From positions 1 to 57,966 of the forward strand of contig JAETNR010000027.1 in assembly GCA_021772055.1 (NCBI GenBank): DNA of 57,966 nucleotides, written 5' to 3'. The first letter of the stretch is position 1, and each line of letters begins with the position of its first letter. Source of the stretch: Blautia sp. (GTDB taxonomy: Bacteria > Bacillota > Clostridia > Lachnospirales > Lachnospiraceae). The position numbers and the translations under genes are program-made. Under the pieces are notes generated by a model. The model was not told the origin of the DNA and did no database searches. It worked only from the letters and a program-made list of their open reading frames with translations. This document shows, piece after piece, positions 1-57,966 of the stretch.

Positions 1-72
1 TGTACTTTTCAGAACAAACAGTAAACGGATATACTGTAGGATTTAAAATAGCGGCATAAGAGGAGAAAATAA

Positions 73-537
73 ATGATAAATATAATGTTTTGCTGTCATG
101 GAAATATTTGCAGATCTACCATGTGCGAGAGCGTTTTTACCCACATGGTTAAGGAAAGAGGACTGGAAGATCAGTTTCACATTGACTCCAGTGCTACCAG
201 TACAGAGGAGATAGGAAATCCTCCTCATAGGGGTACTGTAAAGAAATTGCGTGAGGAGAATATACCTTTAGTACCCCACAGAGCAAAACAGATAACATGG
301 AATGATTATAAGAAATTTGATTATATCATAGGGATGGATACTTGGAATATCCGCAATCTTACCCGGATGCTGAAAGGAGATCCTGAGGAAAAGGTGTATA
401 AACTTTTATCCTTTTCTGGATCCGACAGAGATATAGCTGATCCGTGGTATACGGGTAACTTTGATGAAACCTATTCAGATGTTGTAGAGGGCTGTGAGGG
501 ATTTTTGAGGTATTTACAAGAAAACGAAGTTTTGTAA
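73..537 (+). CDS. Low-molecular-weight protein tyrosine phosphatase
   Basis: A 154-residue cytosolic phosphatase of the LMW-PTP family, which removes phosphate from tyrosine or arginine residues. The N-terminal signature CHGNICRS (residues 8-15) is the catalytic CX5R loop, and DPWY near residue 123 supplies the general-acid aspartate. Length is normal for the family. The ATG at 73 has a GAGGAG ribosome site at 61-66. It lies upstream of the first phage replication gene and shares the GATC-rich base usage of the phage (five GATC in 465 bases), which suggests phage cargo rather than flanking host DNA. Its target is unknown; interference with host phospho-signalling is only an inference. No partner kinase is visible. 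Confidence 0.9.
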   Translation: MINIMFCCHGNICRSTMCESVFTHMVKERGLEDQFHIDSSATSTEEIGNPPHRGTVKKLREENIPLVPHRAKQITWNDYKKFDYIIGMDTWNIRNLTRMLKGDPEEKVYKLLSFSGSDRDIADPWYTGNFDETYSDVVEGCEGFLRYLQENEVL

Positions 538-555
538 AAATAGATATTGTAAAAT

Positions 556-569
556 ATTATATAGGTTTT
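556..569 (-). repeat. 14-bp repeat AAAACCTATATAAT, copy 1 (inverted)
   Basis: Minus-strand copy of AAAACCTATATAAT; identical plus-strand copies lie at 2324-2337 and 20838-20851. All three are intergenic. It contains a SigA-like TATAAT, so it may be a shared -10 region or a protein-binding site. Confidence 0.6.
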
Positions 570-601
570 GTATAAAATCTTTCCTCCTTTGTGGTTATTA
601 C
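570..601 (+). promoter_or_regulatory. Phage-type promoter, site 1
   Basis: GTATAAA at 570-576 and GGTTATTAC at 593-601: a variant of the ten-copy element (consensus GTCTAAA, then GGTTATTAC). The distance from the G of the first box to GTT of the second is 24. It drives the helicase gene at 631. The first box is the least conserved of the ten. Confidence 0.6.
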
Positions 602-630
602 AGAGTAGTAATCACAAAGGAGGTTTTTTT
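583..630 (+). promoter_or_regulatory. Hairpin over promoter core and ribosome site, with T7 tract
   Basis: CCTCCTTTGTG (583-593) pairs perfectly with CACAAAGGAGG (613-623); ATTAC (597-601) pairs with GTAAT (608-612) inside, after a 3-base bulge. Seven T follow (624-630), directly before the ATG at 631. The left arm lies at and upstream of the -10 box, so only RNA reading in from upstream could form the hairpin, which would act as a terminator and would bury AAAGGAGG. RNA started at this promoter should lack the left arm. The pairing is seen; the insulator role is inferred. Confidence 0.6.
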
Positions 631-2310
631 ATGGTCAATATTGAAAAGCTGGAAAAGGGTACATATTTCAAGGATGCCTTTAAGGTATCTTACAAATATG
701 ATCCTCAGATATTGAATAAAATCAGACAGCTCTCCTACAGGAGATATTTACCGGAGGAGAAAGCGTGGGAAATTCCGGCAAGTGAGCTTATACACCTCAT
801 AGATCTGATTGGAGTTGATAATATCAATGCAGATCCAAAATACTTAAAAGGCGTAGTTGCAAAAGAGGCAGGAACCGCCGCTAAAACGTCTGAGGAGGTC
901 AGAGATCGGCTTAAAGGCATTAAGCCTATAGTTGATTATCCTTTTAAAACAAAGCCGTTTCCTCATCAAATAGAGGCTTTTAACATAGGGTACAAGAGTG
1001 ATAACCTCTTACTTGCAGACGATCAGGGACTTGGAAAGACAAAAGAGAGCATTGACATAGCAGTTTCCCGGAAAGAGGAGATAGGTAAATGTCTGATTGT
1101 ATGTGGAGTAAATTCAGTTAAGTATAACTGGAGAGATGAGATCAAAATACATTCTGATGAAACCGCCATGATGATAGACGGAAAAACAGTTGATAAGAGG
1201 CTGGATCAGATTAAACTCTGGATCTATGGAAATGATTATTTTGGTATCATAAACATTGAGAGCCTGAGAAATGAGAAGATCATGGACAGCCTGTATTATA
1301 AGATTAAAGATGATCTTATAGGGGCTGTTATCGTGGATGAGATCCACAAAGGGAAAAATGGTGAAAGTGCTCAGGGAAAATCTATGAGGATGCTCAGGAG
1401 CCGGATCAGGATAGGACTTTCAGGCACTCCAATGAATAAAGCTGAGGATTTATGGAATATCCTTACATGGCTCAGATCTGAGACTATGAGCGTGTATCAA
1501 TTTAAAAATAGATATTGCATTATGGGAGGATTTAAGGGATATAAGGTAGTAGGTCACAGAAATCTTGATGAGTTAAATGAAAAGCTCAATAAGGTTATGC
1601 TGAGGAGGAAGAAAGAGGATGTGCTGGATCTTCCTCCGAAAATGTATAAGACAGAGTTTGTTGAGCTCACCAAAAAACAACAGCTTTTATACCGGGAAAT
1701 CAAACAGGGAATTGTTGATAATCTGGATAATATCATGGAGATCCCAAACCCGTTAAGCTGTACTGTAAGATTAAGACAGCTCACAAGCGGCTTATTTTCT
1801 GAGGATAACCCTAAACTTGAGAGAATAAAGGATATGCTGGAGGAGATCGTTGAGAGCGGTCATAAAGCCCTCATTTTCTCTCAGTGGGAGAAAGTAACAG
1901 AGGTATATAAAGAAGCCCTGAAAGAGTACAATCCGGCTTATATAGTGGGTGCTGTAGATGTAGAGGACAGACAGAAAGAGGTTTACCGTTTCCAGCAGGA
2001 TCCCTCTTGTAAGGTTGCTATAGGTACAATAGGTGCTATGGGTACAGGACTTACAATGACAGCGGCAAGTTATGTATTTTTCGTAGATAAAAAATACTGG
2101 GATGCTGAAAATAAACAGGCTGAGGACAGGGCTCATAGAATTGGCACAAAGGATACTGTAAATGTAGTGTCTCTGGTAGCAACAAATACCTGTGATGAGG
2201 GAATTGAGGAGTTATTGAGGGATAACAGAGCCCTCTTTGATCGGGTAGTTGAGGGAAAAGGAACAGTTGTGGATATTAAAGCTATTCTTGCTAAAATATT
2301 GCAGTTGTGA
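631..2310 (+). CDS. SNF2-family DNA helicase/ATPase with HARP-like N-terminus
   Basis: A 559-residue superfamily 2 DNA translocase. Residues about 5-55 resemble the HARP domain of SMARCAL1-type annealing helicases. The motor follows: FPHQ near 110, Walker A DQGLGKT near 131, DEIH near 236, SGTP near 264, and motif VI QAEDRAHRIG near 496. All motor motifs look intact. I chose the ATG at 631 because AAAGGAGG lies 7 bases upstream and the promoter and hairpin sit before it; the longer frame from 568 would start inside the promoter. Phage SNF2 proteins commonly accompany replication genes and probably remodel forks or recombination intermediates; that role is inferred. Confidence 0.9.
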   Translation: MVNIEKLEKGTYFKDAFKVSYKYDPQILNKIRQLSYRRYLPEEKAWEIPASELIHLIDLIGVDNINADPKYLKGVVAKEAGTAAKTSEEVRDRLKGIKPIVDYPFKTKPFPHQIEAFNIGYKSDNLLLADDQGLGKTKESIDIAVSRKEEIGKCLIVCGVNSVKYNWRDEIKIHSDETAMMIDGKTVDKRLDQIKLWIYGNDYFGIINIESLRNEKIMDSLYYKIKDDLIGAVIVDEIHKGKNGESAQGKSMRMLRSRIRIGLSGTPMNKAEDLWNILTWLRSETMSVYQFKNRYCIMGGFKGYKVVGHRNLDELNEKLNKVMLRRKKEDVLDLPPKMYKTEFVELTKKQQLLYREIKQGIVDNLDNIMEIPNPLSCTVRLRQLTSGLFSEDNPKLERIKDMLEEIVESGHKALIFSQWEKVTEVYKEALKEYNPAYIVGAVDVEDRQKEVYRFQQDPSCKVAIGTIGAMGTGLTMTAASYVFFVDKKYWDAENKQAEDRAHRIGTKDTVNVVSLVATNTCDEGIEELLRDNRALFDRVVEGKGTVVDIKAILAKILQL

Positions 2311-2323
2311 TAAGATATTTCCG

Positions 2324-2357
2324 AAAACCTATATAATGAGGGATAAATTGAGGAATA
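2324..2357 (+). promoter_or_regulatory. Shared -10/leader element, copy 1
   Basis: Holds the second copy of AAAACCTATATAAT (2324-2337), and from TATAAT onward (2332-2357) matches 24 of 26 bases with 23565-23590. No good -35 box stands 16-18 bases upstream, so promoter activity is uncertain. It precedes the HTH gene starting at 2385. Confidence 0.45.
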
Positions 2358-2384
2358 AAATTATACTTGAGGAGGTTGAGGCGG

Positions 2385-2648
2385 TTGAAAGTTTTCAACG
2401 GTGTTATTTATTATACAGTCACAGAAGTAGCTCAACTCTGTGAAAAGTCCACTCAGATTATAAAAATCTGGAATAAAAAGAGTGATGAGATAGAGAAAGC
2501 CGGAGGAGAGAGGCTGATACCTCCTCCTTACATAGCTGACAATGGGTATAAATACTGGAGTGCTGAGGATGCTCAGAAAATTATTGAGTATTCCAAAATA
2601 TCTCACAAAGAGAGGTATGGAAATTTAAAGGTGAAGAGAGAGGAGTGA
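2385..2648 (+). CDS. MerR/excisionase-like HTH protein
   Basis: An 87-residue putative DNA-binding protein. The region YTVTEVAQLCEKSTQIIKIW is an HTH with a following wing-like segment, as in MerR or excisionase-type regulators; a YWSAEDAQKI segment near the C-terminus is typical of the second half of such folds. The TTG at 2385 is favoured because GAGGAGG (2369-2375) lies 9 bases upstream; a TTG at 2367 would sit inside that ribosome site. The stop codon lies in the loop of the terminator at 2638. Its target is unknown. Confidence 0.6.
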   Translation: MKVFNGVIYYTVTEVAQLCEKSTQIIKIWNKKSDEIEKAGGERLIPPPYIADNGYKYWSAEDAQKIIEYSKISHKERYGNLKVKREE

Positions 2649-2664
2649 TCCTCTCTCATTTTTT
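2638..2664 (+). terminator. Rho-independent terminator
   Basis: GAGAGGA (2638-2644), loop GTGA, TCCTCTC (2649-2655), then CA and a long T tract. Ends the helicase/HTH transcript. Confidence 0.8.
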
Positions 2665-2807
2665 TTTCACCGTATACGGATTTTCCGTAAACGGTTTTTC
2701 CGCAACAAATAAATACTAAATAAACAAAATACTAAATATCTAAAAAATCAAAGATTTTTTAGAGGGCAGAGCCCTTTAGAAGAGTTGAAAAACTTTTCTT
2801 TTTTTTT
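2665..2807. other. Non-coding stretch with stacked hairpins and AT-rich repeats
   Basis: ACCGTATACGGA (2669-2680) and TCCGTAAACGGT (2684-2695) form an 11/12 inverted repeat around TTT, followed by T5. An AT-rich part carries two AATACTAAAT direct repeats (2710-2745). Then come AAAAAATC/GATTTTTT, AGGGC/GCCCT, and AGAAGAGTT/AACTTTTCT with a T9 tract that ends at promoter site 2. The last hairpin is a terminator. The AT-rich repeats could belong to an origin, but nothing proves it. Confidence 0.5.
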
Positions 2808-2838
2808 GTCTAAATAATTCTTTAGTTTTTGTTATTAC
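2808..2838 (+). promoter_or_regulatory. Phage-type promoter, site 2
   Basis: GTCTAAA (2808-2814) and TGTTATTAC (2830-2838); box distance 23. The first box begins right after the T tract of the upstream terminator. Drives the 2870-3856 gene set, whose first ribosome site is AAAGGAG about 25 bases downstream. Confidence 0.75.
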
Positions 2839-2869
2839 TCAGTACAAAGACAAAGAAAGGAGATCAGGG

Positions 2870-3208
2870 ATGATACAGTTAAATTTTTTAAATGCTCAGG
2901 TAGAAGATACCGGATCAGGGCTGATTGTAAATGGTAGAGAGCTTAGTGATATTATATCGGCGGCTTTAGGCACTATTAAACGTATACCGGGCAGATATGA
3001 TTATATATCTGAAAAAGATAAGGGAACGCCTTTTAAGTCAAAGCTCTGTAATGTCTCAGTAACCATTGATGATAGATCAGCGGATATTACAGAGACTATT
3101 ACCTTTGATGATAAGTCTGGAGTAGAAGAGATAACCTTGGAAGAATTTGAAAAGGAGTTAGAAAATGAGCACTCTCAGAAAACTCAACAGGCAGATCCAG
3201 AGGAATAA
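2870..3208 (+). CDS. Unknown phage protein, 112 aa
   Basis: Not recognised. An acidic soluble protein beginning MIQLNFLNAQVEDTG, with predicted beta-rich character in the middle (alternating hydrophobics around VSVTIDD and TETITF) and a charged, Glu/Gln-rich tail. ATG has a strong AAAGGAGA site. First gene after promoter site 2. It overlaps the next small gene by 44 bases, so the two are probably translationally coupled. No signal peptide or membrane segment. Confidence 0.7.
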   Translation: MIQLNFLNAQVEDTGSGLIVNGRELSDIISAALGTIKRIPGRYDYISEKDKGTPFKSKLCNVSVTIDDRSADITETITFDDKSGVEEITLEEFEKELENEHSQKTQQADPEE

Positions 3209-3317
3209 AGGTGAATTGCCTATGAAAAAGGTTGTTGCCCGGAAACTGGGTTGCACAAATAAAGAATTAAACAGGAGATTTTTTAACAAGAAAAAGGAGG
3301 ACAAAGACAATGAGTAG
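3165..3317 (+). CDS. Small basic protein, 50 aa
   Basis: Not recognised. ATG at 3165 with AAGGAG at 3153 in the preceding gene. Very basic (about 17 Lys/Arg of 50), with VARKLGCTNKELNRRFF looking like a short helix-turn-helix; nucleic-acid binding is a guess. Its stop overlaps the start of the next gene (3310). The good ribosome site and coupling to both neighbours support it as real. Confidence 0.55.
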   Translation: MSTLRKLNRQIQRNKGELPMKKVVARKLGCTNKELNRRFFNKKKEDKDNE

Positions 3318-3642
3318 AGGTATGTTTGGTGGAATGTTTTCAGGTATGGGTTGTATGGGATCGGATCCGTTTTTTTTTGACGGGGCAAGATCAGAGGAAG
3401 ATGTGAGAAGAGAAGAGGATAAGCTGGCAGAAGCCCATAAAAAGTTTGAAGAAAGCAAGAGAAAAGAGATCACGATCACAAAAGAGGAGTTTATGAAGAG
3501 AGCGGCAGAGGTTATCTCCAGTGGAAGATTTTCCAGTCTGATGATTGAGAGTGATCCGAAAATGGGATTTCTTACTATGCTGGTGGTAACTCCTCTGATC
3601 TCAGATTTGACACATGAGTTGTTTGATAAGGAGGATAAATAG
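3310..3642 (+). CDS. Unknown protein with Gly/Met/Phe-rich N-terminus, 110 aa
   Basis: Not recognised. The first 25 residues are an unusual Gly/Met/Phe run (MSRGMFGGMFSGMGCMGSD), followed by a charged helical stretch (about 28-65) and a hydrophobic patch (MGFLTMLVVTPLI) near residue 90. Start ATG at 3310 follows AAAAGGAGG. It overlaps the upstream gene by 8 bases. The N-terminal composition suggests a flexible or self-associating segment. Confidence 0.65.
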   Translation: MSRGMFGGMFSGMGCMGSDPFFFDGARSEEDVRREEDKLAEAHKKFEESKRKEITITKEEFMKRAAEVISSGRFSSLMIESDPKMGFLTMLVVTPLISDLTHELFDKEDK

Positions 3643-3643
3643 T

Positions 3644-3856
3644 ATGGCAGAGAATAAACCACAGGTAAGAGTATCATCCATTGAGGTTGAGTTGGGAATG
3701 AGTGTACAGAATAAGGCTGGTATCTGGTGTAAGCCTACAGCAAGAATGGTACTTACAGTAGATGGAGGAACCTCTCCGGCTCAGAGAGCGGCTATCATTA
3801 AACAGGGATTTGATGAGGTGTGTGAAAACATTGAAAAGCTCTTAGAAGAGATGTAG
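3644..3856 (+). CDS. Unknown phage protein, 70 aa
   Basis: Not recognised. The ATG at 3644 (MAENKPQVRV) has AAGGAGG about 8 bases upstream; a longer frame from 3614 lacks a ribosome site. Alternating hydrophobics in the first half (VSSIEVEL, ARMVLTV) suggest beta strands; the C-terminal third (FDEVCENIEKLLEEM) is an amphipathic helix. It ends with TAG TAA, then a terminator at 3871. Confidence 0.65.
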   Translation: MAENKPQVRVSSIEVELGMSVQNKAGIWCKPTARMVLTVDGGTSPAQRAAIIKQGFDEVCENIEKLLEEM

Positions 3857-3870
3857 TAAATAAAAATCTG

Positions 3871-3899
3871 GGGAGAAAGGTTACTTTCTCCCTGTTTAT
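3871..3899 (+). terminator. Rho-independent terminator
   Basis: GGGAGAAAG (3871-3879), loop GTTA, CTTTCTCCC (3884-3892), then TGTTTATTT. Ends the site-2 transcript, though some read-through into the next gene is likely because no promoter lies between. Confidence 0.7.
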
Positions 3900-3913
3900 T
3901 TGAGGTGATGGCA

Positions 3914-4600
3914 ATGGGAAAAATAAACGTGGTGAAACGAGATAATTTTACAATTATCAATAATCATGTTTTGCAGAATAAAAATCTTTCTCTGAAAGCC
4001 AAAGGATTATATGCTTTTATGTGGAGCTTGCCTCCTGATTGGGATTATTCTGTTAATGGGCTTGTAGCTGTACTGAAAGAGGGACGGGATGCTATCAATG
4101 TAGCACTGAAAGAGCTTGAGAATGAGGGATATTTAGTAAGATCTATCTCAAGATCAGGAGGTAAATTCTCAGACATGGATTATTGTCTGAATGAGATCCC
4201 GGATCCATTCAGGGATAGGACAGAGATACAGAAAAAGCCTGAGAAGAAAAAAGATCCGGTAAAGGTAAAGCAGAAGCCTAAAAAGACGTATGCTGACATT
4301 TTCAACTCTGATGAAAATAAATGTATTTCTGAGGCACTCCAGAAATACATACATGATTGTTCTGGAAAGGGGATCCGTTTTCAGACAGCTACAGTAGAGG
4401 GGTTTGCTCAGTTTCTCCGGGAAGAGGCTGGGGAAGATCCTGTACTTGCTATGAGGATTGTAGATCAGAGTTTAGATAAGGGATGGAAGAGGCTTTATAA
4501 GTTGAAAAAATATGGAGGATCTGGAGAAAATATTGAGAGAGTGCCATATAAACCTGAGGATCTGGCAAAGGACGAAAAAGGAGAGCTTGTGGTGTATTAA
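3914..4600 (+). CDS. Replication initiator/organizer-like winged-helix protein
   Basis: A 228-residue protein. Residues 1-75 match the winged helix found at the N-terminus of phage replisome organizers (NLSLKAKGLYAFMWSLPPDW, then an ALKELENEGYLVR segment). A basic linker (about 95-130) leads to a DnaD-like helical C-terminal domain with GWKRLYKLKKYG near the end. I chose the ATG at 3914 because GAGGTG stands 6 bases upstream. Directly before the DnaC-like loader and DnaB-like helicase, it fits an origin-binding initiator that recruits the loader. Confidence 0.75.
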   Translation: MGKINVVKRDNFTIINNHVLQNKNLSLKAKGLYAFMWSLPPDWDYSVNGLVAVLKEGRDAINVALKELENEGYLVRSISRSGGKFSDMDYCLNEIPDPFRDRTEIQKKPEKKKDPVKVKQKPKKTYADIFNSDENKCISEALQKYIHDCSGKGIRFQTATVEGFAQFLREEAGEDPVLAMRIVDQSLDKGWKRLYKLKKYGGSGENIERVPYKPEDLAKDEKGELVVY

Positions 4601-4601
4601 G

Positions 4602-4631
4602 AGAGGGGGAGAAATCTCCCTCTTTTTTTTT
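4602..4631 (+). terminator. Rho-independent terminator
   Basis: AGAGGGGGAG/CTCCCTCT hairpin with AAAT loop and a T10 tract that runs into the GTCTAAA box of promoter site 3. Confidence 0.75.
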
Positions 4632-4663
4632 GTCTAAAAATGAGGAGGTGATGGGGTTATTAC
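4632..4663 (+). promoter_or_regulatory. Phage-type promoter, site 3
   Basis: GTCTAAAAA at 4632 and GGTTATTAC ending at 4663; box distance 24. AAAGGAG follows 10 bases later. Drives the helicase loader and helicase genes. Confidence 0.8.
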
Positions 4664-4687
4664 TCAGAAAAGAAAGGAGTGAGGATA

Positions 4688-5356
4688 TTGAGGTGTTACG
4701 CTGAAAAGTATTGCAAGAAAAATAAAAATCACTGTAGTGAGTCATGCTCAGGGTATGTGATCTTAAAGGCATTATATAAGCTGAGCCGGATACCGGAAAG
4801 ATATTGTTACAATATCCCTCTTGTGCCGGAGAGATCTGATCTGTCAGCTTTTGAAGAGTTAAAGAATTTTATGGAAACGGTAGAGGATAGGGTAAGTGCC
4901 GGGGACGGGCTTTATATCTGGAGTGAGGGAGTAGGTAATGGGAAAACCTCATGGGCTTGTAAGATTATGAGCTACTATTTCCGAAAGATTGCATTTAAGA
5001 CGGGGATTGAAAATGAGGGGCTGTATATTTATTTGCCCTCATTTCTGGATGATCTCAGGATGAGCTATGGAGAGGATACAGATCCAGATTTTCAGGAGGT
5101 ACTCAGCATGATAAAAAACTGTAAGCTCCTGATACTGGATGATGTTGGGGCTGAGAGATCCTCTGAGTGGGTAAATGAGAGATTGCTTAGTATCATAAAC
5201 TCCCGGATAATGAGCGGATTATCTACAATCTATACCTCCAATTTGTCTCTGGAAGATCTGGAGAATACAGTTGGGAAACGGATTTCCAGCCGGATCCTTG
5301 GGAGTACAAAAGAGATCCACCTTGTAGGGAAAGACAAGAGGGGAGGTGTTAAGTGA
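4688..5356 (+). CDS. DnaC-like AAA+ helicase loader
   Basis: A 222-residue AAA+ ATPase that would load the DnaB-like helicase encoded next. Walker A GVGNGKTS near residue 82, Walker B LLILDDVG near 147, sensor 1 TIYTSNLS near 181, and an arginine finger in KRISSRIL near 199. The N-terminus has four cysteines (CYAEKYCKKNKNHCSESC) that could bind zinc, an unusual addition. The TTG at 4688 is favoured (AAAGGAG 8 bases upstream); GTG at 4679 overlaps the ribosome site. Stop and next start overlap by one base. Confidence 0.85.
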   Translation: MRCYAEKYCKKNKNHCSESCSGYVILKALYKLSRIPERYCYNIPLVPERSDLSAFEELKNFMETVEDRVSAGDGLYIWSEGVGNGKTSWACKIMSYYFRKIAFKTGIENEGLYIYLPSFLDDLRMSYGEDTDPDFQEVLSMIKNCKLLILDDVGAERSSEWVNERLLSIINSRIMSGLSTIYTSNLSLEDLENTVGKRISSRILGSTKEIHLVGKDKRGGVK

Positions 5357-6663
5357 TGGCTGGCAATGGATTGATTGAGGAGAGCTTTATCTGTAGATTG
5401 TTGGAAATTGGATCTATTGATCCAATGAAAGAGCAAGGGCTTACTGATGCAATGTTTCTAACCTGTAAGGATGAAATACAGTATATAGAGAGGCACTTTG
5501 CAGAGTATAAACAGCTCCCGGATAAGATTATCTTTTTGCAGAAATTTAAAGATTTTCAGATGTTGGATGTATCTGAGAGCGTTGATTATCTGGCAGACAG
5601 AATAAAAGAGCAATTCCTTTATACAAAGATGGTTCCGATAATCACAAAAGCCGGGGAGTTGCTCCGGGAGGACAGCTTAAAGACTGTGGACTATCTGAAA
5701 AATGAGCTGGAGAATTTGCACAAAGAAAACCCGGTCAGCAAAAATAAAGATGGTGTGGATATTGTATCAGAGGCAAAAAGCAGATTAACCTCATATCAGA
5801 AAAGGTGTGATATGAAAGGGCTTATGGGAATATCTACAGGTATCCCTCAGTTAGATGATTTTACAAATGGCTGGTTATGGGGAGAGGAGCTTGTAATTAT
5901 AACCGGGCGTACAAATGTGGGAAAATCATGGATAGCTGAGTATTTTGGTACTGTGGCATGGGAGGCAGGATATAAGGTTTTACAGTATTCTGGTGAAATG
6001 AGCGTGGAGATGGTAGGTTTTCGATTTGATACCCTCCATAAACATTTCTCAAATATGGGACTATTGAACGGATCCGGCATACTTGGAAACAAATCCGGGA
6101 CAGACGGGGGAAAGCTCCTGAGAAAAGATTATGAGGATTATATCAGCCAGCTTGCTACAAAATCCGGGTATGTGATTGTAACTCCTGATGATTTTGGAGG
6201 TCGTAAGCCTACAGTTGGTGAGCTGGAGACTCTGGCAAAAAAGATAGGAGCGGATCTCATAGTGATAGATCAGCTTTCTCTTATGTCAGATCAGCGGAAA
6301 GCGGATACTCCCAGAATAGCTTATAACAATATCTCTGAGGATGCTTTTTTGATGAGTAAGAGGCTTGGTAAGCCTGTAATCATGTTGGTACAGGCGAATA
6401 GGGAAAGTGTGAAGAATAAAAAGAAAGGGCAATCTCCTGAGTTACATGATATTGCTGAGAGTGATGGTGTAGGACAGAACGCCACAAGAGTAATAGCATT
6501 ATCTGTACTGGATGGAATTTTAAAGCTGGGTATTAAGAAAAACAGATATGGGATCAATAACAAGGATGTTCTTGTGAAATGGGATATAAATACAGGTATG
6601 ATTTCTCCTGTTATTGAAAACCCGGATGGAGAAAAGTCTGAGAGTGAGGATTACGGATTTTAG
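5356..6663 (+). CDS. DnaB-like replicative helicase
   Basis: A 435-residue hexameric 5'-3' helicase. An N-terminal helical domain (to about 110) is followed by a RecA-like motor with Walker A GRTNVGKSW near 184, LQYSGEMS (catalytic Glu) near 213, Walker B DLIVIDQLSLMS near 298 and MLVQANRES near 341. Length is normal for the family. ATG at 5356 follows GGAGGTG and overlaps the loader stop codon. With the loader and CHC2/Toprim primase it would form the phage primosome. Confidence 0.9.
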   Translation: MAGNGLIEESFICRLLEIGSIDPMKEQGLTDAMFLTCKDEIQYIERHFAEYKQLPDKIIFLQKFKDFQMLDVSESVDYLADRIKEQFLYTKMVPIITKAGELLREDSLKTVDYLKNELENLHKENPVSKNKDGVDIVSEAKSRLTSYQKRCDMKGLMGISTGIPQLDDFTNGWLWGEELVIITGRTNVGKSWIAEYFGTVAWEAGYKVLQYSGEMSVEMVGFRFDTLHKHFSNMGLLNGSGILGNKSGTDGGKLLRKDYEDYISQLATKSGYVIVTPDDFGGRKPTVGELETLAKKIGADLIVIDQLSLMSDQRKADTPRIAYNNISEDAFLMSKRLGKPVIMLVQANRESVKNKKKGQSPELHDIAESDGVGQNATRVIALSVLDGILKLGIKKNRYGINNKDVLVKWDINTGMISPVIENPDGEKSESEDYGF

Positions 6664-6702
6664 AAGAATACAGAAAAATTTTTGAAAAACTTAAAAATGC
6701 TT

Positions 6703-6733
6703 GTCTAAATATACCGCCCCTTTTGGTTATTAC
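6703..6733 (+). promoter_or_regulatory. Phage-type promoter, site 4
   Basis: GTCTAAA at 6703-6709 and GGTTATTAC at 6725-6733; box distance 23. Drives the regulator genes from 6767. Confidence 0.8.
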
Positions 6734-6764
6734 ACGGTAAGAAACCAAAAAGGAGGCGGTTTTT
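6713..6764 (+). promoter_or_regulatory. Hairpin over promoter core and ribosome site
   Basis: ACCGCC (6713-6718) pairs with GGCGGT (6755-6760) and TTTTGGTT (6721-6728) with AACCAAAA (6743-6750), followed by TTTT. The right arm includes AGGAGG, so folding would hide the ribosome site of the 6767 gene in read-through RNA only. Same design as at 583-630. Confidence 0.55.
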
Positions 6765-6766
6765 GA

Positions 6767-7258
6767 GTGATTAGATTAAACAGCAAAGATGTAGCTGAGT
6801 TTATGGGTAAGCGGCATGATAATTTGATGAGAACTATCCGTACAGATATTAAAAATCTGGAGAGTCCTGATAATTATTACAAAGAGGGATCCTATACAGA
6901 CGGTAAGGGAAAGGTAAGGGCTTGCTATGAAATCTCTATTCAGGGATGTGAGAGGCTTTCTAAAAAGCTCTCAGAAGAGGATAAAGAGTCTTTCCTGAAT
7001 AAGTGTAGGGATAACGCAAAAGAGAGCTCAGATGAGGCTCTCAGAGCCTCAGAGAGCCATTCTGAAAAAGAGTACACTGTAAAAGAGGCGGCTGAAAAGC
7101 TTGGGATCTCAGAAAGAACAATTTTCAGACGGATCAAAGCCGGAGAGCTGAAAGCAGAAAAGAGGGAATTTAAACAGGTACTTGTATCTGAGAGAACAGT
7201 GATTACGGAAAGCAGTATTGAGGAGTATCTGAAAAATCAGGAGGAAAAGGATGTTTAA
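6767..7258 (+). CDS. Rha-family regulator with C-terminal HTH
   Basis: A 163-residue two-domain regulator. Residues 1-70 match the Rha (pRha) domain: MIRLNSKDVAEFMGKRHDNL then YYKEGSYTDGKGKVR and YEISIQGCERL. After a Ser/Glu-rich linker, residues about 105-160 (YTVKEAAEKLGISERTIFRR) form an excisionase-type HTH. GTG at 6767 with AGGAGG 10 bases upstream; TTG at 6763 is out of frame. Rha proteins in other phages affect lysis-lysogeny decisions or host specificity; the role here is inferred. Confidence 0.75.
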   Translation: MIRLNSKDVAEFMGKRHDNLMRTIRTDIKNLESPDNYYKEGSYTDGKGKVRACYEISIQGCERLSKKLSEEDKESFLNKCRDNAKESSDEALRASESHSEKEYTVKEAAEKLGISERTIFRRIKAGELKAEKREFKQVLVSERTVITESSIEEYLKNQEEKDV

Positions 7259-7469
7259 ATGGAAATTGAGAGCTTGCCGGGTACAGGCAGGATTAAAACA
7301 GAGAGAGGCGGCGGCTGAGCTGGGAGTATCTGAGGTAACTCTTGTGAGTTATGAAACAGGAAAGAGCTCCCCTAACATGGAGATGGGACAGAAAATGAGT
7401 GAGCTGTATGGTATCCCTCTGGAGCTGATGGATTTTACAAAGGTGGGTAATACCACTATTAAGGACTGA
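7251..7469 (+). CDS. XRE-family HTH protein, 72 aa
   Basis: A small Cro/CI-type DNA-binding protein: LKQREAAAELGVSEVTLVSY (about residues 15-34) is a canonical HTH_3 helix-turn-helix. It has no oligomerisation or peptidase domain, so a Cro-like role is likely. ATG at 7251 overlaps the Rha gene by 8 bases, with AGGAAAAGG upstream. Confidence 0.8.
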   Translation: MFKWKLRACRVQAGLKQREAAAELGVSEVTLVSYETGKSSPNMEMGQKMSELYGIPLELMDFTKVGNTTIKD

Positions 7470-7482
7470 GGAGGTAATAGGA

Positions 7483-8241
7483 ATGAAAATAGACGGTGAG
7501 TTTAAAAGTCTTTTACCTCCTTTGCCCGAGGAGGACTATAGAGGGCTGGAAGAAAGCATTAAAGCTGAGGGATGCAGAGATCCTCTGGTAGTATGGGGAG
7601 AAATTTTGGTAGATGGTCACAATCGTTTTGAAATTTGCCAGAGGAATAATATATCTTTTCAAACCGTACAGCATGATTTTGAGGATCGTAATGAGGTTAT
7701 TTTATGGATTATTTCTAATCAGTTAAGCAGGAGAAATCTTACAGCTTTTGAAAGGTCAGAGTTAGCACTTAGATTAAAGCCTGTTATTTCAGATAAAGCT
7801 AAAGATAATCAAAGGGGTGCTGGTGGGGCGGTTAAGGACAAATTACCAGAACCGGATAAATTAACCACAAGGGAAGAAATTGGAAAAATAGCCGGAGTAT
7901 CTGGAAAAACTATAGACAGAGTAGAAACCATTTTGAATAAAGGGACTAAAGAAGATATTCAGGAAGTAAGGACAGGGAAATCCAGTATCTCAGGAAAGGC
8001 AAAAGAAATTAAAGAAAGGGAAAAGGAGGAGAAAGTAATTGAAGTGGATACAGAAAAAGAGAAAGAGGATTTTGCCAATATCAGATGTTTAAGAGCTAAC
8101 TTGTATGAGGCGTGGAAAACCCTTAGAGGTACAAGAGAAATGTTACAAGAGGTTATTCCAAAACAGGATGTAAAGGAAATAGGAGCAATAATGGATAAAC
8201 TCTGGAAATTTATTGAGAGAAAAGGAGGAGTGAATTTTTAA
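7483..8241 (+). CDS. ParB-like nuclease-domain DNA-binding protein
   Basis: A 252-residue protein with a ParB/sulfiredoxin-type N-terminal domain (GLEESIKAEGCRDPLVVW, then LVDGHNRFEIC near residue 45-55) followed by an HTH region (LTTREEIGKIAGVSGKTIDR near 128-147) and a charged helical tail. Phage proteins of this kind act as DNA-binding or methyltransferase-linked regulators; there is no ParA nearby, so plasmid-type partition is unlikely. It overlaps the next gene by one base. Confidence 0.75.
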   Translation: MKIDGEFKSLLPPLPEEDYRGLEESIKAEGCRDPLVVWGEILVDGHNRFEICQRNNISFQTVQHDFEDRNEVILWIISNQLSRRNLTAFERSELALRLKPVISDKAKDNQRGAGGAVKDKLPEPDKLTTREEIGKIAGVSGKTIDRVETILNKGTKEDIQEVRTGKSSISGKAKEIKEREKEEKVIEVDTEKEKEDFANIRCLRANLYEAWKTLRGTREMLQEVIPKQDVKEIGAIMDKLWKFIERKGGVNF

Positions 8242-9080
8242 TGAAGAGGGTAAGTAAACAAGAGGATGTAGATGTTGTTAAGTTTTTGTCTGAATGTACA
8301 AGGGAGTCTGTAAGAAGTAAGAGAGAGCTTAAATTGATTAGAGCGGATCAGTTAAATATTGACTCCTCTTACCAGCGGAGACTTAGCATTGATAAGGTAA
8401 ACAATATTGTAAAAGATTTTTGTTGGTATCTGGTAAATCCGATTAAGGTATCGAGAAGATCGGACGGTACTTTTTGGATATTTGATGGTCAGCATACAAA
8501 AGAGGCTATTGTAAAGTACATGAAAGATAAATCATATATGGTGGAATGCCTTGTATATGATGATCTTCCATATAAAGTAGAAAACGCATTATTTACATAT
8601 CAGACAGGATATAGCAGTTGCCTTTCTGTGAGGGATGAGTTTAAGGCTTGTGAGGAAAGAGGAGTACCGGATGTTGTAGATGTGGTAAGAGCTTTGAATG
8701 AGGCAGGTGTACCAATTAAAAACGGAGGAGCTGGAGTAGGAATACAGAGGAGTGCATGGGTTGTACCTTTATATAATGATATTTCAGACAGGGAAGAGTT
8801 TAAACGGATAATGAGATCCTCATATGAGTTTGATAGCAGTGTAAGAAAAGAGATTGCATGGGGGATTTGGGAATTTAAAAAATCATATAACAATCTTATT
8901 ACTCAGGACAATATGGATAAATTGCTGATTGATCTTGATGTGGATGATCTGAGAGCTGAGGCGAGTAAATATCATTCAAAAATGGGAGGAGCAAAATACA
9001 AGAGCGTTACAAAAATTCTTGTTGATGCTTACAGTGATATGTTTGAGGTTGATCTTCCACGGTACAGGGTAAGAAAGTGA
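8241..9080 (+). CDS. Second ParB-like protein (DUF6551-like)
   Basis: A 279-residue protein with a ParB-like fold at residues 35-110: IDSSYQRRLS, then WIFDGQHTKEAIVKY, the ParB-type GQH box. The C-terminal half is helical. It resembles phage DUF6551-type proteins by eye. Function unknown; DNA binding or nuclease activity is possible. It is coupled to the preceding ParB-like gene, and the two may work together. Last gene before the convergent repressor. Confidence 0.65.
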   Translation: MKRVSKQEDVDVVKFLSECTRESVRSKRELKLIRADQLNIDSSYQRRLSIDKVNNIVKDFCWYLVNPIKVSRRSDGTFWIFDGQHTKEAIVKYMKDKSYMVECLVYDDLPYKVENALFTYQTGYSSCLSVRDEFKACEERGVPDVVDVVRALNEAGVPIKNGGAGVGIQRSAWVVPLYNDISDREEFKRIMRSSYEFDSSVRKEIAWGIWEFKKSYNNLITQDNMDKLLIDLDVDDLRAEASKYHSKMGGAKYKSVTKILVDAYSDMFEVDLPRYRVRK

Positions 9081-9089
9081 AATAAGAAA

Positions 9090-9107
9090 GGGAGCTTTAC
9101 AGCTCCC
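9090..9107. terminator. Bidirectional terminator between convergent genes
   Basis: GGGAGCT (9090-9096), loop TTAC, AGCTCCC (9101-9107). It lies between the 3' ends of the ParB-like gene and the repressor gene and overlaps the repressor stop codon. Confidence 0.6.
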
Positions 9108-9489
9108 CCTCTCTAAGCTGATTGAATTTATCAGCTATCCCTTTGAGTAAGATCAATTCAGACTCCTGTAAGTTTACTGAGGATTTTAATAGCTCATATA
9201 GAGGCTGATTACTCTCCAAAAGTTTAGCTATCAGGATTGGATCAGAGGATTTAGTTTTTCTTTCATAAGGATCAGTAAGTAAATCTGTAGTGGTTATGTG
9301 GAAGTAACTTGCTAACATTTCAATCTTATCCATACGAGGAAAAACTTTTCCGTTTACCCATTGCGATATTGCAGAGGATGTAACAGATAAATCCTTTATG
9401 AGATCTTGTTGCTTTTTCCCATTGATGTTCATGTAATACTGCAATGCTTTGGGAAATGCCTGTTTAGGATCTGTACTCAATTTTATCAC
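9097..9489 (-). CDS. XRE-family repressor
   Basis: A 130-residue transcription regulator and the only minus-strand gene. Residues 10-65 hold an HTH_3 domain (KKQQDLIKDLSVTSSAISQW). The helical C-terminal half (LYELLKSSVNLQESELILLK) is probably a dimerisation segment; there is no LexA/CI-type peptidase domain or Ser-Lys dyad. Gene order, divergent from the primase/sigma/polymerase region, suggests a CI-like repressor of the rightward promoter. It is the main hint that the phage is temperate; no integrase is visible. Confidence 0.8.
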   Translation of the reverse strand: MIKLSTDPKQAFPKALQYYMNINGKKQQDLIKDLSVTSSAISQWVNGKVFPRMDKIEMLASYFHITTTDLLTDPYERKTKSSDPILIAKLLESNQPLYELLKSSVNLQESELILLKGIADKFNQLREGEL

Positions 9490-9515
9490 CCCCTCTCTAT
9501 TTGAGGGATATTTAT

Positions 9516-9556
9516 ATTATACAGTAAAACTTAATTAAAGTAAAGTAAAACTTAAT
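9516..9556 (-). promoter_or_regulatory. Repressor promoter with 13-bp direct repeats
   Basis: Read on the minus strand: TTTACT (9544-9539), 17-bp spacer, TATAAT (9521-9516). Two exact copies of AGTAAAACTTAAT lie at 9523-9535 and 9544-9556, 21 bp apart, i.e. two helical turns. They overlap the promoter and look like operator half-sites for an autoregulator or for the Cro-like protein. Confidence 0.6.
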
Positions 9557-9564
9557 AATTCTTA

Positions 9565-9593
9565 TTGACATCTCAATTATATTGAGATATTAT
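9565..9593 (+). promoter_or_regulatory. Rightward SigA promoter with palindromic operator in the spacer
   Basis: TTGACA (9565-9570), exactly 17 bp, TATTAT (9588-9593). The spacer is itself the perfect palindrome TCTCAATTATATTGAGA (9571-9587). A bound dimer would block RNA polymerase. Drives the gene at 9689 and probably the replication genes behind it. Confidence 0.8.
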
Positions 9594-9611
9594 GATGGAG
9601 GAGGGTGCGTT

Positions 9612-9660
9612 TTTACACTTTCTGCTATTTTTATATTCTAAAATCTCAATTTAATTGAGA
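9612..9660 (+). promoter_or_regulatory. Second rightward promoter and operator
   Basis: TTTACA (9612-9617), 16 bp, TATTCT (9634-9639), followed at the likely start site by the palindrome TCTCAATTTAATTGAGA (9644-9660). It shares TCTCAAT-N3-ATTGAGA with the first operator. The operator is clear; the promoter boxes are moderate. Confidence 0.6.
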
Positions 9661-9688
9661 TAAATCTAAATTAAAGGAGGATCCAAAC

Positions 9689-10072
9689 ATGGAACTGAGA
9701 GAGCTTTACAAAAAGTACAGAGCCGCAAAGACAGCGGCAGATCAGGCGGCAAAGGAAGAGGAGAAGTATAAGAAACTCCTCAAAGATGCAATGAAAGAAG
9801 CCGGAGAGAAATCTTACACGGATGAGGACGGTTATTTGTTTGAAAGAGTTGTACAGAACAGAAAGAGCATGGATGAAAAGATGGTGCTGGAGAGCCTTAA
9901 AGAAAGAGGGCTCACCTCATGTATCAAAACAGTTGAGGCAGTTAATGAGGAGGCGGTACTTGCGGCGGTAGAGGCTGGTGAGTATCCGGCTGAGGAGCTC
10001 CAGAAAGCTCTCACTGTGAAAGAGGTTGTGATGCTCAAACTTACAGCACCCGGCAAACAGAAAAAGAAATGA
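9689..10072 (+). CDS. Unknown coiled-coil phage protein, 127 aa
   Basis: Not recognised for certain. The first 35 residues form a charged coiled-coil (YKKYRAAKTAADQAAKEEEK), followed by a more compact region and a Lys-rich end (GKQKKK). The layout resembles small phage proteins that sit beside primases or recombination genes. ATG follows AAAGGAGG; its stop overlaps the primase start (ATGA). Confidence 0.65.
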   Translation: MELRELYKKYRAAKTAADQAAKEEEKYKKLLKDAMKEAGEKSYTDEDGYLFERVVQNRKSMDEKMVLESLKERGLTSCIKTVEAVNEEAVLAAVEAGEYPAEELQKALTVKEVVMLKLTAPGKQKKK

Positions 10073-11079
10073 TAACTGTCTGGAATACCCCCATAGCCGC
10101 AAGCGTGGATCAGATTTTAAGGGATCTCAAAATGATGTTTTACGCTGAGGGGCTCCTGAAAGATCAGAACAATACTGGATCGGATGTGATGGTAACTTGT
10201 CCATTCCATAAGGGAGGGCATGAAAGAAAGCCCTCCTGTGGTGTGAGTCTCAGAGAGAAGAAAACGCCGGATAAAACTTATGAGGCTGGGACAGTCCATT
10301 GCTACACCTGTGGTTATACCGCAGATCTTCCAACATTCATTAAGGATCTTTTTGGGATGGATAACTCAATGGAGGGCTTTAAGTGGCTGGTGGGACATTA
10401 CAACTATTCAGCCAATGACAGAGAAGAAATTTCTTTTGATTTTTACCGGGGAGAGGACGGGAAAGAGCCTGAGATGGATGGAGATCAGGTTTATCAGTAT
10501 CACCAAAATCTCAGAAACAGCCTGAGGGCTGTGAGGTATCTGGAGGGGCGGTGTATAAGCCGTGAAGTAATGAGGCTGTTTAATCTTGGGTACGATCCGT
10601 CAGATGATGTGGTTTTGTTCCCGGTATATTCCCGGAGCGGAAATGTGTTGTTTTTCAAGAGCCGCTCATTGGCTGGAAAACATTTTTTCAACGCTAAGGA
10701 TGTGGATAAAACAGCCGCCGTATACGGGCTATATCAGACGGTAGATGGCGGTATCCCTGAGGATACTGAGATCTGGCTGGTAGAGAGTGAGATTGATGCT
10801 CTTAGCCTCATTTCAAGAGGGGTATTAGCGTGGGCTTTCATGGGATCTGACATATCAGATAAACAGGTGAAAGAAATGATTAGGACTCCTTACCGGAGAT
10901 TTGTGATTGCTACAGACAATGACGAAGCCGGGAGAAAGGCGGCACGGATGATAAAGGACAAGCTGATCCCATATGGGTTTAGGTTCTTCAATCTTCGGTG
11001 GCTGGCAGATGTAAAGGATGTAAATGAGCTTATTCAAAAGTACGGGGATGATTTTATGGGTTATCTCCACAGGTATTAA
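10069..11079 (+). CDS. DNA primase (CHC2 zinc finger and Toprim)
   Basis: A 336-residue DnaG-type primase that makes RNA primers. The zinc-binding site is CPFH near residue 44 plus a HCYTCGYTADL box near 75-86. The Toprim domain (about 230-310) has VESEIDALSL (catalytic Glu) and ATDNDEAGRKAA (DxD). It lacks the long C-terminal helicase-binding domain of bacterial DnaG, as is usual for phage enzymes. It overlaps the upstream gene by 4 bases. Confidence 0.9.
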   Translation: MITVWNTPIAASVDQILRDLKMMFYAEGLLKDQNNTGSDVMVTCPFHKGGHERKPSCGVSLREKKTPDKTYEAGTVHCYTCGYTADLPTFIKDLFGMDNSMEGFKWLVGHYNYSANDREEISFDFYRGEDGKEPEMDGDQVYQYHQNLRNSLRAVRYLEGRCISREVMRLFNLGYDPSDDVVLFPVYSRSGNVLFFKSRSLAGKHFFNAKDVDKTAAVYGLYQTVDGGIPEDTEIWLVESEIDALSLISRGVLAWAFMGSDISDKQVKEMIRTPYRRFVIATDNDEAGRKAARMIKDKLIPYGFRFFNLRWLADVKDVNELIQKYGDDFMGYLHRY

Positions 11080-11092
11080 AGGAGAAAACAGG

Positions 11093-11704
11093 ATGAATGC
11101 AGGATTATTTAAAGGATTAAAAGATGAGGAACTGGTGGAATTGTATAAGGGTGGTAATGAGGAGGCTTTTGAGGCTTTGTTAAAAAGCACTGAGAAAATC
11201 AGATATTCCCTTGCAAAGAAATATTTAAACATTCCGGGGAGTGAGCTGGAGGATCTTATGAGTGAGGGATCTATGGAAATGATTAGAGCGGTGTGGAAGT
11301 ATGACAGAACAAAGTATACAGCCTCTTTTAAGTCTTTCTTATACACAGATCTTACTCAGCATTATAACGATCTGTTTAAGGCGGCTGTGAGCGTCAAGAG
11401 AAGCCCTAACGGGTTTGTAGAGAGCTTTGAACAGCTCAATAGTAACAGTGAGTATGACGAAGAGGGAGACAGCTTAGGAAACAGAGAGTTTTCTGTAGAG
11501 TGTGAAGATTACAGCATGGTAGAGATCAGGATGCTTATGGATAGCATAAATCTTTCCGCAAAAGAGAGGGTTGTAGTTAATCTTCTGATGGACGGAAACT
11601 CAAAGCCGGATATTGCAAGGTATTTAGGAGTAAAGACTCCCTCTGTACATACTTACATAAAACGGATTGGACAAAAGATGAATTTATCCGGTGCGTTTGC
11701 CTAA
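11093..11704 (+). CDS. Sigma-70-family RNA polymerase sigma factor
   Basis: A 203-residue sigma-like protein. Residues about 10-95 resemble region 2 (EAFEALLKSTEKIRYSLAKKYL, then DLMSEGSMEMIRAVWKYD and a FKSFLYTDLTQHYND segment). Residues about 150-198 form region 4 (NLSAKERVVVNLLMDG, then a DIARYLGVKTPSVHTYIKRI HTH). The ATG at 11093 is supported by AAAGGAG 7 bases upstream; the longer frame from 11024 overlaps the primase. It is the best candidate to read the ten GTCTAAA/GGTTATTAC promoters, which is an inference from co-occurrence. Its own stop lies in one of these promoters. Confidence 0.85.
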   Translation: MNAGLFKGLKDEELVELYKGGNEEAFEALLKSTEKIRYSLAKKYLNIPGSELEDLMSEGSMEMIRAVWKYDRTKYTASFKSFLYTDLTQHYNDLFKAAVSVKRSPNGFVESFEQLNSNSEYDEEGDSLGNREFSVECEDYSMVEIRMLMDSINLSAKERVVVNLLMDGNSKPDIARYLGVKTPSVHTYIKRIGQKMNLSGAFA

Positions 11705-11729
11705 AAACAGCCTCCTTTCTGGTTATTAC
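11699..11729 (+). promoter_or_regulatory. Phage-type promoter, site 5
   Basis: GCCTAAA at 11699-11705, which contains the sigma gene stop codon, and GGTTATTAC at 11721-11729; box distance 23. A sigma factor whose gene ends inside a promoter of the class it may recognise. Confidence 0.75.
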
Positions 11730-11749
11730 TAAATATATCAGAGAGGAGG
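11711..11749 (+). promoter_or_regulatory. Hairpin hiding ribosome site in read-through RNA
   Basis: CCTCCTTTCTG (11711-11721) pairs with CAGAGAGGAGG (11739-11749), ten Watson-Crick pairs and one G-U. The left arm lies between the promoter boxes, the right arm is the ribosome site of the 11758 gene. Third example of the design at 583 and 6713. No T tract here, so translation block rather than termination. Confidence 0.55.
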
Positions 11750-11757
11750 AAAGCTAC

Positions 11758-11919
11758 ATGAAAAAGCGTGTAAATGTGTTACTGGCACTGTTAAGCGGTA
11801 AGGCTATCGTGATTGCTCAGGGAGCTGAGAAAGAGGCTGATGTGCTGGTAGGAAAGAACGTAACAAAAAGGTATGCAGTCAGTAGCCTGTATAGCACTTT
11901 AAAGGCTATGGCACTGTGA
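11758..11919 (+). CDS. Small unknown protein, 53 aa
   Basis: Not recognised. ATG at 11758 follows GAGAGGAGGAAAGCTAC and promoter site 5. Basic N-terminus (MKKRVNVLLALLSGKAIVIA) with a hydrophobic run, then a soluble VLVGKNVTKRYAVSSLYSTL segment; not a clear membrane anchor. It is the first gene after a strong promoter and separated from the ssDNA-binding gene by 39 bases, so it is probably well expressed. Confidence 0.6.
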   Translation: MKKRVNVLLALLSGKAIVIAQGAEKEADVLVGKNVTKRYAVSSLYSTLKAMAL

Positions 11920-11958
11920 AAATAAAAAAAAAATCATAAACAGGAGGATACAGGAACA

Positions 11959-12597
11959 ATGGGAAAATCATTAGGAGATCTTATCAAAAAGTATGACAAT
12001 GTTGGAGCTAAAGCAGGATGGTTTTCATTAAAGGATGATGGAGACTCAGCAACAGTCAGAATGTTACATAAGGGGCAGATCGGAACTGAGGAGGATGGAT
12101 CTCCAAAGTATGATCTGGATGTGTTTGAGGTACATAAGCTGGATGTGGATGGATCCGGTAAGGAAAGAACAATTCTTTGCAAAGGTGAGAACTGTGAAAT
12201 CTGTAAGGCTGGAAACAAGTCAAGCCTTAGAATGTTCCTCCAGATGATAAATCTGGATGAAAAGGACAAGGAAAAACAGCTCCAGCTTTGGGAGAGAGGT
12301 ATCACGGACATTAAGCAGATCTTAGGTATCATTGAGGAGTACGGCGATCTTAATGCCAGAGATATTAAGATCAAGAGATCAGGTGCAAAGGGTAGCATGA
12401 AAACTACTTACCAGTATTTCCCTAAAGATAAGACAGAGAGAGAGTTGCCTGAGAAGCAGAATTTAGTAGGAAATCTCATTCTGGATCTCAGCCGTGAGGA
12501 TCAGATTAAGGCTATTGAGGGCAGATTGGAAATTAAGAAAAACAATAACAGCTCAGCCGGAGGAGATACGGATCAGGACAATTCCAGAGTATTTTAA
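11959..12597 (+). CDS. Single-stranded DNA-binding protein (gp32-like)
   Basis: A 212-residue protein resembling the gp32-type ssDNA-binding proteins of phages. It has a Cys pair box (ILCKGENCEICKAGN, about residues 74-88) like the zinc-type site of such proteins, an OB-fold-like body, and a low-complexity acidic tail (GGDTDQDNSRVF) typical of SSB partner-binding tips. Placed between primase/sigma and DNA polymerase, it would coat template strands at the fork. AGGAGGATACAGGAACA precedes the ATG. Confidence 0.75.
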   Translation: MGKSLGDLIKKYDNVGAKAGWFSLKDDGDSATVRMLHKGQIGTEEDGSPKYDLDVFEVHKLDVDGSGKERTILCKGENCEICKAGNKSSLRMFLQMINLDEKDKEKQLQLWERGITDIKQILGIIEEYGDLNARDIKIKRSGAKGSMKTTYQYFPKDKTERELPEKQNLVGNLILDLSREDQIKAIEGRLEIKKNNNSSAGGDTDQDNSRVF

Positions 12598-12608
12598 GGT
12601 AGTCAGAG

Positions 12609-12633
12609 GGGGAGTACAAGTTACTCCCCTTTT
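12609..12633 (+). terminator. Rho-independent terminator
   Basis: GGGGAGTA (12609-12616), loop CAAGT, TACTCCCC (12622-12629), TTTT. It may reduce polymerase expression relative to the abundant ssDNA-binding protein. Confidence 0.7.
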
Positions 12634-12655
12634 ATGATAACAGGAGGTAAACAGG

Positions 12656-14824
12656 ATGAGAGATGGAGTAACAGTGAACATGGACAGATCAGATGTGGGA
12701 ATGGAGGATATAAGCTCACGCCTCAGCCATAAAAAGGTATGTAATATATCATTAAAGAGGAATAGAAATAAGCTGGAGAGTGCTCTCAATGTAGTAAATG
12801 AGCTTGTGAAATCTGGCAGATTACACGCTGAGGGAGATCTGGAAACAATACGGGATCCTGAGAGGCTCAGGGAATATATGAGGCACTGTAAAGAAAATGG
12901 TGTTTTTGTTCTGGACTTAGAAACAACCGGACTGGATGTGTACAATGATATTATTGTAGGTGTGTGTATCTATACTCCGGGGGAAACTTCTGTCTATGTT
13001 CCGTTTAATCATACGGATCTTGAAAATAAGAGAGTGCCGGATCAGATGAGTGAGGAGGAAGTGAGGGAAATACTTACACCTTATGTCACAGATCCAGAGA
13101 TCAAAGATATTAACCACAATATCAAATTTGATAATAAAATGATGATCCAGAACTGGGGTATCCGGTTTGCAAATATTTACTGGGATACTCAGATTGCGGC
13201 GTGTGTGCTAAATGAGAATGAAAAGCATAATTTAAAGCCTCTTTACAATAAGTATGTGGCACATGGTACAGCCTCAGATGATAGTTTTGATGATCTTTTT
13301 GAGGATACCCCGTGTAATTATCTCCCCATTGATATTTTCGGCATTTATGGTGGAAATGACGGTATCAAAACTTATAAGCTGTATGAGTTTCAGGCTCAGT
13401 ATCTCAAGCCGGATCATAAGAGAGAAGATTTCAGAAAGCTGTATCATGTGTTTATGGATGTTGAGATGCCTCTCATTGATGTTTGTACAGATATGGAGCT
13501 TAGGGGCGTAGAGATCCGTGAGGACTTTGCAAAAGAGCTATCTGAGGATTTTAATAAAGAAATGGTAGAGGTAGAGGCTAAGTGTGATGAGTATGTGGAG
13601 CAATTCAAGCCTTATATACTGGAGCACAATACTTTGATGAGGCTCACAAAAGGCACTTGTAAGATCAATTACAACAGCCCTCAACAGGTATCAGCTCTGT
13701 TTTATGATATTTTCAAACTGAAATCTGTAAGCCGCAAAGAGCCCCGTGGAACCGGAGATAAAATCATTCAGAAATTTATCTATCAGGCTCAGAAAAAGGG
13801 TACAAAGAAATCCCTTGCCTTTGTAGAGTTTCTGAATAATTACCAGAGATATAAGGAGTGTGGAAAACTCCTTGGAACCTATGTGGACAAGATCCCGGAG
13901 GTAAAGGATAAGAAAACAAATGCAGTACATACCACGTTTAATCAGTATGGGGCAAAGACAGGAAGATTTTCCAGCTCTGATACAATCAGTAAGATTAACC
14001 TCCAGAACATTCCCAGTAAGGAAAAGAGGATCAGGAAGATTTTCAAAGCAAGAGATGGGTATAAGCTGGTGGGAGGAGATTTCTCACAGATTGAGCCCCG
14101 TGTACTGGCTTATTGCTCCGGGGATGAGGCTATGCAGGATGCTTATAAGCATGGAAGAGATCTTTATGCGATCATGGGATCTAAGGTGTATAACCTCCCT
14201 TATGAGGAGTGTAGAGAGTTTTATCCTGATGGTACGGTAAATGCTGATGGTAAGCACCGGAGAACAACAATGAAAAGCGTGTTGCTGGGTATCATGTATG
14301 AGCGTGGAGCAAAGGCTATAGGTGAGCAATTTGGACAGAGTGAGGCGTGGGCTCAAAAGCTGATTGATGATTTTTATAAGAGCTTTCCGAAGATCTCACA
14401 ATACCGTTTACAGGTAGAGAATTTTGCTGAGACTTATGGTTATGTGGCTACAGTATGCGGCAGAAAAAGAAGATTGCCTGATATGCAGTTAGAGGATAAG
14501 GATGATTATAAGTATCAGGAGGCTCATAGACAGAGCCTTAACTCTATCATACAGGGATCCTCAGCGGATATTATGAAACTGGCTATGATTGAATTGTACC
14601 GGGATCCAAAGTATAAAGAGCTGGATTGTCATATGCTTATTACCGTGCATGATGAGCTTATCATGGAAGTGCCGGACAGCAACGTGAAAGCTGGGGCTGA
14701 GCTTTTAGTATCTACCATGAAGAGAGTAGGACATAGCCTTATAGATCTTCCTATGAGCGTGGATGCTGAGGTGAGTGAGTATTGGTATGGAGAAAATCTG
14801 GCTGAGAAATACGGGGTTGAGTAA
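12656..14824 (+). CDS. DNA polymerase I family (family A) replicative polymerase
   Basis: A 722-residue polymerase. A DnaQ-like 3'-5' exonuclease has VLDLETTGLD (residues 84-93) and INHNIKFDNKMM near 160. The polymerase has motif A GGDFSQIEPRV near 473, motif B RRTTMKSVLLGIMYE near 536, an SIIQGSSADIMKLA segment near 630, and motif C VHDELIMEV near 664. It lacks the 5' nuclease domain of bacterial Pol I, which is usual for phage enzymes. Motif A has IEPR where most have IELR. Start ATG follows AGGAGG. Confidence 0.92.
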   Translation: MRDGVTVNMDRSDVGMEDISSRLSHKKVCNISLKRNRNKLESALNVVNELVKSGRLHAEGDLETIRDPERLREYMRHCKENGVFVLDLETTGLDVYNDIIVGVCIYTPGETSVYVPFNHTDLENKRVPDQMSEEEVREILTPYVTDPEIKDINHNIKFDNKMMIQNWGIRFANIYWDTQIAACVLNENEKHNLKPLYNKYVAHGTASDDSFDDLFEDTPCNYLPIDIFGIYGGNDGIKTYKLYEFQAQYLKPDHKREDFRKLYHVFMDVEMPLIDVCTDMELRGVEIREDFAKELSEDFNKEMVEVEAKCDEYVEQFKPYILEHNTLMRLTKGTCKINYNSPQQVSALFYDIFKLKSVSRKEPRGTGDKIIQKFIYQAQKKGTKKSLAFVEFLNNYQRYKECGKLLGTYVDKIPEVKDKKTNAVHTTFNQYGAKTGRFSSSDTISKINLQNIPSKEKRIRKIFKARDGYKLVGGDFSQIEPRVLAYCSGDEAMQDAYKHGRDLYAIMGSKVYNLPYEECREFYPDGTVNADGKHRRTTMKSVLLGIMYERGAKAIGEQFGQSEAWAQKLIDDFYKSFPKISQYRLQVENFAETYGYVATVCGRKRRLPDMQLEDKDDYKYQEAHRQSLNSIIQGSSADIMKLAMIELYRDPKYKELDCHMLITVHDELIMEVPDSNVKAGAELLVSTMKRVGHSLIDLPMSVDAEVSEYWYGENLAEKYGVE

Positions 14825-14826
14825 TC

Positions 14827-15037
14827 ATGGCAAAAAAAAATAGAATGGGTATCCTGTGATGAGGATACCCCACAGATCCAGAAAGGGTACAAGTGTTGTT
14901 CAGTGAATGTTATAGGACTCACAGATACCGGAGAAGAAAAAGAGGTATTTTACAATTACAGAGACTACAGGTGGTATGAGTGGAATACTGGAAGAGTTTG
15001 TAATGATCTTATTGTGAAATGGAGGAGTTTAAGATGA
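14827..15037 (+). pseudogene. Small gene with an A9 frameshift (sequence error, slippage or decay)
   Basis: ATG at 14827 runs into nine A (14832-14840) and stops after 10 codons. If one A is removed, the frame stays open to the TGA at 15035-15037 and gives about 69 residues beginning MAKKIEWVSCDEDTPQ, with a Tyr/Trp-rich part (NYRDYRWYEWNTG). That TGA overlaps the next start as ATGA, the usual coupling in this genome, which argues that the long frame is translated. Homopolymer miscall or transcriptional slippage are both possible. Function unknown. Confidence 0.55.
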
Positions 15038-15714
15038 GTATGCAGGAATGGGCTGAGAGAGAGATTGAGATAGCTTGTAAAAGAGAAAGAGGAGATAAGC
15101 CTGAGGGTGAGTGGGATTATGGATGTGCTTGTTATACCTCAGCTTTGGAGGCATTTAAGGTACTTTGTGGACAGGGACATAGTGGCATGAGTATAGGATT
15201 TACTAAGCATATCCTCAATAGATTGATTGACGGAAAGCCTCTCACTCCTATTGAGGATACAGAGGATATGTGGAACCTTACTCATAGATCTGGAAAAGGG
15301 AAACATTATCAGTGTAAGAGAATGAGTAGCTTATTTAAAGATGTTTCTGAGGACGGTACAGTAAAATATTCGGATATAAATAGATATTACTGTACAAGTA
15401 AAGATAATCCTAATGTGAGTTGGCATAATGGCTTTGTAGCAAAGATTTATGATGAGATGTTTCCTCTCACTATGCCATATATGCCGAACAATAAAGCAGA
15501 TGTTATTGTATGTGATGAGCTCCTGACAGATCGTAAAAATGGAGATTATGATACAATGGCTATCTTGTATATACAGAGAGCAAACGGGGAAAAGATACAG
15601 GTAAACAGGTATTTTAAGGAGGGAGATACCTCTTTTATTGAGATCTCTTTGGAGGAGTATCAGGAACGTGAGAGGATGGCTGAGGAGAGGATAAAAATTG
15701 AAAGTAATAATTGA
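15034..15714 (+). CDS. Unknown phage protein, 226 aa
   Basis: Not recognised. A soluble mixed protein starting MSMQEWAEREIEIACKRERG with Cys in YGCACYTS near residue 31, and an IVCDELLTDRKNGDY segment near 166. I chose the ATG at 15034 (GGAGG at 15020, ATGA overlap with the upstream frame) over the ATG at 15019, which is part of the ribosome site. Sits between polymerase and methyltransferase. No catalytic motif stands out. Confidence 0.65.
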   Translation: MSMQEWAEREIEIACKRERGDKPEGEWDYGCACYTSALEAFKVLCGQGHSGMSIGFTKHILNRLIDGKPLTPIEDTEDMWNLTHRSGKGKHYQCKRMSSLFKDVSEDGTVKYSDINRYYCTSKDNPNVSWHNGFVAKIYDEMFPLTMPYMPNNKADVIVCDELLTDRKNGDYDTMAILYIQRANGEKIQVNRYFKEGDTSFIEISLEEYQERERMAEERIKIESNN

Positions 15715-15877
15715 TATTGATGAGAAGTATGCAGGAGCTCTATCTATAACCTGTACCGGGTTTGAACAGACAGGGATTAGATCAATGGAGTTGAACCTTA
15801 CAGCCGGAGCTTTTAATCTGGAGAATGGCACTCATTTTAAAGTAGATGAGTCAGGAAATATAAAACAGAGAAAATGA
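15698..15877 (+). CDS. Small unknown protein, 59 aa
   Basis: Not recognised. TTG at 15698 with GAGGAGAGG 8 bases upstream, overlapping the previous gene by 17 bases. Acidic N-terminus LKVIIDIDEKYAGALSITC, mixed beta character, basic end (GNIKQRK). Good spacing and an immediate terminator after it support translation. Confidence 0.55.
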   Translation: MKVIIDIDEKYAGALSITCTGFEQTGIRSMELNLTAGAFNLENGTHFKVDESGNIKQRK

Positions 15878-15883
15878 TGGTAA

Positions 15884-15911
15884 AGAGGATCTATAATAGG
15901 ATCCTCTTTTT
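15884..15911 (+). terminator. Rho-independent terminator
   Basis: AGAGGATC (15884-15891), loop TATAATAG, GATCCTCT (15900-15907), TTTT. Confidence 0.75.
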
Positions 15912-15915
15912 CTCT

Positions 15916-15945
15916 GTCTAAAAATCGTTTTTTTTTGGTTATTAC
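15916..15945 (+). promoter_or_regulatory. Phage-type promoter, site 6
   Basis: GTCTAAAAA at 15916 and GGTTATTAC at 15937-15945; box distance 22, the shortest. The spacer is mostly T. Drives the methyltransferase gene. Confidence 0.75.
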
Positions 15946-15976
15946 GGATCAGAAAAATGATCTGGAGGTAATCAGA

Positions 15977-16519
15977 ATGAAAATTGATATTATGAATACG
16001 GACAAAAAGTATAAGGTAATTTATGCTGATCCGCCATGGAGCTATAATGTGTGGAGTGGAAAAGGAAAAACAGCGGCTAATCATTATGATTGTATGAAAA
16101 AAGAGGACATTTCTAATCTCCCTGTAGGAAATCTTGCGGATAAAGATTGCGTATTGTTTTTATGGGTTACATTCCCTTGTTTGCGTGAGGGGTTGGAGGT
16201 TATGAAAGAGTGGGGCTTTGAGTATAAAACCTGTGGATTTGTGTGGGTTAAGAAGAATAAGAAAAGTGATAGTTGGTTTTGGGGGCTTGGTTATTGGACA
16301 AGAGCAAATGCTGAGATATGTTTAATTGGAACTAAAGGAAAGCCTGATAGAAAATCAAGATCTGTACATCAGGTAGTAGACTCCAGAATAAGAGAGCATA
16401 GTAGAAAGCCGGATGAGGTTAGGGATAGAATTGTACAGCTTTGTGGAGATGTACCCAGAATAGAATTGTTTGCAAGGCAATCTGTAGGTGGATGGGATTG
16501 TTGGGGGAATGAGGTATAA
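15977..16519 (+). CDS. MT-A70-family DNA adenine methyltransferase
   Basis: A 180-residue N6-adenine methyltransferase. The catalytic motif DPPW lies in VIYADPPWSY near residue 18, and the SAM-binding part is in CVLFLWVTFP and EICLIGTKG further on (permuted order typical of MT-A70). ATG at 15977 follows GGAGG. It is alone behind its own promoter and terminator, so it is a self-contained module. Phage copies usually protect against restriction. The recognition sequence cannot be read from the protein. No cognate endonuclease is present. Confidence 0.88.
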   Translation: MKIDIMNTDKKYKVIYADPPWSYNVWSGKGKTAANHYDCMKKEDISNLPVGNLADKDCVLFLWVTFPCLREGLEVMKEWGFEYKTCGFVWVKKNKKSDSWFWGLGYWTRANAEICLIGTKGKPDRKSRSVHQVVDSRIREHSRKPDEVRDRIVQLCGDVPRIELFARQSVGGWDCWGNEV

Positions 16520-16533
16520 CTCATTCCCTTTTT
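16505..16533 (+). terminator. Rho-independent terminator
   Basis: GGGAATGAG (16505-16513), loop GTATAA, CTCATTCCC (16520-16528), TTTTT. Overlaps the end of the methyltransferase gene. Confidence 0.8.
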
Positions 16534-16544
16534 GTGTGAGTGGT

Positions 16545-16575
16545 GTCTAAAAATCTTTATTGATATGGTTATTAC
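16545..16575 (+). promoter_or_regulatory. Phage-type promoter, site 7
   Basis: GTCTAAAAA at 16545 and GGTTATTAC at 16567-16575; box distance 23. Drives the recombination gene set that ends at RecA (20765). Confidence 0.8.
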
Positions 16576-16607
16576 TCTGTAGAAAGAAAAAGGAGGATAA
16601 AGGATCA

Positions 16608-17471
16608 ATGGGATTATCAAGTTTAATTAAAGTGGCTCAAGGAGCTCATGCCGGAGATGTATCCTTTGAGGATAATTTCTTAAAGAGATATGAGGAGGCT
16701 GTTAGGAGACAGGAAGAGAGAGAACGTCAGCCAGTACCTACAGATTATTTTCGCCCCTCATCCATGTATGGATGTGAGAGGATGCTTTTCTTTATGAGAG
16801 TGCATGGAGGAGCCGGAGCTGTAGAGGAAACAGAGGTAAATTTAATGGAGATCTGTAATAGTGGTACAGATCGACATTTAAGGATCCAGCACTTAGTAGA
16901 GGACATGGAGGGAGTTACCTGTTTAGATCTTGAAGAGGTTGTAAAGGAGGCTCAGCAGAAAGGTATCAATACTGTATTTGTTGGATGGAATGAGGATCAT
17001 ACAGAGGCACGTTGTAAAAATGATGATCTGTCAATCTATTTTCAGCCGGACGGTGTAATAAAATTCATGGGGAAAGATGTGATACTGGAGATTAAGACAG
17101 AAAGTACATATCAGCACTCAAAGAGATTTGAGCCAAAGATGGATCATAAATATCAGGCTACTTGTTATGGTATGGGGCTTGGAATTGATTGGATCCTTTT
17201 CTTTTATGAGGATCGTAATTTTTGCGGAAAGAAAGCGTATCTCTGGAAAATTACTGATGAGATGAAAGAGGCGGTTAAGGCAAAGATCAGAAATGTAAAC
17301 AGAGCTCTGGATACTGGTACACCTCCTCAAAAGGATGAGGATAAGTGTACCTATTGCCATTACAAAAAAGAGTGTGGGCTTGTGGATGCCGGGAGATGGA
17401 AAGATCCCAGATATTCCGGTGAGGAGGAGATAGAAGAACCTCCAAAGGAGAAAAAGGAGGCTCTTTTCTGA
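16608..17471 (+). CDS. Cas4/RecB-like PD-(D/E)XK nuclease
   Basis: A 287-residue nuclease. The core is PDGVIKFMGKDVILEIKTES (about residues 146-165), i.e. D then E-x-K, with QATCYGMGLG after it. A Cys near 50 (YGCERMLFF) plus CTYCHYKKECG near the C-terminus could hold a 4Fe-4S cluster as in Cas4 and AddB. ATG at 16608 follows AAAGGAGG. No CRISPR genes are present, so a DNA end-processing role in phage recombination is likely. Confidence 0.8.
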   Translation: MGLSSLIKVAQGAHAGDVSFEDNFLKRYEEAVRRQEERERQPVPTDYFRPSSMYGCERMLFFMRVHGGAGAVEETEVNLMEICNSGTDRHLRIQHLVEDMEGVTCLDLEEVVKEAQQKGINTVFVGWNEDHTEARCKNDDLSIYFQPDGVIKFMGKDVILEIKTESTYQHSKRFEPKMDHKYQATCYGMGLGIDWILFFYEDRNFCGKKAYLWKITDEMKEAVKAKIRNVNRALDTGTPPQKDEDKCTYCHYKKECGLVDAGRWKDPRYSGEEEIEEPPKEKKEALF

Positions 17472-17950
17472 TGGCTTACAAAAAGAAAAATATGGGAAAA
17501 GTATTTGAGAAAGAGGTAAAGGACAGTATGCCGGAGGATTGTTTTCTGGAAAGGTACAAAGATGATACAAGCGGATTTTATGGAGTAAGTAATCCGGCAG
17601 ATTTCCGGCTGTATAAATATCCTGTACTTATCTTGTTGGAGCTGAAAACTCACAAAGGAAAGAGCTTACCATTATCAAAGATCAGAGAGTCACAGCTCAA
17701 AGGTATGCTTAAAGCTGTAGAGTATTATGGGGTATATGGAGGCTATCTGGTAAATTTCCGGGATCTGGAGGAAACATATTATCTCTCAGTTGGGTATGTA
17801 CAGAATTTCTTTGAGAGCGGCACAAGAAAAAGTATTCCTGTAGAGTTTTTCCGGGAGAATGGTTTTATCATACCCTCTCAGAAAAAGAGGTCATTGTATA
17901 GATATGATTTTTCAGATTGGCTCAGGAGGTATGGGGATGAGGTGTGTTAA
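17471..17950 (+). CDS. RecU-like Holliday junction resolvase
   Basis: A 159-residue PD-(D/E)XK resolvase. Active-site residues are visible in NPADFRLYKYPVLILLELKT (about residues 40-59), D then ELK, with the following KGKSLPL and an ES/QL helix usual in RecU. GKVFEKEVKDSM near the N-terminus is the typical E-helix. Overlaps the Cas4-like gene by one base. With RecA it would resolve recombination and replication branches before packaging. Confidence 0.82.
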   Translation: MAYKKKNMGKVFEKEVKDSMPEDCFLERYKDDTSGFYGVSNPADFRLYKYPVLILLELKTHKGKSLPLSKIRESQLKGMLKAVEYYGVYGGYLVNFRDLEETYYLSVGYVQNFFESGTRKSIPVEFFRENGFIIPSQKKRSLYRYDFSDWLRRYGDEVC

Positions 17951-18143
17951 TTATTGTGGAGTTACTTGTGTAAATGGTAGTTGTCCTAATGCTCTTGCTG
18001 ATGAGTACCCGGAGTATGGATATGAACATTGTACCTGTGATGAGTGCGGATACTACAAAGGGTGTGAGGATTGCTGTTTTGCAGACAAGCCGGAGTATTG
18101 TGATAAATCAGGAGGACAAAATGGGAGTGTTGATGGATTTTAG
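17937..18143 (+). CDS. Cys-rich small protein, 68 aa
   Basis: Family not named, but of a type common in Firmicute phages: about 13 cysteines in 68 residues (MRCVNYCGVTC, CTCDECGYYKGCEDCC). Probably binds zinc or iron-sulfur. ATG at 17937 with AGGAGG upstream, inside the end of the RecU-like gene. The next gene starts within its 3' end. Confidence 0.7.
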   Translation: MRCVNYCGVTCVNGSCPNALADEYPEYGYEHCTCDECGYYKGCEDCCFADKPEYCDKSGGQNGSVDGF

Positions 18144-18384
18144 TAAGATAGGAAAACATTGTAAGGTGTTATCAGATAGTACCTTAAATAACATGAAGAA
18201 AGAGGATCTCATTAAGTATATCCGTAATCTGGAGCATAATTATAATGTTGCTGTAGATTTTAACATTCAGCAAGCGAAAAATTTTGAAATGATGGAAAGC
18301 CGAATTGTAGAGGAGCTTGAGTCTATGGGTGATTTGAAAGCGGTTGATGTGGTAAAGAGAGGTGGTATTTCACATGGCAAATAG
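18121..18384 (+). CDS. Unknown helical protein, 87 aa
   Basis: Not recognised. ATG at 18121 directly after AGGAGGACAAA. Mainly helical, with a heptad-like stretch (MKKEDLIKYIRNLEHNY). Overlaps both neighbours, so it is part of a coupled string from the nuclease to RecA. Confidence 0.65.
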   Translation: MGVLMDFSKIGKHCKVLSDSTLNNMKKEDLIKYIRNLEHNYNVAVDFNIQQAKNFEMMESRIVEELESMGDLKAVDVVKRGGISHGK

Positions 18385-18919
18385 TGAGAGACTGAAAAAG
18401 CTGATACAGGAGGTAAAAGAGGAGAGCTCTGTAGCTGTAAAGTTTTCAAATGATCTTTTGGAAGAATATTCTAAGGAGCTGGATAGTGCTATCAGAGAGA
18501 TTGAGGTAATCATGGACAGCATAGGGGAAAGCTCTATTGAGGATATACCGGATACCCAGATTGAGTATTATTGTGTAAAGATCCCGGCTCTGATGTACCG
18601 GGCAGGAGTAAAACTGGAGGAGCTGGGAATGATGGCAGACATAAGCTCCAGCCAGAAAAGACAGGAATATAATGAGGCTATGCTGAAAGTATCAGGGACA
18701 GTACAGGAGAAAAAAGCCCGTGTAGAGCAACTCATTGAGGATAAAGCTCTGGTAGAGGTGATATATAAGCGTACATATAACAGCCTGAGAGGAAAGCTGG
18801 ACATGGCTGAGAAAATGTATAGCGGCTTAAAGAAATCTCTTACAAAGAGGATCTCAGAGAATGATCTGGATAGATTTTCAAAGGATGGATATATCCGTAG
18901 AAGTGAGGAGGATGAGTGA
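18374..18919 (+). CDS. Unknown coiled-coil protein, 181 aa
   Basis: Not recognised. ATG at 18374 with AGGTGG about 9 bases upstream. Strongly helical and charged: two long coiled-coil stretches, about 5-50 and 95-160 (KARVEQLIEDKALVEVIYKR). Its place between resolvase and RecA suggests a recombination mediator, but nothing in the sequence proves it. Confidence 0.65.
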   Translation: MANSERLKKLIQEVKEESSVAVKFSNDLLEEYSKELDSAIREIEVIMDSIGESSIEDIPDTQIEYYCVKIPALMYRAGVKLEELGMMADISSSQKRQEYNEAMLKVSGTVQEKKARVEQLIEDKALVEVIYKRTYNSLRGKLDMAEKMYSGLKKSLTKRISENDLDRFSKDGYIRRSEEDE

Positions 18920-19035
18920 TGAGCATGAGTGATTATTTATCAGATGGCAGTGATTGGCTGGATCTGGATTGTGATAGAAACTGTAGTAAATGTGAGTATA
19001 AAGATGAGTGTGAAGAGTGTGAGGAGGACTATTAA
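18919..19035 (+). CDS. Tiny acidic Cys-containing protein, 38 aa
   Basis: Not recognised. ATG at 18919 overlaps the previous stop by one base; its TAA abuts the next ATG at 19036. Very acidic with CDRNCSKCEYKDECEEC, five Cys in spacings that could bind a metal. The perfect fit between neighbours and the preserved frame make it a likely gene. Confidence 0.6.
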   Translation: MSMSDYLSDGSDWLDLDCDRNCSKCEYKDECEECEEDY

Positions 19036-19500
19036 ATGTCAACAGGTAAAAAGCTCAGGAAGATGGTTATGAAGTACCGGGACAGGGAGTCTATTGAAAA
19101 GGATATAGAGAAAGCAAAGGAGGAAGTATTTAAACAAAACAAAAATCCTGAGGAGTATGAGGATGTTGTGGTTCATGGCTATATGGTGTATGAGTGCCGG
19201 GATTGTGGAACCGTTTATAAAATGTGGTTAGAGAAAGGGTTGGAGGATCGTGTACAGGATAAGGAGTATCCTGATAAACATAAGCCTGTACCTTTTGGGA
19301 TCCGGTGTAAGTGCGGCAGTTTTAATTGTACTCATATTCTCTGGGGAGTAGGAGACAGGGATGAGTATGAGGCACTGAGAAAGGGAGAGAGCTATTTTAA
19401 GAATGATCCAGATCAAAGGTGTGGTACTCCGGTACTTAGAAAATCTTTGAGAAATAGACAACAGCTATTATATAGCCAGTTTGCAGAAGATAAGGAGTAG
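19036..19500 (+). CDS. Zinc-ribbon protein, 154 aa
   Basis: Not recognised as a named family. A helical N-terminus (KMVMKYRDRESIEKDIEKAK) is followed by a zinc-ribbon-like pair: YECRDCGTVY near residue 54 and RCKCGSFNCTH near 96. May be a DNA-binding or recombination accessory protein. ATG immediately follows the TAA of the 38-residue gene. Confidence 0.65.
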   Translation: MSTGKKLRKMVMKYRDRESIEKDIEKAKEEVFKQNKNPEEYEDVVVHGYMVYECRDCGTVYKMWLEKGLEDRVQDKEYPDKHKPVPFGIRCKCGSFNCTHILWGVGDRDEYEALRKGESYFKNDPDQRCGTPVLRKSLRNRQQLLYSQFAEDKE

Positions 19501-19504
19501 AGTT

Positions 19505-19768
19505 ATGGATTTTATGGATAAAGCCGCCGCCTTTCTGGAGGAGGTAAATAAAGCCGGACTCTCTTTTTCTGAGGTTGACGGGGATACAGCCGTGGTGTGT
19601 GAGGATTGTGTAGCGGTGATCTCAAAACATGGAGATGAGGTAGGAGTAAACTTTGTAAACCGGGTGGAAAAGTTACCCGGATATAAAGCCGGATTTACCA
19701 GAGAGGACTATGAAAACTTTATGATCGTGGAAGAATTAACAGGAGGTGTAGAGGATGCCGGGGATTGA
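19505..19768 (+). CDS. Unknown protein, 87 aa
   Basis: Not recognised. The ATG at 19505 (MDFMDKAAAFLEE) with GGAG at 19493 is preferred over the start at 19481. An acidic N-terminal helix, then a beta-rich middle (TAVVCEDCVAVISKHG). Overlaps the RecA gene by 14 bases, so it is translationally linked to it. Confidence 0.6.
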   Translation: MDFMDKAAAFLEEVNKAGLSFSEVDGDTAVVCEDCVAVISKHGDEVGVNFVNRVEKLPGYKAGFTREDYENFMIVEELTGGVEDAGD

Positions 19769-20765
19769 TGAGCTGGTAGCCAGCATGAATAAAAAATATA
19801 AGACAAACATTATTAGGAAAGCCTCAGAGCTGAAAAGCGTGGAGTTTATCCCATATACCTCTCCTAAGATGAATTATCTTACAAGGGGAGGAGCTCCCAT
19901 AGGACGCATGATAGAGCTTGTAGGGCCCCCTCAGAGCGGTAAAACAACAACAGCCTTAGATTTATTGGCTAACTATCAAAAGCTCTTTCCTGAGCGTTTT
20001 AGCGTGTATCTGGATGCTGAGAATACTCTGGATAAAGACTGGGGAGAGACTCTTGGAGTAAACTGGGATAAGGTGATCCTGATCCAACCTGAGAGTGAGT
20101 ATGGTGAGGATCTTCTGGATATGCTATTAGATTATATCAGATCTGGTGAGGTTGGAATGGCTGTACTGGACAGTGCTCCTTTTATCGTACCAAAAGGAGT
20201 AGCTGAGAAAGGGCTGGAGGAAAAAAGCTATGGTGGAAACAGTGCTCTTATGAAAGCCTTTTGTGATAAGGTGATCCCACTATGTAAAAAGAATGAGTGT
20301 ACTTTTGTAATGCTTAATCAGCTCAGGGAAAACATAGGGAATATGTACAAGCCGTATAAAATCCCGTGTGGTACAGCCCTTACTCACGCTTGTTCACAGA
20401 TCTTATGGTTTACAAAGGGATCCTTACTGGATGAGAATGGGGATGAGAAAAGCAGTACATATCCTAACCCGGTTGGAAATGTGGTAAATGTCCGTATGGA
20501 AAAGAATAAGGTCACAAAGAATGACCGGAGACTGGACAGCTACACTTTAAATTATTCCTCCGGGGTAGATGATGGAGTGGATACTATTGATCTTGGTATC
20601 ATGCTCAATGTGATTGTAAAGAGTGGAGGATGGTACAATATTCCTGTAAGTGATGGATCCACAAAAAAGGTACAGGGACGGGAGAAAGTGCTGGACTATT
20701 TTTACAATGATCTGGAGGAGTTTGAGTGGCTGAAAACAATAGTAAATAAAGCGGCTATGGAGTAG
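19755..20765 (+). CDS. RecA-like recombinase
   Basis: A 336-residue RecA/UvsX-type strand-exchange ATPase. Walker A GPPQSGKTT near residue 57-65, VYLDAENTLD near 90, Walker B MAVLDSAPF near 136, and the L2/DNA-contact box MLNQLRENIG near 192. The C-terminal part is short and acidic as in phage RecA proteins. Forms filaments on ssDNA for recombination-dependent replication. Last gene before a clear terminator. Confidence 0.9.
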   Translation: MPGIDELVASMNKKYKTNIIRKASELKSVEFIPYTSPKMNYLTRGGAPIGRMIELVGPPQSGKTTTALDLLANYQKLFPERFSVYLDAENTLDKDWGETLGVNWDKVILIQPESEYGEDLLDMLLDYIRSGEVGMAVLDSAPFIVPKGVAEKGLEEKSYGGNSALMKAFCDKVIPLCKKNECTFVMLNQLRENIGNMYKPYKIPCGTALTHACSQILWFTKGSLLDENGDEKSSTYPNPVGNVVNVRMEKNKVTKNDRRLDSYTLNYSSGVDDGVDTIDLGIMLNVIVKSGGWYNIPVSDGSTKKVQGREKVLDYFYNDLEEFEWLKTIVNKAAME

Positions 20766-20787
20766 TAGGTTACATAGTAATTTTATC

Positions 20788-20817
20788 AGGAGAGGATCTT
20801 ACCTCTCCTTTTATTTT
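20788..20817 (+). terminator. Rho-independent terminator
   Basis: AGGAGAGG (20788-20795), loop ATCTTA, CCTCTCCT (20802-20809), TTTATTTT. Confidence 0.85.
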
Positions 20818-20837
20818 AGAGACAAAAGAAATTATTA

Positions 20838-20884
20838 AAAACCTATATAATATCTATTGACATATTACCAAAAAGGTATATAAT
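20838..20884 (+). promoter_or_regulatory. SigA promoter with 14-bp repeat upstream
   Basis: TTGACA (20857-20862), 16 bp, TATAAT (20879-20884), the best host-type promoter besides 9565. Copy 3 of AAAACCTATATAAT lies just upstream at 20838-20851. The spacer and -10 contain an imperfect inverted repeat, ATATTACC-A5-GGTATAT, a possible operator. It starts the accessory block. Confidence 0.8.
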
Positions 20885-20945
20885 ATGTATTGTAAGGTTA
20901 ATCCTTACACAACAGAAAAAGATTATAAACCGGGAGGTAAAAGAT

Positions 20946-21446
20946 ATGAAATATAGAAATTCAGATGATAACAGATACAGAGTAAGATTTATGGTATCTA
21001 CAGAGGAGCTCATGGATGCTCTCACAGTTAAGCAGTTTATCTCTTACTTAGAGGAAAATGCAGAGCTGGAAGATGATGAGGATTATGAGTACATAGATGG
21101 AAAGGTTGTAAAGTGCAGAGCTTATGATCTGAAAGAAGCTGACAGCAATCTCCATAAAGAATTTCTTGTAACCGAAGATGGCAGAGTTTTCTATTGGTTA
21201 GCTCTTAATCAGAGAATTGAGCTTGTAGATGATGAAATTCCTGAGGGAATGGTTGAGGGGTTGCATGAGGGAGATAGATATAGAAACTTTAATGCAATCT
21301 GGGTAGTTGATAGCATTTACACTGTAGATGATCCGTATTTGCAGAATAAGGTAAGAATTAAGAGCCATGTAATAAAAAGAGCTCCAATGTATCAGGGTAC
21401 AGGAAATATGGATTGTGCATATAGCAGATTTAATGAGGGAGCCTAA
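20946..21446 (+). CDS. Unknown protein, 166 aa
   Basis: Not recognised. Acidic, mixed alpha/beta, starting MKYRNSDDNRYRVRFMVST, with an acidic stretch ELEDDEDYEYIDG near residue 40. First gene of the SigA-driven accessory block with a good GGGAGG site, so it may be made early in infection. No catalytic signature. Confidence 0.65.
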   Translation: MKYRNSDDNRYRVRFMVSTEELMDALTVKQFISYLEENAELEDDEDYEYIDGKVVKCRAYDLKEADSNLHKEFLVTEDGRVFYWLALNQRIELVDDEIPEGMVEGLHEGDRYRNFNAIWVVDSIYTVDDPYLQNKVRIKSHVIKRAPMYQGTGNMDCAYSRFNEGA

Positions 21447-21454
21447 GGGCTCCC
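21437..21454 (+). other. GC-rich hairpin between genes
   Basis: GGGAGCC (21437-21443) and GGCTCCC (21448-21454) with a 4-base loop and no T tract. More likely an RNA-stability or processing element than a terminator. Confidence 0.5.
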
Positions 21455-21469
21455 GGAAAGGTGGATATT

Positions 21470-22348
21470 ATGAAGAGTATGGATTTAGCACAGATTTACG
21501 CAAGAAACGACAAAAACAGGGTGTATTTGAGAACAGATAAGAATGGTACTGAGATCTGGGCTGATTATACCTGTCCACGGTGCGGAGGAGCTGGAGGAGC
21601 TGATGCTTGGACATACACAGGATGGACTTGTTACTCATGCGGAGGGACAGGAAGAAGAGATAAACCTCAGCTCATTAAGTATTATACTCCTGAGTACAGA
21701 GCTAAGCTGGATGATAGAGCCCGTAAGAGAGCTGAAAAGAAACGTCTGGAGCGTGTGGAGGAGTTAAAGGCTAATCTCACAGAGCACATGAAAGAAAAGG
21801 GGTTTAATGAGTCAGGTAAGATATATGTAGCTGTAGGCAATACCTATGATATAAAGGATCAGCTTAGAGAGGCTGGAGCAAAGTGGAAACCTCGTTTCCG
21901 TAGTTGGGTATTTGCTGAAAAGCCTGAGGAGTTTGATACAGTAGAGCTTTCCTTTGATGAGATTTGTGAGATCAATGAGATGGCAGGGCGGATTGAGTAT
22001 AAGGATATTGATTTTATTTCTCTTATTGCAAGTAAGTTACCAGCCCCTGAGGTTGTTTCTGAGTATGTAGGAGAGAAAGGAAAGAGGTTAGAATTTAAAG
22101 CCACTCTGGAGGACTGGAGAAGCTGGGAAGTACCGTCTTATTCAGGATGGGGAACAGATACAAAGGTTTTATATAAATTCCGTGATGATAGTGGAAATAT
22201 CCTGATCTGGTGTACTACAGGGTATGGGGTAGATAGCAAGATTAAAAAGGGTGACAAGATAATCCTTAGAGGCACCGTAAAAAATCATTCTGAGTACAAA
22301 GGAGAGAAACAGACAGAGCTCCAGAGATGTACAGTAAAGGTTGCATAA
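21470..22348 (+). CDS. DnaJ-type zinc-finger and OB-fold-like protein
   Basis: A 292-residue protein. Two CxxCxGxG-type units near the N-terminus (CPRCGGAGG at about 35, CYSCGGTG at about 54) form one DnaJ-like zinc finger. A charged helix follows, then a segment with IYVAVGNTYDIKDQLREAGAKW and GRSWVFAEKP-like features seen in phage proteins, and a C-terminal OB-fold-like part ending KGDKIILRGTVKNHSEYKGE. The last part resembles nucleic-acid-binding OB domains. ATG at 21470 with AAAGG upstream. Role unknown; not a true DnaJ, as no J domain is present. Confidence 0.7.
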   Translation: MKSMDLAQIYARNDKNRVYLRTDKNGTEIWADYTCPRCGGAGGADAWTYTGWTCYSCGGTGRRDKPQLIKYYTPEYRAKLDDRARKRAEKKRLERVEELKANLTEHMKEKGFNESGKIYVAVGNTYDIKDQLREAGAKWKPRFRSWVFAEKPEEFDTVELSFDEICEINEMAGRIEYKDIDFISLIASKLPAPEVVSEYVGEKGKRLEFKATLEDWRSWEVPSYSGWGTDTKVLYKFRDDSGNILIWCTTGYGVDSKIKKGDKIILRGTVKNHSEYKGEKQTELQRCTVKVA

Positions 22349-22363
22349 CAAAATATGATAATA

Positions 22364-22380
22364 GGGGGCGTAAAGCCCCC
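22364..22380 (+). other. GC-rich hairpin between genes
   Basis: GGGGGC (22364-22369), loop GTAAA, GCCCCC (22375-22380), directly before GGAGGAGG. No T tract. Position next to the ribosome site suggests a role in mRNA processing or translation. Confidence 0.5.
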
Positions 22381-22393
22381 GGAGGAGGATAAA

Positions 22394-22645
22394 ATGACAG
22401 TATCAACATTGGTTTATATTAAAGATATGCTGGAGAAAGAGGTAGATACAAGAGAAAGAGCGTACAAAAAGCTGAGAGATCTTGTGATAGAAAAAGAGGA
22501 AGAGTCAGGAGTACAGTGGAATACTCCAGATAATAAGGTAAATGGAAATATTCAGGCTCTTAGAAGCATGAGACAGACTCAGAGGGAGGCATTAAATAAG
22601 GCAAAGGATGTACTTGAGGATTTTATGTCTCAGGACTGGAAGTAA
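22394..22645 (+). CDS. Unknown helical protein, 83 aa
   Basis: Not recognised. ATG at 22394 with GGAGGAGG upstream. A charged, mostly helical protein with a coiled-coil at residues 5-35 (YIKDMLEKEVDTRERAYKKL). Followed by a hairpin terminator and the RNA at 22707. Confidence 0.6.
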   Translation: MTVSTLVYIKDMLEKEVDTRERAYKKLRDLVIEKEEESGVQWNTPDNKVNGNIQALRSMRQTQREALNKAKDVLEDFMSQDWK

Positions 22646-22651
22646 TATAGA

Positions 22652-22672
22652 GAAAGGGTGCTAAGCCCTTTC
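22652..22672 (+). terminator. Hairpin after gene, weak terminator
   Basis: GAAAGGG (22652-22658), loop TGCTAAG, CCCTTTC (22666-22672), then only CTGTAT, so termination may be partial. Confidence 0.5.
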
Positions 22673-22706
22673 CTGTATATCCTTTCAAATAAGGGTATAG
22701 AGTAGA

Positions 22707-22901
22707 GTGCTTAGTATGAGTGTTGGCTGACAAGTTTTACTGGTTTTTAATGTGAAAATCTTAAAACGGGTAGGAGTTGCTGGAGGTTCCGGCTGATCCG
22801 TGCAACTATGAAACAATGTTTTCGGATGGTATCCAGATAGGAGGATGGTAGCAGGAAAAAGACGGGGTTATCTCTTATCCATGAAAGAGGCTACTAAGCA
22901 C
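22707..22901 (+). ncRNA. Structured non-coding RNA candidate, about 195 nt
   Basis: No credible reading frame covers 22646-22927. The ends form a perfect 10-bp helix, GTGCTTAGTA (22707-22716) with TACTAAGCAC (22892-22901), followed by ATTTTATTTT. Inside: GTTTTA/TAAAAC (22734-22739 with 22762-22767); GTTGC (22776-22780) with GCAAC (22802-22806); ATCCG (22796-22800) with CGGAT (22823-22827), which crosses the previous helix as a pseudoknot; and CTCTT/AAGAG near the 3' end. A TATAGA box at 22696-22701 stands 6 bases before the first helix, as for a -10, but no -35 is clear. It does not look like a tRNA, tmRNA or a riboswitch I know. It could also be a cis leader of the gene at 22928. Confidence 0.65.
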
Positions 22902-22927
22902 ATTTTATTTTAGGAGGTATATCATTT

Positions 22928-23155
22928 ATGCTTAAAGGATATTTAAAGGGCAAGAAAGAGGGATTATCACTGGCTGAGAGCGTTGTTATTGGTTTTCAGA
23001 ATGAGGTTGGATTTACTGATAGTTCTGAGTATAAAATATTACAGAAAGTCTATGAGAGTATCCATGAGTTTACTCAGGAATTATCTGAGGCAGAAATGGA
23101 GGTGAATAGGAATGACGATCAGAGAAAGAGTGGAGCTGTACAAGAAAGTGTTTAA
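22928..23155 (+). CDS. Unknown protein, 75 aa
   Basis: Not recognised. ATG at 22928 with AGGAGG 10 bases upstream, directly behind the structured RNA. Helical, with KKEGLSLAESVVIGFQNEVG and a charged C-terminus (EVNRNDDQRKSG). Overlaps the next gene by 44 bases. Confidence 0.6.
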   Translation: MLKGYLKGKKEGLSLAESVVIGFQNEVGFTDSSEYKILQKVYESIHEFTQELSEAEMEVNRNDDQRKSGAVQESV

Positions 23156-23564
23156 GGACAGTGTAGCAATAGAGCCTGTAAAAGAGTTTATGAATAAGTG
23201 TGACTGGATTACAGGGGATGATTTTGAGAGGTTGGAATGTATCAGGAGCCTTAATACAGAGCTTTCAGGAGTATATCAGGTATCTATACCAGTTATCACA
23301 GTCTGGGTAAGGGATAATAATTATGTAGCGGCTACAGGTGAGATCTATCTTACTGAGCCTGATCTGGAGGGATTTTTACATCAATTCAGACACCACCTAC
23401 AGAACGTAGAGAGAAAGTATGAGAGGCGTGGGCTTACGGCTGAGGGCAGTATGGATAAAAATGTGTGGAGACTTCCTTACAAGGATACCATACGCAGGAT
23501 GTATGGGGAGGATGATGCCCGTGCATGGTCTAAATTTGTTATTGAGGCGGCTATGGATCAGTGA
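23112..23564 (+). CDS. Unknown phage protein, 150 aa
   Basis: Not recognised for certain; its look is that of conserved phage proteins of Clostridia. Begins MTIRERVELYKKVFKDSVAI, has a Trp/His-rich middle (FLHQFRHHLQNVERKY) and a helical end with ARAWSKFVIEAAMDQ. Long overlap (44 bases) with the upstream gene. The promoter at 23542 lies in its last codons. Confidence 0.65.
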   Translation: MTIRERVELYKKVFKDSVAIEPVKEFMNKCDWITGDDFERLECIRSLNTELSGVYQVSIPVITVWVRDNNYVAATGEIYLTEPDLEGFLHQFRHHLQNVERKYERRGLTAEGSMDKNVWRLPYKDTIRRMYGEDDARAWSKFVIEAAMDQ

Positions 23565-23590
23565 TATAATGAGGAGTAAATTGAGGAATA
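23542..23590 (+). promoter_or_regulatory. SigA-like promoter with shared leader, copy 2
   Basis: TTGAGG (23542-23547), 17 bp, TATAAT (23565-23570). Bases 23565-23590 match 2332-2357 at 24 of 26 positions. It lies in the 3' end of the previous gene and precedes the zinc-ribbon gene. Confidence 0.6.
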
Positions 23591-23606
23591 TACAGGAGGA
23601 TATATT

Positions 23607-23855
23607 ATGAAATGTCCAAAGTGCGGAAGTGAGAATGTTACTGTACAGATGGTAACTGAGACAAATTTAAAGAGGGAAAAACATGGTATTTTCTGGTGGC
23701 TATGTGTAGGGTGGTGGTGGCTCCCTATAAAGTGGTTATTTTTTACTCTTCCAGCATTGCTGGTTAAGCTATTTGCTCCTAAGAAGTATAAAACAGTTAC
23801 AAAAACAAAGAGCGTTGCCGTGTGTCAGTCTTGTGGAAAGCATTGGGAGGTATAA
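23607..23855 (+). CDS. Membrane-linked zinc-ribbon protein, 82 aa
   Basis: Two zinc-binding CxxC pairs, CPKCGSEN at the N-terminus and CQSCGKHWEV at the C-terminus, flank a very hydrophobic, Trp-rich span (about residues 27-50) that can cross the membrane. So one zinc ribbon is split by a membrane hairpin or anchor. Function unknown. The AGGAGG site and the dedicated promoter suggest early, separate expression. Confidence 0.7.
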   Translation: MKCPKCGSENVTVQMVTETNLKREKHGIFWWLCVGWWWLPIKWLFFTLPALLVKLFAPKKYKTVTKTKSVAVCQSCGKHWEV

Positions 23856-23870
23856 TGGCAGGATAAGAGA

Positions 23871-23902
23871 GAAGATCTTGAAAAGGATCTTCTTTTTTTT
23901 TT
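23871..23902 (+). terminator. Rho-independent terminator
   Basis: GAAGATC (23871-23877) with GATCTTC (23886-23892) and a T10 tract that runs into promoter site 8. Confidence 0.85.
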
Positions 23903-23934
23903 GTCTAAAAATGCCGGGAGGATGCGGTTATTAC
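23903..23934 (+). promoter_or_regulatory. Phage-type promoter, site 8
   Basis: GTCTAAAAA at 23903 and GGTTATTAC ending at 23934; box distance 24. AAAGGAG follows 10 bases downstream. Layout identical to site 3. Confidence 0.8.
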
Positions 23935-23960
23935 TCAATAAAAGAAAGGAGTTGAGGAGA

Positions 23961-24437
23961 TTGAGAGCTCATATGAGTGATGGTCATTTATACTCAGGTG
24001 ATAAAGTAAGAAAACTACAGGCTAAAAAGTATTTTCTGATAGATCAGCCGGATACCGGAGAACAGGTATTTCTTAATCTGTATGATGCTGAAAACTTTTG
24101 TCAGAAACATGGATATAACCCTGATGAGTGTATCTTATCTGGAGATCCTGAGATTTATCAAAGGGCTGTAAATCTGGCAAGGGTAAAGGCTAATGTACTG
24201 AAAGAGCAATCTGATATTTTAAATGATTTATGGGAAAAGTCAAAAGAGGAGATTGACAGGCTTGTAAATGTCCGGGATCGGCACGAAAAGGAAAATAAGA
24301 GAAACTTTGAAAGAGAGCTGGATCAGGAGAATGTAATAAAAGCCATATCAAAAAGCTCCGGTATTTTTGAAGCCTATAAAAATGTGAGGGATAGATACTG
24401 GTACTTTGAACAGATTGTTATGTATGCAAAGCCGTAG
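23961..24437 (+). CDS. Unknown protein, 158 aa
   Basis: Not recognised. TTG at 23961 with AAAGGAG (23945-23951) 9 bases upstream; ATG at 23973 is the alternative. Contains FLIDQPDTGEQVFLNLYDAENFCQKHG-type segments in the first half and a helical, charged second half with an aromatic end (YWYFEQIVMYAKP). First gene behind promoter site 8. Confidence 0.6.
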   Translation: MRAHMSDGHLYSGDKVRKLQAKKYFLIDQPDTGEQVFLNLYDAENFCQKHGYNPDECILSGDPEIYQRAVNLARVKANVLKEQSDILNDLWEKSKEEIDRLVNVRDRHEKENKRNFERELDQENVIKAISKSSGIFEAYKNVRDRYWYFEQIVMYAKP

Positions 24438-24449
24438 GAGGTGAGAGTG

Positions 24450-24798
24450 GTGAGTGTAAACGGGAGATTTAATGGTACAGATTGCTTACCAGTAACCGGG
24501 AAAGACGGTAAAACAGTCTGGATTTTTAAACTTGAGGATCTGAAAGAGGTTGTTGATCCTGAGGTGTATGAGGTGATAGAAGCCTTTACTCAGGCTGAAA
24601 AAGGATGAGGATGTAGATGAGTTTTTAAGTAAAAGAAAACAGCGTGTAGAGGTCGAAGAGGACGGATATTTACAGCTCCTTATGAATACCAGAGAAGAGC
24701 TTTAGGCTGTCATTGGAAAAGCTGAGAAACGTCTGGTTAAAAAGGATGTTCTTTCTCAGTTAAGGAGGATCCACGATAACATTTTAAATAATATTTGA
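24450..24798 (+). pseudogene. Decayed gene with frameshift and in-frame TAG
   Basis: GTG at 24450 (AGGAGG at 24436) reads 52 codons to TGA at 24606-24608. Removing one A from the A5 run at 24598-24602 restores a frame that continues through a single TAG at 24703-24705 to TGA at 24796-24798, about 115 residues in all. The restored protein has a beta-rich start (GKTVWIFKLEDL), an acidic middle and a basic helical end (AEKRLVKKDVLSQLRR). A TAG is one base change from the Gln codon CAG. Two lesions suggest a gene that is being lost. Function unknown. Confidence 0.6.
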
Positions 24799-24808
24799 GG
24801 AGGAAACT

Positions 24809-25366
24809 ATGAAAGCAAGAGTGATTGTAACAAAGAGATGTAACAGAAAATGTCCGGGATGCTGTAATAATTATCTTGGATTAGTAGATAAGGTATCCTT
24901 TGAGGATCTTATGAAATATGATGAGATCAGTATTACCGGAGGGGAGCCTATGCTGATCTCTGAGAGAGTGGTGGAGCTTATCCATAGACTCAGGTTTAAT
25001 GGTTATCAGGGAAAAATCTGGTTATATACGGCAAACGTACATAGATTGAAAAGATACTGGGCTGTAGAGATGGTGATTGATGAGGTGGATGGAGTTACAT
25101 TCACATTACATCACTCAAATAAAGAGGATAAACTGAAATCTGATTTATACGATTTGCGGCGTCTGGATCAGTACCTTGCTGAGTCTGATCGTACCCGTAA
25201 ACATGATAGGCTGTATATTGATAGCCGGATAGTTAATCAGGAGTACATTGACAGCCTTAATTATAAATGGGATGTTATGAAATCTCTTGAGTGGAAAGAA
25301 AATGGTGATTGTCCTTTACCGGAGGGTGAGGAGATTGTAGTTTATGATCTGGAGGCTGAGGGATAA
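24809..25366 (+). CDS. Radical SAM protein, 185 aa
   Basis: A small radical SAM enzyme. CNRKCPGCC (about residues 12-20) is the CxxxCxxC 4Fe-4S site, and ITGGEP (about 44) the SAM-binding GGE motif. The C-terminal part lacks a SPASM-type Cys cluster. It overlaps the nrdG-like gene by one base, so they form a pair. Its substrate is unknown; peptide or nucleotide modification are possible. Confidence 0.85.
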   Translation: MKARVIVTKRCNRKCPGCCNNYLGLVDKVSFEDLMKYDEISITGGEPMLISERVVELIHRLRFNGYQGKIWLYTANVHRLKRYWAVEMVIDEVDGVTFTLHHSNKEDKLKSDLYDLRRLDQYLAESDRTRKHDRLYIDSRIVNQEYIDSLNYKWDVMKSLEWKENGDCPLPEGEEIVVYDLEAEG

Positions 25367-25899
25367 TGAGGTATCATAATATCACAAAGGACGATATGTT
25401 AAACGGGGACGGTATAAGAGCTGTCCTCTGGGTTGCTGGATGCTCTCATCATTGTGGAGGATGTCAAAATCCTATAACGTGGGATCCAGAGGGAGGACTG
25501 CCTTTTGATGAAAAGGCAAAGGCTGAGCTTTTTACTTATGTGAGATTTAATGATTATGTGAGCGGCGTTACCTTTTCTGGAGGAGATCCATTATATCCGG
25601 GAAATGTTAAAGAAATCATGGATCTTGTAAAATCTGTGAAGCAGATACCGGGTAGGACAGTGTGGATCTATACAGGATACCTCTGGGAAGAGGTTAAAGA
25701 TATTCCGGGAATGGAGCTGGTAGATGTTTTGGTAGACGGGGAATATAAAGAGGAGCTGAGGGATGTAAATTATCACTGGGCTGGATCCACTAATCAGAGA
25801 GTTATCAATGTGCCTGAGAGCTTGAAGAGAGGGGAGGTTGTGTTGCATGAACCGGGCAGAAAGACGGAGACAGAAGAAACAGGAGGAGAAAGCAAGTAA
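25366..25899 (+). CDS. nrdG: Anaerobic ribonucleotide reductase activating protein (NrdG)
   Basis: A 177-residue radical SAM activase that installs the glycyl radical on NrdD. CSHHCGGC near residue 25 is the cluster-binding motif, followed by QNPITW and the GGDPLYP box near 67. Length and motif order match NrdG. No NrdD is found in this window, so it may activate the host enzyme or a phage NrdD outside. It signals an anaerobic host. Confidence 0.88.
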   Translation: MRYHNITKDDMLNGDGIRAVLWVAGCSHHCGGCQNPITWDPEGGLPFDEKAKAELFTYVRFNDYVSGVTFSGGDPLYPGNVKEIMDLVKSVKQIPGRTVWIYTGYLWEEVKDIPGMELVDVLVDGEYKEELRDVNYHWAGSTNQRVINVPESLKRGEVVLHEPGRKTETEETGGESK

Positions 25900-26494
25900 G
25901 CCTCCTGTTTATAACTATACACCTGAGTCTCTTAGAAATCAGATTAAGTGGGAGGCTAATCAGGAGTACATGGAGAAAATGAAAAAGGTTAAGGAGGAGG
26001 CTACAGCGGATGCTGTAAATACAGCTATGGTGTTGTTGCTTACCTTACCTTGTGCGGTACTTATGGAGAATTTCTGGCAGAAAAGTAGCTCTAAAAATAT
26101 CCCTAAATTTCTGGATTTGGTACTGAGTTATTATGATCGGTGGCAGAGTGGAGAGCTTAACATGGGGAAATTGAAACAGGATCTTTGGGAAATAGGAGGG
26201 ATCCGGCTGGAGGAGGATATGAAAGGGTATAAAAATCAGGATGTTATTGACAGGGTAAGTGAGGAGATTAAACAGGTAAATGAAAATCTTGTCCTTAACC
26301 GGATCACAGCCGGAGATGATATGGTAGCTATATCTGTGGGGCTGGATGTTATGGAAAAGGGAAACAAAGCTATTATTGACGGGTTAAAGGCTCAGGGATT
26401 TAGACAGCTCAGAAGAGAGAAAGTAACTGAGAGAGCTGTAAAACAGGAGTATCAGGGATATAAGTACAGAGTAATTCTGGAGAAAGATTTGTAG
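25847..26494 (+). CDS. Unknown phage protein, 215 aa
   Basis: Not recognised by function. Basic helical start MNRAERRRQKKQEEKASK seen in many phage proteins, then a mixed region and HTH-like or helical middle with LMENFWQKSSSKN. Start ATG at 25847 follows GGGGAGG, overlapping nrdG by 53 bases. The hydrophobic AMVLLLTLPCAVLM stretch near residue 65 could be a buried helix. No catalytic signature. Confidence 0.65.
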   Translation: MNRAERRRQKKQEEKASKPPVYNYTPESLRNQIKWEANQEYMEKMKKVKEEATADAVNTAMVLLLTLPCAVLMENFWQKSSSKNIPKFLDLVLSYYDRWQSGELNMGKLKQDLWEIGGIRLEEDMKGYKNQDVIDRVSEEIKQVNENLVLNRITAGDDMVAISVGLDVMEKGNKAIIDGLKAQGFRQLRREKVTERAVKQEYQGYKYRVILEKDL

Positions 26495-26504
26495 GTGGAA
26501 TGGC

Positions 26505-26738
26505 ATGAAAATGACTGTAAAAGAATTTAAGGATTTTTGTTGTACGTCTAATATTGTTCTGAAAGACTCATATACCGGAAGAGTTTATACAAAGATTGAT
26601 AATCATTTGAATAGAGTAGTAACCGGGTTTTATCCATGTTTTGACATGATGGGGAGTAATGGAAGTTATTCCCCGTGGTGTAAATTGAAGATAGTAGCAT
26701 GGATACAGCATAGTGTTGAGGAGGCAGATGAGGAATGA
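26505..26738 (+). CDS. Unknown protein, 77 aa
   Basis: Not recognised. ATG at 26505 or 26511, AGGTGG upstream. Aromatic-rich, compact-looking (GFYPCFDMMGSNGSYSPW) with an acidic end. The stop overlaps the next start (ATGA). Confidence 0.6.
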   Translation: MKMTVKEFKDFCCTSNIVLKDSYTGRVYTKIDNHLNRVVTGFYPCFDMMGSNGSYSPWCKLKIVAWIQHSVEEADEE

Positions 26739-26932
26739 AAAGAGGAGAATATTACAGAGGAAGAAACGGTAGAAAGTATGGTATCTGGAATACATCAAAG
26801 AAATGTTTTCAGTTTGGAATAGCTGAGGATAGTCCAATGCTGGCAGAGGCAAGGCTTTTCTATATGATCGGTGATGATGCCCGGAAATGGAGATTTACTG
26901 TAAAGATCCTCCCTGTAAATGAGGTGGTGTAA
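26735..26932 (+). CDS. Unknown protein, 65 aa
   Basis: Not recognised. Basic start MKRGEYYRGRNGRKYGIW, mixed beta character. Overlaps both neighbours by 1-4 bases in a coupled string 26505-27171. Confidence 0.6.
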   Translation: MKRGEYYRGRNGRKYGIWNTSKKCFQFGIAEDSPMLAEARLFYMIGDDARKWRFTVKILPVNEVV

Positions 26933-27171
26933 TGAGAATATGTAAGCTGACTCCTCCAGCCGGAGCTTGTAGAATGTGTGTAGATACATGGGAAACAATG
27001 AGCGGAGATGTGGATCAGATGCCAGATTGTAATACTTGTACCTATAATACAAAGGAGTATGAGGTGTTGGATTTTATTCATACCTTTTTTGGATCTTATG
27101 CTCTTATAGAGTGTGACGGGACAGTACAGAGAGTTAGCATTTCCCGGATTAAGGATTTACGGGAGGTGTAG
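26932..27171 (+). CDS. Unknown Cys-containing protein, 79 aa
   Basis: Not recognised. Five Cys in the first half (GACRMCVDTW, DCNTCTYN) could bind a metal; the second half is beta-like (YALIECDGTVQRVSISRI), resembling small SH3-like or PilZ-like barrels, without proof. Overlaps the previous gene by one base. Confidence 0.6.
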   Translation: MRICKLTPPAGACRMCVDTWETMSGDVDQMPDCNTCTYNTKEYEVLDFIHTFFGSYALIECDGTVQRVSISRIKDLREV

Positions 27172-27175
27172 GGAG

Positions 27176-27601
27176 TTGAATACCAGAAAGCTGAGTAATA
27201 CTCAGGAAAAAAGGATTGCAAAGAATATAGGAGGTAGACAGGTAATAGGATCAGGATCCACTCCTTTTCTGAAAGGGGATGTAACAACCTCAGATCTGTT
27301 TATAGAAGCAAAAACAAAGGCTGTAGAGAGTAGATCTATTACTGTTAAAAAGGATTGGCTGGAAAAGGCAAAAGAGCAATCATACAGCATGAGAAAGAGA
27401 GATTATGCCCTTGCTATCTCTTTTGGAGATGGGAATGATTATTATGTGATTGAGGATACTCTCATGGAGGAGCTGTATAAATGCAGAGCGGCTCTGGAGG
27501 CAATCATAGACGGGCTTGGAGGGTTAGAGGATCCTCTGGTAGAATTGCCGGATCTGAAAGCCTCAGGAGTAAGATCACTGATAAGGAGACATCTGAAATG
27601 A
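27176..27601 (+). CDS. PD-(D/E)XK nuclease, Holliday-junction-resolvase-like
   Basis: A 141-residue nuclease-like protein. GSTPFLKGDVTTSDLFIEAK (about residues 26-45) has the D then E-x-K arrangement of PD-(D/E)XK enzymes, and VKKDWLEKAKEQSYSM follows as the usual helix. TTG at 27176 with GGGAG 2-7 bases upstream. It is a second branch-cutting candidate beside the RecU-like gene; specificity unknown. Confidence 0.65.
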   Translation: MNTRKLSNTQEKRIAKNIGGRQVIGSGSTPFLKGDVTTSDLFIEAKTKAVESRSITVKKDWLEKAKEQSYSMRKRDYALAISFGDGNDYYVIEDTLMEELYKCRAALEAIIDGLGGLEDPLVELPDLKASGVRSLIRRHLK

Positions 27602-27924
27602 TATTTTCGAGAACTTATGTGGAAAGTCTATTAGGTGAAATTTTATGTACCTTTTCTGGAATATTTACAATTAAGGCTGAGTTTACTGAGTTTTGTATGG
27701 ACGGGTATTTCTCAGGAGATATTGAGTTACATGAAGATATTCAGGATTTCATAAGGGATAGAGTACCTGTATCTATGTATGTTCATTTTAATGAAATTCC
27801 TGATCCGAAAGTTAATATTTCTGACAAAGCTAAGTGTACAGTTCATAACGGTGTATGTGTATGTACTTGGAATGAGGAGGAAGAGCATGGGAAGAATGAT
27901 AAAGTATGCAGTTTACAGGGGTAA
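27598..27924 (+). CDS. Unknown protein, 108 aa
   Basis: Not recognised. ATG at 27598 overlaps the nuclease stop (ATGA). Beta-rich with alternating hydrophobics (EILCTFSGIFTIKAEF) and a C-terminal Cys cluster (CTVHNGVCVCTW). Overlaps the next gene by 38 bases. Confidence 0.6.
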   Translation: MIFSRTYVESLLGEILCTFSGIFTIKAEFTEFCMDGYFSGDIELHEDIQDFIRDRVPVSMYVHFNEIPDPKVNISDKAKCTVHNGVCVCTWNEEEEHGKNDKVCSLQG

Positions 27925-28471
27925 TGTTGGACTGTATGCAAAGGAGTATTTTGATAAAATAGATCCTGATCTGTTTAATGATCGTGGTGTGTTGGGATGG
28001 CATTACATAAAAGAGGAGGATCTTCCTATAGTGGTAAATAATGCTGGTGGTAGATGTTCATTTTATCCTGTAGAGGATAACTTTGTAGAAATAATTGAGG
28101 TGGATGAGGACAAAGAGCCTCTTACAAGAGAACAGTGTTTCCCTAAAAATTCTCCTGAGTTTGAATTTGGGTGGATTTCTCCTGAGGGAGATACTTATAA
28201 TACTGGATTTGAGGGACATTATAGAGCCGCTGTTATGATTTGTGAGGAGCTTGGATATAGCGGATTTTTGCAAGAGAGGGAGCTGGAGGAAAAAGGGTGG
28301 ATTAAGATTTCCAGAGATGTTCCATACACTTTTGAAAATCTTCACTCAAAGCATATATACACCTCAGATCTTAGAATGACAAAGAAACAGGCAGATATTT
28401 TAATTGACTTGGGGTATAGCTCTGATGAAACTTTTAAGTTTTTGGTAGATATGAATGAGGACAAGTGGTAA
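27887..28471 (+). CDS. Unknown protein, 194 aa
   Basis: Not recognised. ATG at 27887 after GAGGAGGAAGAGC; a longer upstream frame overlaps the previous gene and lacks a ribosome site. Acidic mixed protein (MGRMIKYAVYRGNVGLYAKE); EELGYSGFLQERELEEKGW and KKQADILIDLGYSSDETFKF look like two similar helical units near the C-terminus. Role unknown. Confidence 0.6.
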   Translation: MGRMIKYAVYRGNVGLYAKEYFDKIDPDLFNDRGVLGWHYIKEEDLPIVVNNAGGRCSFYPVEDNFVEIIEVDEDKEPLTREQCFPKNSPEFEFGWISPEGDTYNTGFEGHYRAAVMICEELGYSGFLQERELEEKGWIKISRDVPYTFENLHSKHIYTSDLRMTKKQADILIDLGYSSDETFKFLVDMNEDKW

Positions 28472-28487
28472 GGAGGAAATTTTGAAT

Positions 28488-28520
28488 ATGAGTAAAGAAT
28501 GGTATGGCATAGATCGCTAA
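28488..28520 (+). CDS. Ten-codon open frame, possibly the start of a broken small gene
   Basis: ATG at 28488 follows AAGGAGGAAATTTTGAAT and encodes MSKEWYGIDR before TAA. Its stop overlaps the next ATG at 28520 (TAATG). The good ribosome site suggests that it is translated, perhaps only to couple the next frame; an indel that split one small gene is the alternative. Confidence 0.35.
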   Translation: MSKEWYGIDR

Positions 28521-28600
28521 TGATGTTCTTATCTGAGGTGGATAACAAGAAAGATCCTGATGCAAAGCAGAAGTACAGATTTGAGTTAGTATCTCAATAA
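28520..28600 (+). CDS. Small unknown peptide, 26 aa
   Basis: ATG at 28520 (or 28523) in TAATG overlap with the ten-codon frame. Sequence MMFLSEVDNKKDPDAKQKYR is soluble and charged, ending FELVSQ. No own ribosome site, so coupling to the upstream frame is needed. Followed at once by a strong terminator. Confidence 0.4.
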   Translation: MMFLSEVDNKKDPDAKQKYRFELVSQ

Positions 28601-28604
28601 TAGT

Positions 28605-28648
28605 AAAACGGAAAGTATAATAAATTTTATACTTTCCGTTTTTTTTTT
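28605..28648 (+). terminator. Strong rho-independent terminator
   Basis: Perfect 16-bp stem 28605-28620 with 28627-28642 around TAAATT, then T6 to the edge of promoter site 9. Marks the end of the accessory block. Confidence 0.9.
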
Positions 28649-28679
28649 GCCTAAATACTGGAGTTTTTATGGTTATTAC
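28649..28679 (+). promoter_or_regulatory. Phage-type promoter, site 9
   Basis: GCCTAAA at 28649-28655 and GGTTATTAC at 28671-28679; box distance 23. Same terminator-promoter junction as at sites 2, 3 and 8. Confidence 0.8.
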
Positions 28680-28702
28680 TCTGTATGGAGGTGAGGTATT
28701 TT

Positions 28703-29026
28703 ATGGATAAAGAGTCTAACTTTTGCAAAGATGCTGAGGATTTGTTGGAGTATTTGAAAACATACCATAATACTGAGAAAACGGCTATAAAAAGTGGTGA
28801 GATTGGTGAGATCTTTAACCTGTATAAAGAGAAATTGAGGTCAACCGTAAATTATTTGAGGAGTATAGGTTATCCGGTGTGTAGCTCCTCACGGGGTTAT
28901 TGGTATTCTGAAAAACCGGAGGACATTGAGAAAACCCTCACTCATTTAGAGGGCAGGATAAAAGGAATGAACAGGGCAATATCAGGATTAAAAAGGATAC
29001 AACAGGACAAAAAAAAACAAGGATAA
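28703..29026 (+). CDS. Winged-helix-like protein, 107 aa
   Basis: Putative DNA-binding protein. Residues about 10-70 look like a wHTH (AEDLLEYLKTYHNTEKTAIK, then STVNYLRSIGYPVCSSSRGYWY as recognition helix and wing), followed by a helical tail (THLEGRIKGMNRAISGLKRI). ATG at 28703 with GGAGGTGAGG 6 bases upstream; the ATG at 28685 lacks spacing. Phage proteins of this kind often act as regulators before the late genes. Confidence 0.6.
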   Translation: MDKESNFCKDAEDLLEYLKTYHNTEKTAIKSGEIGEIFNLYKEKLRSTVNYLRSIGYPVCSSSRGYWYSEKPEDIEKTLTHLEGRIKGMNRAISGLKRIQQDKKKQG

Positions 29027-29086
29027 AACAGGAGAGGCAGGATAACTTATTTTTCTGTCTCTTTTATATATTGGGAGGATGTAGAG

Positions 29087-29299
29087 GTGTTTAAGGTAGA
29101 TGAATTGGTAAAGTATATGATGCCTCTGGATGCGGATTACAGCTATGGTGTTATTCTTGAGCTGAAAAAGGGTAGAGCCGTGGTATTATCTAAATCTTAT
29201 CCTCATGGGACAATAACAGAGGTTCCATACAGGTTTATAGATCACTGTGGAAAAGAGGTGAGGACGGTTGGGAGCCGTGAGGGTAAAAACAATCAATGA
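29087..29299 (+). CDS. Unknown protein, 70 aa
   Basis: Not recognised. GTG at 29087 with GGGAGGATGTAGAG upstream. Beta-rich (YGVILELKKGRAVVLS), SH3-like look, as in small KOW-type barrels. Overlaps the sigma-like gene. Confidence 0.55.
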   Translation: MFKVDELVKYMMPLDADYSYGVILELKKGRAVVLSKSYPHGTITEVPYRFIDHCGKEVRTVGSREGKNNQ

Positions 29300-29837
29300 C
29301 AGATTGTTAAATGTAGATTATGCAGATCCAGAGGAAATTAAAATGATTATATCTAACTGGGGGATGATGGAGAAGCTGGCAGAGGGAGGAGATACTGTAG
29401 CCTCAGCTATTCTTGTAGATCTCCAGAGAGCTATAGGGGTGAGTATATCAGAGTTTGGAGAGAATAAGAAAGCCGGATTTGATGTGAGTAAGATAGAAAA
29501 GGGCGTACTTACAGAGGCTCAGTTTATTTCTCTGGTATATGTTCTTGGGATGGGATACAGACAGGATGAGATAGCTTTTGTACTGGGATGTAAAAAGCAG
29601 ACAGTAAATATCCATGTGCATAGAGCTCTTGTGAGAATATGTAAGTTTTTGGAGGGAGAACGGGTAAAGGATGGCAAGGAGAATAAGAAAAAGAGAAGAG
29701 GATCCGGCAGACAAGTGGCTAAGAGAAAACGATCCGTATTATACGGACATGAGCCGGGGAAAGTCAAACAAACTAAGAAATCCTTATCTCACTCCAGATC
29801 AGGAAGTAGTAAGAGCAAGGAGAGAGATACCCATTAG
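29268..29837 (+). CDS. Sigma-70 region 4-like / ArpU-type late regulator
   Basis: A 189-residue protein with an HTH at about residues 85-130 (LTEAQFISLVYVLGMGYRQD, then AFVLGCKKQTVNIHVHRALV) typical of sigma region 4 and ArpU-like phage late regulators. There is no region 2. The last 55 residues are Lys/Ser/Arg-rich and overlap the next gene in another frame for 167 bases. TTG at 29268 (GAGGTGAGG upstream) or GTG at 29277. Directly before the packaging module, it is the natural candidate for the late-gene activator; inferred from position. Confidence 0.7.
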   Translation: MGAVRVKTINDRLLNVDYADPEEIKMIISNWGMMEKLAEGGDTVASAILVDLQRAIGVSISEFGENKKAGFDVSKIEKGVLTEAQFISLVYVLGMGYRQDEIAFVLGCKKQTVNIHVHRALVRICKFLEGERVKDGKENKKKRRGSGRQVAKRKRSVLYGHEPGKVKQTKKSLSHSRSGSSKSKERDTH

Positions 29838-29886
29838 TTGTATGTCTGATGTGGATCTGGATTATTTGAGCCTGAATAAGAGGTAA
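29671..29886 (+). CDS. Unknown basic protein, 71 aa
   Basis: Not recognised. ATG at 29671 inside the sigma-like gene, another frame. Begins MARRIRKREEDPADKWLREN and ends with an acidic DVDLDYLSLNKR. The composition looks protein-like, so the overlap may be real double coding, or the sigma-like frame was extended by an indel. Confidence 0.5.
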   Translation: MARRIRKREEDPADKWLRENDPYYTDMSRGKSNKLRNPYLTPDQEVVRARREIPISCMSDVDLDYLSLNKR

Positions 29887-29981
29887 TAGGCTGACTTTGT
29901 AGGAATAATTTACACCTATATTATGAAAGCAATTTGAAACGGTTATGAAATAAATTATGAAGTAAAAGGAGGAAAATTGCT

Positions 29982-30584
29982 ATGGATATGAAAGAAAGAG
30001 AAATCCGGTACACGGATCCTAAGAACCTGATCCCATATGAGAATAATCCACGGGATAACAGGTTGGCTATTGAGGATGTAGCAAACAGTATTAAGGAGTA
30101 TGGATTTACCTCTCCTATTCTGGTAAATGAGGAAATGGTAATTCTGGCAGGACATACCAGAAGAGAGGCGGCAATACTGGCAGGATTGGACAGTGTTCCG
30201 TACATAGTCATAGATGGACTTACAGAAGCTCAGCAAAAGGCGTACAGGCTGGCAGATAATAAGCTCTCAGAGTTATCCTTGTGGGATGAGGACTTATTAA
30301 AGCAGGAGTTAGAGGATCTGATGAATGAGGACTATGATCTATCTCTTACAGGATTTACAGATGTGGATCTGAGTGGATTGTTTCCTGAGGAGGATCCGGT
30401 AAAGGCTGAGGAGGACAATACTCAGGCTGAGGAGAAAACTACTCTTCCTATGTTACGTTTCGGATCCAACAGCGTAAGAATTACTCAGGATGAGCTTATC
30501 ATGCTGAGTAACAGATACAATGAGTATGTGGAGGCTGAGCCGGGAGAGGGATTTGTAACATGGCTGTTAAAGAGAGGTATTTAG
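29982..30584 (+). CDS. ParB N-terminal-domain protein before the packaging genes
   Basis: A 200-residue protein. Residues 10-95 form a ParB-type domain (LIPYENNPRDNRLAIEDVAN, AGHTRREAAILAG near 50-62). ADNKLSELSLWDEDLLKQEL follows, as in the ParB part that precedes methyltransferases in phages, but no methyltransferase is attached. The acidic linker and C-terminal FVTWLLKRG part are specific. Such genes often stand just upstream of terminases. Third ParB-like protein in the window. Confidence 0.8.
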   Translation: MDMKEREIRYTDPKNLIPYENNPRDNRLAIEDVANSIKEYGFTSPILVNEEMVILAGHTRREAAILAGLDSVPYIVIDGLTEAQQKAYRLADNKLSELSLWDEDLLKQELEDLMNEDYDLSLTGFTDVDLSGLFPEEDPVKAEEDNTQAEEKTTLPMLRFGSNSVRITQDELIMLSNRYNEYVEAEPGEGFVTWLLKRGI

Positions 30585-30585
30585 A

Positions 30586-30780
30586 GTGGATGCTGTCAGG
30601 ATTTTACATGATAATGTGCTGAAAAGAAAAATAGCAGAGAGGCATGGAGTAACCCCGGATGATGTAGAGTTAGAATGGCTGGGAGAGAATAGATATAACG
30701 TGATTGTACATCCGGTAAAGAAAGCGGAAAATATTATAATAAATATTGTTTTTGGAGAGGGGGAGAGGTATTCAGGATGA
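30586..30780 (+). CDS. Unknown protein, 64 aa
   Basis: Not recognised. GTG at 30586, two bases after the ParB-like stop (AAAGAGAGG upstream). Has HGVTPDDVELEWLGENRYNV and a beta-like end. Overlaps the membrane protein gene by 4 bases (ATGA). Confidence 0.55.
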   Translation: MDAVRILHDNVLKRKIAERHGVTPDDVELEWLGENRYNVIVHPVKKAENIIINIVFGEGERYSG

Positions 30781-31010
30781 TAGAAATAATTAAAACAGGA
30801 GTTGTGTTTCTTTTTGGATTTTCTCCTTATGTATTCATGCTCTGGTTTGTGTGTGATGTGATCCGGGACATTCGGAGAAAAGAGAAGTTGGAGAAAGAAG
30901 AAGAGAAAGCCCGGAAAGAAAGAAACCATGCAGTTTATATGTTAGCTCTGGAGCTGGAAAGGCTTAATGATAGATTAGAGTGTACAGCGTGTCCGGGGGA
31001 CAAAGAGTAA
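30777..31010 (+). CDS. Small membrane protein, 77 aa
   Basis: One transmembrane helix at residues about 7-28 (GVVFLFGFSPYVFMLWFVCD) followed by a charged coiled-coil (RRKEKLEKEEEKARKERN) and a Cys pair near the end (ECTACPG). Topology resembles anchored coiled-coil proteins such as Rz-like or small phage membrane proteins, but it lies far from any lysis gene. Function unknown. Confidence 0.6.
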   Translation: MIEIIKTGVVFLFGFSPYVFMLWFVCDVIRDIRRKEKLEKEEEKARKERNHAVYMLALELERLNDRLECTACPGDKE

Positions 31011-31077
31011 GCCTGTAAAGAGTACCAGAAGAAAGAAAGGTATTACTGGCAGGAAAAGAAAGAGGAGGTGAAAGGTC

Positions 31078-31140
31078 ATGGCTTGCAAAGGTGGAAACAA
31101 AGGCGGCAAAAAGGGTAAAGGCGGCAGTAAAGGAAAATAA
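31078..31140 (+). CDS. Twenty-residue Gly/Lys-rich peptide
   Basis: ATG at 31078 has GAGGAGGTGAAAGGTC upstream, one of the best ribosome sites here. The product MACKGGNKGGKKGKGGSKGK consists nearly only of Gly and Lys, with one Cys. Likely nucleic-acid-binding or an unstructured tag. Similar tiny Gly/Lys frames before terminase genes occur in other phages as far as I recall, but I cannot verify it here. Confidence 0.5.
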   Translation: MACKGGNKGGKKGKGGSKGK

Positions 31141-31485
31141 GATAAAAACAATATCCGGGGGTATGAAGAAAGTATTTCATACCCCTATGTAATTCATAGA
31201 AATGAGGATGAAGCCGGGGAAGAGAAAATAAGCATTTCCGGGAAAGAGAAAACATTGATAAATAAAAGACATAACAAAGAAATAGTATCAAAGATAATAA
31301 AGAAGAAAGCTATATGTATCTGAGTAACATAGATACTTTTTCACAGAGGCAATAGATGTAATACAGGTTTTTAATAAAATCTTGTACATTTAAAGCCTTT
31401 TTTTAATGCAGTAAAGAGAATTTAAGAAAAACCCCTCAAATAAATAAAAATGAGGAGTGAGGGGGAGAGAGGAGGTTTAGATCTT
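31141..31485. other. 345-base non-coding stretch before the terminase
   Basis: No frame with a ribosome site. GGGGTATGAA (31158-31167) and TTCATACCCC (31176-31185) make a perfect 10-bp hairpin without a T tract. GTATCT/AGATAC (31316-31336) is followed by TTTTT, a weak terminator. An AT-rich, A-rich middle carries no clear repeats. Placement directly before the small terminase makes it a candidate for the packaging (pac or cos) site or a regulatory leader. Confidence 0.45.
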
Positions 31486-32013
31486 ATGGCTGATGAAAAG
31501 GGGCAAAGCTCCGGGAAAGAGCCTGAGGTTGTCTCTATAAAGGGAAAAAAGGAGACAGAAGCTCAGAAACAGGCATTTGAGCTGTATTACAACATGGGAG
31601 CAAAGAGATCTTTAGAGGCTGTAGCAAGTGCCTGTAATAAGAGTACCCGTACTATAGGGGAATGGAGCCGCCAGTTTAAGTGGAAAGATCGTATAGTCCA
31701 GAAAGAAATTGAGGAAACGGCTGAAAAAGGCTCTGTAGCCAATGCTGTACTGGATGTAAAGGCTGAGTACAGACAGGTTATCAGGGCTTTAGTAGCAACC
31801 TTTGTAAAGGATTTTAAAGCAGGAAAGGTAAAGATTAAGAATATACAGGACTTTGAGAGAGTGGTGAAACTGGATCTGTTACTCTTGGGAGATCCTACAG
31901 ACAGGATAGCTCAGGAAAATAAGGAGCAAGTGGAGCTTTCTGAGGAGGATAGAAAGGCTATTTTTGCTGTAGCAGACAGTATTCGGGCTGAGATGAACGC
32001 TCTCAAGAGCTGA
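31486..32013 (+). CDS. terS: Terminase small subunit
   Basis: A 175-residue DNA-packaging recognition protein. An HTH of the phage terminase type lies at about residues 25-60 (AFELYYNMGAKRSLEAVASA then NKSTRTIGEWSRQFKWKDRI), followed by a helical oligomerisation part. ATG at 31486 with GAGGAGG 10 bases upstream is better than 31450. It is separated from the large terminase by 3.2 kb of metabolic and small genes, which is unusual. Confidence 0.8.
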   Translation: MADEKGQSSGKEPEVVSIKGKKETEAQKQAFELYYNMGAKRSLEAVASACNKSTRTIGEWSRQFKWKDRIVQKEIEETAEKGSVANAVLDVKAEYRQVIRALVATFVKDFKAGKVKIKNIQDFERVVKLDLLLLGDPTDRIAQENKEQVELSEEDRKAIFAVADSIRAEMNALKS

Positions 32014-32102
32014 TTTATTGTGCAATTTTACTTTTTGGTGTCAGAAATTCCCGTGGGTAACATAAACGGTAATAGCAAATATGCACAAAAAATATACCGC
32101 CT

Positions 32103-32133
32103 GTCTAAGATTGACAGGTTTTGAGGTTATTAC
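32103..32133 (+). promoter_or_regulatory. Phage-type promoter, site 10
   Basis: GTCTAAG at 32103-32109 and GGTTATTAC at 32125-32133; box distance 23. CCTGTC/GACAGG flank the first box as a hairpin (32101-32118). Rightmost copy found. Drives MazG, DUF3310, ThyX genes. Confidence 0.75.
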
Positions 32134-32161
32134 TGGATATAAACGAAAGGGAGGAGCACTG

Positions 32162-32482
32162 ATGAGAAAAGTTGTTACGGGTGTTAAGTTTATTTGTTCA
32201 GGGATCATTGAGATCTTTGTTTCTATTCTTAGATGTATTGTTTTGGCGGTAAATAAGCTGATAAGAAAGTACAGACGGTGGCGGCTGAAAAGAGCTACAG
32301 CTTATGTGAACAGATATGGATTTGATCTGGATCTTAATTCACGGGTAAAGGTGGCAGGAAAAGCCTATTATGTCCTCTCATATGAAAGATTTGAGGACAT
32401 TGAAGATAGGAGAGAGGTACGGGTAAATCTTATAGGCGTACCTCAGTACAGAGAAATCAAAAGGAGGATTACAGAGAAATGA
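32162..32482 (+). CDS. Membrane-anchored basic protein, 106 aa
   Basis: Not recognised. ATG at 32162 after GGGAGGAGCACTG; the frame from 32081 would cross the promoter. Residues about 3-35 contain a hydrophobic helix (VKFICSGIIEIFVSILRCIV), followed by a strongly basic stretch (KYRRWRLKRAT) and a soluble beta-like part. Probably a monotopic or single-pass inner-membrane protein. Confidence 0.6.
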   Translation: MRKVVTGVKFICSGIIEIFVSILRCIVLAVNKLIRKYRRWRLKRATAYVNRYGFDLDLNSRVKVAGKAYYVLSYERFEDIEDRREVRVNLIGVPQYREIKRRITEK

Positions 32483-32820
32483 CAATCAATGAGTATCAGA
32501 AAGCGGCTATGAGGACAGCAAGCGGTGTGTGTGCGGCAACCCCGGAAAACTTATTGCTCAATGGAGTAATGGGGTTAAATGGGGAGGCTGGTGAGTGTAT
32601 CGACATGGTAAAGAAACATCTCTTTCAGGGGCATGAGCTGAATAAGGACAAGCTGGTGAAAGAGCTGGGAGATGTATCTTGGTATCTGGCTATCAGTGCT
32701 GAGGCTCTGGGAGTATCTCTGGAGGAAGTAATGCAGAGAAATGTAGATAAGCTCATGGAGAGATACCCGGATGGATTTGATCCTGAGAAATCATTACATA
32801 GAAAGCCGGGAGATGTGTAA
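32479..32820 (+). CDS. MazG-like nucleotide pyrophosphohydrolase
   Basis: A 113-residue enzyme of the all-alpha NTP pyrophosphatase group. GLNGEAGECIDMVKK (about residues 31-45) and KELGDVSWYLAISAE (about 61-75) carry the E-x2-E and E-x2-D metal ligands. Phage MazG proteins hydrolyse (d)NTPs or lower ppGpp; here it fits with ThyX and NrdG as nucleotide metabolism. Overlaps the upstream gene (ATGA). Confidence 0.85.
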   Translation: MTINEYQKAAMRTASGVCAATPENLLLNGVMGLNGEAGECIDMVKKHLFQGHELNKDKLVKELGDVSWYLAISAEALGVSLEEVMQRNVDKLMERYPDGFDPEKSLHRKPGDV

Positions 32821-32832
32821 GGAGGAAAGGTC

Positions 32833-33081
32833 ATGGGATTAGCAGATTGTTTTAATGCAGAGGACAGAGTACAGGTAAAGTTTTCTACTTTCTATGAGAT
32901 GGTAAAGGGATGTACTCAGAGGGATATGCTGATGAATGGCATTAACTGTAATGTGCCTCATAGATACCTCAGAGAAATGGCTACAGGAAAAAGTGAGGAG
33001 CCTGAGAACAGAGAGTTAATGATTGGAGATGGAGGAAATCAAAATGGGAAAAGACATGGTAAATCATCCTCCTCATTATGA
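32833..33081 (+). CDS. Unknown protein, 82 aa
   Basis: Not recognised. ATG after AGGAGGAAAGGTC. Two Cys (GCTQRDMLMNGINC) and a helical first half; a basic, Ser-rich end that overlaps the DUF3310 gene by 38 bases. May be a small regulatory protein; no motif seen. Confidence 0.55.
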   Translation: MGLADCFNAEDRVQVKFSTFYEMVKGCTQRDMLMNGINCNVPHRYLREMATGKSEEPENRELMIGDGGNQNGKRHGKSSSSL

Positions 33082-33550
33082 GGGGAAAGTAGAGTGTATA
33101 GATGCTCTGGAAAGTGCAACAGCCGGGTTAGAGGGAATTGAGGCGGTAGATACAGCTAATGCAATTAAGTACCTCTGGAGATGGAAAAAGAAGAATGGTA
33201 AAGAGGATCTGAAAAAGGCTATCTGGTACATAAAGCACCTGTTAAAGACTCAGGGAGAGCCGGAGGAGAAGATCTTACCTCAGCCTCAGTTATCTGATAT
33301 ATGCTCAATGTCTCCTGATGCTTTTATGAGAGAGTATGTAAACGGGAGAGGGAGTGTTGTTGGATTAAAGGTATATGCCGGATGTGAGGAGTTTATCCTG
33401 TGCAGAGCTGATTTTACAAAGGGTGATATGCACCTCACAAGGGTTAATCTGGAATTTATGAAGAAACTCACAGAAAGACCGGATTATTTTTACCAGATAA
33501 AAAGAAATAACAATGTAAATGTGGAGCTTGTCGAGGAGGTATGGATGTGA
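33044..33550 (+). CDS. DUF3310 protein
   Basis: A 168-residue protein with an N-terminal DUF3310 domain: VNHPPHYEGKVECIDALE and AIKYLWRWKKKNGKEDLKKA (to about residue 70). The C-terminal half is a separate unknown domain with beta character. DUF3310 proteins are common in phages near nucleotide enzymes and sometimes called nucleotide kinase without proof. ATG at 33044 after GGAGG. Overlaps thyX by 10 bases. Confidence 0.85.
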   Translation: MGKDMVNHPPHYEGKVECIDALESATAGLEGIEAVDTANAIKYLWRWKKKNGKEDLKKAIWYIKHLLKTQGEPEEKILPQPQLSDICSMSPDAFMREYVNGRGSVVGLKVYAGCEEFILCRADFTKGDMHLTRVNLEFMKKLTERPDYFYQIKRNNNVNVELVEEVWM

Positions 33551-34173
33551 AGATTATAAAGGCAGGATATGAGATCATGGATCCCCTGAATGGGGAGGAG
33601 ATCTTAAAGAAGATCGAAAGAGTAGCAAGGGTGTGTTATAAGTCTGAGGACAAAATAACAGCCGGATCCGCTGAGAAGATGGTGAGAGCCCTGATAAGGA
33701 GTGGACATGAGGCAATGCTGGAGCACTTCTCTTTCTCTGTAAAGTTTACCGTGGATAGAGGAGTATCACATGAGATTGTAAGGCACAGAGTAGCCTCTTT
33801 TGCTCAGGAGAGTACCCGGTACTGTAATTACGGTAAGAGTGGAGATGTGACATTTATTCAGCCTTTATTCTGGGATGAGGGAGATGTTGAATATTTCAGT
33901 TGGAGAGGGGCATGTGAAGTGGCTGAGTATGAGTATTGCAAATTACTTAATAGCGGTGCAACTCCTCAGGAGGCAAGATCAGTATTACCAAACTCCTTAA
34001 AAACTGAGGTAGTAATGACAGCTAATCTCAGGGAGTGGAGACATTTCTTTAAGCTGAGAGCTCTTGGGACAACAGGAAAGCCTCATCCTCAGATGGTAGA
34101 GGTAGCATTGCCGTTACTGGAGGAGTGTAAGAAGCTGATCCCGGTGGTATTTGATGATCTGGTAAAAGAATAA
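33541..34173 (+). CDS. thyX: Flavin-dependent thymidylate synthase ThyX
   Basis: A 210-residue enzyme that converts dUMP to dTMP using FAD and methylene-tetrahydrofolate. The signature RHRVASFAQESTRY (residues 81-94; RHRx7S) is intact, with EHFSFSVKFTVDRG before it and a LREWRHFFKLR box near 160. Length is normal. It supplies dTMP for phage DNA. Confidence 0.95.
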   Translation: MDVKIIKAGYEIMDPLNGEEILKKIERVARVCYKSEDKITAGSAEKMVRALIRSGHEAMLEHFSFSVKFTVDRGVSHEIVRHRVASFAQESTRYCNYGKSGDVTFIQPLFWDEGDVEYFSWRGACEVAEYEYCKLLNSGATPQEARSVLPNSLKTEVVMTANLREWRHFFKLRALGTTGKPHPQMVEVALPLLEECKKLIPVVFDDLVKE

Positions 34174-34225
34174 GAAGTGAGGGGGAGGGCGGTGGCTCTC
34201 CTCTTTTTGCGTGGAGGTATGTATT

Positions 34226-34330
34226 ATGGGAGCTATTGTGGCGTGTGTTTTGAGCTTTATTGCTGGTTTGATGGCAGGAATATTCCTGATTTGTGCTGTG
34301 ATTGTAGGAGGTAGGCATGATGATGATTAA
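34226..34330 (+). CDS. Tiny membrane protein, 34 aa
   Basis: ATG at 34226 with GGAGGT 8 bases upstream. MGAIVACVLSFIAGLMAGIF and LICAVIVGG form one transmembrane helix; the tail is RHDDD. Its last codons overlap the start of the next gene. Small anchored proteins of this form are common in phages. Confidence 0.6.
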   Translation: MGAIVACVLSFIAGLMAGIFLICAVIVGGRHDDD

Positions 34331-34835
34331 CACGGTGGCGGCACTGAAAAGAAATAAGAGAGTGCTGGTAGAGGTAATGGCTATTTCTGATGAGGATATT
34401 GCTACAGTAAAGATGATCTCAGGCGGTACAGTGTTTAATGTGGATCTGAATGAGTTGGAGGAAACAGGGGCTATACAGCCTCACAGAGAGTCAGATAAAG
34501 AGGTACATATCTTAGGCGTAACGTATAAGATCTTGATAGTGCCGGAGGGTGACTATCGTTATGATCGGGATGCTGATGGATGGTGTGATACCTCCTCAAA
34601 GGAAATCCTCATTTACAACTATATACAGAGTGTAGATAGTGTGAGAGATCTGGAGTCATATCAGAGGAAAGTGCTGAGACATGAGATCATACACGCTTTC
34701 TTGTTTGAGAGTGGCTTGTGGCAAAATGCCTATGGTAGTAAGTGCTGGGCGAAAAATGAGGAGATGGTGGACTGGATAGCAATTCAGTACCCGAAAATCA
34801 AAGAGGCATTTAAGGAGGCAAACTGTGAGGAGTAA
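34317..34835 (+). CDS. Zincin-like protein with HExxH
   Basis: A 172-residue protein. LRHEIIHAFLFESGLW (near residue 120) has HEIIH, the zinc-metallopeptidase motif, in a phage family often placed near nucleotide genes. The first 65 residues look like a separate beta-rich domain (VLVEVMAISDEDIATVKMIS). ATG at 34317 (or 34320/34323) follows AGGAGG. Substrate unknown; it could act on host proteins or be an inactive zincin fold. Confidence 0.75.
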   Translation: MMMINTVAALKRNKRVLVEVMAISDEDIATVKMISGGTVFNVDLNELEETGAIQPHRESDKEVHILGVTYKILIVPEGDYRYDRDADGWCDTSSKEILIYNYIQSVDSVRDLESYQRKVLRHEIIHAFLFESGLWQNAYGSKCWAKNEEMVDWIAIQYPKIKEAFKEANCEE

Positions 34836-34989
34836 TGAGGAATATAAAGAAGTAGGAGGACGGTGTAAGGGATCTCTGTATTTCAAGAGACACCGGGTTG
34901 TAAAGACAAATGGAAGAGGGTACAGATGTAAATACTGTGACCGGATCCTGTCAGATCTCAGACATGAAGAAGAAAGGAAAAGAAGATAA
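34825..34989 (+). CDS. Small Cys-containing basic protein, 54 aa
   Basis: GTG at 34825 with AAGGAGG 6 bases upstream, overlapping the zincin gene by 11 bases and the next ATG by one. Basic; GGRCKGSLYFKRHR and YRCKYCDRILSD give a possible zinc knuckle (three to four Cys). Position and overlaps fit a real gene. Function unknown. Confidence 0.6.
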   Translation: MRSNEEYKEVGGRCKGSLYFKRHRVVKTNGRGYRCKYCDRILSDLRHEEERKRR

Positions 34990-35192
34990 TGAGAGGCTTT
35001 GATTTATGGAGAGATGCTCAGATTGTTTTCTGGGTAGTAGGAGCTCTATGGAGCTGGTACATGGTAAACAGCAATAACAAATATTTTAAGATCCGGGTAC
35101 AGGATGAAAAGAATACCATTTCCTGTAATCTGGTAATGTGGTTTGTGCTGATGATTGTATGTGTAGTGAAATGTGCAAGAATGTTTATGTAA
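34989..35192 (+). CDS. Small membrane protein, two helices, 67 aa
   Basis: Two predicted transmembrane segments: IVFWVVGALWSWYMV (about 12-26) and LVMWFVLMIVCVVKC (about 47-62), joined by a polar loop. Last gene before the terminator and the large terminase. The layout could fit a holin, but no endolysin is near, so I leave it unknown. Confidence 0.6.
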   Translation: MRGFDLWRDAQIVFWVVGALWSWYMVNSNNKYFKIRVQDEKNTISCNLVMWFVLMIVCVVKCARMFM

Positions 35193-35198
35193 AGGCTG

Positions 35199-35229
35199 CG
35201 AGAGGGGCGTGAGTGCTCCTCTCTTTATT
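35199..35229 (+). terminator. Rho-independent terminator
   Basis: GAGAGGGGC (35199-35207) with GCTCCTCTC (35214-35222), one mismatch, then TTTATTTT. Separates middle genes from the virion module. Confidence 0.75.
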
Positions 35230-35252
35230 TTGTGAGAAAGGAGGGCTAAGAG

Positions 35253-36716
35253 GTGAATGTATTGGATAGTGTATGGATGCCGCAAGAGAAAAAGGATCTG
35301 ATTATCAAAGAGATCATCCTGACAGCGGATTTTAAAACAGCCTATTACACGGTATGTAAATACATAACCTGTAGGACTCTCCAGCCTTTACACGTTAGCA
35401 TTATTGAGAATATTTCTGATAACTTGGCAAGTATGGACTTGGCTCCCCGTGGTTTTGGTAAATCTACTGTGGGTGATGTGGATTTTTGTATTACCAGAAT
35501 ACTCCGGGATCCTGATGTGAGGATAATGATAGGATCAAAGACTCAGACTCAGGCAGAAGCCTTTTTGAAAGAGGTAAGAGCACACTTTGAGCAAAATGTA
35601 AATCTTATTCGTATCTTTGGAGACTGGAAGAAAAGCCGGGACAATGTATGGAATGATAAGGAGTTTACTGTAAACCGCCGTAAGGTGATTAAAAAGGAGG
35701 CTACTCTGACAGCGTTAGGAGCCTCAGGAGCGGTTGTTTCTAAGCACTTTGATGTAATTATAGGTGACGATTTAGTAGGCTTTGAAAACGCCCGTACAGA
35801 GGCTCAGAGGAAGAAGCTGAAAGAGTGGTTTTATAGCTCACTGTTTCCTACACTGGAGCCGGATGGTGAAATACATATTCTGGGAACCAGATACAGCCCA
35901 TTGGATCTGTATGAGGATCTGATTAAGAGCCGTAACTACAGAGTGAATATCCAAAAGGCAATCAATACCATTGAGGGGCGTGAGTGTTCTCTTTGGGAGG
36001 ATAAGTTTAGTCTTGCCAGACTTACAAAGATCCGGGAAGAGTCCGGGCTTATTATCTTTAATATGCAGTATCAGAATGATACAGAGCTGGCAAAAGGTAA
36101 GATATTCAAGTACAAATACTTTAAGCACTTTGAGGAGTACAAAATTGACTATGATCTTGGAATGGTAAAGGTTAAGGTGCTGGATGCTCAGGGAGTGCCT
36201 TACTGGATCCCGGTAAGGATCTATATGGGTGCTGACTTGGCAATATCAGAGGATGAGACAAGTAACAACGATTATTTTGTACTTACAGTAATAGGTGTGG
36301 ATAAAGAGAAAAATGTCTATGTACTGGATTACCTTAAAGAAAGGCTTACCTTTAATGCTCAGCTCAATGCCATTATGGATTATGGAAAGACAAAATTTCC
36401 AATGGTAGAAAGGATAGGTGTGGAGACAGTACAATATCAGAAATCACTTGCACAAGAGTTAAGGCGGTTGAGTTTGTTACCTGTAGTCAATATATCAACA
36501 AGTAAGGATAAAGTAACCCGTGCTATGAGGAGATCCGCTTTATTTGAGAATGGAAAAGTATTTTTCAGGATGGGAATGGAGGATCTTGAGGAGTGCTTAC
36601 TGTTATTCCCGGATGTTGACCATGATGATTTATTTGACGGTTTGGATTTTGCTCTGACAGTAGCAGATCAGGGTAATGCAGTACGGGTACTGAAAAGAGA
36701 AGATTTTACTATTTAG
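35253..36716 (+). CDS. terL: Terminase large subunit
   Basis: A 487-residue packaging motor and nuclease. Walker A-like APRGFGKST near residue 64, Walker B DVIIGDDLV near 166, motif III HILGTRYS near 208, and nuclease acidic sites in YMGADLAIS near 328 and HDDLFDGLDFAL near the C-terminus. GTG at 35253 with AAAGGAGGG upstream. It threads DNA into the prohead through the portal encoded next. Confidence 0.93.
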   Translation: MNVLDSVWMPQEKKDLIIKEIILTADFKTAYYTVCKYITCRTLQPLHVSIIENISDNLASMDLAPRGFGKSTVGDVDFCITRILRDPDVRIMIGSKTQTQAEAFLKEVRAHFEQNVNLIRIFGDWKKSRDNVWNDKEFTVNRRKVIKKEATLTALGASGAVVSKHFDVIIGDDLVGFENARTEAQRKKLKEWFYSSLFPTLEPDGEIHILGTRYSPLDLYEDLIKSRNYRVNIQKAINTIEGRECSLWEDKFSLARLTKIREESGLIIFNMQYQNDTELAKGKIFKYKYFKHFEEYKIDYDLGMVKVKVLDAQGVPYWIPVRIYMGADLAISEDETSNNDYFVLTVIGVDKEKNVYVLDYLKERLTFNAQLNAIMDYGKTKFPMVERIGVETVQYQKSLAQELRRLSLLPVVNISTSKDKVTRAMRRSALFENGKVFFRMGMEDLEECLLLFPDVDHDDLFDGLDFALTVADQGNAVRVLKREDFTI

Positions 36717-36722
36717 TGTATG

Positions 36723-36743
36723 GAGCCGGGAGGCTCTTTTTAT
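36723..36743 (+). terminator. Short hairpin between terL and portal
   Basis: GAGCC (36723-36727), loop GGGA, GGCTC (36732-36736), TTTTTATTTT. It looks like a compact terminator, perhaps leaky, to set portal expression. Confidence 0.6.
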
Positions 36744-36767
36744 TTTGCAAAAAGGAGGATGAGAAAG

Positions 36768-38288
36768 GTGATTGTTGAGAAGCCGCAAGATGGGAATATA
36801 AACATTGAGGTTGTAGAGAGCCGCTTTAGTGCCTCTCTGTTAAATGATCTGGTGGATTACCATTTAAAGAAAGTAGCACCTAAGTATAAAAAGTATCAGA
36901 GGATCTATGAGGGAAAGGCTAAGATCTTAAAGAGGAAACGTCTGGATAAGAATAAGCCGTGTAATAAGATTGCAAATGATTTCTGTGGGCAGATCATTGA
37001 TACTACAGTGGGTTATTTTCTGGGTAATCCTGTTACTATAAACTATACGGAGAAAGCCAATACATCAGCCGGGAGTAAAACGGCTGAGGCTGATGTGGGA
37101 GTGGATCTGGAAGAGATCAAGGGGACAGATACCGCCGTACAGGATGAGCTCAATGGTATCTTTATGGATAACTATAAGGATGATCTTTTCATGGAATGGG
37201 GAAAAGAGGCAATGATTAAGAGCCTGTCTCACTTGTTAGTATATCAGGATGAGGAGAGTAAAACCCGTATCACGAAGCTACACCCGGAGGATGTGATTAT
37301 TGTCTATGACGATAGCTCATCAAAGAAAGCTCAGTACAAGATCAGGCTGTATGTGATTGATACAGAGGATACAGATAAGAGTACCATGTATGCTGAGGTG
37401 TGGAGTGCTACAAAGATGGAGCTGTTTAAGAGGACTGATGATAGTGTTTCTCCGGGATCTGTGAGTGGTTTTGTATTTGTTGAGGAGAAACCTCACATTT
37501 ACGGTAAACTCCCCATTATTACCCTGTATAACAACGCTGAGGAGATGAGTGATCTGGAGAAGATTGAGAGCCTTGTAAACGATTATGACCGGGTAATGAG
37601 TGATATTTCAGATGAGTTTGAGGCTTTCAGAAATGCTTATTTAGTGATTAAGGACATGGTAATGAATGGGGATAGCCTCCAGAAGCTCAAAGAGGAGGGT
37701 ATTGTTGAGGTAACAGATGCCGGAGATATGAGATTTGTCACAAAAGAGATCCAAACAGATGCCATTAACAGCCATTTAGAGAGGCTGGAGAAGAATATAC
37801 ACAAGTTTGCTCAGGTTCCTGATCTGTCAGATGAGAATTTTGCAGGAAATCTTTCTGGTGTGGCTATCCGTTTTAAGCTCTTTGGGCTGGAGACAAAGTG
37901 TATCACAAAAGAGCGTAAGATGGATAAGGCTATCAGACAGCTCATTGAGGTGTTATCTGTACCATTGAGGGTAATCACCGGGAAAGATGTGGACATGAGA
38001 CAGGTAAAGATTGAGTTTAAGCGTAATATCCCGGCAAATATTACAGAGATTGTGGATGTGGTATGTAAACTGGATGGAAAAGTGGATGATGAAACCCTGT
38101 TATCACTCTTACCGTTTGTGGATAATCCTCAAGAGGTACTTGAGAAGATCAAAAAGCAGAAAAAAGAGGCTCAGAAACAGGCTGATCCTTACAGTTTGGA
38201 TAATATTCAGGATGATGGAGAAAATCCGTTTCCTAATCTCAATGCAAATAGCCTCAGATCCATGATGGGAGGAGCAAAGGAGGAGTAA
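36768..38288 (+). CDS. Portal protein (SPP1 gp6-like)
   Basis: A 506-residue portal. VDYHLKKVAPKYKKYQRIYEG and KIANDFCGQIIDTTVGYFLG in the first quarter, and FAQVPDLSDENFAGNLSGVA near residue 360, are typical of the SPP1-type portal family. It forms the dodecameric vertex for DNA passage. GTG at 36768 is preferred (AAAGGAGG 9 bases upstream) over ATG at 36720 or 36759, which lie in or before the ribosome site. Confidence 0.88.
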   Translation: MIVEKPQDGNINIEVVESRFSASLLNDLVDYHLKKVAPKYKKYQRIYEGKAKILKRKRLDKNKPCNKIANDFCGQIIDTTVGYFLGNPVTINYTEKANTSAGSKTAEADVGVDLEEIKGTDTAVQDELNGIFMDNYKDDLFMEWGKEAMIKSLSHLLVYQDEESKTRITKLHPEDVIIVYDDSSSKKAQYKIRLYVIDTEDTDKSTMYAEVWSATKMELFKRTDDSVSPGSVSGFVFVEEKPHIYGKLPIITLYNNAEEMSDLEKIESLVNDYDRVMSDISDEFEAFRNAYLVIKDMVMNGDSLQKLKEEGIVEVTDAGDMRFVTKEIQTDAINSHLERLEKNIHKFAQVPDLSDENFAGNLSGVAIRFKLFGLETKCITKERKMDKAIRQLIEVLSVPLRVITGKDVDMRQVKIEFKRNIPANITEIVDVVCKLDGKVDDETLLSLLPFVDNPQEVLEKIKKQKKEAQKQADPYSLDNIQDDGENPFPNLNANSLRSMMGGAKEE

Positions 38289-38291
38289 ACC

Positions 38292-40853
38292 GTGGGAGAT
38301 TACTATGTAAATGATGCTGTGAGGAAAATGTACGGTATCCCACTCAGTCAATTAACTCCAGAACAACGCCGGATCCTGAGAGAAGATGGAAAAAGACGGT
38401 CTAAGCTCATTGAGGAGAGGCAAAAGGATGTTATGCAGAACAACCGGAAAGCCTTTGATGATGCTGAAAAGATGAATAGAGTATTATCCTCAATTTATGA
38501 GAGCTGTCAAAGGGCTATTCTGGCAGATGTAGCGGCTACTCAGGCAAAAGTTAAGAAAGCCGGAGGAGAGTGGAGCTATGCTAACCAGTCAGCTCTTACC
38601 CGGAGCCGTGGACTATTTGAACAGATTAACAATGAGCTGGTGAAACTGGGGAAAAAGGAAAATGAGTATTTCAGGAAAAACCTCACAAACATTTATACAG
38701 ATCAGTTTTTACGGGCTACATACACCTTAGGGCAGACTCAGACAGTAAAGGGTAATTTCAATATGCTAAATCCACGGCTGATAGAGGCGGCTTTGGATTA
38801 TCCGTGGAGTGGGGCTATGTTTTCTGATCGCCTGTGGCTGGATAAGGACAGGTTGGGTAGAAACCTCAGAATAGGGCTTACTCAGTCTATGATCTTAGGG
38901 GAGGACATGGACAGGATAGCGGATAGGATACAGGCAAATATTGACACAAGCCGTTATAATGCCATGAGAATAGCCCGGACTGAGACAAAGAGAGTTTGCT
39001 ATGTATCTCAGGTAGAGGCGTGGAAAGCTCAGGGAGTATCAGAGGTAAGGTATATGGCGGCAAATGGGGGAGATAGCCGCTCATGTAATCTTTGTAAAGC
39101 TGATAATGGGAAAAAGTATAAGCTGGGAGAGGAGCCTACTTTACCCAGACACCCTAACTGTAGATGCTGGTATAATCCGGTTACTCCTGATACCTTTGGA
39201 GATAATGAGCTGAATGAGCTTACTGGATCCATAAGAGGGGCTGAAAACTATGATAAGTGGAAACAGGAGTATGAGGTTGCTCTTAATCCAGATGGATCCT
39301 ATAAGCCGGGATGGAAGAGGGAGAGCTGGAAAGATGGCGGCAGAGTAATGTATACGGCGGCAGACGGTAAAAAGTACACCTTACAGGAGTATAAAGAGGC
39401 TCTCAAAGACGGTATCCTCAGTGATGGAGTTAAAAGATCCACGGCTGGAGATCTTATCAGACAGCATATTGAGGAGGATAAAAAGGAAAATCAGATGTAC
39501 AGGGATGGTATTTCCTCTCAGATTGATATGCAGATGGAAGAATATAAGAAAATCCCCTCTCAGTATGCTGATAAACTGGCAGAAATTGAGGTGAAAAAAT
39601 CTCAGTGTGATGATATAATTGCAGTAAAGAAGTCTGCTATTGAGGAGCTGGAGAGGGAGATAGAAAAAATTCCTGATAAGAGAGCGGCTATTTATGATAA
39701 GCTGGATGCAAAGAAGCTCACAGAGGATGAGGCTGACTCTTTACTTGATGAGCTCCGGCAGGAAAGACGGGATTTAAGGGCAAGAAAAAACTCTGTAGAG
39801 GATGAGATGTATCAGGAGCATTTCAAAAAGGAGAAGCTGGAGGAAGATATTAAGAGGATCCAAAAAGAGATCCGGGATAAACAGGCTGACATACTAAATA
39901 CCGTACATAAGTTAAATACACAGATCTCTGATAGCCTGAAAAGGGAGATTGATTATGAGTTGGATATTGCTTATGTAGGGGATAGTATGGATAGGTATGA
40001 TAATCTTGAGCTCTGGAGAAGCGTCAGAGAGGCTCATAGAGCCTGTCCAACCTTTGACATGGATAAATATAAGGATGAGCTTGTAGAAATGGCTCAGAGG
40101 ATGGATAAAGAGGCTCTGGTGGTACAAGAGAAAATGGCTAAGTATGTGGAGAAAAACTCATATGATCTGAAAAATACAGGATGGTATAATTGGAGTAAGG
40201 TTGAAATGGATATGAGTGATAATCACCACGAAAAAGCTCTGAAAAATGGTCTGGTAGGATCATGGCAAACAAAATTCCATGAGGAGGGACACCAGATAGA
40301 TCATATCTTTGGAAAGATTGATGATTTCTGTGATAACAGATCAAAGGGATTTTATTCCTGTATTACAAATATGGAGTGTAGTGTTGGAAAGGAAATGGGA
40401 GAAGCCATTGAAAAGGACATTCTCAGTTTTATTAACTCAGCTATTACTCACTGTAATAAAAATGGAGACTCTTATAAACCTCTGAAATCCTTAGCCAGAA
40501 TTTCAGGTGATGCAAAACTGGCTACTATCAAATATCTCAATGAGCTTACCTCTGATAGAGCCGATACCGTGAAAAAATGTCAGCTTGGTATTTTAACTGA
40601 TGCTATTGGATGTTACACAAAGGCAGGATTACATCCTTTTGCTCATGGATATTGGGGACATAGAGCCTCTTACTGTAAGTCTGTAGGTAAAAACGGGGCA
40701 GTAAGTGAGACATGGGCTACATTTTGTGCTATGAGAGTGTGTGGATCTAAGGAGGAAATTGAGGAATTAAAGAGGGTTATGCCGGAAACATGGAAAAGTA
40801 TGAGTAAGGTTTACAGTAAAATTGCAACCTATTTGCTTACAAATAACATTTAA
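38292..40853 (+). CDS. MuF-type minor head protein fused to a zincin-like toxin domain
   Basis: An 853-residue fusion. Residues 1-310 are an SPP1 gp7/MuF head protein with RIARTETKRVCYVSQ near 225, DSRSCNLCKADNGK near 262 and the HPNCRCWYNPV end near 287. A charged coiled-coil covers about 400-545. The C-terminal 220 residues have FHEEGHQIDH with HExxH at H663-E664-H667, and E806 in SETWATF as a possible third zinc ligand, a zincin arrangement. MuF fusions to toxin domains are known in Firmicute prophages; typical MuF proteins are much shorter. The small gene right after may be the immunity partner. Zincin activity is inferred. Confidence 0.8.
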   Translation: MGDYYVNDAVRKMYGIPLSQLTPEQRRILREDGKRRSKLIEERQKDVMQNNRKAFDDAEKMNRVLSSIYESCQRAILADVAATQAKVKKAGGEWSYANQSALTRSRGLFEQINNELVKLGKKENEYFRKNLTNIYTDQFLRATYTLGQTQTVKGNFNMLNPRLIEAALDYPWSGAMFSDRLWLDKDRLGRNLRIGLTQSMILGEDMDRIADRIQANIDTSRYNAMRIARTETKRVCYVSQVEAWKAQGVSEVRYMAANGGDSRSCNLCKADNGKKYKLGEEPTLPRHPNCRCWYNPVTPDTFGDNELNELTGSIRGAENYDKWKQEYEVALNPDGSYKPGWKRESWKDGGRVMYTAADGKKYTLQEYKEALKDGILSDGVKRSTAGDLIRQHIEEDKKENQMYRDGISSQIDMQMEEYKKIPSQYADKLAEIEVKKSQCDDIIAVKKSAIEELEREIEKIPDKRAAIYDKLDAKKLTEDEADSLLDELRQERRDLRARKNSVEDEMYQEHFKKEKLEEDIKRIQKEIRDKQADILNTVHKLNTQISDSLKREIDYELDIAYVGDSMDRYDNLELWRSVREAHRACPTFDMDKYKDELVEMAQRMDKEALVVQEKMAKYVEKNSYDLKNTGWYNWSKVEMDMSDNHHEKALKNGLVGSWQTKFHEEGHQIDHIFGKIDDFCDNRSKGFYSCITNMECSVGKEMGEAIEKDILSFINSAITHCNKNGDSYKPLKSLARISGDAKLATIKYLNELTSDRADTVKKCQLGILTDAIGCYTKAGLHPFAHGYWGHRASYCKSVGKNGAVSETWATFCAMRVCGSKEEIEELKRVMPETWKSMSKVYSKIATYLLTNNI

Positions 40854-40865
40854 GGAGGTAAAACC

Positions 40866-41117
40866 ATGAAAATTGAGTATGATGAGGCTGATATTGAGCT
40901 GTTTAATATGAGCCCTGAGGGAAAGGCTTATCTGGAATACAATGAAAAGATAGGAGGAGAGCCTTTCAATGATTTATGTGTTGGAGCCCCTGATTTTGAT
41001 ATTGATAACCGTTTTGGAGGTGTTGTCGGTTTGTATAAAGAGTGTATCAAACAGGGAAAGACATGGGAGGAGCTCTTGCAGACTACAGGAAACTGGGATG
41101 AATTGCCTGAGGAGTAA
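40866..41117 (+). CDS. Possible immunity protein for the MuF fusion, 83 aa
   Basis: Not recognised. Very acidic (MKIEYDEADIELFNMSPEGK), no membrane segment, with GVVGLYKECIKQGKTWEELL near the C-terminus. ATG 12 bases after the fusion stop with AAGGAGG, and a strong terminator follows. A small acidic gene directly behind a toxin-like domain is the usual layout for immunity genes; the role is inferred from this only. Confidence 0.6.
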   Translation: MKIEYDEADIELFNMSPEGKAYLEYNEKIGGEPFNDLCVGAPDFDIDNRFGGVVGLYKECIKQGKTWEELLQTTGNWDELPEE

Positions 41118-41123
41118 GTGATA

Positions 41124-41168
41124 ATAGCCTGATAGGATAGAACCTATTCTGTCAGGCTATTTTTTTTT
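41124..41168 (+). terminator. Strong rho-independent terminator
   Basis: ATAGCCTGA (41124-41132) with TCAGGCTAT (41152-41160) and inner pairing, then T8. Separates the packaging/MuF genes from scaffold and capsid. Confidence 0.88.
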
Positions 41169-41303
41169 GTCCTTTTTAGTGAGTGAGTGGCTTACTTACA
41201 GTTGCATATCCACACATATAGATAGAGGGAATTTTACATGAAACCTACGGGGGTTATGTACAGATTAACTTATAAAAAGGAGGACTTTAGAAATGGATGG
41301 TAA
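41169..41303 (+). promoter_or_regulatory. Leader before the capsid genes, with a possible 21-codon leader peptide
   Basis: After the strong terminator a promoter must lie here, but neither a SigA pair nor the ten-copy element fits well. ATG at 41238 with GAGGGA upstream opens 21 codons (MKPTGVMYRLTYKKEDFRNG) and ends TAA at 41301-41303, overlapping the scaffold start at 41293. It might couple or time scaffold translation. Only position supports it. Confidence 0.35.
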
Positions 41304-41970
41304 AGAAGTAACCACAAAAGAAACCACTACTGTAGAAAGTACAGCCGCTACAGGTGGAGCAACTACTGAGGGAGGAGCCACAACCGCCGCCGCTGGTACA
41401 GCCGGATCCGGAGCCGCAAAGACAGAGGAGCAGATTAGGGCAGAACTCAGAGAGGAGCTCAAAAAGGAATATGAAAAAGCCGCTGACAAGAGGGTAACAG
41501 ATGCTCAGAAAAAGTGGAAGAAAGAGCAGGAAGAAAAAGAAGCTCTTGCCAAAATGACAGAGGATGAGCGTAAGCGTGTTGAGGATGAACAGAGAGCCAG
41601 AGAAAACGCTATCAAAGAGCATGAGCTCATCATTAAAGGCTTGCGTTTGGATGTTGTGGATGCCGTGGCTGAGCTTGGGCTGGATGCAGGCTTTAGAAAC
41701 CTCATTGCAGTAGAGGACTTGGCTATGATCTCAGATGAGGAGGAAAGAAAAACCAAACTCACAGAGAGAGTTAAAGGCATGAAAGCTCTTTTTGATGCTG
41801 AGGTCAAGAAACAGGTTGCAAAAGAAAAATCTGAATTTCTGAAAGGTCAGACACCTCCGGCAACAAAAGAGAAGCCGGGGGACAAGTCATACAATGACTT
41901 TAAAAAGGCTGGTAATGTCAAAGGCATGATTGGCGAAAAACTGAATGGACTTTTCAACGGTGAGGAGTAA
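41293..41970 (+). CDS. Scaffolding protein (DUF4355-like)
   Basis: A 225-residue scaffold. Thr/Ala/Gly-rich N-terminus (to about 40), a long charged coiled-coil (about 45-110), then the GLRLDVVDAVAELGLDAGFR segment usual in DUF4355 proteins, and a Lys-rich C-terminal tip that should bind capsid. Position between terminator and major capsid fits. It guides prohead assembly and leaves before DNA entry. Confidence 0.85.
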   Translation: MDGKEVTTKETTTVESTAATGGATTEGGATTAAAGTAGSGAAKTEEQIRAELREELKKEYEKAADKRVTDAQKKWKKEQEEKEALAKMTEDERKRVEDEQRARENAIKEHELIIKGLRLDVVDAVAELGLDAGFRNLIAVEDLAMISDEEERKTKLTERVKGMKALFDAEVKKQVAKEKSEFLKGQTPPATKEKPGDKSYNDFKKAGNVKGMIGEKLNGLFNGEE

Positions 41971-42006
41971 TGCCTCACTAAATTTATTTAAGGAGGAAAA
42001 CTTATC

Positions 42007-42909
42007 ATGGCAGATATGGTAAAAAGAAAAGATTTTCTGGAGAATGAGGTTATTGATCTTGCAGAAGAGATTAAACTTACATCTCCTACAGATACTCCTC
42101 TTACTACTCTGTTAATGGGTAGAGGGGCAGTTGTTCCGGCTACGGATATTACCGTAACATGGAGAGAGCGTAAGCTCAATGAAACAAGAGGAACCTTAAA
42201 GAAAGAGGGTGCGGATGCTGGTGATCCTATTAAGTCCAGCCGTGGATCTCTTTCTAATGTGTGCCAGATTATTGAGAAAGTTACTCAGGTATCTGGTACG
42301 GCTGAGAAACTCAATCCGAAAGGTATCGGATCCAGCTTTAATGCTGAGGTTGCGGATCGTCTGATTGAGACAAAGAGAGATCTGGAGTGGTATTTCCTTA
42401 ACGGTGTAAGAGCTGAGGAAAATGAGTCCACACCTCGTCAGATGAATGGTCTGATTAACCTCGTCAATGCAGAAAATGTAATTGATGCAACAGCCGGACT
42501 TACAGAGGCTCTTATGCTGGATGCAATGCAGAAGATGTGGGATCACGGCTCTCAGGGTGAGTATTACACCTTTGTAAATGCCTCTGTTAAGAGAAAGCTG
42601 AATGATCTTTTGAAAAATGCGGCAAATATCCGGGTAAACATTACCAACGGTCTGTCTCAGACAATGGGTATCACCGTGCAGAAAGTAGAGAGTGACTTTG
42701 GTACTCTTAATCTGGTGCTGGATCGTCACATGGATACCAAAACCATGCTTATTTTGGATCTGGATCAGGTACAGATTGCTGAGTTGAGAGGTACTTTCTT
42801 TGAGATGCTCCCGAAAGCTGGAGATTATCACAAAGGACACATCCTCAATGAAAGCACTATTAAGCTGTTAAACAGCTATTCCGGTGCAAAACTTATCAAC
42901 ATTGGTTAA
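42007..42909 (+). CDS. Major capsid protein (DUF5309/SU10-like)
   Basis: A 300-residue HK97-fold capsid protein of the DUF5309/SU10 type. NVCQIIEKVTQVSGTAEKLN near residue 79 and LIETKRDLEWYFLNGV near 119 are the family boxes. High-level start (AAGGAGGAAAACTTATC). No protease domain or cut site is evident, so the scaffold probably leaves without cleavage. Confidence 0.85.
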   Translation: MADMVKRKDFLENEVIDLAEEIKLTSPTDTPLTTLLMGRGAVVPATDITVTWRERKLNETRGTLKKEGADAGDPIKSSRGSLSNVCQIIEKVTQVSGTAEKLNPKGIGSSFNAEVADRLIETKRDLEWYFLNGVRAEENESTPRQMNGLINLVNAENVIDATAGLTEALMLDAMQKMWDHGSQGEYYTFVNASVKRKLNDLLKNAANIRVNITNGLSQTMGITVQKVESDFGTLNLVLDRHMDTKTMLILDLDQVQIAELRGTFFEMLPKAGDYHKGHILNESTIKLLNSYSGAKLINIG

Positions 42910-42956
42910 TCTGACAGTTGATAGGGTTTGACTAAATTTTAAGGAGGTAAAAGATC

Positions 42957-43139
42957 ATGGCAGGAACAGCAAAAGCGGCTGAAAACACTGAAAAAGTGTA
43001 TAAGCTGAGATCTGCAAACAAATTTTTGACGGTATCCGCTCTGGGTGTTCAGTTTATGAAAGGTAAATTTCAGACTACTGATCCGGCTGTAGCAAAAGCC
43101 CTTTTGGATTTTGTTGGAGTAGAGCTGGAAGAGGAATAA
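42957..43139 (+). CDS. Small head-linked protein, 60 aa
   Basis: Not recognised by name. After a basic Ala-rich start (MAGTAKAAENTEKVYKLRS), a compact beta-like region (FLTVSALGVQFMKGKFQT) of the kind found as small genes between capsid and connector in Firmicute phages. Strong AAGGAGG site implies high copy. Confidence 0.6.
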   Translation: MAGTAKAAENTEKVYKLRSANKFLTVSALGVQFMKGKFQTTDPAVAKALLDFVGVELEEE

Positions 43140-43152
43140 GGAGGGAAAACCT

Positions 43153-43488
43153 ATGGACAGCTTAGAGAGAGTGAGGATTATTCTTGGAATATCCTCAGAA
43201 AATGAGGAAAAATTAAAACTCATTTCCGTATATCTGGAGAAAGCCAGAGAGGATATTGAGGCTGTTTGTAGGGATAACTTTCTGGATCCTGATACCGGGG
43301 AGGACATTTTCCCGAAACAGCTCAGGAGTGTACAAGAGGATCTTGCTTTAGCAAGGTACAGAAAGAGACAGGCTGAGGGTTATAAGTCTCAGTCTTTGGG
43401 TGACGAAAATACCACGTTTGATGATTATTTCCCTGATAGCATTAAACAGAGATTGTATCCGTTTACCCGTCTTATTCCCCGGAGGTGA
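43153..43488 (+). CDS. Head-tail connector, gp6-like
   Basis: A 111-residue helical protein: MDSLERVRIILGISSENEEK then KLKLISVYLEKAREDIEAVC, an adaptor of the HK97 gp6/SPP1 gp15 type that binds below the portal. Position right after capsid genes is typical. ATG follows AAGGAGGG. Confidence 0.75.
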   Translation: MDSLERVRIILGISSENEEKLKLISVYLEKAREDIEAVCRDNFLDPDTGEDIFPKQLRSVQEDLALARYRKRQAEGYKSQSLGDENTTFDDYFPDSIKQRLYPFTRLIPRR

Positions 43489-43492
43489 TAGT

Positions 43493-43837
43493 GTGTTTTA
43501 CTTTGACAAAAAAGCCATAGTGAAAAGATACAGCTCATCTTTAGGGGAGTATAACCGCCCCACAAGTAAACTTTCAGATGTTGGATCTTATGAGTGTACC
43601 TTTATGAATACGGAAAACAGCACAAGCCAGCTACAGCCACAAAAACAGAATTATACGGGTGTTACCCTGTATGTGGATCCTGAGGCTGATATAAGGCTGG
43701 GAGATGTACTGTATATTTATGAGCTGGATGAGTATGAGAATATCATATTTAGCTCCGAATATATAGCCGTGGCTGATAAGCCGTATAAAAAGCGTACTCA
43801 TTTAGAAATACCTCTGATTGCTTATGAGGAGGTGTAG
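43493..43837 (+). CDS. Head completion/stopper-like protein
   Basis: A 114-residue beta-rich protein (LGDVLYIYELDEYENIIFSS) at the place of the PBSX XkdH/SPP1 gp16-type stopper. GTG at 43493 with GGAGGTG upstream; the longer frame from 43400 overlaps the connector gene. Keeps DNA in the filled head until tail joining. Confidence 0.65.
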   Translation: MFYFDKKAIVKRYSSSLGEYNRPTSKLSDVGSYECTFMNTENSTSQLQPQKQNYTGVTLYVDPEADIRLGDVLYIYELDEYENIIFSSEYIAVADKPYKKRTHLEIPLIAYEEV

Positions 43838-43839
43838 TC

Positions 43840-44322
43840 ATGTTTGAAATACCCGGATGGGATGAGTTTGTGGCAAGGTGTGAGGGTGTTGTGGATAAGT
43901 GGGATCAGAAAAAGCTATTGCTCATGCAGAGAATGGCAAATATCTGTCTGGAGGAGATTTCTCCTCTTATCCCTGTAGATACCTCACGGCTTGTTAGTAG
44001 CTTTCAGATCGGCGTAGTTACACCTGATGAGGCTGAGATAGGTACAAATGTTGAGTATGCACTGTATGTAAATGATGGTCATGTTCAGCATAGACGTTTC
44101 CTCCCCATTTCCTATTTATCAGCAAATGGGCGTAAAAAGTATGTACACTCAAAAGGAAAAAAGAAAGGGAAAAGTGCCGGGGGAATAATGCTCAAAGAAA
44201 AGTATATCCCCGGCGTTTTCTTTTTGGAAAAGGGTATGCAAGCGGCTGATCCCAGAATTAAAAATCTGGGTGAGAGCTTTATGGAGCAAATAGCAAGAGA
44301 AATAGAGGGGGCTGGACTGTGA
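43840..44322 (+). CDS. Neck/tail-completion protein (HK97 gp10/XkdI-like)
   Basis: A 160-residue protein with PVDTSRLVSSFQIG near residue 46 and EIGTNVEYALYVNDGHVQHR near 68, the hallmark of the gp10-like tail-completion family. A basic loop (SKGKKKGKSAGG) is present. Joins connector and tail terminator. Confidence 0.82.
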   Translation: MFEIPGWDEFVARCEGVVDKWDQKKLLLMQRMANICLEEISPLIPVDTSRLVSSFQIGVVTPDEAEIGTNVEYALYVNDGHVQHRRFLPISYLSANGRKKYVHSKGKKKGKSAGGIMLKEKYIPGVFFLEKGMQAADPRIKNLGESFMEQIAREIEGAGL

Positions 44323-44789
44323 GACTTTTAAACAGTGTTTGTAAGCGTTTAGCTCAGAAATACAAAGGTATCCCAGTATATATTGAGGATTTACCTGAGG
44401 GCTTTTCCCGTCCCTCCTTTTTCGTAACGCTTGCAACAGAGGGAACAAATTTAAAAAATAAAAATGTGTATGAAGATACTCCAATATATCAGATTGTTTT
44501 CCACGGGCGTAAAAATGCGGCTAATCAGGTATATTCTGAGGAGCTTTATAAGAAAAAAGAGGAGCTTAAAGCTCTTTTTTTATTGCCCGGAGCTATCCCG
44601 GTGATCTCTGTAGAGGGATCTAAAGAGAAAAAGAGGTATGCAAAAGTAACCTCATACTCCTCTGAGGTAAGACTGGCAGAAAAAAGCCTGTATGTAAAAG
44701 TTGGGCTGTCTTTCACAGAAGATACCAAACAAGAGGAAGAGTATGAGCTTATTTTGGATGTGGATCTGGATATGGGAGGAAAAATTTAA
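44319..44789 (+). CDS. Tail terminator-like protein (DUF6838/XkdJ-like)
   Basis: A 156-residue mixed protein before the sheath gene, with PVYIEDLPEGFSRPSFFVTL near residue 20, typical of the DUF6838 terminator group in contractile phages. Overlaps the upstream gene (GTGA). Caps the tail tube and sheath at the head side. Confidence 0.72.
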   Translation: MRLLNSVCKRLAQKYKGIPVYIEDLPEGFSRPSFFVTLATEGTNLKNKNVYEDTPIYQIVFHGRKNAANQVYSEELYKKKEELKALFLLPGAIPVISVEGSKEKKRYAKVTSYSSEVRLAEKSLYVKVGLSFTEDTKQEEEYELILDVDLDMGGKI

Positions 44790-44803
44790 AGGAGGAAAAG
44801 ATT

Positions 44804-45877
44804 ATGGGATTACCTGACATTGTAATTGAGTTTACAAAGAAAGCCATTGCCACTATTGCTGTAGGGGCTGGCGGTGTTGTTGGTATCATCATTAAAGACG
44901 CAAATAGTAACGGTGCTCATGTGCTTAAAGGTGTTGATGCTATCCCGGCTGAGTTATCCGCTGATAACAAAGCCTATGTTGAGAGAGCCTTTTTAGGATC
45001 TCCGAAAGTTGTTCATGTGTACGTCCTCCCGTCTAATGCTGAGGCTTATACAGAGGCGTACAAATACTTTGCAAATAAGAAGATCAACTATATCTGTGGT
45101 GATCCGGCTATTACTAAGGAGCCGGCTACAAACCTTGCTACTTGGGTAATCGGTAAGAGAAAGGCTGGTAAGATCTTCCCGGTTGCTGTAGTGCCGGAAA
45201 CATCCTCAGATAATAAGGGCGTTGTAAACGTGGATTTTGTTGGTGGAGATAAGATCTATGCAGGAGATACAGCCTTTACAAAGGCTCAGTATTGCTCCAG
45301 AATTGCCGGACTTCTGGCAGGTCTGGATCTTAATGTGTCTGCTACATACAAGCCTCTCTCTGAGATCACAGCAATCCCGGAGGTGGATGATGATGAGCCT
45401 GTAAATACGGCTATTGATGCCGGAAAGCTGGTTCCGTATGACACGGGATCCGGTATTGTTATCGCAAGAGGTGTAAACTCTCTGGTTACGGTAACTGAGT
45501 CTGATACTGAGGATTTGAAAAAGATCAAGATCCTTGCTATTCAGGATCTCATTACCTCCGACATTAGAGAGACTATCAACACAAAATATGTTGGTAACTA
45601 TAGCAACTCCTATGATAACAAATGCCTCCTGATTACAGCTATCAGAGGATACCTTGCTCAGTTGGAGGAAAAGGGATATATCGAAAAGGGTAAATCCACT
45701 ATGGAAATCAATGTGGCTAAGCAGAGAGCTTATCTGGAGAGCACAGGAGTAGATACCTCTGAGATGGACGATCAGGCTGTTAAAGAGGCAAATACAGGCT
45801 CTCATGTATTCCTGAAAGGCTCTGTGGCTATTCTGGATGCTATTGAGGATGTTGATATTGTTATCAACAAGGAATAA
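44804..45877 (+). CDS. Contractile tail sheath protein (PBSX XkdK-like)
   Basis: A 357-residue sheath subunit. MGLPDIVIEFTKKAIATIAV at the start and VVGIIIKD after it match XkdK-type sheaths; the C-terminus (LKGSVAILDAIEDVDIVI) is the conserved strand of the sheath mesh. It proves a contractile-tailed (myovirus) particle. AAGGAGG start, high expression expected. Confidence 0.9.
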   Translation: MGLPDIVIEFTKKAIATIAVGAGGVVGIIIKDANSNGAHVLKGVDAIPAELSADNKAYVERAFLGSPKVVHVYVLPSNAEAYTEAYKYFANKKINYICGDPAITKEPATNLATWVIGKRKAGKIFPVAVVPETSSDNKGVVNVDFVGGDKIYAGDTAFTKAQYCSRIAGLLAGLDLNVSATYKPLSEITAIPEVDDDEPVNTAIDAGKLVPYDTGSGIVIARGVNSLVTVTESDTEDLKKIKILAIQDLITSDIRETINTKYVGNYSNSYDNKCLLITAIRGYLAQLEEKGYIEKGKSTMEINVAKQRAYLESTGVDTSEMDDQAVKEANTGSHVFLKGSVAILDAIEDVDIVINKE

Positions 45878-45895
45878 GAGAGGAGGTAAAAGATC

Positions 45896-46327
45896 ATGGT
45901 TGAGACTAAACGTATTTGTAATGGTACTTTTGGTGAGATCTGGCTGGATGGTGACTATGTAGGCGAGTGCTACAAGGCACAGGGAAAGGTAGAGTTTAAC
46001 AAAGAGGAGATCAAACAGTGCGGTACATGGTGGACGGATAACAAGATTGTCGGATGTACTGGTAAAGGTTCCCTTACCCTTTACAAAGTCAATACCCGTA
46101 TGGGAATTAAGATTGCTCAGATGATTAAAAACAAACAGGACGTAAGATTTACTGTTATCAGTAAACTGGCTGATCCTGATGCTTTTGGTGCTGAGCGTGT
46201 TTCCCTGTCCGGTGTATCTTTTGATGATCTGACTCTGTTTGACTGGGAGGCTCAGAAGCCGGGAGAAACGGAATGTCCGTTTACCTTTACCGGATATGAG
46301 TATCTGGATCAGATTAAGCCTCAGTAA
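45896..46327 (+). CDS. Tail tube protein (PBSX XkdM-like)
   Basis: A 143-residue tube subunit starting ICNGTFGEIWLDGDYVGECY with TGKGSLTLYKVNTRMGIKIA near 60, typical of the XkdM family. Always follows the sheath gene in PBSX-like clusters. The strong terminator after it raises tube and sheath output over later genes. Confidence 0.88.
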   Translation: MVETKRICNGTFGEIWLDGDYVGECYKAQGKVEFNKEEIKQCGTWWTDNKIVGCTGKGSLTLYKVNTRMGIKIAQMIKNKQDVRFTVISKLADPDAFGAERVSLSGVSFDDLTLFDWEAQKPGETECPFTFTGYEYLDQIKPQ

Positions 46328-46355
46328 GAGCTTTTAACTGAATAAAGAGTGTGAG

Positions 46356-46387
46356 GAGAGGCGTGTAAGTACGCCTCTCTATTTTTT
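46356..46387 (+). terminator. Rho-independent terminator
   Basis: GAGAGGCGT (46356-46364), loop GTAAGT, ACGCCTCTC (46371-46379), then TATTTTTTG. Probably partial, since tail genes continue. Confidence 0.8.
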
Positions 46388-46410
46388 GAATTATAGGAGG
46401 AAAATTTATC

Positions 46411-46908
46411 ATGGCAACAAAGAAAATTGTAGAAGAGAATGAAAATGCAGTAGTTGAAAAAGAGGCGGTGAATGTACTGGATCTCCTTTTAGGAGCTGAC
46501 ATTGGTACAATCAAAACCCCTTATAAGGATGTGGAAATTACCCGTTTATCTGAGGCGTTTGGTACTCCTTTTGTAGTGAGATGTGAAGCCCTTTCCCCGG
46601 AAAAATATGAGGAAGTGCAGGACAACGCTATCTCTATCTCCGGTAAGGATGTGGATCTGGATATGAACAACCTCCAGATGCTCACAGTGATTGAGGGCGT
46701 TAAGGCAATCATTACAGATGAGGCAGGAAACAAGACAACCTCCGGGCTGATCCTCAAAAATAAGGATCTTATGAGCAAATTCAAAGCACCTACTCCGAAA
46801 GAGCTTTGCAGAAAGCTGTTTTTATCCGGTGAGGTGGCTAAGATGTATGAGACTATCTCTGCTCTGTCCGGTTTCTCCAATGATGCGGTTAAAGAATTAA
46901 AAAACTAA
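46411..46908 (+). CDS. Tail assembly chaperone, short form (XkdN-like)
   Basis: A 165-residue chaperone of the XkdN group, located between tube and tape measure. It has DIGTIKTPYKDVEITRLSEA and LCRKLFLSGEVAKMYETISA segments typical of the group. It ends KELKN at a slippery heptamer A AAA AAC, where a share of ribosomes should shift to -1 and make a longer form. The chaperone keeps the tape measure soluble during tail building. Confidence 0.82.
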   Translation: MATKKIVEENENAVVEKEAVNVLDLLLGADIGTIKTPYKDVEITRLSEAFGTPFVVRCEALSPEKYEEVQDNAISISGKDVDLDMNNLQMLTVIEGVKAIITDEAGNKTTSGLILKNKDLMSKFKAPTPKELCRKLFLSGEVAKMYETISALSGFSNDAVKELKN

Positions 46909-46971
46909 TTGATACGGACGGGCTGACTAATCTTATGTACTATTACTGGAAACATAGGGGGATCCGTCCGT
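46899..46971 (+). other. Programmed -1 frameshift signal
   Basis: The heptamer A AAA AAC (46899-46905) is in the correct phase (zero-frame AAA AAC). Eight bases on begins an 8-bp perfect stem, ACGGACGG (46914-46921) with CCGTCCGT (46964-46971), a 42-base loop that can pair further (TATG/CATA). The zero frame stops at 46906-46908. Slip, spacing and stem all match the canonical design. Confidence 0.88.
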
Positions 46972-47105
46972 CTGTATTTTATTCCATGCCAAAGGGGGAG
47001 CTGACTGTTATTCAAGCTTTCTACGAAAAAGAAATAGAGGAAAGGGATAAGTTGCTGAAAGCTATGGATGGAAAGGTGGCTTGTCCTTATTATCTGTTTA
47101 TGTAG
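46905..47105 (+). CDS. -1 frame extension of the tail chaperone
   Basis: After slippage the -1 frame runs 66 codons to TAG at 47103-47105 with no start or ribosome site of its own, giving a 231-residue fusion. It begins LIDTDGLTNLMYYYWKHRG and ends CPYYLFM. The extension corresponds to the T part of G-GT-type pairs, which binds the tape measure. Its end abuts the tape-measure gene. Confidence 0.85.
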   Translation, partial: LIDTDGLTNLMYYYWKHRGIRPSVFYSMPKGELTVIQAFYEKEIEERDKLLKAMDGKVACPYYLFM

Positions 47106-47117
47106 GAGGTGGCATAT

Positions 47118-50100
47118 TTGATAGAGTTTGGTGCTAAACTTTCTCTCAAAGATCAAATGTATGCTGTACTTGCAAAGAACGTACAGAAACAGAAAGAGTT
47201 TCAAAAAGAGGTTAATGCTACCAGAGAGGCTTTACAAAAAGCTACAGATGGTAAGTATAACATGAAAGTTGAAACCTCAGCGGCTCAAAAAGAGGTTGAA
47301 AAGATCTCTAATAAACTGGAAGAGGTAAGCAGTAAAACTTCCACAGCAAAGGTGGGAGTTGAGGCTGATACTGATAAAGTTGAGAAAATGCAGGAGAAAG
47401 TAGATGAATTAACCAGAAACCCGGTTCAGATGAGGATTGAGGCGAATGAGCGTGAGGCAAGGCGTAAGATTGCTGAGCTGAAAGCCAAACTTGACAGCCT
47501 CAAGAGTAAAGCCATTGCTCCAGTTATTAAGCTGAAAGATACAGCCAGTAGAAAGCTGGAAACAATCAAAAAGGCTCTCTCTGAGATTGGTAGTAAGGTA
47601 GCCTCTCCCTTTGTAAAATTAAGGGATGCGGCAAGTGATAAGGTCAGACAGATTAAATATAATCTGGAGACTCTGAAAAATAAGATCATAGCCCCGGCTA
47701 TTGTACTCCGGGATAATGTGACAGTGGGACTTAACAAGGTTAAGTCCTATTTTAATGCTGTAAAGGATACCTTTGTAAAGCCTCTGGTTATCAGTGCCAG
47801 AGACAAAGCAACGGCGGTTTTGCAGAAAGTAAGATCTGGAGCTGTAGCCCTCAAAAACATGATCGTTTCCCCGATTGTGAAAGTAAAGGATACAGCCTCA
47901 AAAGCCTTAACAAAAGTGAGGAGCTTAGTAAAGACGGTTGGAAAAGCTGTAGCAACTCCTGTTATTAAGGCAAAAGATACGGCAACAAAGATTATATCAA
48001 CCGTGACAAGTAAGATTAAAGCGGTTGGTAAGCTGGTAGCCTCTCCATTTATCAAAGCAAAGGATACAGCCAGTAAGATTATTGGTAATGTGTCCGGTAA
48101 ATTAAAGGCTATTGGCAGTAAGGTTGCCGCTCCCCTCATTAAAGCCAAAGATGCGGCAAGCTCTGTAATCAGTAAGATCTCTGGTATGCTGGGTACTCTT
48201 GCAAAGGGAGTAACTATTGCTATTGGAGTAGCTGGAGCTGGTGCGGCTATGGCTATGAAAGGTGGATCTATGCTGGAGCAACAGCAGATTTCCATTGAGC
48301 ATTTTGTAGGGGTAAATAATCAGGATCAGTCAGCGGATCAGATCAGGCAGATGAGTGAGGCGTATGTTACCGCTTTGAGGAATAACGCCAACGCTACTCC
48401 ATTTACCACAAATGAGGTAATTGCCGCTGGTACAAGAGCTGTAAACGTGGCTCAGGGTAATACTACTCAGGCTATGGATATTCTGAAAGTTGCTGAGGAT
48501 ATGGCGGCTCTTAATCCAGAGAAATCTCTGTCAGATGCTATGGAGGCTATAGCGGATCTGAAAACCGGAGAGACAGAGAGAATGAAAGAGTTTGGTTTTA
48601 AAATCTCTCAGGAGGACATTAAAAACGCCGGAGGCGTGGATAAAGTTATTGAGGATCAGATTAAGCCGTACTTTGAGGGAGGTGCTCAGAAACTTGCCAC
48701 AAGTGCAAGCGGTTTAGTATCTACCATTCAGGGTAAATTAAGCTCTTTTGTTTCTGATACTGGTCTGAAAATGATAGAGAAAGTAAAACCGCTTTTGGAA
48801 CAGGCGGTACAGGTAGTAGATGCAATCATGCCTAAGCTGGATGCTTTTGGAACAAAGCTGGCTGATGGCTTTGGTAAGGTTGTTGATTTTATCAGCGGAA
48901 TTGTCTCTAAGTCCGGTTTGTTATCTAACTCAATGAATAAGGTTGGAACCTCTGTAAAGAACGCCGGGAAAGGTATTGAGACAGTATCTAAGCAAGTAAC
49001 AAAATATGTAGGATATACGGTTAAGAGCGGTGATACCCTCTCAGCTATTGCAAAGCAGTATAACACTACATATCAGGAGCTTGCAAAGTATAACAACATT
49101 GCAGATCCAAACATGATCCTTACAGGTCAGCAAATTCAGGTTCCCACAACAGTAACGGAAACCACACAAGCTCCTCAGACAACCTCAGCTCCTGAGGTAG
49201 ATACAAGTACAGCAAGTGCTCAGGTATCCGCTTTTGGTGCGTTGGTATCCTCTGTGGTAGGTATGGCTACTACATCCTTTGGAGCCCTGAAAGAGTGTGT
49301 ATCTGCTACAGTGGGTACGGTACAAGCTGTATTGCCCGGTATCATGGGGGCAGTAACAGCGGTAGTAAACGGCATTACTCCTTTGATCCAAACGGCGGCT
49401 GATATTTTTGTAGCGGCTCAGCCTATTGTGATTGGAGTTGTAGATAGTATCAGTGGAGTTATCCAGAAAATAGCTCCTCCAATTTCCACAGCCTTTAATA
49501 AAGTTGGTAGGGCGGTACAGAAAGTAGTACAGGTTATCTCCTCTCATATGGGAGCCATTGAAACTATCATCAGTGCTACAGCACCGGTTATTTCCACGGT
49601 TGTATCTTACTTGGGTACAGCGTTTGAGGCGGCAGGAAACGTAATTGCTCCGGCTCTGGATGCTATTCTGAGTGTAGTTGAAAGTGTTATGTCAGCTATT
49701 GCCCCGGTGGTATCGGATGCGTGGAGTATGATCTCAGGAGCCTTTGAAAGTGCGGGATCCATTTTAAGCTCTGTCTCCAGTGCGATAGGATCAGCTATAG
49801 GATGGTTAAAGGATTACTTTACAGGAGTATTTGACCAGATGGCTCCATATATCCAAACAGCATGGGAGGGCATTAAGCCAGCTTTTGAAAGTGCTGGAAA
49901 TCTTATTGGACAAGTAGTTGATACAATCGGATCAGTGCTACAAACTCTGTGGACAGGAGTACAGGCTGTATTTGATTTCTTAGCTCCTTATCTTCCTACG
50001 GTATGGAGTGTAATCAGTGCGGCTTTCAGTGTTGCCGGAGGAGTGATTTCTGCGGTAATTGATTTGATAAGTGGAATTTTAACTACTTTACAGGGTGCTT

Positions 50101-51926
50101 TCAGTGCTGTATTTGATTTTCTTGCTCCATATGTACCTACAGTCTGGGAGGGCATTAAAACAGCTTTCTCAGTGGCAGGAGAGGTAATCTCCTCAGTTGT
50201 TGAGGTTATATCTGGAGTGATTGATACTTTGTCCGGTATCTTCTCTGGAGTATTTTCAGCTATCTCAGGTGTTGTGTCTGGGGTATGGGATGCAATTACC
50301 GGATTTTTCTCCGGTGGATCTGATGGGATCTCCTCATCCACCTCCTCAATAAGTGGATTTATTGATACTTTGTCAGGCGTATTTTCTGGAGTATTCTCTG
50401 GAATTTCTGGAATTGTTTCCGGCGTATGGGATGCGGTTACTGGAGCCTTTGACGGTGCTAATGGCTTAATCTCTGGAGCGGTTGATGGTATCGGATCTGT
50501 AGTAGGAGGTATAGCAGAAACTTTCTCAGGTGCTTTAGATGGTCTGGGAGGAATTGCTCAGGGAGCTTGGGACTTAGTAACGAGTGCGTTTGAGGGTGCA
50601 AGTACATCTATTTCAGGTGCTATTGATGGTATTGGTGAGTTTGTGGGAGGTATCGGAGAAACCTTTACCTCAGCTCTCAGCGGTATTCCTGATATAGTAT
50701 CCGGTGCATGGGAGTTAATCTCAGGAGCCTTTGATACAGGAGCCGGGTTACTTGATACGGCTCTTACAGGAGTAGGTACGGTACTGGATGGTATTGGATC
50801 TACTATCACCGGAGCATTGGAGGGAATTGGTTCCCTACTTGGTGAGGCGTGGGATGGTATTTGTGGTTTCTTCTCTGGAGGATCAGAGGAGGTAGGAACC
50901 TCAGCACCTACGGCTGAGGCAAGTGTGGCGGCTTATGAGACAGCTTTTGCTCAAATGGATGCAATGGCTCCTCAGATAGAGGGTGCATGGACAAGTATTT
51001 CTACAGCATACAGTACAGGAGCTCAGGGGCTTACTGATACAAACACTGTAGTTACCACAGCTCTTACTACTTTGAGTACGGCATTTACCACAGCATTTAC
51101 AAAGATCCAGACTGTAGTAAATACCGGATGGACTTCTATCAATACGGTATTTACTGGAATGAAAACAGGTTTTACAGACTTGCAAACATCCACTACTACA
51201 GGATGGACAACGATTACAACAGCCTTTAATCAGGCAAAAACACAAACTACTCAGGTAATGACGAATATACAAACGGCTCTCACGGCTCTAAATGCGGCAT
51301 TTACCTCTAATTTTAGTAGTATTGTGTCAACTACTACTTCTGGGTGGAATAGCGTGTTAAACGCTTTCTCAGCGGCTCACAGCGGTATCTCCTCTCATGT
51401 GGGAGGTATCAGTAGTGCTCTGTACTCTATGTCCGGGGCTTTCAGCTCCTCTATGGGAAGTATCATAAGCTCAGTAAACAGTGCGGCGGCGGCTGTAAAC
51501 AGTGCGGCAAGCTCTATTGCAAGTGCAGTAAGCAGAGCGGCAAGTGCGGCGGCAAGTATGCCTACAGGTGTACCCCGTGCAATGGGTGTTGAGCGTGTAC
51601 CTTATGATAATTACCCGATTATGGCACATGAGGGAGAGAGACTCCTCACAAAGAATGAGGCTAACCAGTATGAACGATCCACAAGGGGAGTGCGGATGGT
51701 TAGTAGAGCTATGGGTACTGGAGAGATCCGGGAAGATAACACGCCTATCTTAGCCCATGAGGGAGAGAAACTATTAACAAAGCAGGAGGCAAAGAAAGAG
51801 GATACCCGTAAGCTGGTACTTGAAAAACTGGCTGATACCATTGTTGTTAAAGATGATAGAGATCTTGATGAGGTGGTATATGAGTTACTCCTCAGATTGC
51901 GGAAAGCTCAGGAAAATATGCCATAA
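47118..51926 (+). CDS. Tape measure protein with internal LysM domain
   Basis: A 1602-residue protein that sets tail length. Residues about 130-360 hold eight 29-residue repeats with a KxxAxPxIKxKDTAxxxI core. A hydrophobic stretch follows (KGVTIAIGVAGAGAAMAMKG). Residues 633-676 form a LysM domain (YTVKSGDTLSAIAKQYNTTY), rare inside a tape measure. The rest is a long hydrophobic, Ser/Gly/Ala-rich helical part. The C-terminus repeats a box twice, AHEGERLLTKNEA and AHEGEKLLTKQEA. TTG at 47118 with GGAGG 8 bases upstream. Confidence 0.88.
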   Translation: MIEFGAKLSLKDQMYAVLAKNVQKQKEFQKEVNATREALQKATDGKYNMKVETSAAQKEVEKISNKLEEVSSKTSTAKVGVEADTDKVEKMQEKVDELTRNPVQMRIEANEREARRKIAELKAKLDSLKSKAIAPVIKLKDTASRKLETIKKALSEIGSKVASPFVKLRDAASDKVRQIKYNLETLKNKIIAPAIVLRDNVTVGLNKVKSYFNAVKDTFVKPLVISARDKATAVLQKVRSGAVALKNMIVSPIVKVKDTASKALTKVRSLVKTVGKAVATPVIKAKDTATKIISTVTSKIKAVGKLVASPFIKAKDTASKIIGNVSGKLKAIGSKVAAPLIKAKDAASSVISKISGMLGTLAKGVTIAIGVAGAGAAMAMKGGSMLEQQQISIEHFVGVNNQDQSADQIRQMSEAYVTALRNNANATPFTTNEVIAAGTRAVNVAQGNTTQAMDILKVAEDMAALNPEKSLSDAMEAIADLKTGETERMKEFGFKISQEDIKNAGGVDKVIEDQIKPYFEGGAQKLATSASGLVSTIQGKLSSFVSDTGLKMIEKVKPLLEQAVQVVDAIMPKLDAFGTKLADGFGKVVDFISGIVSKSGLLSNSMNKVGTSVKNAGKGIETVSKQVTKYVGYTVKSGDTLSAIAKQYNTTYQELAKYNNIADPNMILTGQQIQVPTTVTETTQAPQTTSAPEVDTSTASAQVSAFGALVSSVVGMATTSFGALKECVSATVGTVQAVLPGIMGAVTAVVNGITPLIQTAADIFVAAQPIVIGVVDSISGVIQKIAPPISTAFNKVGRAVQKVVQVISSHMGAIETIISATAPVISTVVSYLGTAFEAAGNVIAPALDAILSVVESVMSAIAPVVSDAWSMISGAFESAGSILSSVSSAIGSAIGWLKDYFTGVFDQMAPYIQTAWEGIKPAFESAGNLIGQVVDTIGSVLQTLWTGVQAVFDFLAPYLPTVWSVISAAFSVAGGVISAVIDLISGILTTLQGAFSAVFDFLAPYVPTVWEGIKTAFSVAGEVISSVVEVISGVIDTLSGIFSGVFSAISGVVSGVWDAITGFFSGGSDGISSSTSSISGFIDTLSGVFSGVFSGISGIVSGVWDAVTGAFDGANGLISGAVDGIGSVVGGIAETFSGALDGLGGIAQGAWDLVTSAFEGASTSISGAIDGIGEFVGGIGETFTSALSGIPDIVSGAWELISGAFDTGAGLLDTALTGVGTVLDGIGSTITGALEGIGSLLGEAWDGICGFFSGGSEEVGTSAPTAEASVAAYETAFAQMDAMAPQIEGAWTSISTAYSTGAQGLTDTNTVVTTALTTLSTAFTTAFTKIQTVVNTGWTSINTVFTGMKTGFTDLQTSTTTGWTTITTAFNQAKTQTTQVMTNIQTALTALNAAFTSNFSSIVSTTTSGWNSVLNAFSAAHSGISSHVGGISSALYSMSGAFSSSMGSIISSVNSAAAAVNSAASSIASAVSRAASAAASMPTGVPRAMGVERVPYDNYPIMAHEGERLLTKNEANQYERSTRGVRMVSRAMGTGEIREDNTPILAHEGEKLLTKQEAKKEDTRKLVLEKLADTIVVKDDRDLDEVVYELLLRLRKAQENMP

Positions 51927-51938
51927 AGGAGGAAGATC

Positions 51939-52583
51939 ATGGAATTTTGGCTAAAGAAATCAAATTCTGATAAATTTATGCTCCCTGTAAATCCAGAGTC
52001 TTTCTCTTTTACAGAAAAGCATAATAATACCTCAGTAAATGTGAATAGCATTGGTGAGGTAAACCTGATAGGAAAACGGGGATTAAAGGAGGGTACAATA
52101 TCCTCCTTTTTTCCTAACCAAAATTACAATTTTGGTAATAATTCTGGCAGGAAAAAACCTTATACCTATGTCAATACAATTTTGAAGTGGAAAGAGGCTG
52201 GAAAGCCTATCAGGTTGATTGTTGGTGGAAACATCAATGTACAGGTTACTATTGAGAGCTTTAAGTATGGTGAGCAAGATGGTACAGGTGATGTGTATTA
52301 TCTTCTGGGGCTTAAAGAGTACAGGGCAGTTAAGGTTGTAAAAAGACCGAAACCAAAGCCTACAAAACCCTCTAAGCCAGCAAAGCCCAGTAAGCCTCAA
52401 AGGACAACGGAAAATAAGCCTAAGCAGAAAACCTATACAGTTAAAAAAGGGGATTGCCTGTGGAATATTGCGAAAAAGTTTTATGGAAATGGTGCTCAGT
52501 ACACTAAGATCTATAATGCAAACAAGAGCAAGATTAAAAATCCTAACCTGATCTATCCCGGTCAGGTTTTAGTTATTCCATAA
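51939..52583 (+). CDS. LysM tail hub-linked protein (XkdP-like)
   Basis: A 214-residue protein. The N-terminal 120 residues form the XkdP-type hub domain (PVNPESFSFTEKHNNTSVNV). A Pro/Lys-rich linker (about 132-165) leads to a LysM domain (YTVKKGDCLWNIAKKFYGNG to LIYPGQVLVIP). It connects tube and baseplate and may bind peptidoglycan. Confidence 0.88.
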   Translation: MEFWLKKSNSDKFMLPVNPESFSFTEKHNNTSVNVNSIGEVNLIGKRGLKEGTISSFFPNQNYNFGNNSGRKKPYTYVNTILKWKEAGKPIRLIVGGNINVQVTIESFKYGEQDGTGDVYYLLGLKEYRAVKVVKRPKPKPTKPSKPAKPSKPQRTTENKPKQKTYTVKKGDCLWNIAKKFYGNGAQYTKIYNANKSKIKNPNLIYPGQVLVIP

Positions 52584-52600
52584 GAGAGGAGGCGTAAGAT

Positions 52601-53560
52601 GTGAAGATTTTGTATAACAATACAGATGATATAACAGATTATGTTACCTCTATTGAATGGGTAGGAGGAAAAACTCAGGTAGCCCGGAAACTGGTGATTA
52701 AGGTGATAAATGCTCCTTATGATCCGAACATTAAAAAGATCAATATTAAGCTGGCAGAAACCCTCTATTTGTATTCTGATGATATGAAAACAGAATACTT
52801 TAGGGGGTTTGTCATTGATCGGGAAAGAAGCTCCAAAAATGGGGTGATTACCTATACAGCGTATGACATAGCCTATTATCTCACAAAGAGTAGTGCAACC
52901 TACAATTTTAAGGGTAAAACGGCTGAAAAGATTACAAAAATTGTCTGTGATGATTTTAAGATCCCTGTAGGATCTTTAGCAAAAACCGGACATAGCCAAA
53001 AGCTCATAGTTAAAAACTGTAAGATCTATAACATCATTATGAAAGCGTATACTCAGGCTCATCAGGTAAATAAAAAGCTCTATATGGTGAAAGCCAGCAA
53101 GGGAAAGCTGAATGTGGTGGAATATGGTGCAAAGGTTTGTGATTATGAGCTCACTGAGAGTACAAATATTACAGAGTCCTCTTATAAAGAGAGTCTGGAT
53201 AAGATGGTAAACAAGGTGAGGATCTATGACGGTGACGGTAAGCAGATCGGTGTAGTGGAAAATAAATCTCATCAAAAGTATGGAATTTTCCAACAGACAT
53301 ACACCAAAGAGAAAGACAAAAATGCTACTACTACAGCAAAAAGTATGTTATACGGGATTGAAAAGACAGCCACTATTAAGGCTATTGGTACTCATATGAT
53401 GGGAGCCGTAACTGGAAACGGTATCACTATTGTAGACAGTGCCACAGGATTAAAAGGGCTGTTTTGGATCATTGCAGATACCCATAAATGGGAAAAGGGA
53501 GTGCATACAATGACGCTCTCTCTGGAGTTTAAAAAATCTATGGATGTACAGGAGGTGTGA
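52601..53560 (+). CDS. Baseplate hub protein (XkdQ-like)
   Basis: A 319-residue gp27/XkdQ-type hub. GTG at 52601 with GAGAGGAGGCG upstream. WVGGKTQVARKLVIKVINAP near the start and KLYMVKASKGKLNVVEYGAK in the middle are typical. Forms the ring that joins tube to spike. Confidence 0.85.
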   Translation: MKILYNNTDDITDYVTSIEWVGGKTQVARKLVIKVINAPYDPNIKKINIKLAETLYLYSDDMKTEYFRGFVIDRERSSKNGVITYTAYDIAYYLTKSSATYNFKGKTAEKITKIVCDDFKIPVGSLAKTGHSQKLIVKNCKIYNIIMKAYTQAHQVNKKLYMVKASKGKLNVVEYGAKVCDYELTESTNITESSYKESLDKMVNKVRIYDGDGKQIGVVENKSHQKYGIFQQTYTKEKDKNATTTAKSMLYGIEKTATIKAIGTHMMGAVTGNGITIVDSATGLKGLFWIIADTHKWEKGVHTMTLSLEFKKSMDVQEV

Positions 53561-53563
53561 TAG

Positions 53564-53926
53564 TTGGAAAATGCAGATCAGTTGTATTCTGAGTTTTCTC
53601 AGATGATGAGAGATCAGGGGGCTTATTATAACCCGGAAACTCTTTACATTGGAACCGTGAAGAGATGGGATAGCAAAATTCAGATTGAGATTGATGATCT
53701 TATTCTGGATGAGGATGATCTGTATATTGCAGATTATCTCGTGGCAGGATATAAATTTCCTCTTAAAACCTCATACGTTTCCAGCGTAAACTTTAGCTCT
53801 GAGACTTCGGGAAAAACTAACCCGGCGGTAAGGTCTGAGGGGCTGAAAAAGGGGGATCTGGTAGCCGTGATGAAATGCAATGACAATGATACCTATGTAA
53901 TCCTATCAAGGGTGGTGAAACCATGA
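53564..53926 (+). CDS. DUF2577 baseplate protein (XkdR-like)
   Basis: A 120-residue OB-like protein typical of DUF2577: YIGTVKRWDSKIQIEIDDLI near residue 27 and LKKGDLVAVMKCNDNDTYVI near 93. TTG at 53564 with GGAGGTG 6 bases upstream. Likely part of the spike-hub contact. Confidence 0.8.
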   Translation: MENADQLYSEFSQMMRDQGAYYNPETLYIGTVKRWDSKIQIEIDDLILDEDDLYIADYLVAGYKFPLKTSYVSSVNFSSETSGKTNPAVRSEGLKKGDLVAVMKCNDNDTYVILSRVVKP

Positions 53927-54348
53927 GCGAAACAGGAGGATTGTTTCCGTTTGATGATGCGGATGAGTTTATCACAGACGATACTCTAAATGATGAGGAG
54001 TATGTGCTCAGGGATTTTGAGATTGATTTCCACACCATGAAAATGACAGGGAGAATTGTTGAGGGGCTGGATGCTATAGAAATGTGGGTACAGTTAGCCC
54101 TCAGGACAAAGCGTTATGAGTGGCTTATTTTCTCTTGGGATTATGGTGAGGAATATACTGAGCTGATCGGATACTCTTATACAAAAGAGTATCTGGACAG
54201 TGAGGTTGAGAGATGTATAACTGAGTGTGTTACTCAGCACCCGTATATCACAGGAATACAGGATTTAACAGTAACCGTGGAGAAAGACAAGCTCCACATA
54301 GAATTTACTTTAATTACAGACTTTGGGGAGGTGGAAATAGATGTATGA
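53923..54348 (+). CDS. DUF2634 baseplate wedge protein (XkdS-like)
   Basis: A 141-residue gp25-like/DUF2634 wedge. RDFEIDFHTMKMTGRIVEGL near 29, then WVQLALRTKRYEWLIFSWDY near 51 with the conserved ERY/RYEW part and a TGIQDLTVTVEK strand. Overlaps both neighbours. Confidence 0.85.
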   Translation: MSETGGLFPFDDADEFITDDTLNDEEYVLRDFEIDFHTMKMTGRIVEGLDAIEMWVQLALRTKRYEWLIFSWDYGEEYTELIGYSYTKEYLDSEVERCITECVTQHPYITGIQDLTVTVEKDKLHIEFTLITDFGEVEIDV

Positions 54349-55435
54349 GGATCAGACATATGAGGAGATCTTAGATAGATGTCTGGATAATGCAAGAGAT
54401 GATATTGATAAGACTGAGGGCGGTATCCTTTTTACAGCCATTGCCCCGGCTTGTCTGGAGTTTGCTATTCATTATACAGAGATGGACGGTATTGTAAGAG
54501 AGGGGTATGCTGATACTTGCGACAGAGAGCACCTGATACTCAGGTGTAAAGAGCGTGGTATTATCCCTGATCCAGCAACTCCGGCTGTCCTTATGGGAGA
54601 GTTTAATGTTGATATTGGTGTGGGACAGCGTTTTTCTCTGGATGAGCTCAACTATATATCCAAAAAGTATATTGGTAGAGGTCAGGATGAGGAGGGTACT
54701 GGAGTATATCAGTATCAAATGGAGTGTGAAACTGTAGGCACTGAGGGCAATAAGCACTTTGGAGATCTTATAGCTATTGAGTACATTCCTAATCTGGAGG
54801 TTGCAAGGCTCACAGAGGTACTTATCCCGGCTGAGGATGAGGAAGAAACTGAGGCGTTAAGAGATCGGTATTTCTCCAGCTTTGAAACCGCTCCTTTTGG
54901 TGGAAATAAAAAGGACTATAAGGAGAAAACAAATAAGCTGAATGGTGTAGGGGATACAAAGGTAATCCCTACATGGGATGGAGGAGGTACTGTTAAGCTG
55001 ATTATCATTGACAGTAATTTCAACAAAGCCTCTGATACTCTGGTAAATGAGGTACAAGAGGCTATGGATCCACTCTCAGACAGAGGAAACGGATCTGGAA
55101 TTGCTCCGGTAGGGCATACCGTAACTGTGGTAACAGCGAAAGAGATCCCCATTACTGTATCAGCTACGATCATTTACAAAGAGGGCTTTTCATGGAGCCG
55201 TGTAAGTGAGGCGGTGCAAGAGGCTATTGAGGAGTATCTGTTAGAGATGAGGAAAGACTGGGCTAACCAGTCTTTTTTAAGTGTGAGAATTACTCAGGTT
55301 GAAGCCAGACTCTTAAAAATTGAGGGTATCATTGATATTTCAGATACTAAAATCAATGGAGTTGCTGACAATCTCACTCTTAACTCTGATGAGATCCCGG
55401 TACTTTCAGAAACAGGGGTGGTAGTAAATGCGTGA
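54341..55435 (+). CDS. Baseplate J-like wedge protein (XkdT-like)
   Basis: A 364-residue Baseplate_J protein. YEEILDRCLDNARDDIDKTE, then GILFTAIAPACLEFAIHYTE at the start, APFGGNKKDYKEKTNKLNGV in the middle and VGHTVTVVTAKEIPITVSAT late are family hallmarks. Builds the wedge and links sheath to fibre. Confidence 0.9.
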   Translation: MYEDQTYEEILDRCLDNARDDIDKTEGGILFTAIAPACLEFAIHYTEMDGIVREGYADTCDREHLILRCKERGIIPDPATPAVLMGEFNVDIGVGQRFSLDELNYISKKYIGRGQDEEGTGVYQYQMECETVGTEGNKHFGDLIAIEYIPNLEVARLTEVLIPAEDEEETEALRDRYFSSFETAPFGGNKKDYKEKTNKLNGVGDTKVIPTWDGGGTVKLIIIDSNFNKASDTLVNEVQEAMDPLSDRGNGSGIAPVGHTVTVVTAKEIPITVSATIIYKEGFSWSRVSEAVQEAIEEYLLEMRKDWANQSFLSVRITQVEARLLKIEGIIDISDTKINGVADNLTLNSDEIPVLSETGVVVNA

Positions 55436-56210
55436 TACAGTGGACATTTTAAAATACTGGATCAAAGAGCTCAGGAGAGTGATTGAATTTCAAGAGATCG
55501 CAAAGGTGGAAAATATTGAGTTTCTCCGGTTATATGGAGAAACTCAGAGAACCTTAAATAATATGTTTATTGAGTATGCGGATGAGTATGGAGTTAAGAG
55601 GCTGGAGAAGATAGCCGGGATATACCCGGAAAGTACGGATACTCTGGAGCAAAGAAAAGCCCGTCTGTATGTGTACTGGAATGATAAGGAACCTTACACA
55701 GAAAGAGAGTTGAGAAATCGACTTGAAAACCTGTGTGGATCTGGAAAATTTGAGATTGAGCCAGAGTATAAGGATTTCCTTATCCATATTTATACCCATG
55801 TAGGAGGCTATGGAATTTTTGATGAGGTTACAAAATTACTTGACTACTTTCTCCCGGCTAATCTCATTCTGGATTTACAGAACATTCTCACAGGAGAGAG
55901 CACCTCCGGGATCTATTGTGGTGTAGGATCCTCAATGGCTATCTCCTATACAGTGACAAATGATGTAAATGCTGAGTATGGACAGGAGCTTAACCTGTTT
56001 ACAGGTGTACCTCTTGTAATGGCTCAGGAAACCATTGTCACAAATGATATTAACTCCAGTTATGGAATGAGTTTATCACTCAATCAGGCAGTTGCTCCGG
56101 TTCACGCCACAGAAACTCAGGTAACAAATGACATTAACTCAGAAAATGAGTTAAATGAGGATAAGACCATTGCAAATGTGGTATCAACCTCACAAGTAAT
56201 CACAATTTAA
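55428..56210 (+). CDS. Baseplate/tail protein (XkdU-like) with C-terminal tandem repeats
   Basis: A 260-residue protein. The first 160 residues match the XkdU/YmfQ type (AGIYPESTDTLEQRKARLYV near 64). The C-terminus adds three 28-residue repeats with a TNDINS core (residues about 175-258), absent from usual XkdU proteins. The added part may be the fibre attachment or a variable surface. Confidence 0.8.
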   Translation: MRDTVDILKYWIKELRRVIEFQEIAKVENIEFLRLYGETQRTLNNMFIEYADEYGVKRLEKIAGIYPESTDTLEQRKARLYVYWNDKEPYTERELRNRLENLCGSGKFEIEPEYKDFLIHIYTHVGGYGIFDEVTKLLDYFLPANLILDLQNILTGESTSGIYCGVGSSMAISYTVTNDVNAEYGQELNLFTGVPLVMAQETIVTNDINSSYGMSLSLNQAVAPVHATETQVTNDINSENELNEDKTIANVVSTSQVITI

Positions 56211-56225
56211 GGAGGATGAAAGACA

Positions 56226-57966
56226 ATGGCACAGTTTAAAACAGCGGTGATTACCCAGAAAGGCGTTGCCTTAATGGGAAAAATTATGTCAGGCAGTACA
56301 AAACTTACTTTCAGTAAGATTTGTACCTCTGACACGGTATATAAGGATAATCAGTTAGCCTCCCTCACATCTCTTTCAGGGATTAAGCAGGAGGCTTTGA
56401 TTGCCGGGATCAAAAATATCAATGCCGCAACAGTACAGGTAAGCACTCAGTTTTCTAACCTCTCCCTGAAAACTGGTTATTATGTGCGTACAGTAGGACT
56501 CTATGCGGTAGATCCGGCTGAGGGAGACATTTTGTACAGTGTTTGTATTGTTGATGAGACAGTATCTACACCGGATTATATGCCGCCTTATAACGGGGTT
56601 GGTGTATCTTCTCTGATTATGAACATGGTAACAACCGTATCCAATGCGGCAAACGTAAATGTTACCGTGGATCCAGCGGCGGCGGCTACAGTATCTCAGG
56701 TAATGGACTTACAGGATCAGGTAGATGATCTGAAAGGCTTTGTGGGCTATATGGATCAGGATATTTACGGGGTAGAGGTTGACTTTGTAAACCGTAAATG
56801 TACCCGTCTTGCCGGATCCGTAGGAAGAAGTGCCGGAGAATTTTTTGACGGTCTGGAGCCGTGGGGAGGAAGAAAGAGGGTTATGCTTTCTGATGATGGT
56901 TATGAGCTGGGATCTTTTGGAGATCCTCAGTATACAGAAACCGGAAAGCTGGTACAGGCTGTAAAGGTGGAGCTTACCCCGGCGGCTGGAGAAACTCCGG
57001 CAACCTATAAGGATTTCCCGGTCGGTACTCCGGTACAGGTTATGGTAAAACAGCCTAAGCACTGGGTTAAGGTTGTACCTCTTTCAATGAGTAGAGCCTC
57101 CCACGGCAGAGGCTTTCAGTTTGACAAGGCGAGATATTATGTATCTCCTACAGCTAAGCCGGGATTTGTTGTAAATGAAAAGTTTACAGCGGCAAACGGA
57201 AAAGAGCAGGATTACATTTATCTCTCAGCTTTTGAGGGATCTTTGTTTGATACCTCAGCGGATGCCTATATTATAGATGATGCTCAGGTAGCTGATTTCA
57301 CAGCAGATACCGGAGATAAACTCTGTAGTATTGCAGGAGCAAAACCAGCCTCCGGTAAATCTCAGAACCTTACCAGAAATGGAGCAAGAACTCTCTGTAA
57401 GAACCGTAATTCTGGAGTTGAAGCAGACAATACCTCCGGCGGTCTGGGCTGGATGATGCACGATATTTTTGCATTATCTATTACTCAGATCCTCTTAATG
57501 GTAGAATATGCCTCCTTTGATGCTCAGGCTGTAGTAGGTCAGGGTGTTTGTAATCTGGCTGATGATGGAGCCTCTAATCTGGCAGTTATCACGGGCGGTA
57601 CAAGTGTTCTGGGTAATGGATCCGGCATTGATCCTACAGGCGTAAATGGTAAGTGCTCTGTATCTTATCGTGGAGAGGAAAACCTTTGGGGAAATATCTG
57701 GACATGGCTGGACGGTATCAATATTGAGTGTAAAGGTATCCACAATGCTTACCTTAATCCTGATAATCTCACTCAGAAAGATGATACCGCAGAAAATTAT
57801 ACAGATGCAGGATTTACTGTAGCTAAATCTGGAGGATGGGTAAGCAAGTTTGGATTTGATGAGAAATATCCATACATCTTTATCCCGGCAGAAACCAAAG
57901 GAGCAAGTAACTTTGTAGGTGCTAACTTCTGGTGCTCACCTGATTACAATGGTTTTCGTGTGGCTC
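56226..57966 (+). CDS. Tail fibre with C-type-lectin-like C-terminus (cut by window end)
   Basis: At least 580 residues, truncated at the right edge. ATG at 56226 with AGGAGG upstream. The N-terminus (MAQFKTAVITQKGVALMGKI) is the usual fibre base domain; a coiled-coil neck lies near 160. The C-terminal part has SYRGEENLWGNIWTWLDGIN (about residue 480) and, at the very end, GASNFVGANFWCSPDYNGFR, a layout seen in C-type-lectin receptor-binding proteins diversified by retroelements. The variable tip, template repeat and reverse transcriptase would lie past the edge, so this stays a hypothesis. Confidence 0.82.
   Translation, partial: MAQFKTAVITQKGVALMGKIMSGSTKLTFSKICTSDTVYKDNQLASLTSLSGIKQEALIAGIKNINAATVQVSTQFSNLSLKTGYYVRTVGLYAVDPAEGDILYSVCIVDETVSTPDYMPPYNGVGVSSLIMNMVTTVSNAANVNVTVDPAAAATVSQVMDLQDQVDDLKGFVGYMDQDIYGVEVDFVNRKCTRLAGSVGRSAGEFFDGLEPWGGRKRVMLSDDGYELGSFGDPQYTETGKLVQAVKVELTPAAGETPATYKDFPVGTPVQVMVKQPKHWVKVVPLSMSRASHGRGFQFDKARYYVSPTAKPGFVVNEKFTAANGKEQDYIYLSAFEGSLFDTSADAYIIDDAQVADFTADTGDKLCSIAGAKPASGKSQNLTRNGARTLCKNRNSGVEADNTSGGLGWMMHDIFALSITQILLMVEYASFDAQAVVGQGVCNLADDGASNLAVITGGTSVLGNGSGIDPTGVNGKCSVSYRGEENLWGNIWTWLDGINIECKGIHNAYLNPDNLTQKDDTAENYTDAGFTVAKSGGWVSKFGFDEKYPYIFIPAETKGASNFVGANFWCSPDYNGFRVA

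Follow-up and report, generated by a model that had tools for sequence, protein, structure and literature searches.

A putative phage promoter family in Blautia, probably read by a SigH-like phage sigma factor and largely combined with predicted barriers against upstream expression

Some bacteriophages encode a sigma factor with a promoter class of its own, as SPO1 does with gp28. The same is described for gp55 of T4 (PMC3014915) and for gp36 of phiEco32 and gp47 of 7-11 (PMC8948821), in the sections of these papers on which we draw. At T4 gene e, soc, I-TevI and Aeh1 mobE, the passages available from PMC3014915 and PMC2988022 report a late promoter whose sequence supplies the 5′ strand of a hairpin hiding the ribosome binding site, with translation only of the RNA started at that late promoter. 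What phiEco32, 7-11, T4 and SPO1 would have in common with the DNA described here is a phage sigma factor that redirects host RNA polymerase to a repeated bipartite promoter, in our case as judged from sequence alone. The window, that is, the whole stretch of DNA analysed, comprises 57,966 nt of Blautia sp. contig JAETNR010000027.1 (assembly GCA_021772055.1, 4.64 Mb). The first-pass annotation had proposed a non-SigA promoter family, probably for the phage sigma factor; every computable check was favourable, and we infer recognition by the protein encoded at 11093-11704. Our preferred explanation, to which we give a probability of about 0.75, is that ten sites are promoters for host RNA polymerase with a SigH-like phage sigma factor, eight of them with a predicted barrier against upstream expression.

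All ten proposed + strand sites were found at their positions, and their alignment gives the consensus G[TC]CTAAA-N15-GGTTATTACT. The box G[TC]CTAAA, earlier counted in nine sites, stands as a family but not in that number, as it is exact in eight (GTATAAA at 570, GTCTAAG at 32103), while the second box, described as common to all, reads GGTTATTAC in nine and TGTTATTAC at 2830. The box distance had been overstated as 22-24: measured from start to start it is 21-23, with a gap of 15 bases in six sites, 16 in three and 14 in one, and a search for boxes at gaps of 18-26 found none, the true gap being 14-16. The motif has the geometry of a promoter, with boxes at -35 to -30 and -12 to -7 and, in all ten sites, an A at the predicted +1, the sixth base past GGTTATTAC and seven past TTATTA, where a start point would be expected. 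The next gene start lies 53-63 bases beyond the T of the TCTAAA box. The ten sites, called class A below, front blocks of non-structural genes; in agreement with the first reading, none stands directly upstream of the terminase large subunit, portal, major capsid, tape-measure-like or baseplate J genes.

570 to 607, + strand: class A promoter 1 (-35 to predicted +1), upstream of an SNF2-like helicase gene
2808 to 2844, + strand: class A promoter 2, from the matrix scan
4632 to 4669, + strand: class A promoter 3
6703 to 6739, + strand: class A promoter 4, upstream of a Rha-like gene
11699 to 11735, + strand: class A promoter 5, overlapping the end of the sigma gene
15916 to 15951, + strand: class A promoter 6, the weakest site, upstream of an MT-A70 methylase gene
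16545 to 16581, + strand: class A promoter 7, upstream of a Cas4-like nuclease gene
23903 to 23940, + strand: class A promoter 8
28649 to 28685, + strand: class A promoter 9
32103 to 32139, + strand: class A promoter 10, where the script found neither hairpin nor terminator

The matrix that had been suggested as a check was built from the ten sites and separated them fully from the remaining window, with scores of 27.8-37.3 against next-best scores of 15.9 (+ strand) and 18.5 (- strand). Under leave-one-out matrices the left-out sites still score 20.0-36.0, the margin being narrow for the weakest, at 15916 (20.0 versus 19.3 for the best background under the same matrix). Twenty Markov-resampled windows contained two places in total at a score of at least 20, against ten in the real window. 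Across the 4.64 Mb assembly, TAAA-N14-22-GGTTATTAC has eight matches and GNYTAAA-N13-17-GGTTATTAC seven, all on JAETNR010000027.1; these exact patterns miss two and three of the ten sites, respectively, and neither has a match in the assembly outside them.

The candidate reader of these sites, previously noted as a sigma-like protein with regions 2 and 4, is confirmed as such by profile and fold, and the two SigA-type promoters claimed for the window, at 9565 and 20857, hold as well (11 and 12 of 12 positions).

11093 to 11704, + strand: phage sigma factor, 203 aa, with region 2 and region 4, SigH-like (profiles, fold)
9565 to 9593, + strand: SigA-type promoter upstream of the operon with the sigma gene (promoter scan)
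9570 to 9588, + strand: operator-like dyad within this SigA promoter
9643 to 9661, + strand: second operator-like dyad
9097 to 9480, - strand: divergent Cro/CI-type HTH repressor-like gene (profile matches)

Region 2 of the 11093 protein matches Pfam PF04542 (E 5e-6, 26.7 bits against a cut-off of 24), and residues 153-199 match GerE (PF00196), a C-terminal HTH of the region 4 type. The sigma70-ECF superfamily model gives 46.7 bits (cut-off 42.9), and PHROG 351, RNA polymerase sigma factor, aligns over residues 10-197 (E 9e-17). The structure model has helical domains at 11-102 and 142-199, and the Foldseek matches with E <= 0.001 number 19, each either a sigma factor or an entry on a sigma complex. 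The closest family and fold are those of SigH (Spo0H) of Firmicutes (TIGR02859, E 8e-14; PDB 3mzy, E 2e-12; an RPSH model as top Foldseek match), although its 51.6 bits fall far below the TIGR02859 equivalog cut-off of 294.8; the protein is SigH-like, not SigH.

The class A motif recurs in relatives whose sigma factor is 41-67% identical. Relatives with a sigma factor only 32-37% identical carry a second class, B, with the TCTAAA box unchanged and TGATTA(A/G)GTTA as the -10 box; several of its sites stand at gene starts used by class A, whose motif is gone. At a score of at least 20 there are 33 A sites in eight contigs and 45 B sites in seven others, with none crossed, against a background of 119 contigs among the matches listed from a loose pattern scan (mostly chance). 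At all ten gene starts, one or more relatives have a class A or class B site. The offset from the TCTAAA box to +1, 35 in 50/50 class B and 34-36 in 31/31 class A sites, is that of a two-box promoter class, and +1 is A in 46/50 class B and A or G in 30/31 class A sites, figures that are partly selected since both matrices include the +1 position. The class-B sigma factors form one group (support 0.898), and every relative with class B sites has a sigma gene. Absence of the sites from relatives with the same sigma factor had been named as grounds for rejection; class A sites are present in six of the seven contigs with a class-A type sigma, and the 5.8 kb piece L012 carries the sigma gene without a site at score 20. 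In L011 and L012 the inverted core GTAATAAC follows the sigma gene. In L213, with a more distant sigma, 14 kb contain neither an A nor a B site. Since the -35 box is conserved, region 4 would be expected to be conserved while region 2 diverged, but the test for this pattern failed, as conservation of region 4 was not clear; moreover, the A/B split tracks general phage distance, and therefore the switch alone does not single out the sigma factor. In the 397 genomes of the host's family, the sigma profile gave 99 matches at E <= 1e-20, the window's own included; two of three examined are SigH and the other is a sigma in G047, with no A or B site in its 14 kb surroundings. The DNA polymerase gene occurs in one of the 397, the window's own, and megablast and tblastn against a phage collection found no relative.

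From the listing at a score of at least 17 we dropped -633 in the window (a hairpin mirror), P3 11957, L192 -11994 and L189 17154; the last three are lone class A scores of 17.2-19.9 in group B contigs or beyond phage core genes, and all dropped A scores lie below 20, the threshold of the no-mixing count. L175 and L176, copies of P3, were left out entirely, and L178 5481 (score 15.6) was added, which resulted in 67 sites, 61 of them nonredundant. The hold-out set consists of 21 sites, with all rows kept.

A layer of hairpins and terminators, new here and not part of the earlier reading, overlies these promoters. In the tandem type, an intrinsic terminator lies directly upstream of the -35 box (promoters 3, 6, 7, 8 and 9); in the nested type, promoter DNA forms the 5′ arm of a hairpin whose 3′ arm is the Shine-Dalgarno (SD) sequence, usually followed by U's (promoters 1, 4 and 5). 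One or the other predicted barrier is present at eight of the ten window sites.

583 to 623, + strand: hairpin over promoter 1, -27.3 kcal/mol, also picked up by an independent terminator scan; 5′ arm, spacer and -10; 3′ arm, +1 to SD; then T7
2778 to 2799, + strand: weak terminator-like hairpin upstream of promoter 2, -7.9 kcal/mol
4599 to 4628, + strand: intrinsic terminator adjoining promoter 3, two scans
6713 to 6760, + strand: hairpin over promoter 4 and its SD, -23.3 kcal/mol, then TTTTT
11711 to 11749, + strand: hairpin over promoter 5 and its SD, -21.2 kcal/mol, without U-tract
15882 to 15909, + strand: intrinsic terminator upstream of promoter 6, two scans
16503 to 16530, + strand: intrinsic terminator upstream of promoter 7, two scans
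23865 to 23898, + strand: intrinsic terminator upstream of promoter 8, two scans
28605 to 28642, + strand: intrinsic terminator upstream of promoter 9, two scans

Among 81 nonredundant sites, 34 are tandem only, 24 nested only, one both and 22 neither (one-sided Fisher 5e-7, a p-value that is too small because descent and duplication make the sites non-independent). The hold-out alone gives p = 0.06 for the exclusion, its five nested sites all lacking a strong terminator and having 6-7 T's each, and with laxer cut-offs 7/61 sites have both features. Motif, conservation, A/B switch, hairpins and this near exclusion of terminators are all computed. Strong hairpins (<= -18 kcal/mol) occur in 25/81 sites, against a mean of 4.25 and a maximum of 7 in 40 rounds of spacer swapping, and such a hairpin precedes only 1/67 window gene starts without a site. 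Four or more T's within 8 bases past the SD are found in 23/25 nested and 4/54 other sites, so that the nested type generally combines the stable hairpin and U-tract of an intrinsic terminator, promoter 5 excepted. In 20 nonredundant discovery hairpins, 13-21 of 15-21 pairs span the predicted +1, and, as in T4 gene e, the promoter lies within the 5′ strand and the SD within the 3′ strand. Predicted SD accessibility in 27 nested sites is 0.02 in read-through RNA versus 0.60 in RNA from +1; 18 of the 27 pass both limits, the promoter-started RNA not being always open. The architecture is constant before the SNF2 gene (5/5 sites) and the Rha gene (7/7), with differing arm sequences, while the MT-A70 gene has a tandem terminator in two contigs and a nested hairpin in two, and the start after the sigma gene has neither feature in 6/9 contigs. 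Separately, comparison by eye of two sequences of the Rha site, P1 and P2, suggests a compensatory change in which T-A replaces C-G at the base of the stem.

Could the sites belong to host SigA, aided, as with T4 MotA/AsiA, by a phage activator on the TCTAAA box? The in-register hexamer TATTAC matches TATAAT at four of six bases, and the TCTAAA box is conserved while sigma region 4 differs between groups. We nevertheless hold this unlikely, as -6 is C in 31/31 class A sites, where SigA wants T, class B has GATTA(A/G)GTTA without a TATAAT-like hexamer there, and each relative with class B sites has a sigma gene. Use by another phage protein, such as the region-4-like one at 29268-29837, whose gene lies downstream of promoter 9 and which has a sub-threshold Sigma70_r4_2 match, seems highly improbable: profile searches found no region 2 match in it, its own operon has a class A site at its start, and it is the 11093 protein that has both regions and sits behind a SigA promoter.

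It would likewise be very surprising if the conserved boxes were an RNA leader regulating translation, with no promoter at all. Strong hairpins do pair the spacer with the SD in 25/81 sites, but the two boxes are identical with and without a hairpin, their spacing is that of promoters, the arms vary where the boxes do not, and no Rfam family matched at gathering score. There is also the rather doubtful option of real promoters whose nested hairpins arise by coincidence from SD/anti-SD pairing, or are DNA operators that do not affect read-through. Spacer swapping alone yields about four strong hairpins per 81 sites, and 22/81 sites do without either feature; against this stand the 25 observed, the U-tract found only after nested hairpins, the constant type before SNF2 and Rha despite differing arms, and the alternation of both types at the MT-A70 gene.

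A sigma-driven regulon shielded from read-through is the likely mechanism, with sigma recognition, start points, termination and timing as its predicted parts. The divergent HTH protein (9097-9480) would bind the dyads in the SigA promoter at 9565; once it is gone, SigA would transcribe the primase-sigma operon, and the sigma factor could then start transcription at the predicted +1 A of each of the ten. At nested sites, RNA arriving from upstream would contain both arms and have its SD paired, and at the two of three with a U-tract past the 3′ arm it would also terminate, whereas RNA from the embedded +1 would have the 3′ arm (SD) alone, to which a ribosome can bind. With barriers at the sites, each block would therefore be expressed mainly from its own switch. 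Whether this extends to a regulon-wide insulation code, in which no promoter of a given phage sigma lacks a read-through barrier and promoters without a separate terminator are themselves folded into one, we judge an even bet. If true, some 45 bases would be the upstream unit's terminator, the next promoter and the first gene's ribosome site, and at 583-623 the end of a late transcript would be the start of a middle operon.

In gut-type Firmicute phages, a phage sigma factor whose regulon is sharply delimited could serve as an orthogonal promoter system that is ready for use, and the two classes A and B as a natural experiment on the joint change of sigma and -10 box, while the nested element would show a compact genome placing termination, initiation and translation start on the same bases. 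A search of the open-licence literature with a few terms retrieved no description of the motif or of promoters nested in terminators, and the portion of the LUZ100 report consulted (PMC10134795) contains no such nested element.

Compared with known phage-sigma systems, the window differs in a SigH-like sigma factor, in promoters overlaid with terminators or hairpins, and in sites that front non-structural rather than virion genes. Its consensus is neither tAATGTAtA nor GTAAtg-(16)-aCTA, as given in the available part of PMC8948821, where phiEco32 and 7-11 combine diverged sigmas and different consensus sequences with similar genome positions, much like classes A and B here; it is also unlike the SigH promoters in Table 3 of PMC7438776, the part of that paper used. 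For the ribosome-site half of the nested element, T4 gene e is the precedent, as far as the sections cited above describe it. The T4 and Aeh1 hairpins in those sections belong to scattered late genes, whereas here about a third of one sigma's sites (25/81) have them, most with a U-tract past the 3′ arm, and the nested element takes the place of the tandem terminator.

The ten intergenic sites that the first-pass annotation had grouped as one promoter family (starting at 570, 2808, 4632, 6703, 11699, 15916, 16545, 23903, 28649 and 32103; all ten on the forward strand) stand clear of every other position in the window. With a two-box matrix built from them they score 27.8-37.3 bits, against 15.9 (+ strand) and 18.5 (- strand) for the best non-site positions, and every site keeps at least 20.0 when left out of the matrix. 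An A is the sixth base 3' of GGTTATTAC in all ten, putting TCTAAA at -35 to -30 and TTATTA at -12 to -7 in the sites of common spacing. At promoter 9 (site 28649), the predicted +1 (28685) coincides with the first base of an ATG that shares its reading frame with the gene starting at 28703, and a leaderless start is possible there.

The window is an entire contig (57,966 bases) of a 4.64 Mb assembly and carries a tailed-phage gene set: DNA polymerase A, primase, a DnaB-like helicase, SSB, RecA and a Cas4-like nuclease, together with an SPP1-type portal, an SU10-type capsid and baseplate J, the virion genes lying from 35 kb on. A tail-type ORF (56226-57965) continues off the right end. Positions 1-57 read as the final part of an ORF (...VGFKIAA stop), and the ORF immediately 5' of the SNF2-gene site in the relative L010 ends in VGIKIAA; possibly the contig is a phage genome in circularly permuted form. 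Between tail gene and first promoter lies a low-molecular-weight tyrosine phosphatase-like gene (73-537), a 78% identical copy of which accompanies a distant sigma in L213 (G047 fragment). The pair GTGCTTAGTA/TACTAAGCAC closes the stretch 22690-22915, which contains no ORF, has a folding energy of -59.7 kcal/mol (z -1.97) and matches no Rfam family at gathering score; it is possibly a structured noncoding RNA.

Regarding the reader of the sites, the exact motif patterns find no match in the assembly beyond this contig, which speaks against a host sigma factor. The phage candidate and the promoter before its operon, both present as originally described, are:

11093-11704, sigma-like protein of 203 residues, with Pfam Sigma70_r2 and a C-terminal HTH
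9565, SigA-type promoter before the sigma-containing operon, 11 of 12 bases

The protein matches PHROG 351 (“RNA polymerase sigma factor”), and its best NCBIfam and PDB match is SigH, with a score far under the SigH cut-off. Its structure model (mean pLDDT 74.8, pTM 0.47) has two helical domains and a disordered linker, the first Foldseek match being a SigH model. A 19-base dyad, ATCTCAATTNNATTGAGAT, lies inside the 9565 promoter and recurs at 9643, with no further copy in the window at up to 3 mismatches; the adjoining divergent HTH repressor-like gene encodes a protein that would bind both dyads. The other SigA promoter previously proposed, at 20857-20884, is a perfect match over an imperfect dyad (ATATTACC/GGTATAT) upstream of a 166-residue gene, probably a second host-read unit. 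Behind promoter 9, the 29268-29837 protein has a sub-threshold sigma region 4 match and could, as a guess, be a late transcription factor.

Related sigma genes were collected from IMG/VR contigs and one Clostridiales MAG. Sites of the window type (class A) occur in six of the seven contigs, the window included, whose sigma is 41-67% identical to the window's, so the expected company of motif and sigma gene largely held, the exception being L012, without a class A site reaching score 20. Class B sites, TCTAAA-N15-TGATTA(A/G)GTTA(A/G)NTA, are the only ones in all seven contigs whose sigma shares 32-37% identity with that of the window. At scores of at least 20, class A counts are 10 in the window, 11 in P1, 7 in P2, 1 each in L011, L013 and L014, 0 in L012 and 2 in Q3 (a fragment of 23 kb that yielded no sigma gene), with no class B site in these eight; class B counts, from a matrix seeded with ten sites of P3 and P5, which makes these two contigs non-independent, are 8 in P3, P4 and Q1, 11 in P5, 7 in Q2, 1 in L172 and 2 in L173, with no class A site. 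In the sigma tree, class B users form one group (support 0.898); class A users form no single supported clade, L014 standing apart. Class B sites appear in some relative at the window's gene starts g2 (SNF2-like), g4, g9, g11 (Rha-like), g20, g26 (MT-A70 methylase), g28 and g55, that is, the class switch occurs at identical gene starts; at g44 and g63, relatives have class A sites only. Because further genes, for example SSB (89% vs 69-72%) and primase (78-79% vs 52-56%), divide the contigs along this line too, the switch is to be read as co-divergence, not as proof of recognition. L011 and L012 carry an inverted core, GTAATAAC, at the site after the sigma gene.

For 67 sites we computed the best hairpin between the SD and DNA 5' of the predicted +1 (nested), and the best terminator-like hairpin with U-tract 5' of the -35 box (tandem). 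Strong nested hairpins occur at 570 (-27.3 kcal/mol), 6703 (-23.3) and 11699 (-21.2), where no upstream terminator was found; terminators of -14.3 to -19.0 kcal/mol precede 4632, 15916, 16545, 23903 and 28649, where nested values are 0 to -5.2, except at 15916 (-16.1). Site 2808 has a weak terminator (-7.9), and 32103 neither structure. An independent scan recovered these five tandem terminators and scored 583-623 as terminator-like (19 pairs, T7 tail). Near ~1822 (- strand) of L187, from the relative P1, a class A site behind a terminator has no SD or gene found downstream and may drive a noncoding RNA.

With cut-offs of -18 (nested) and -10 kcal/mol (tandem), and with p-values that are upper-hand estimates only since sites share ancestry, the 61 nonredundant discovery sites divide into 1 with both, 19 nested only, 26 tandem only and 15 neither (Fisher p = 9e-6; 0.0014 and 0.0042 at laxer cut-offs), 21 hold-out sites from three further contigs, at unchanged cut-offs, into 0, 5, 8 and 8 (one-sided p = 0.06), and the combined 81 nonredundant sites into 1, 24, 34 and 22 (p = 5e-7); at least four T among the 8 bases 3' of the SD mark 23/25 nested sites vs 4/54 others (p = 2e-10). 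Swapping spacers between sites gave a mean of 4.25 strong hairpins (maximum 7, 40 rounds) against 25 observed. Of the 67 gene starts in the window that lack a site, 1 carries a strong SD hairpin. Better evidence than the p-values comes from comparing sites gene start by gene start: they are nested in 5/5 cases before g2, 7/7 before g11 and 0/8 before g28, and tandem without nested in 4/5 before g9 (the remaining one both) and 3/3 before g44. Before g26 they are tandem in the window and P2 and nested in P5 (assigned from 38% identity) and L173; after the sigma gene, the nested hairpin is confined to the window, P1 and P2 among nine contigs.

The predicted mean unpaired probability of the SD rises from 0.02 in read-through RNA to 0.60 in RNA from +1 at nested sites (27, redundancy kept), from 0.35 to 0.71 at tandem sites (35) and from 0.43 to 0.77 at sites with neither (24); in the window it goes from 0.00 to 0.59 at 570, 0.20 to 0.99 at 6703 and 0.00 to 0.92 at 11699. 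With at least four T in the next 8 bases, the majority of nested hairpins resemble terminators as well; that of 11699 does not, and would hide the ribosome site only. What the sequence predicts, with good support, is a new sigma/promoter pair of known type on which a terminator and a ribosome site are superimposed in an unusual way. In T4, the 5' strand of a hairpin that masks the ribosome site in upstream transcripts contains a late promoter (PMC3014915, PMC2988022); ribosome-site hiding with the promoter in the 5' strand would be the feature common to both phages.
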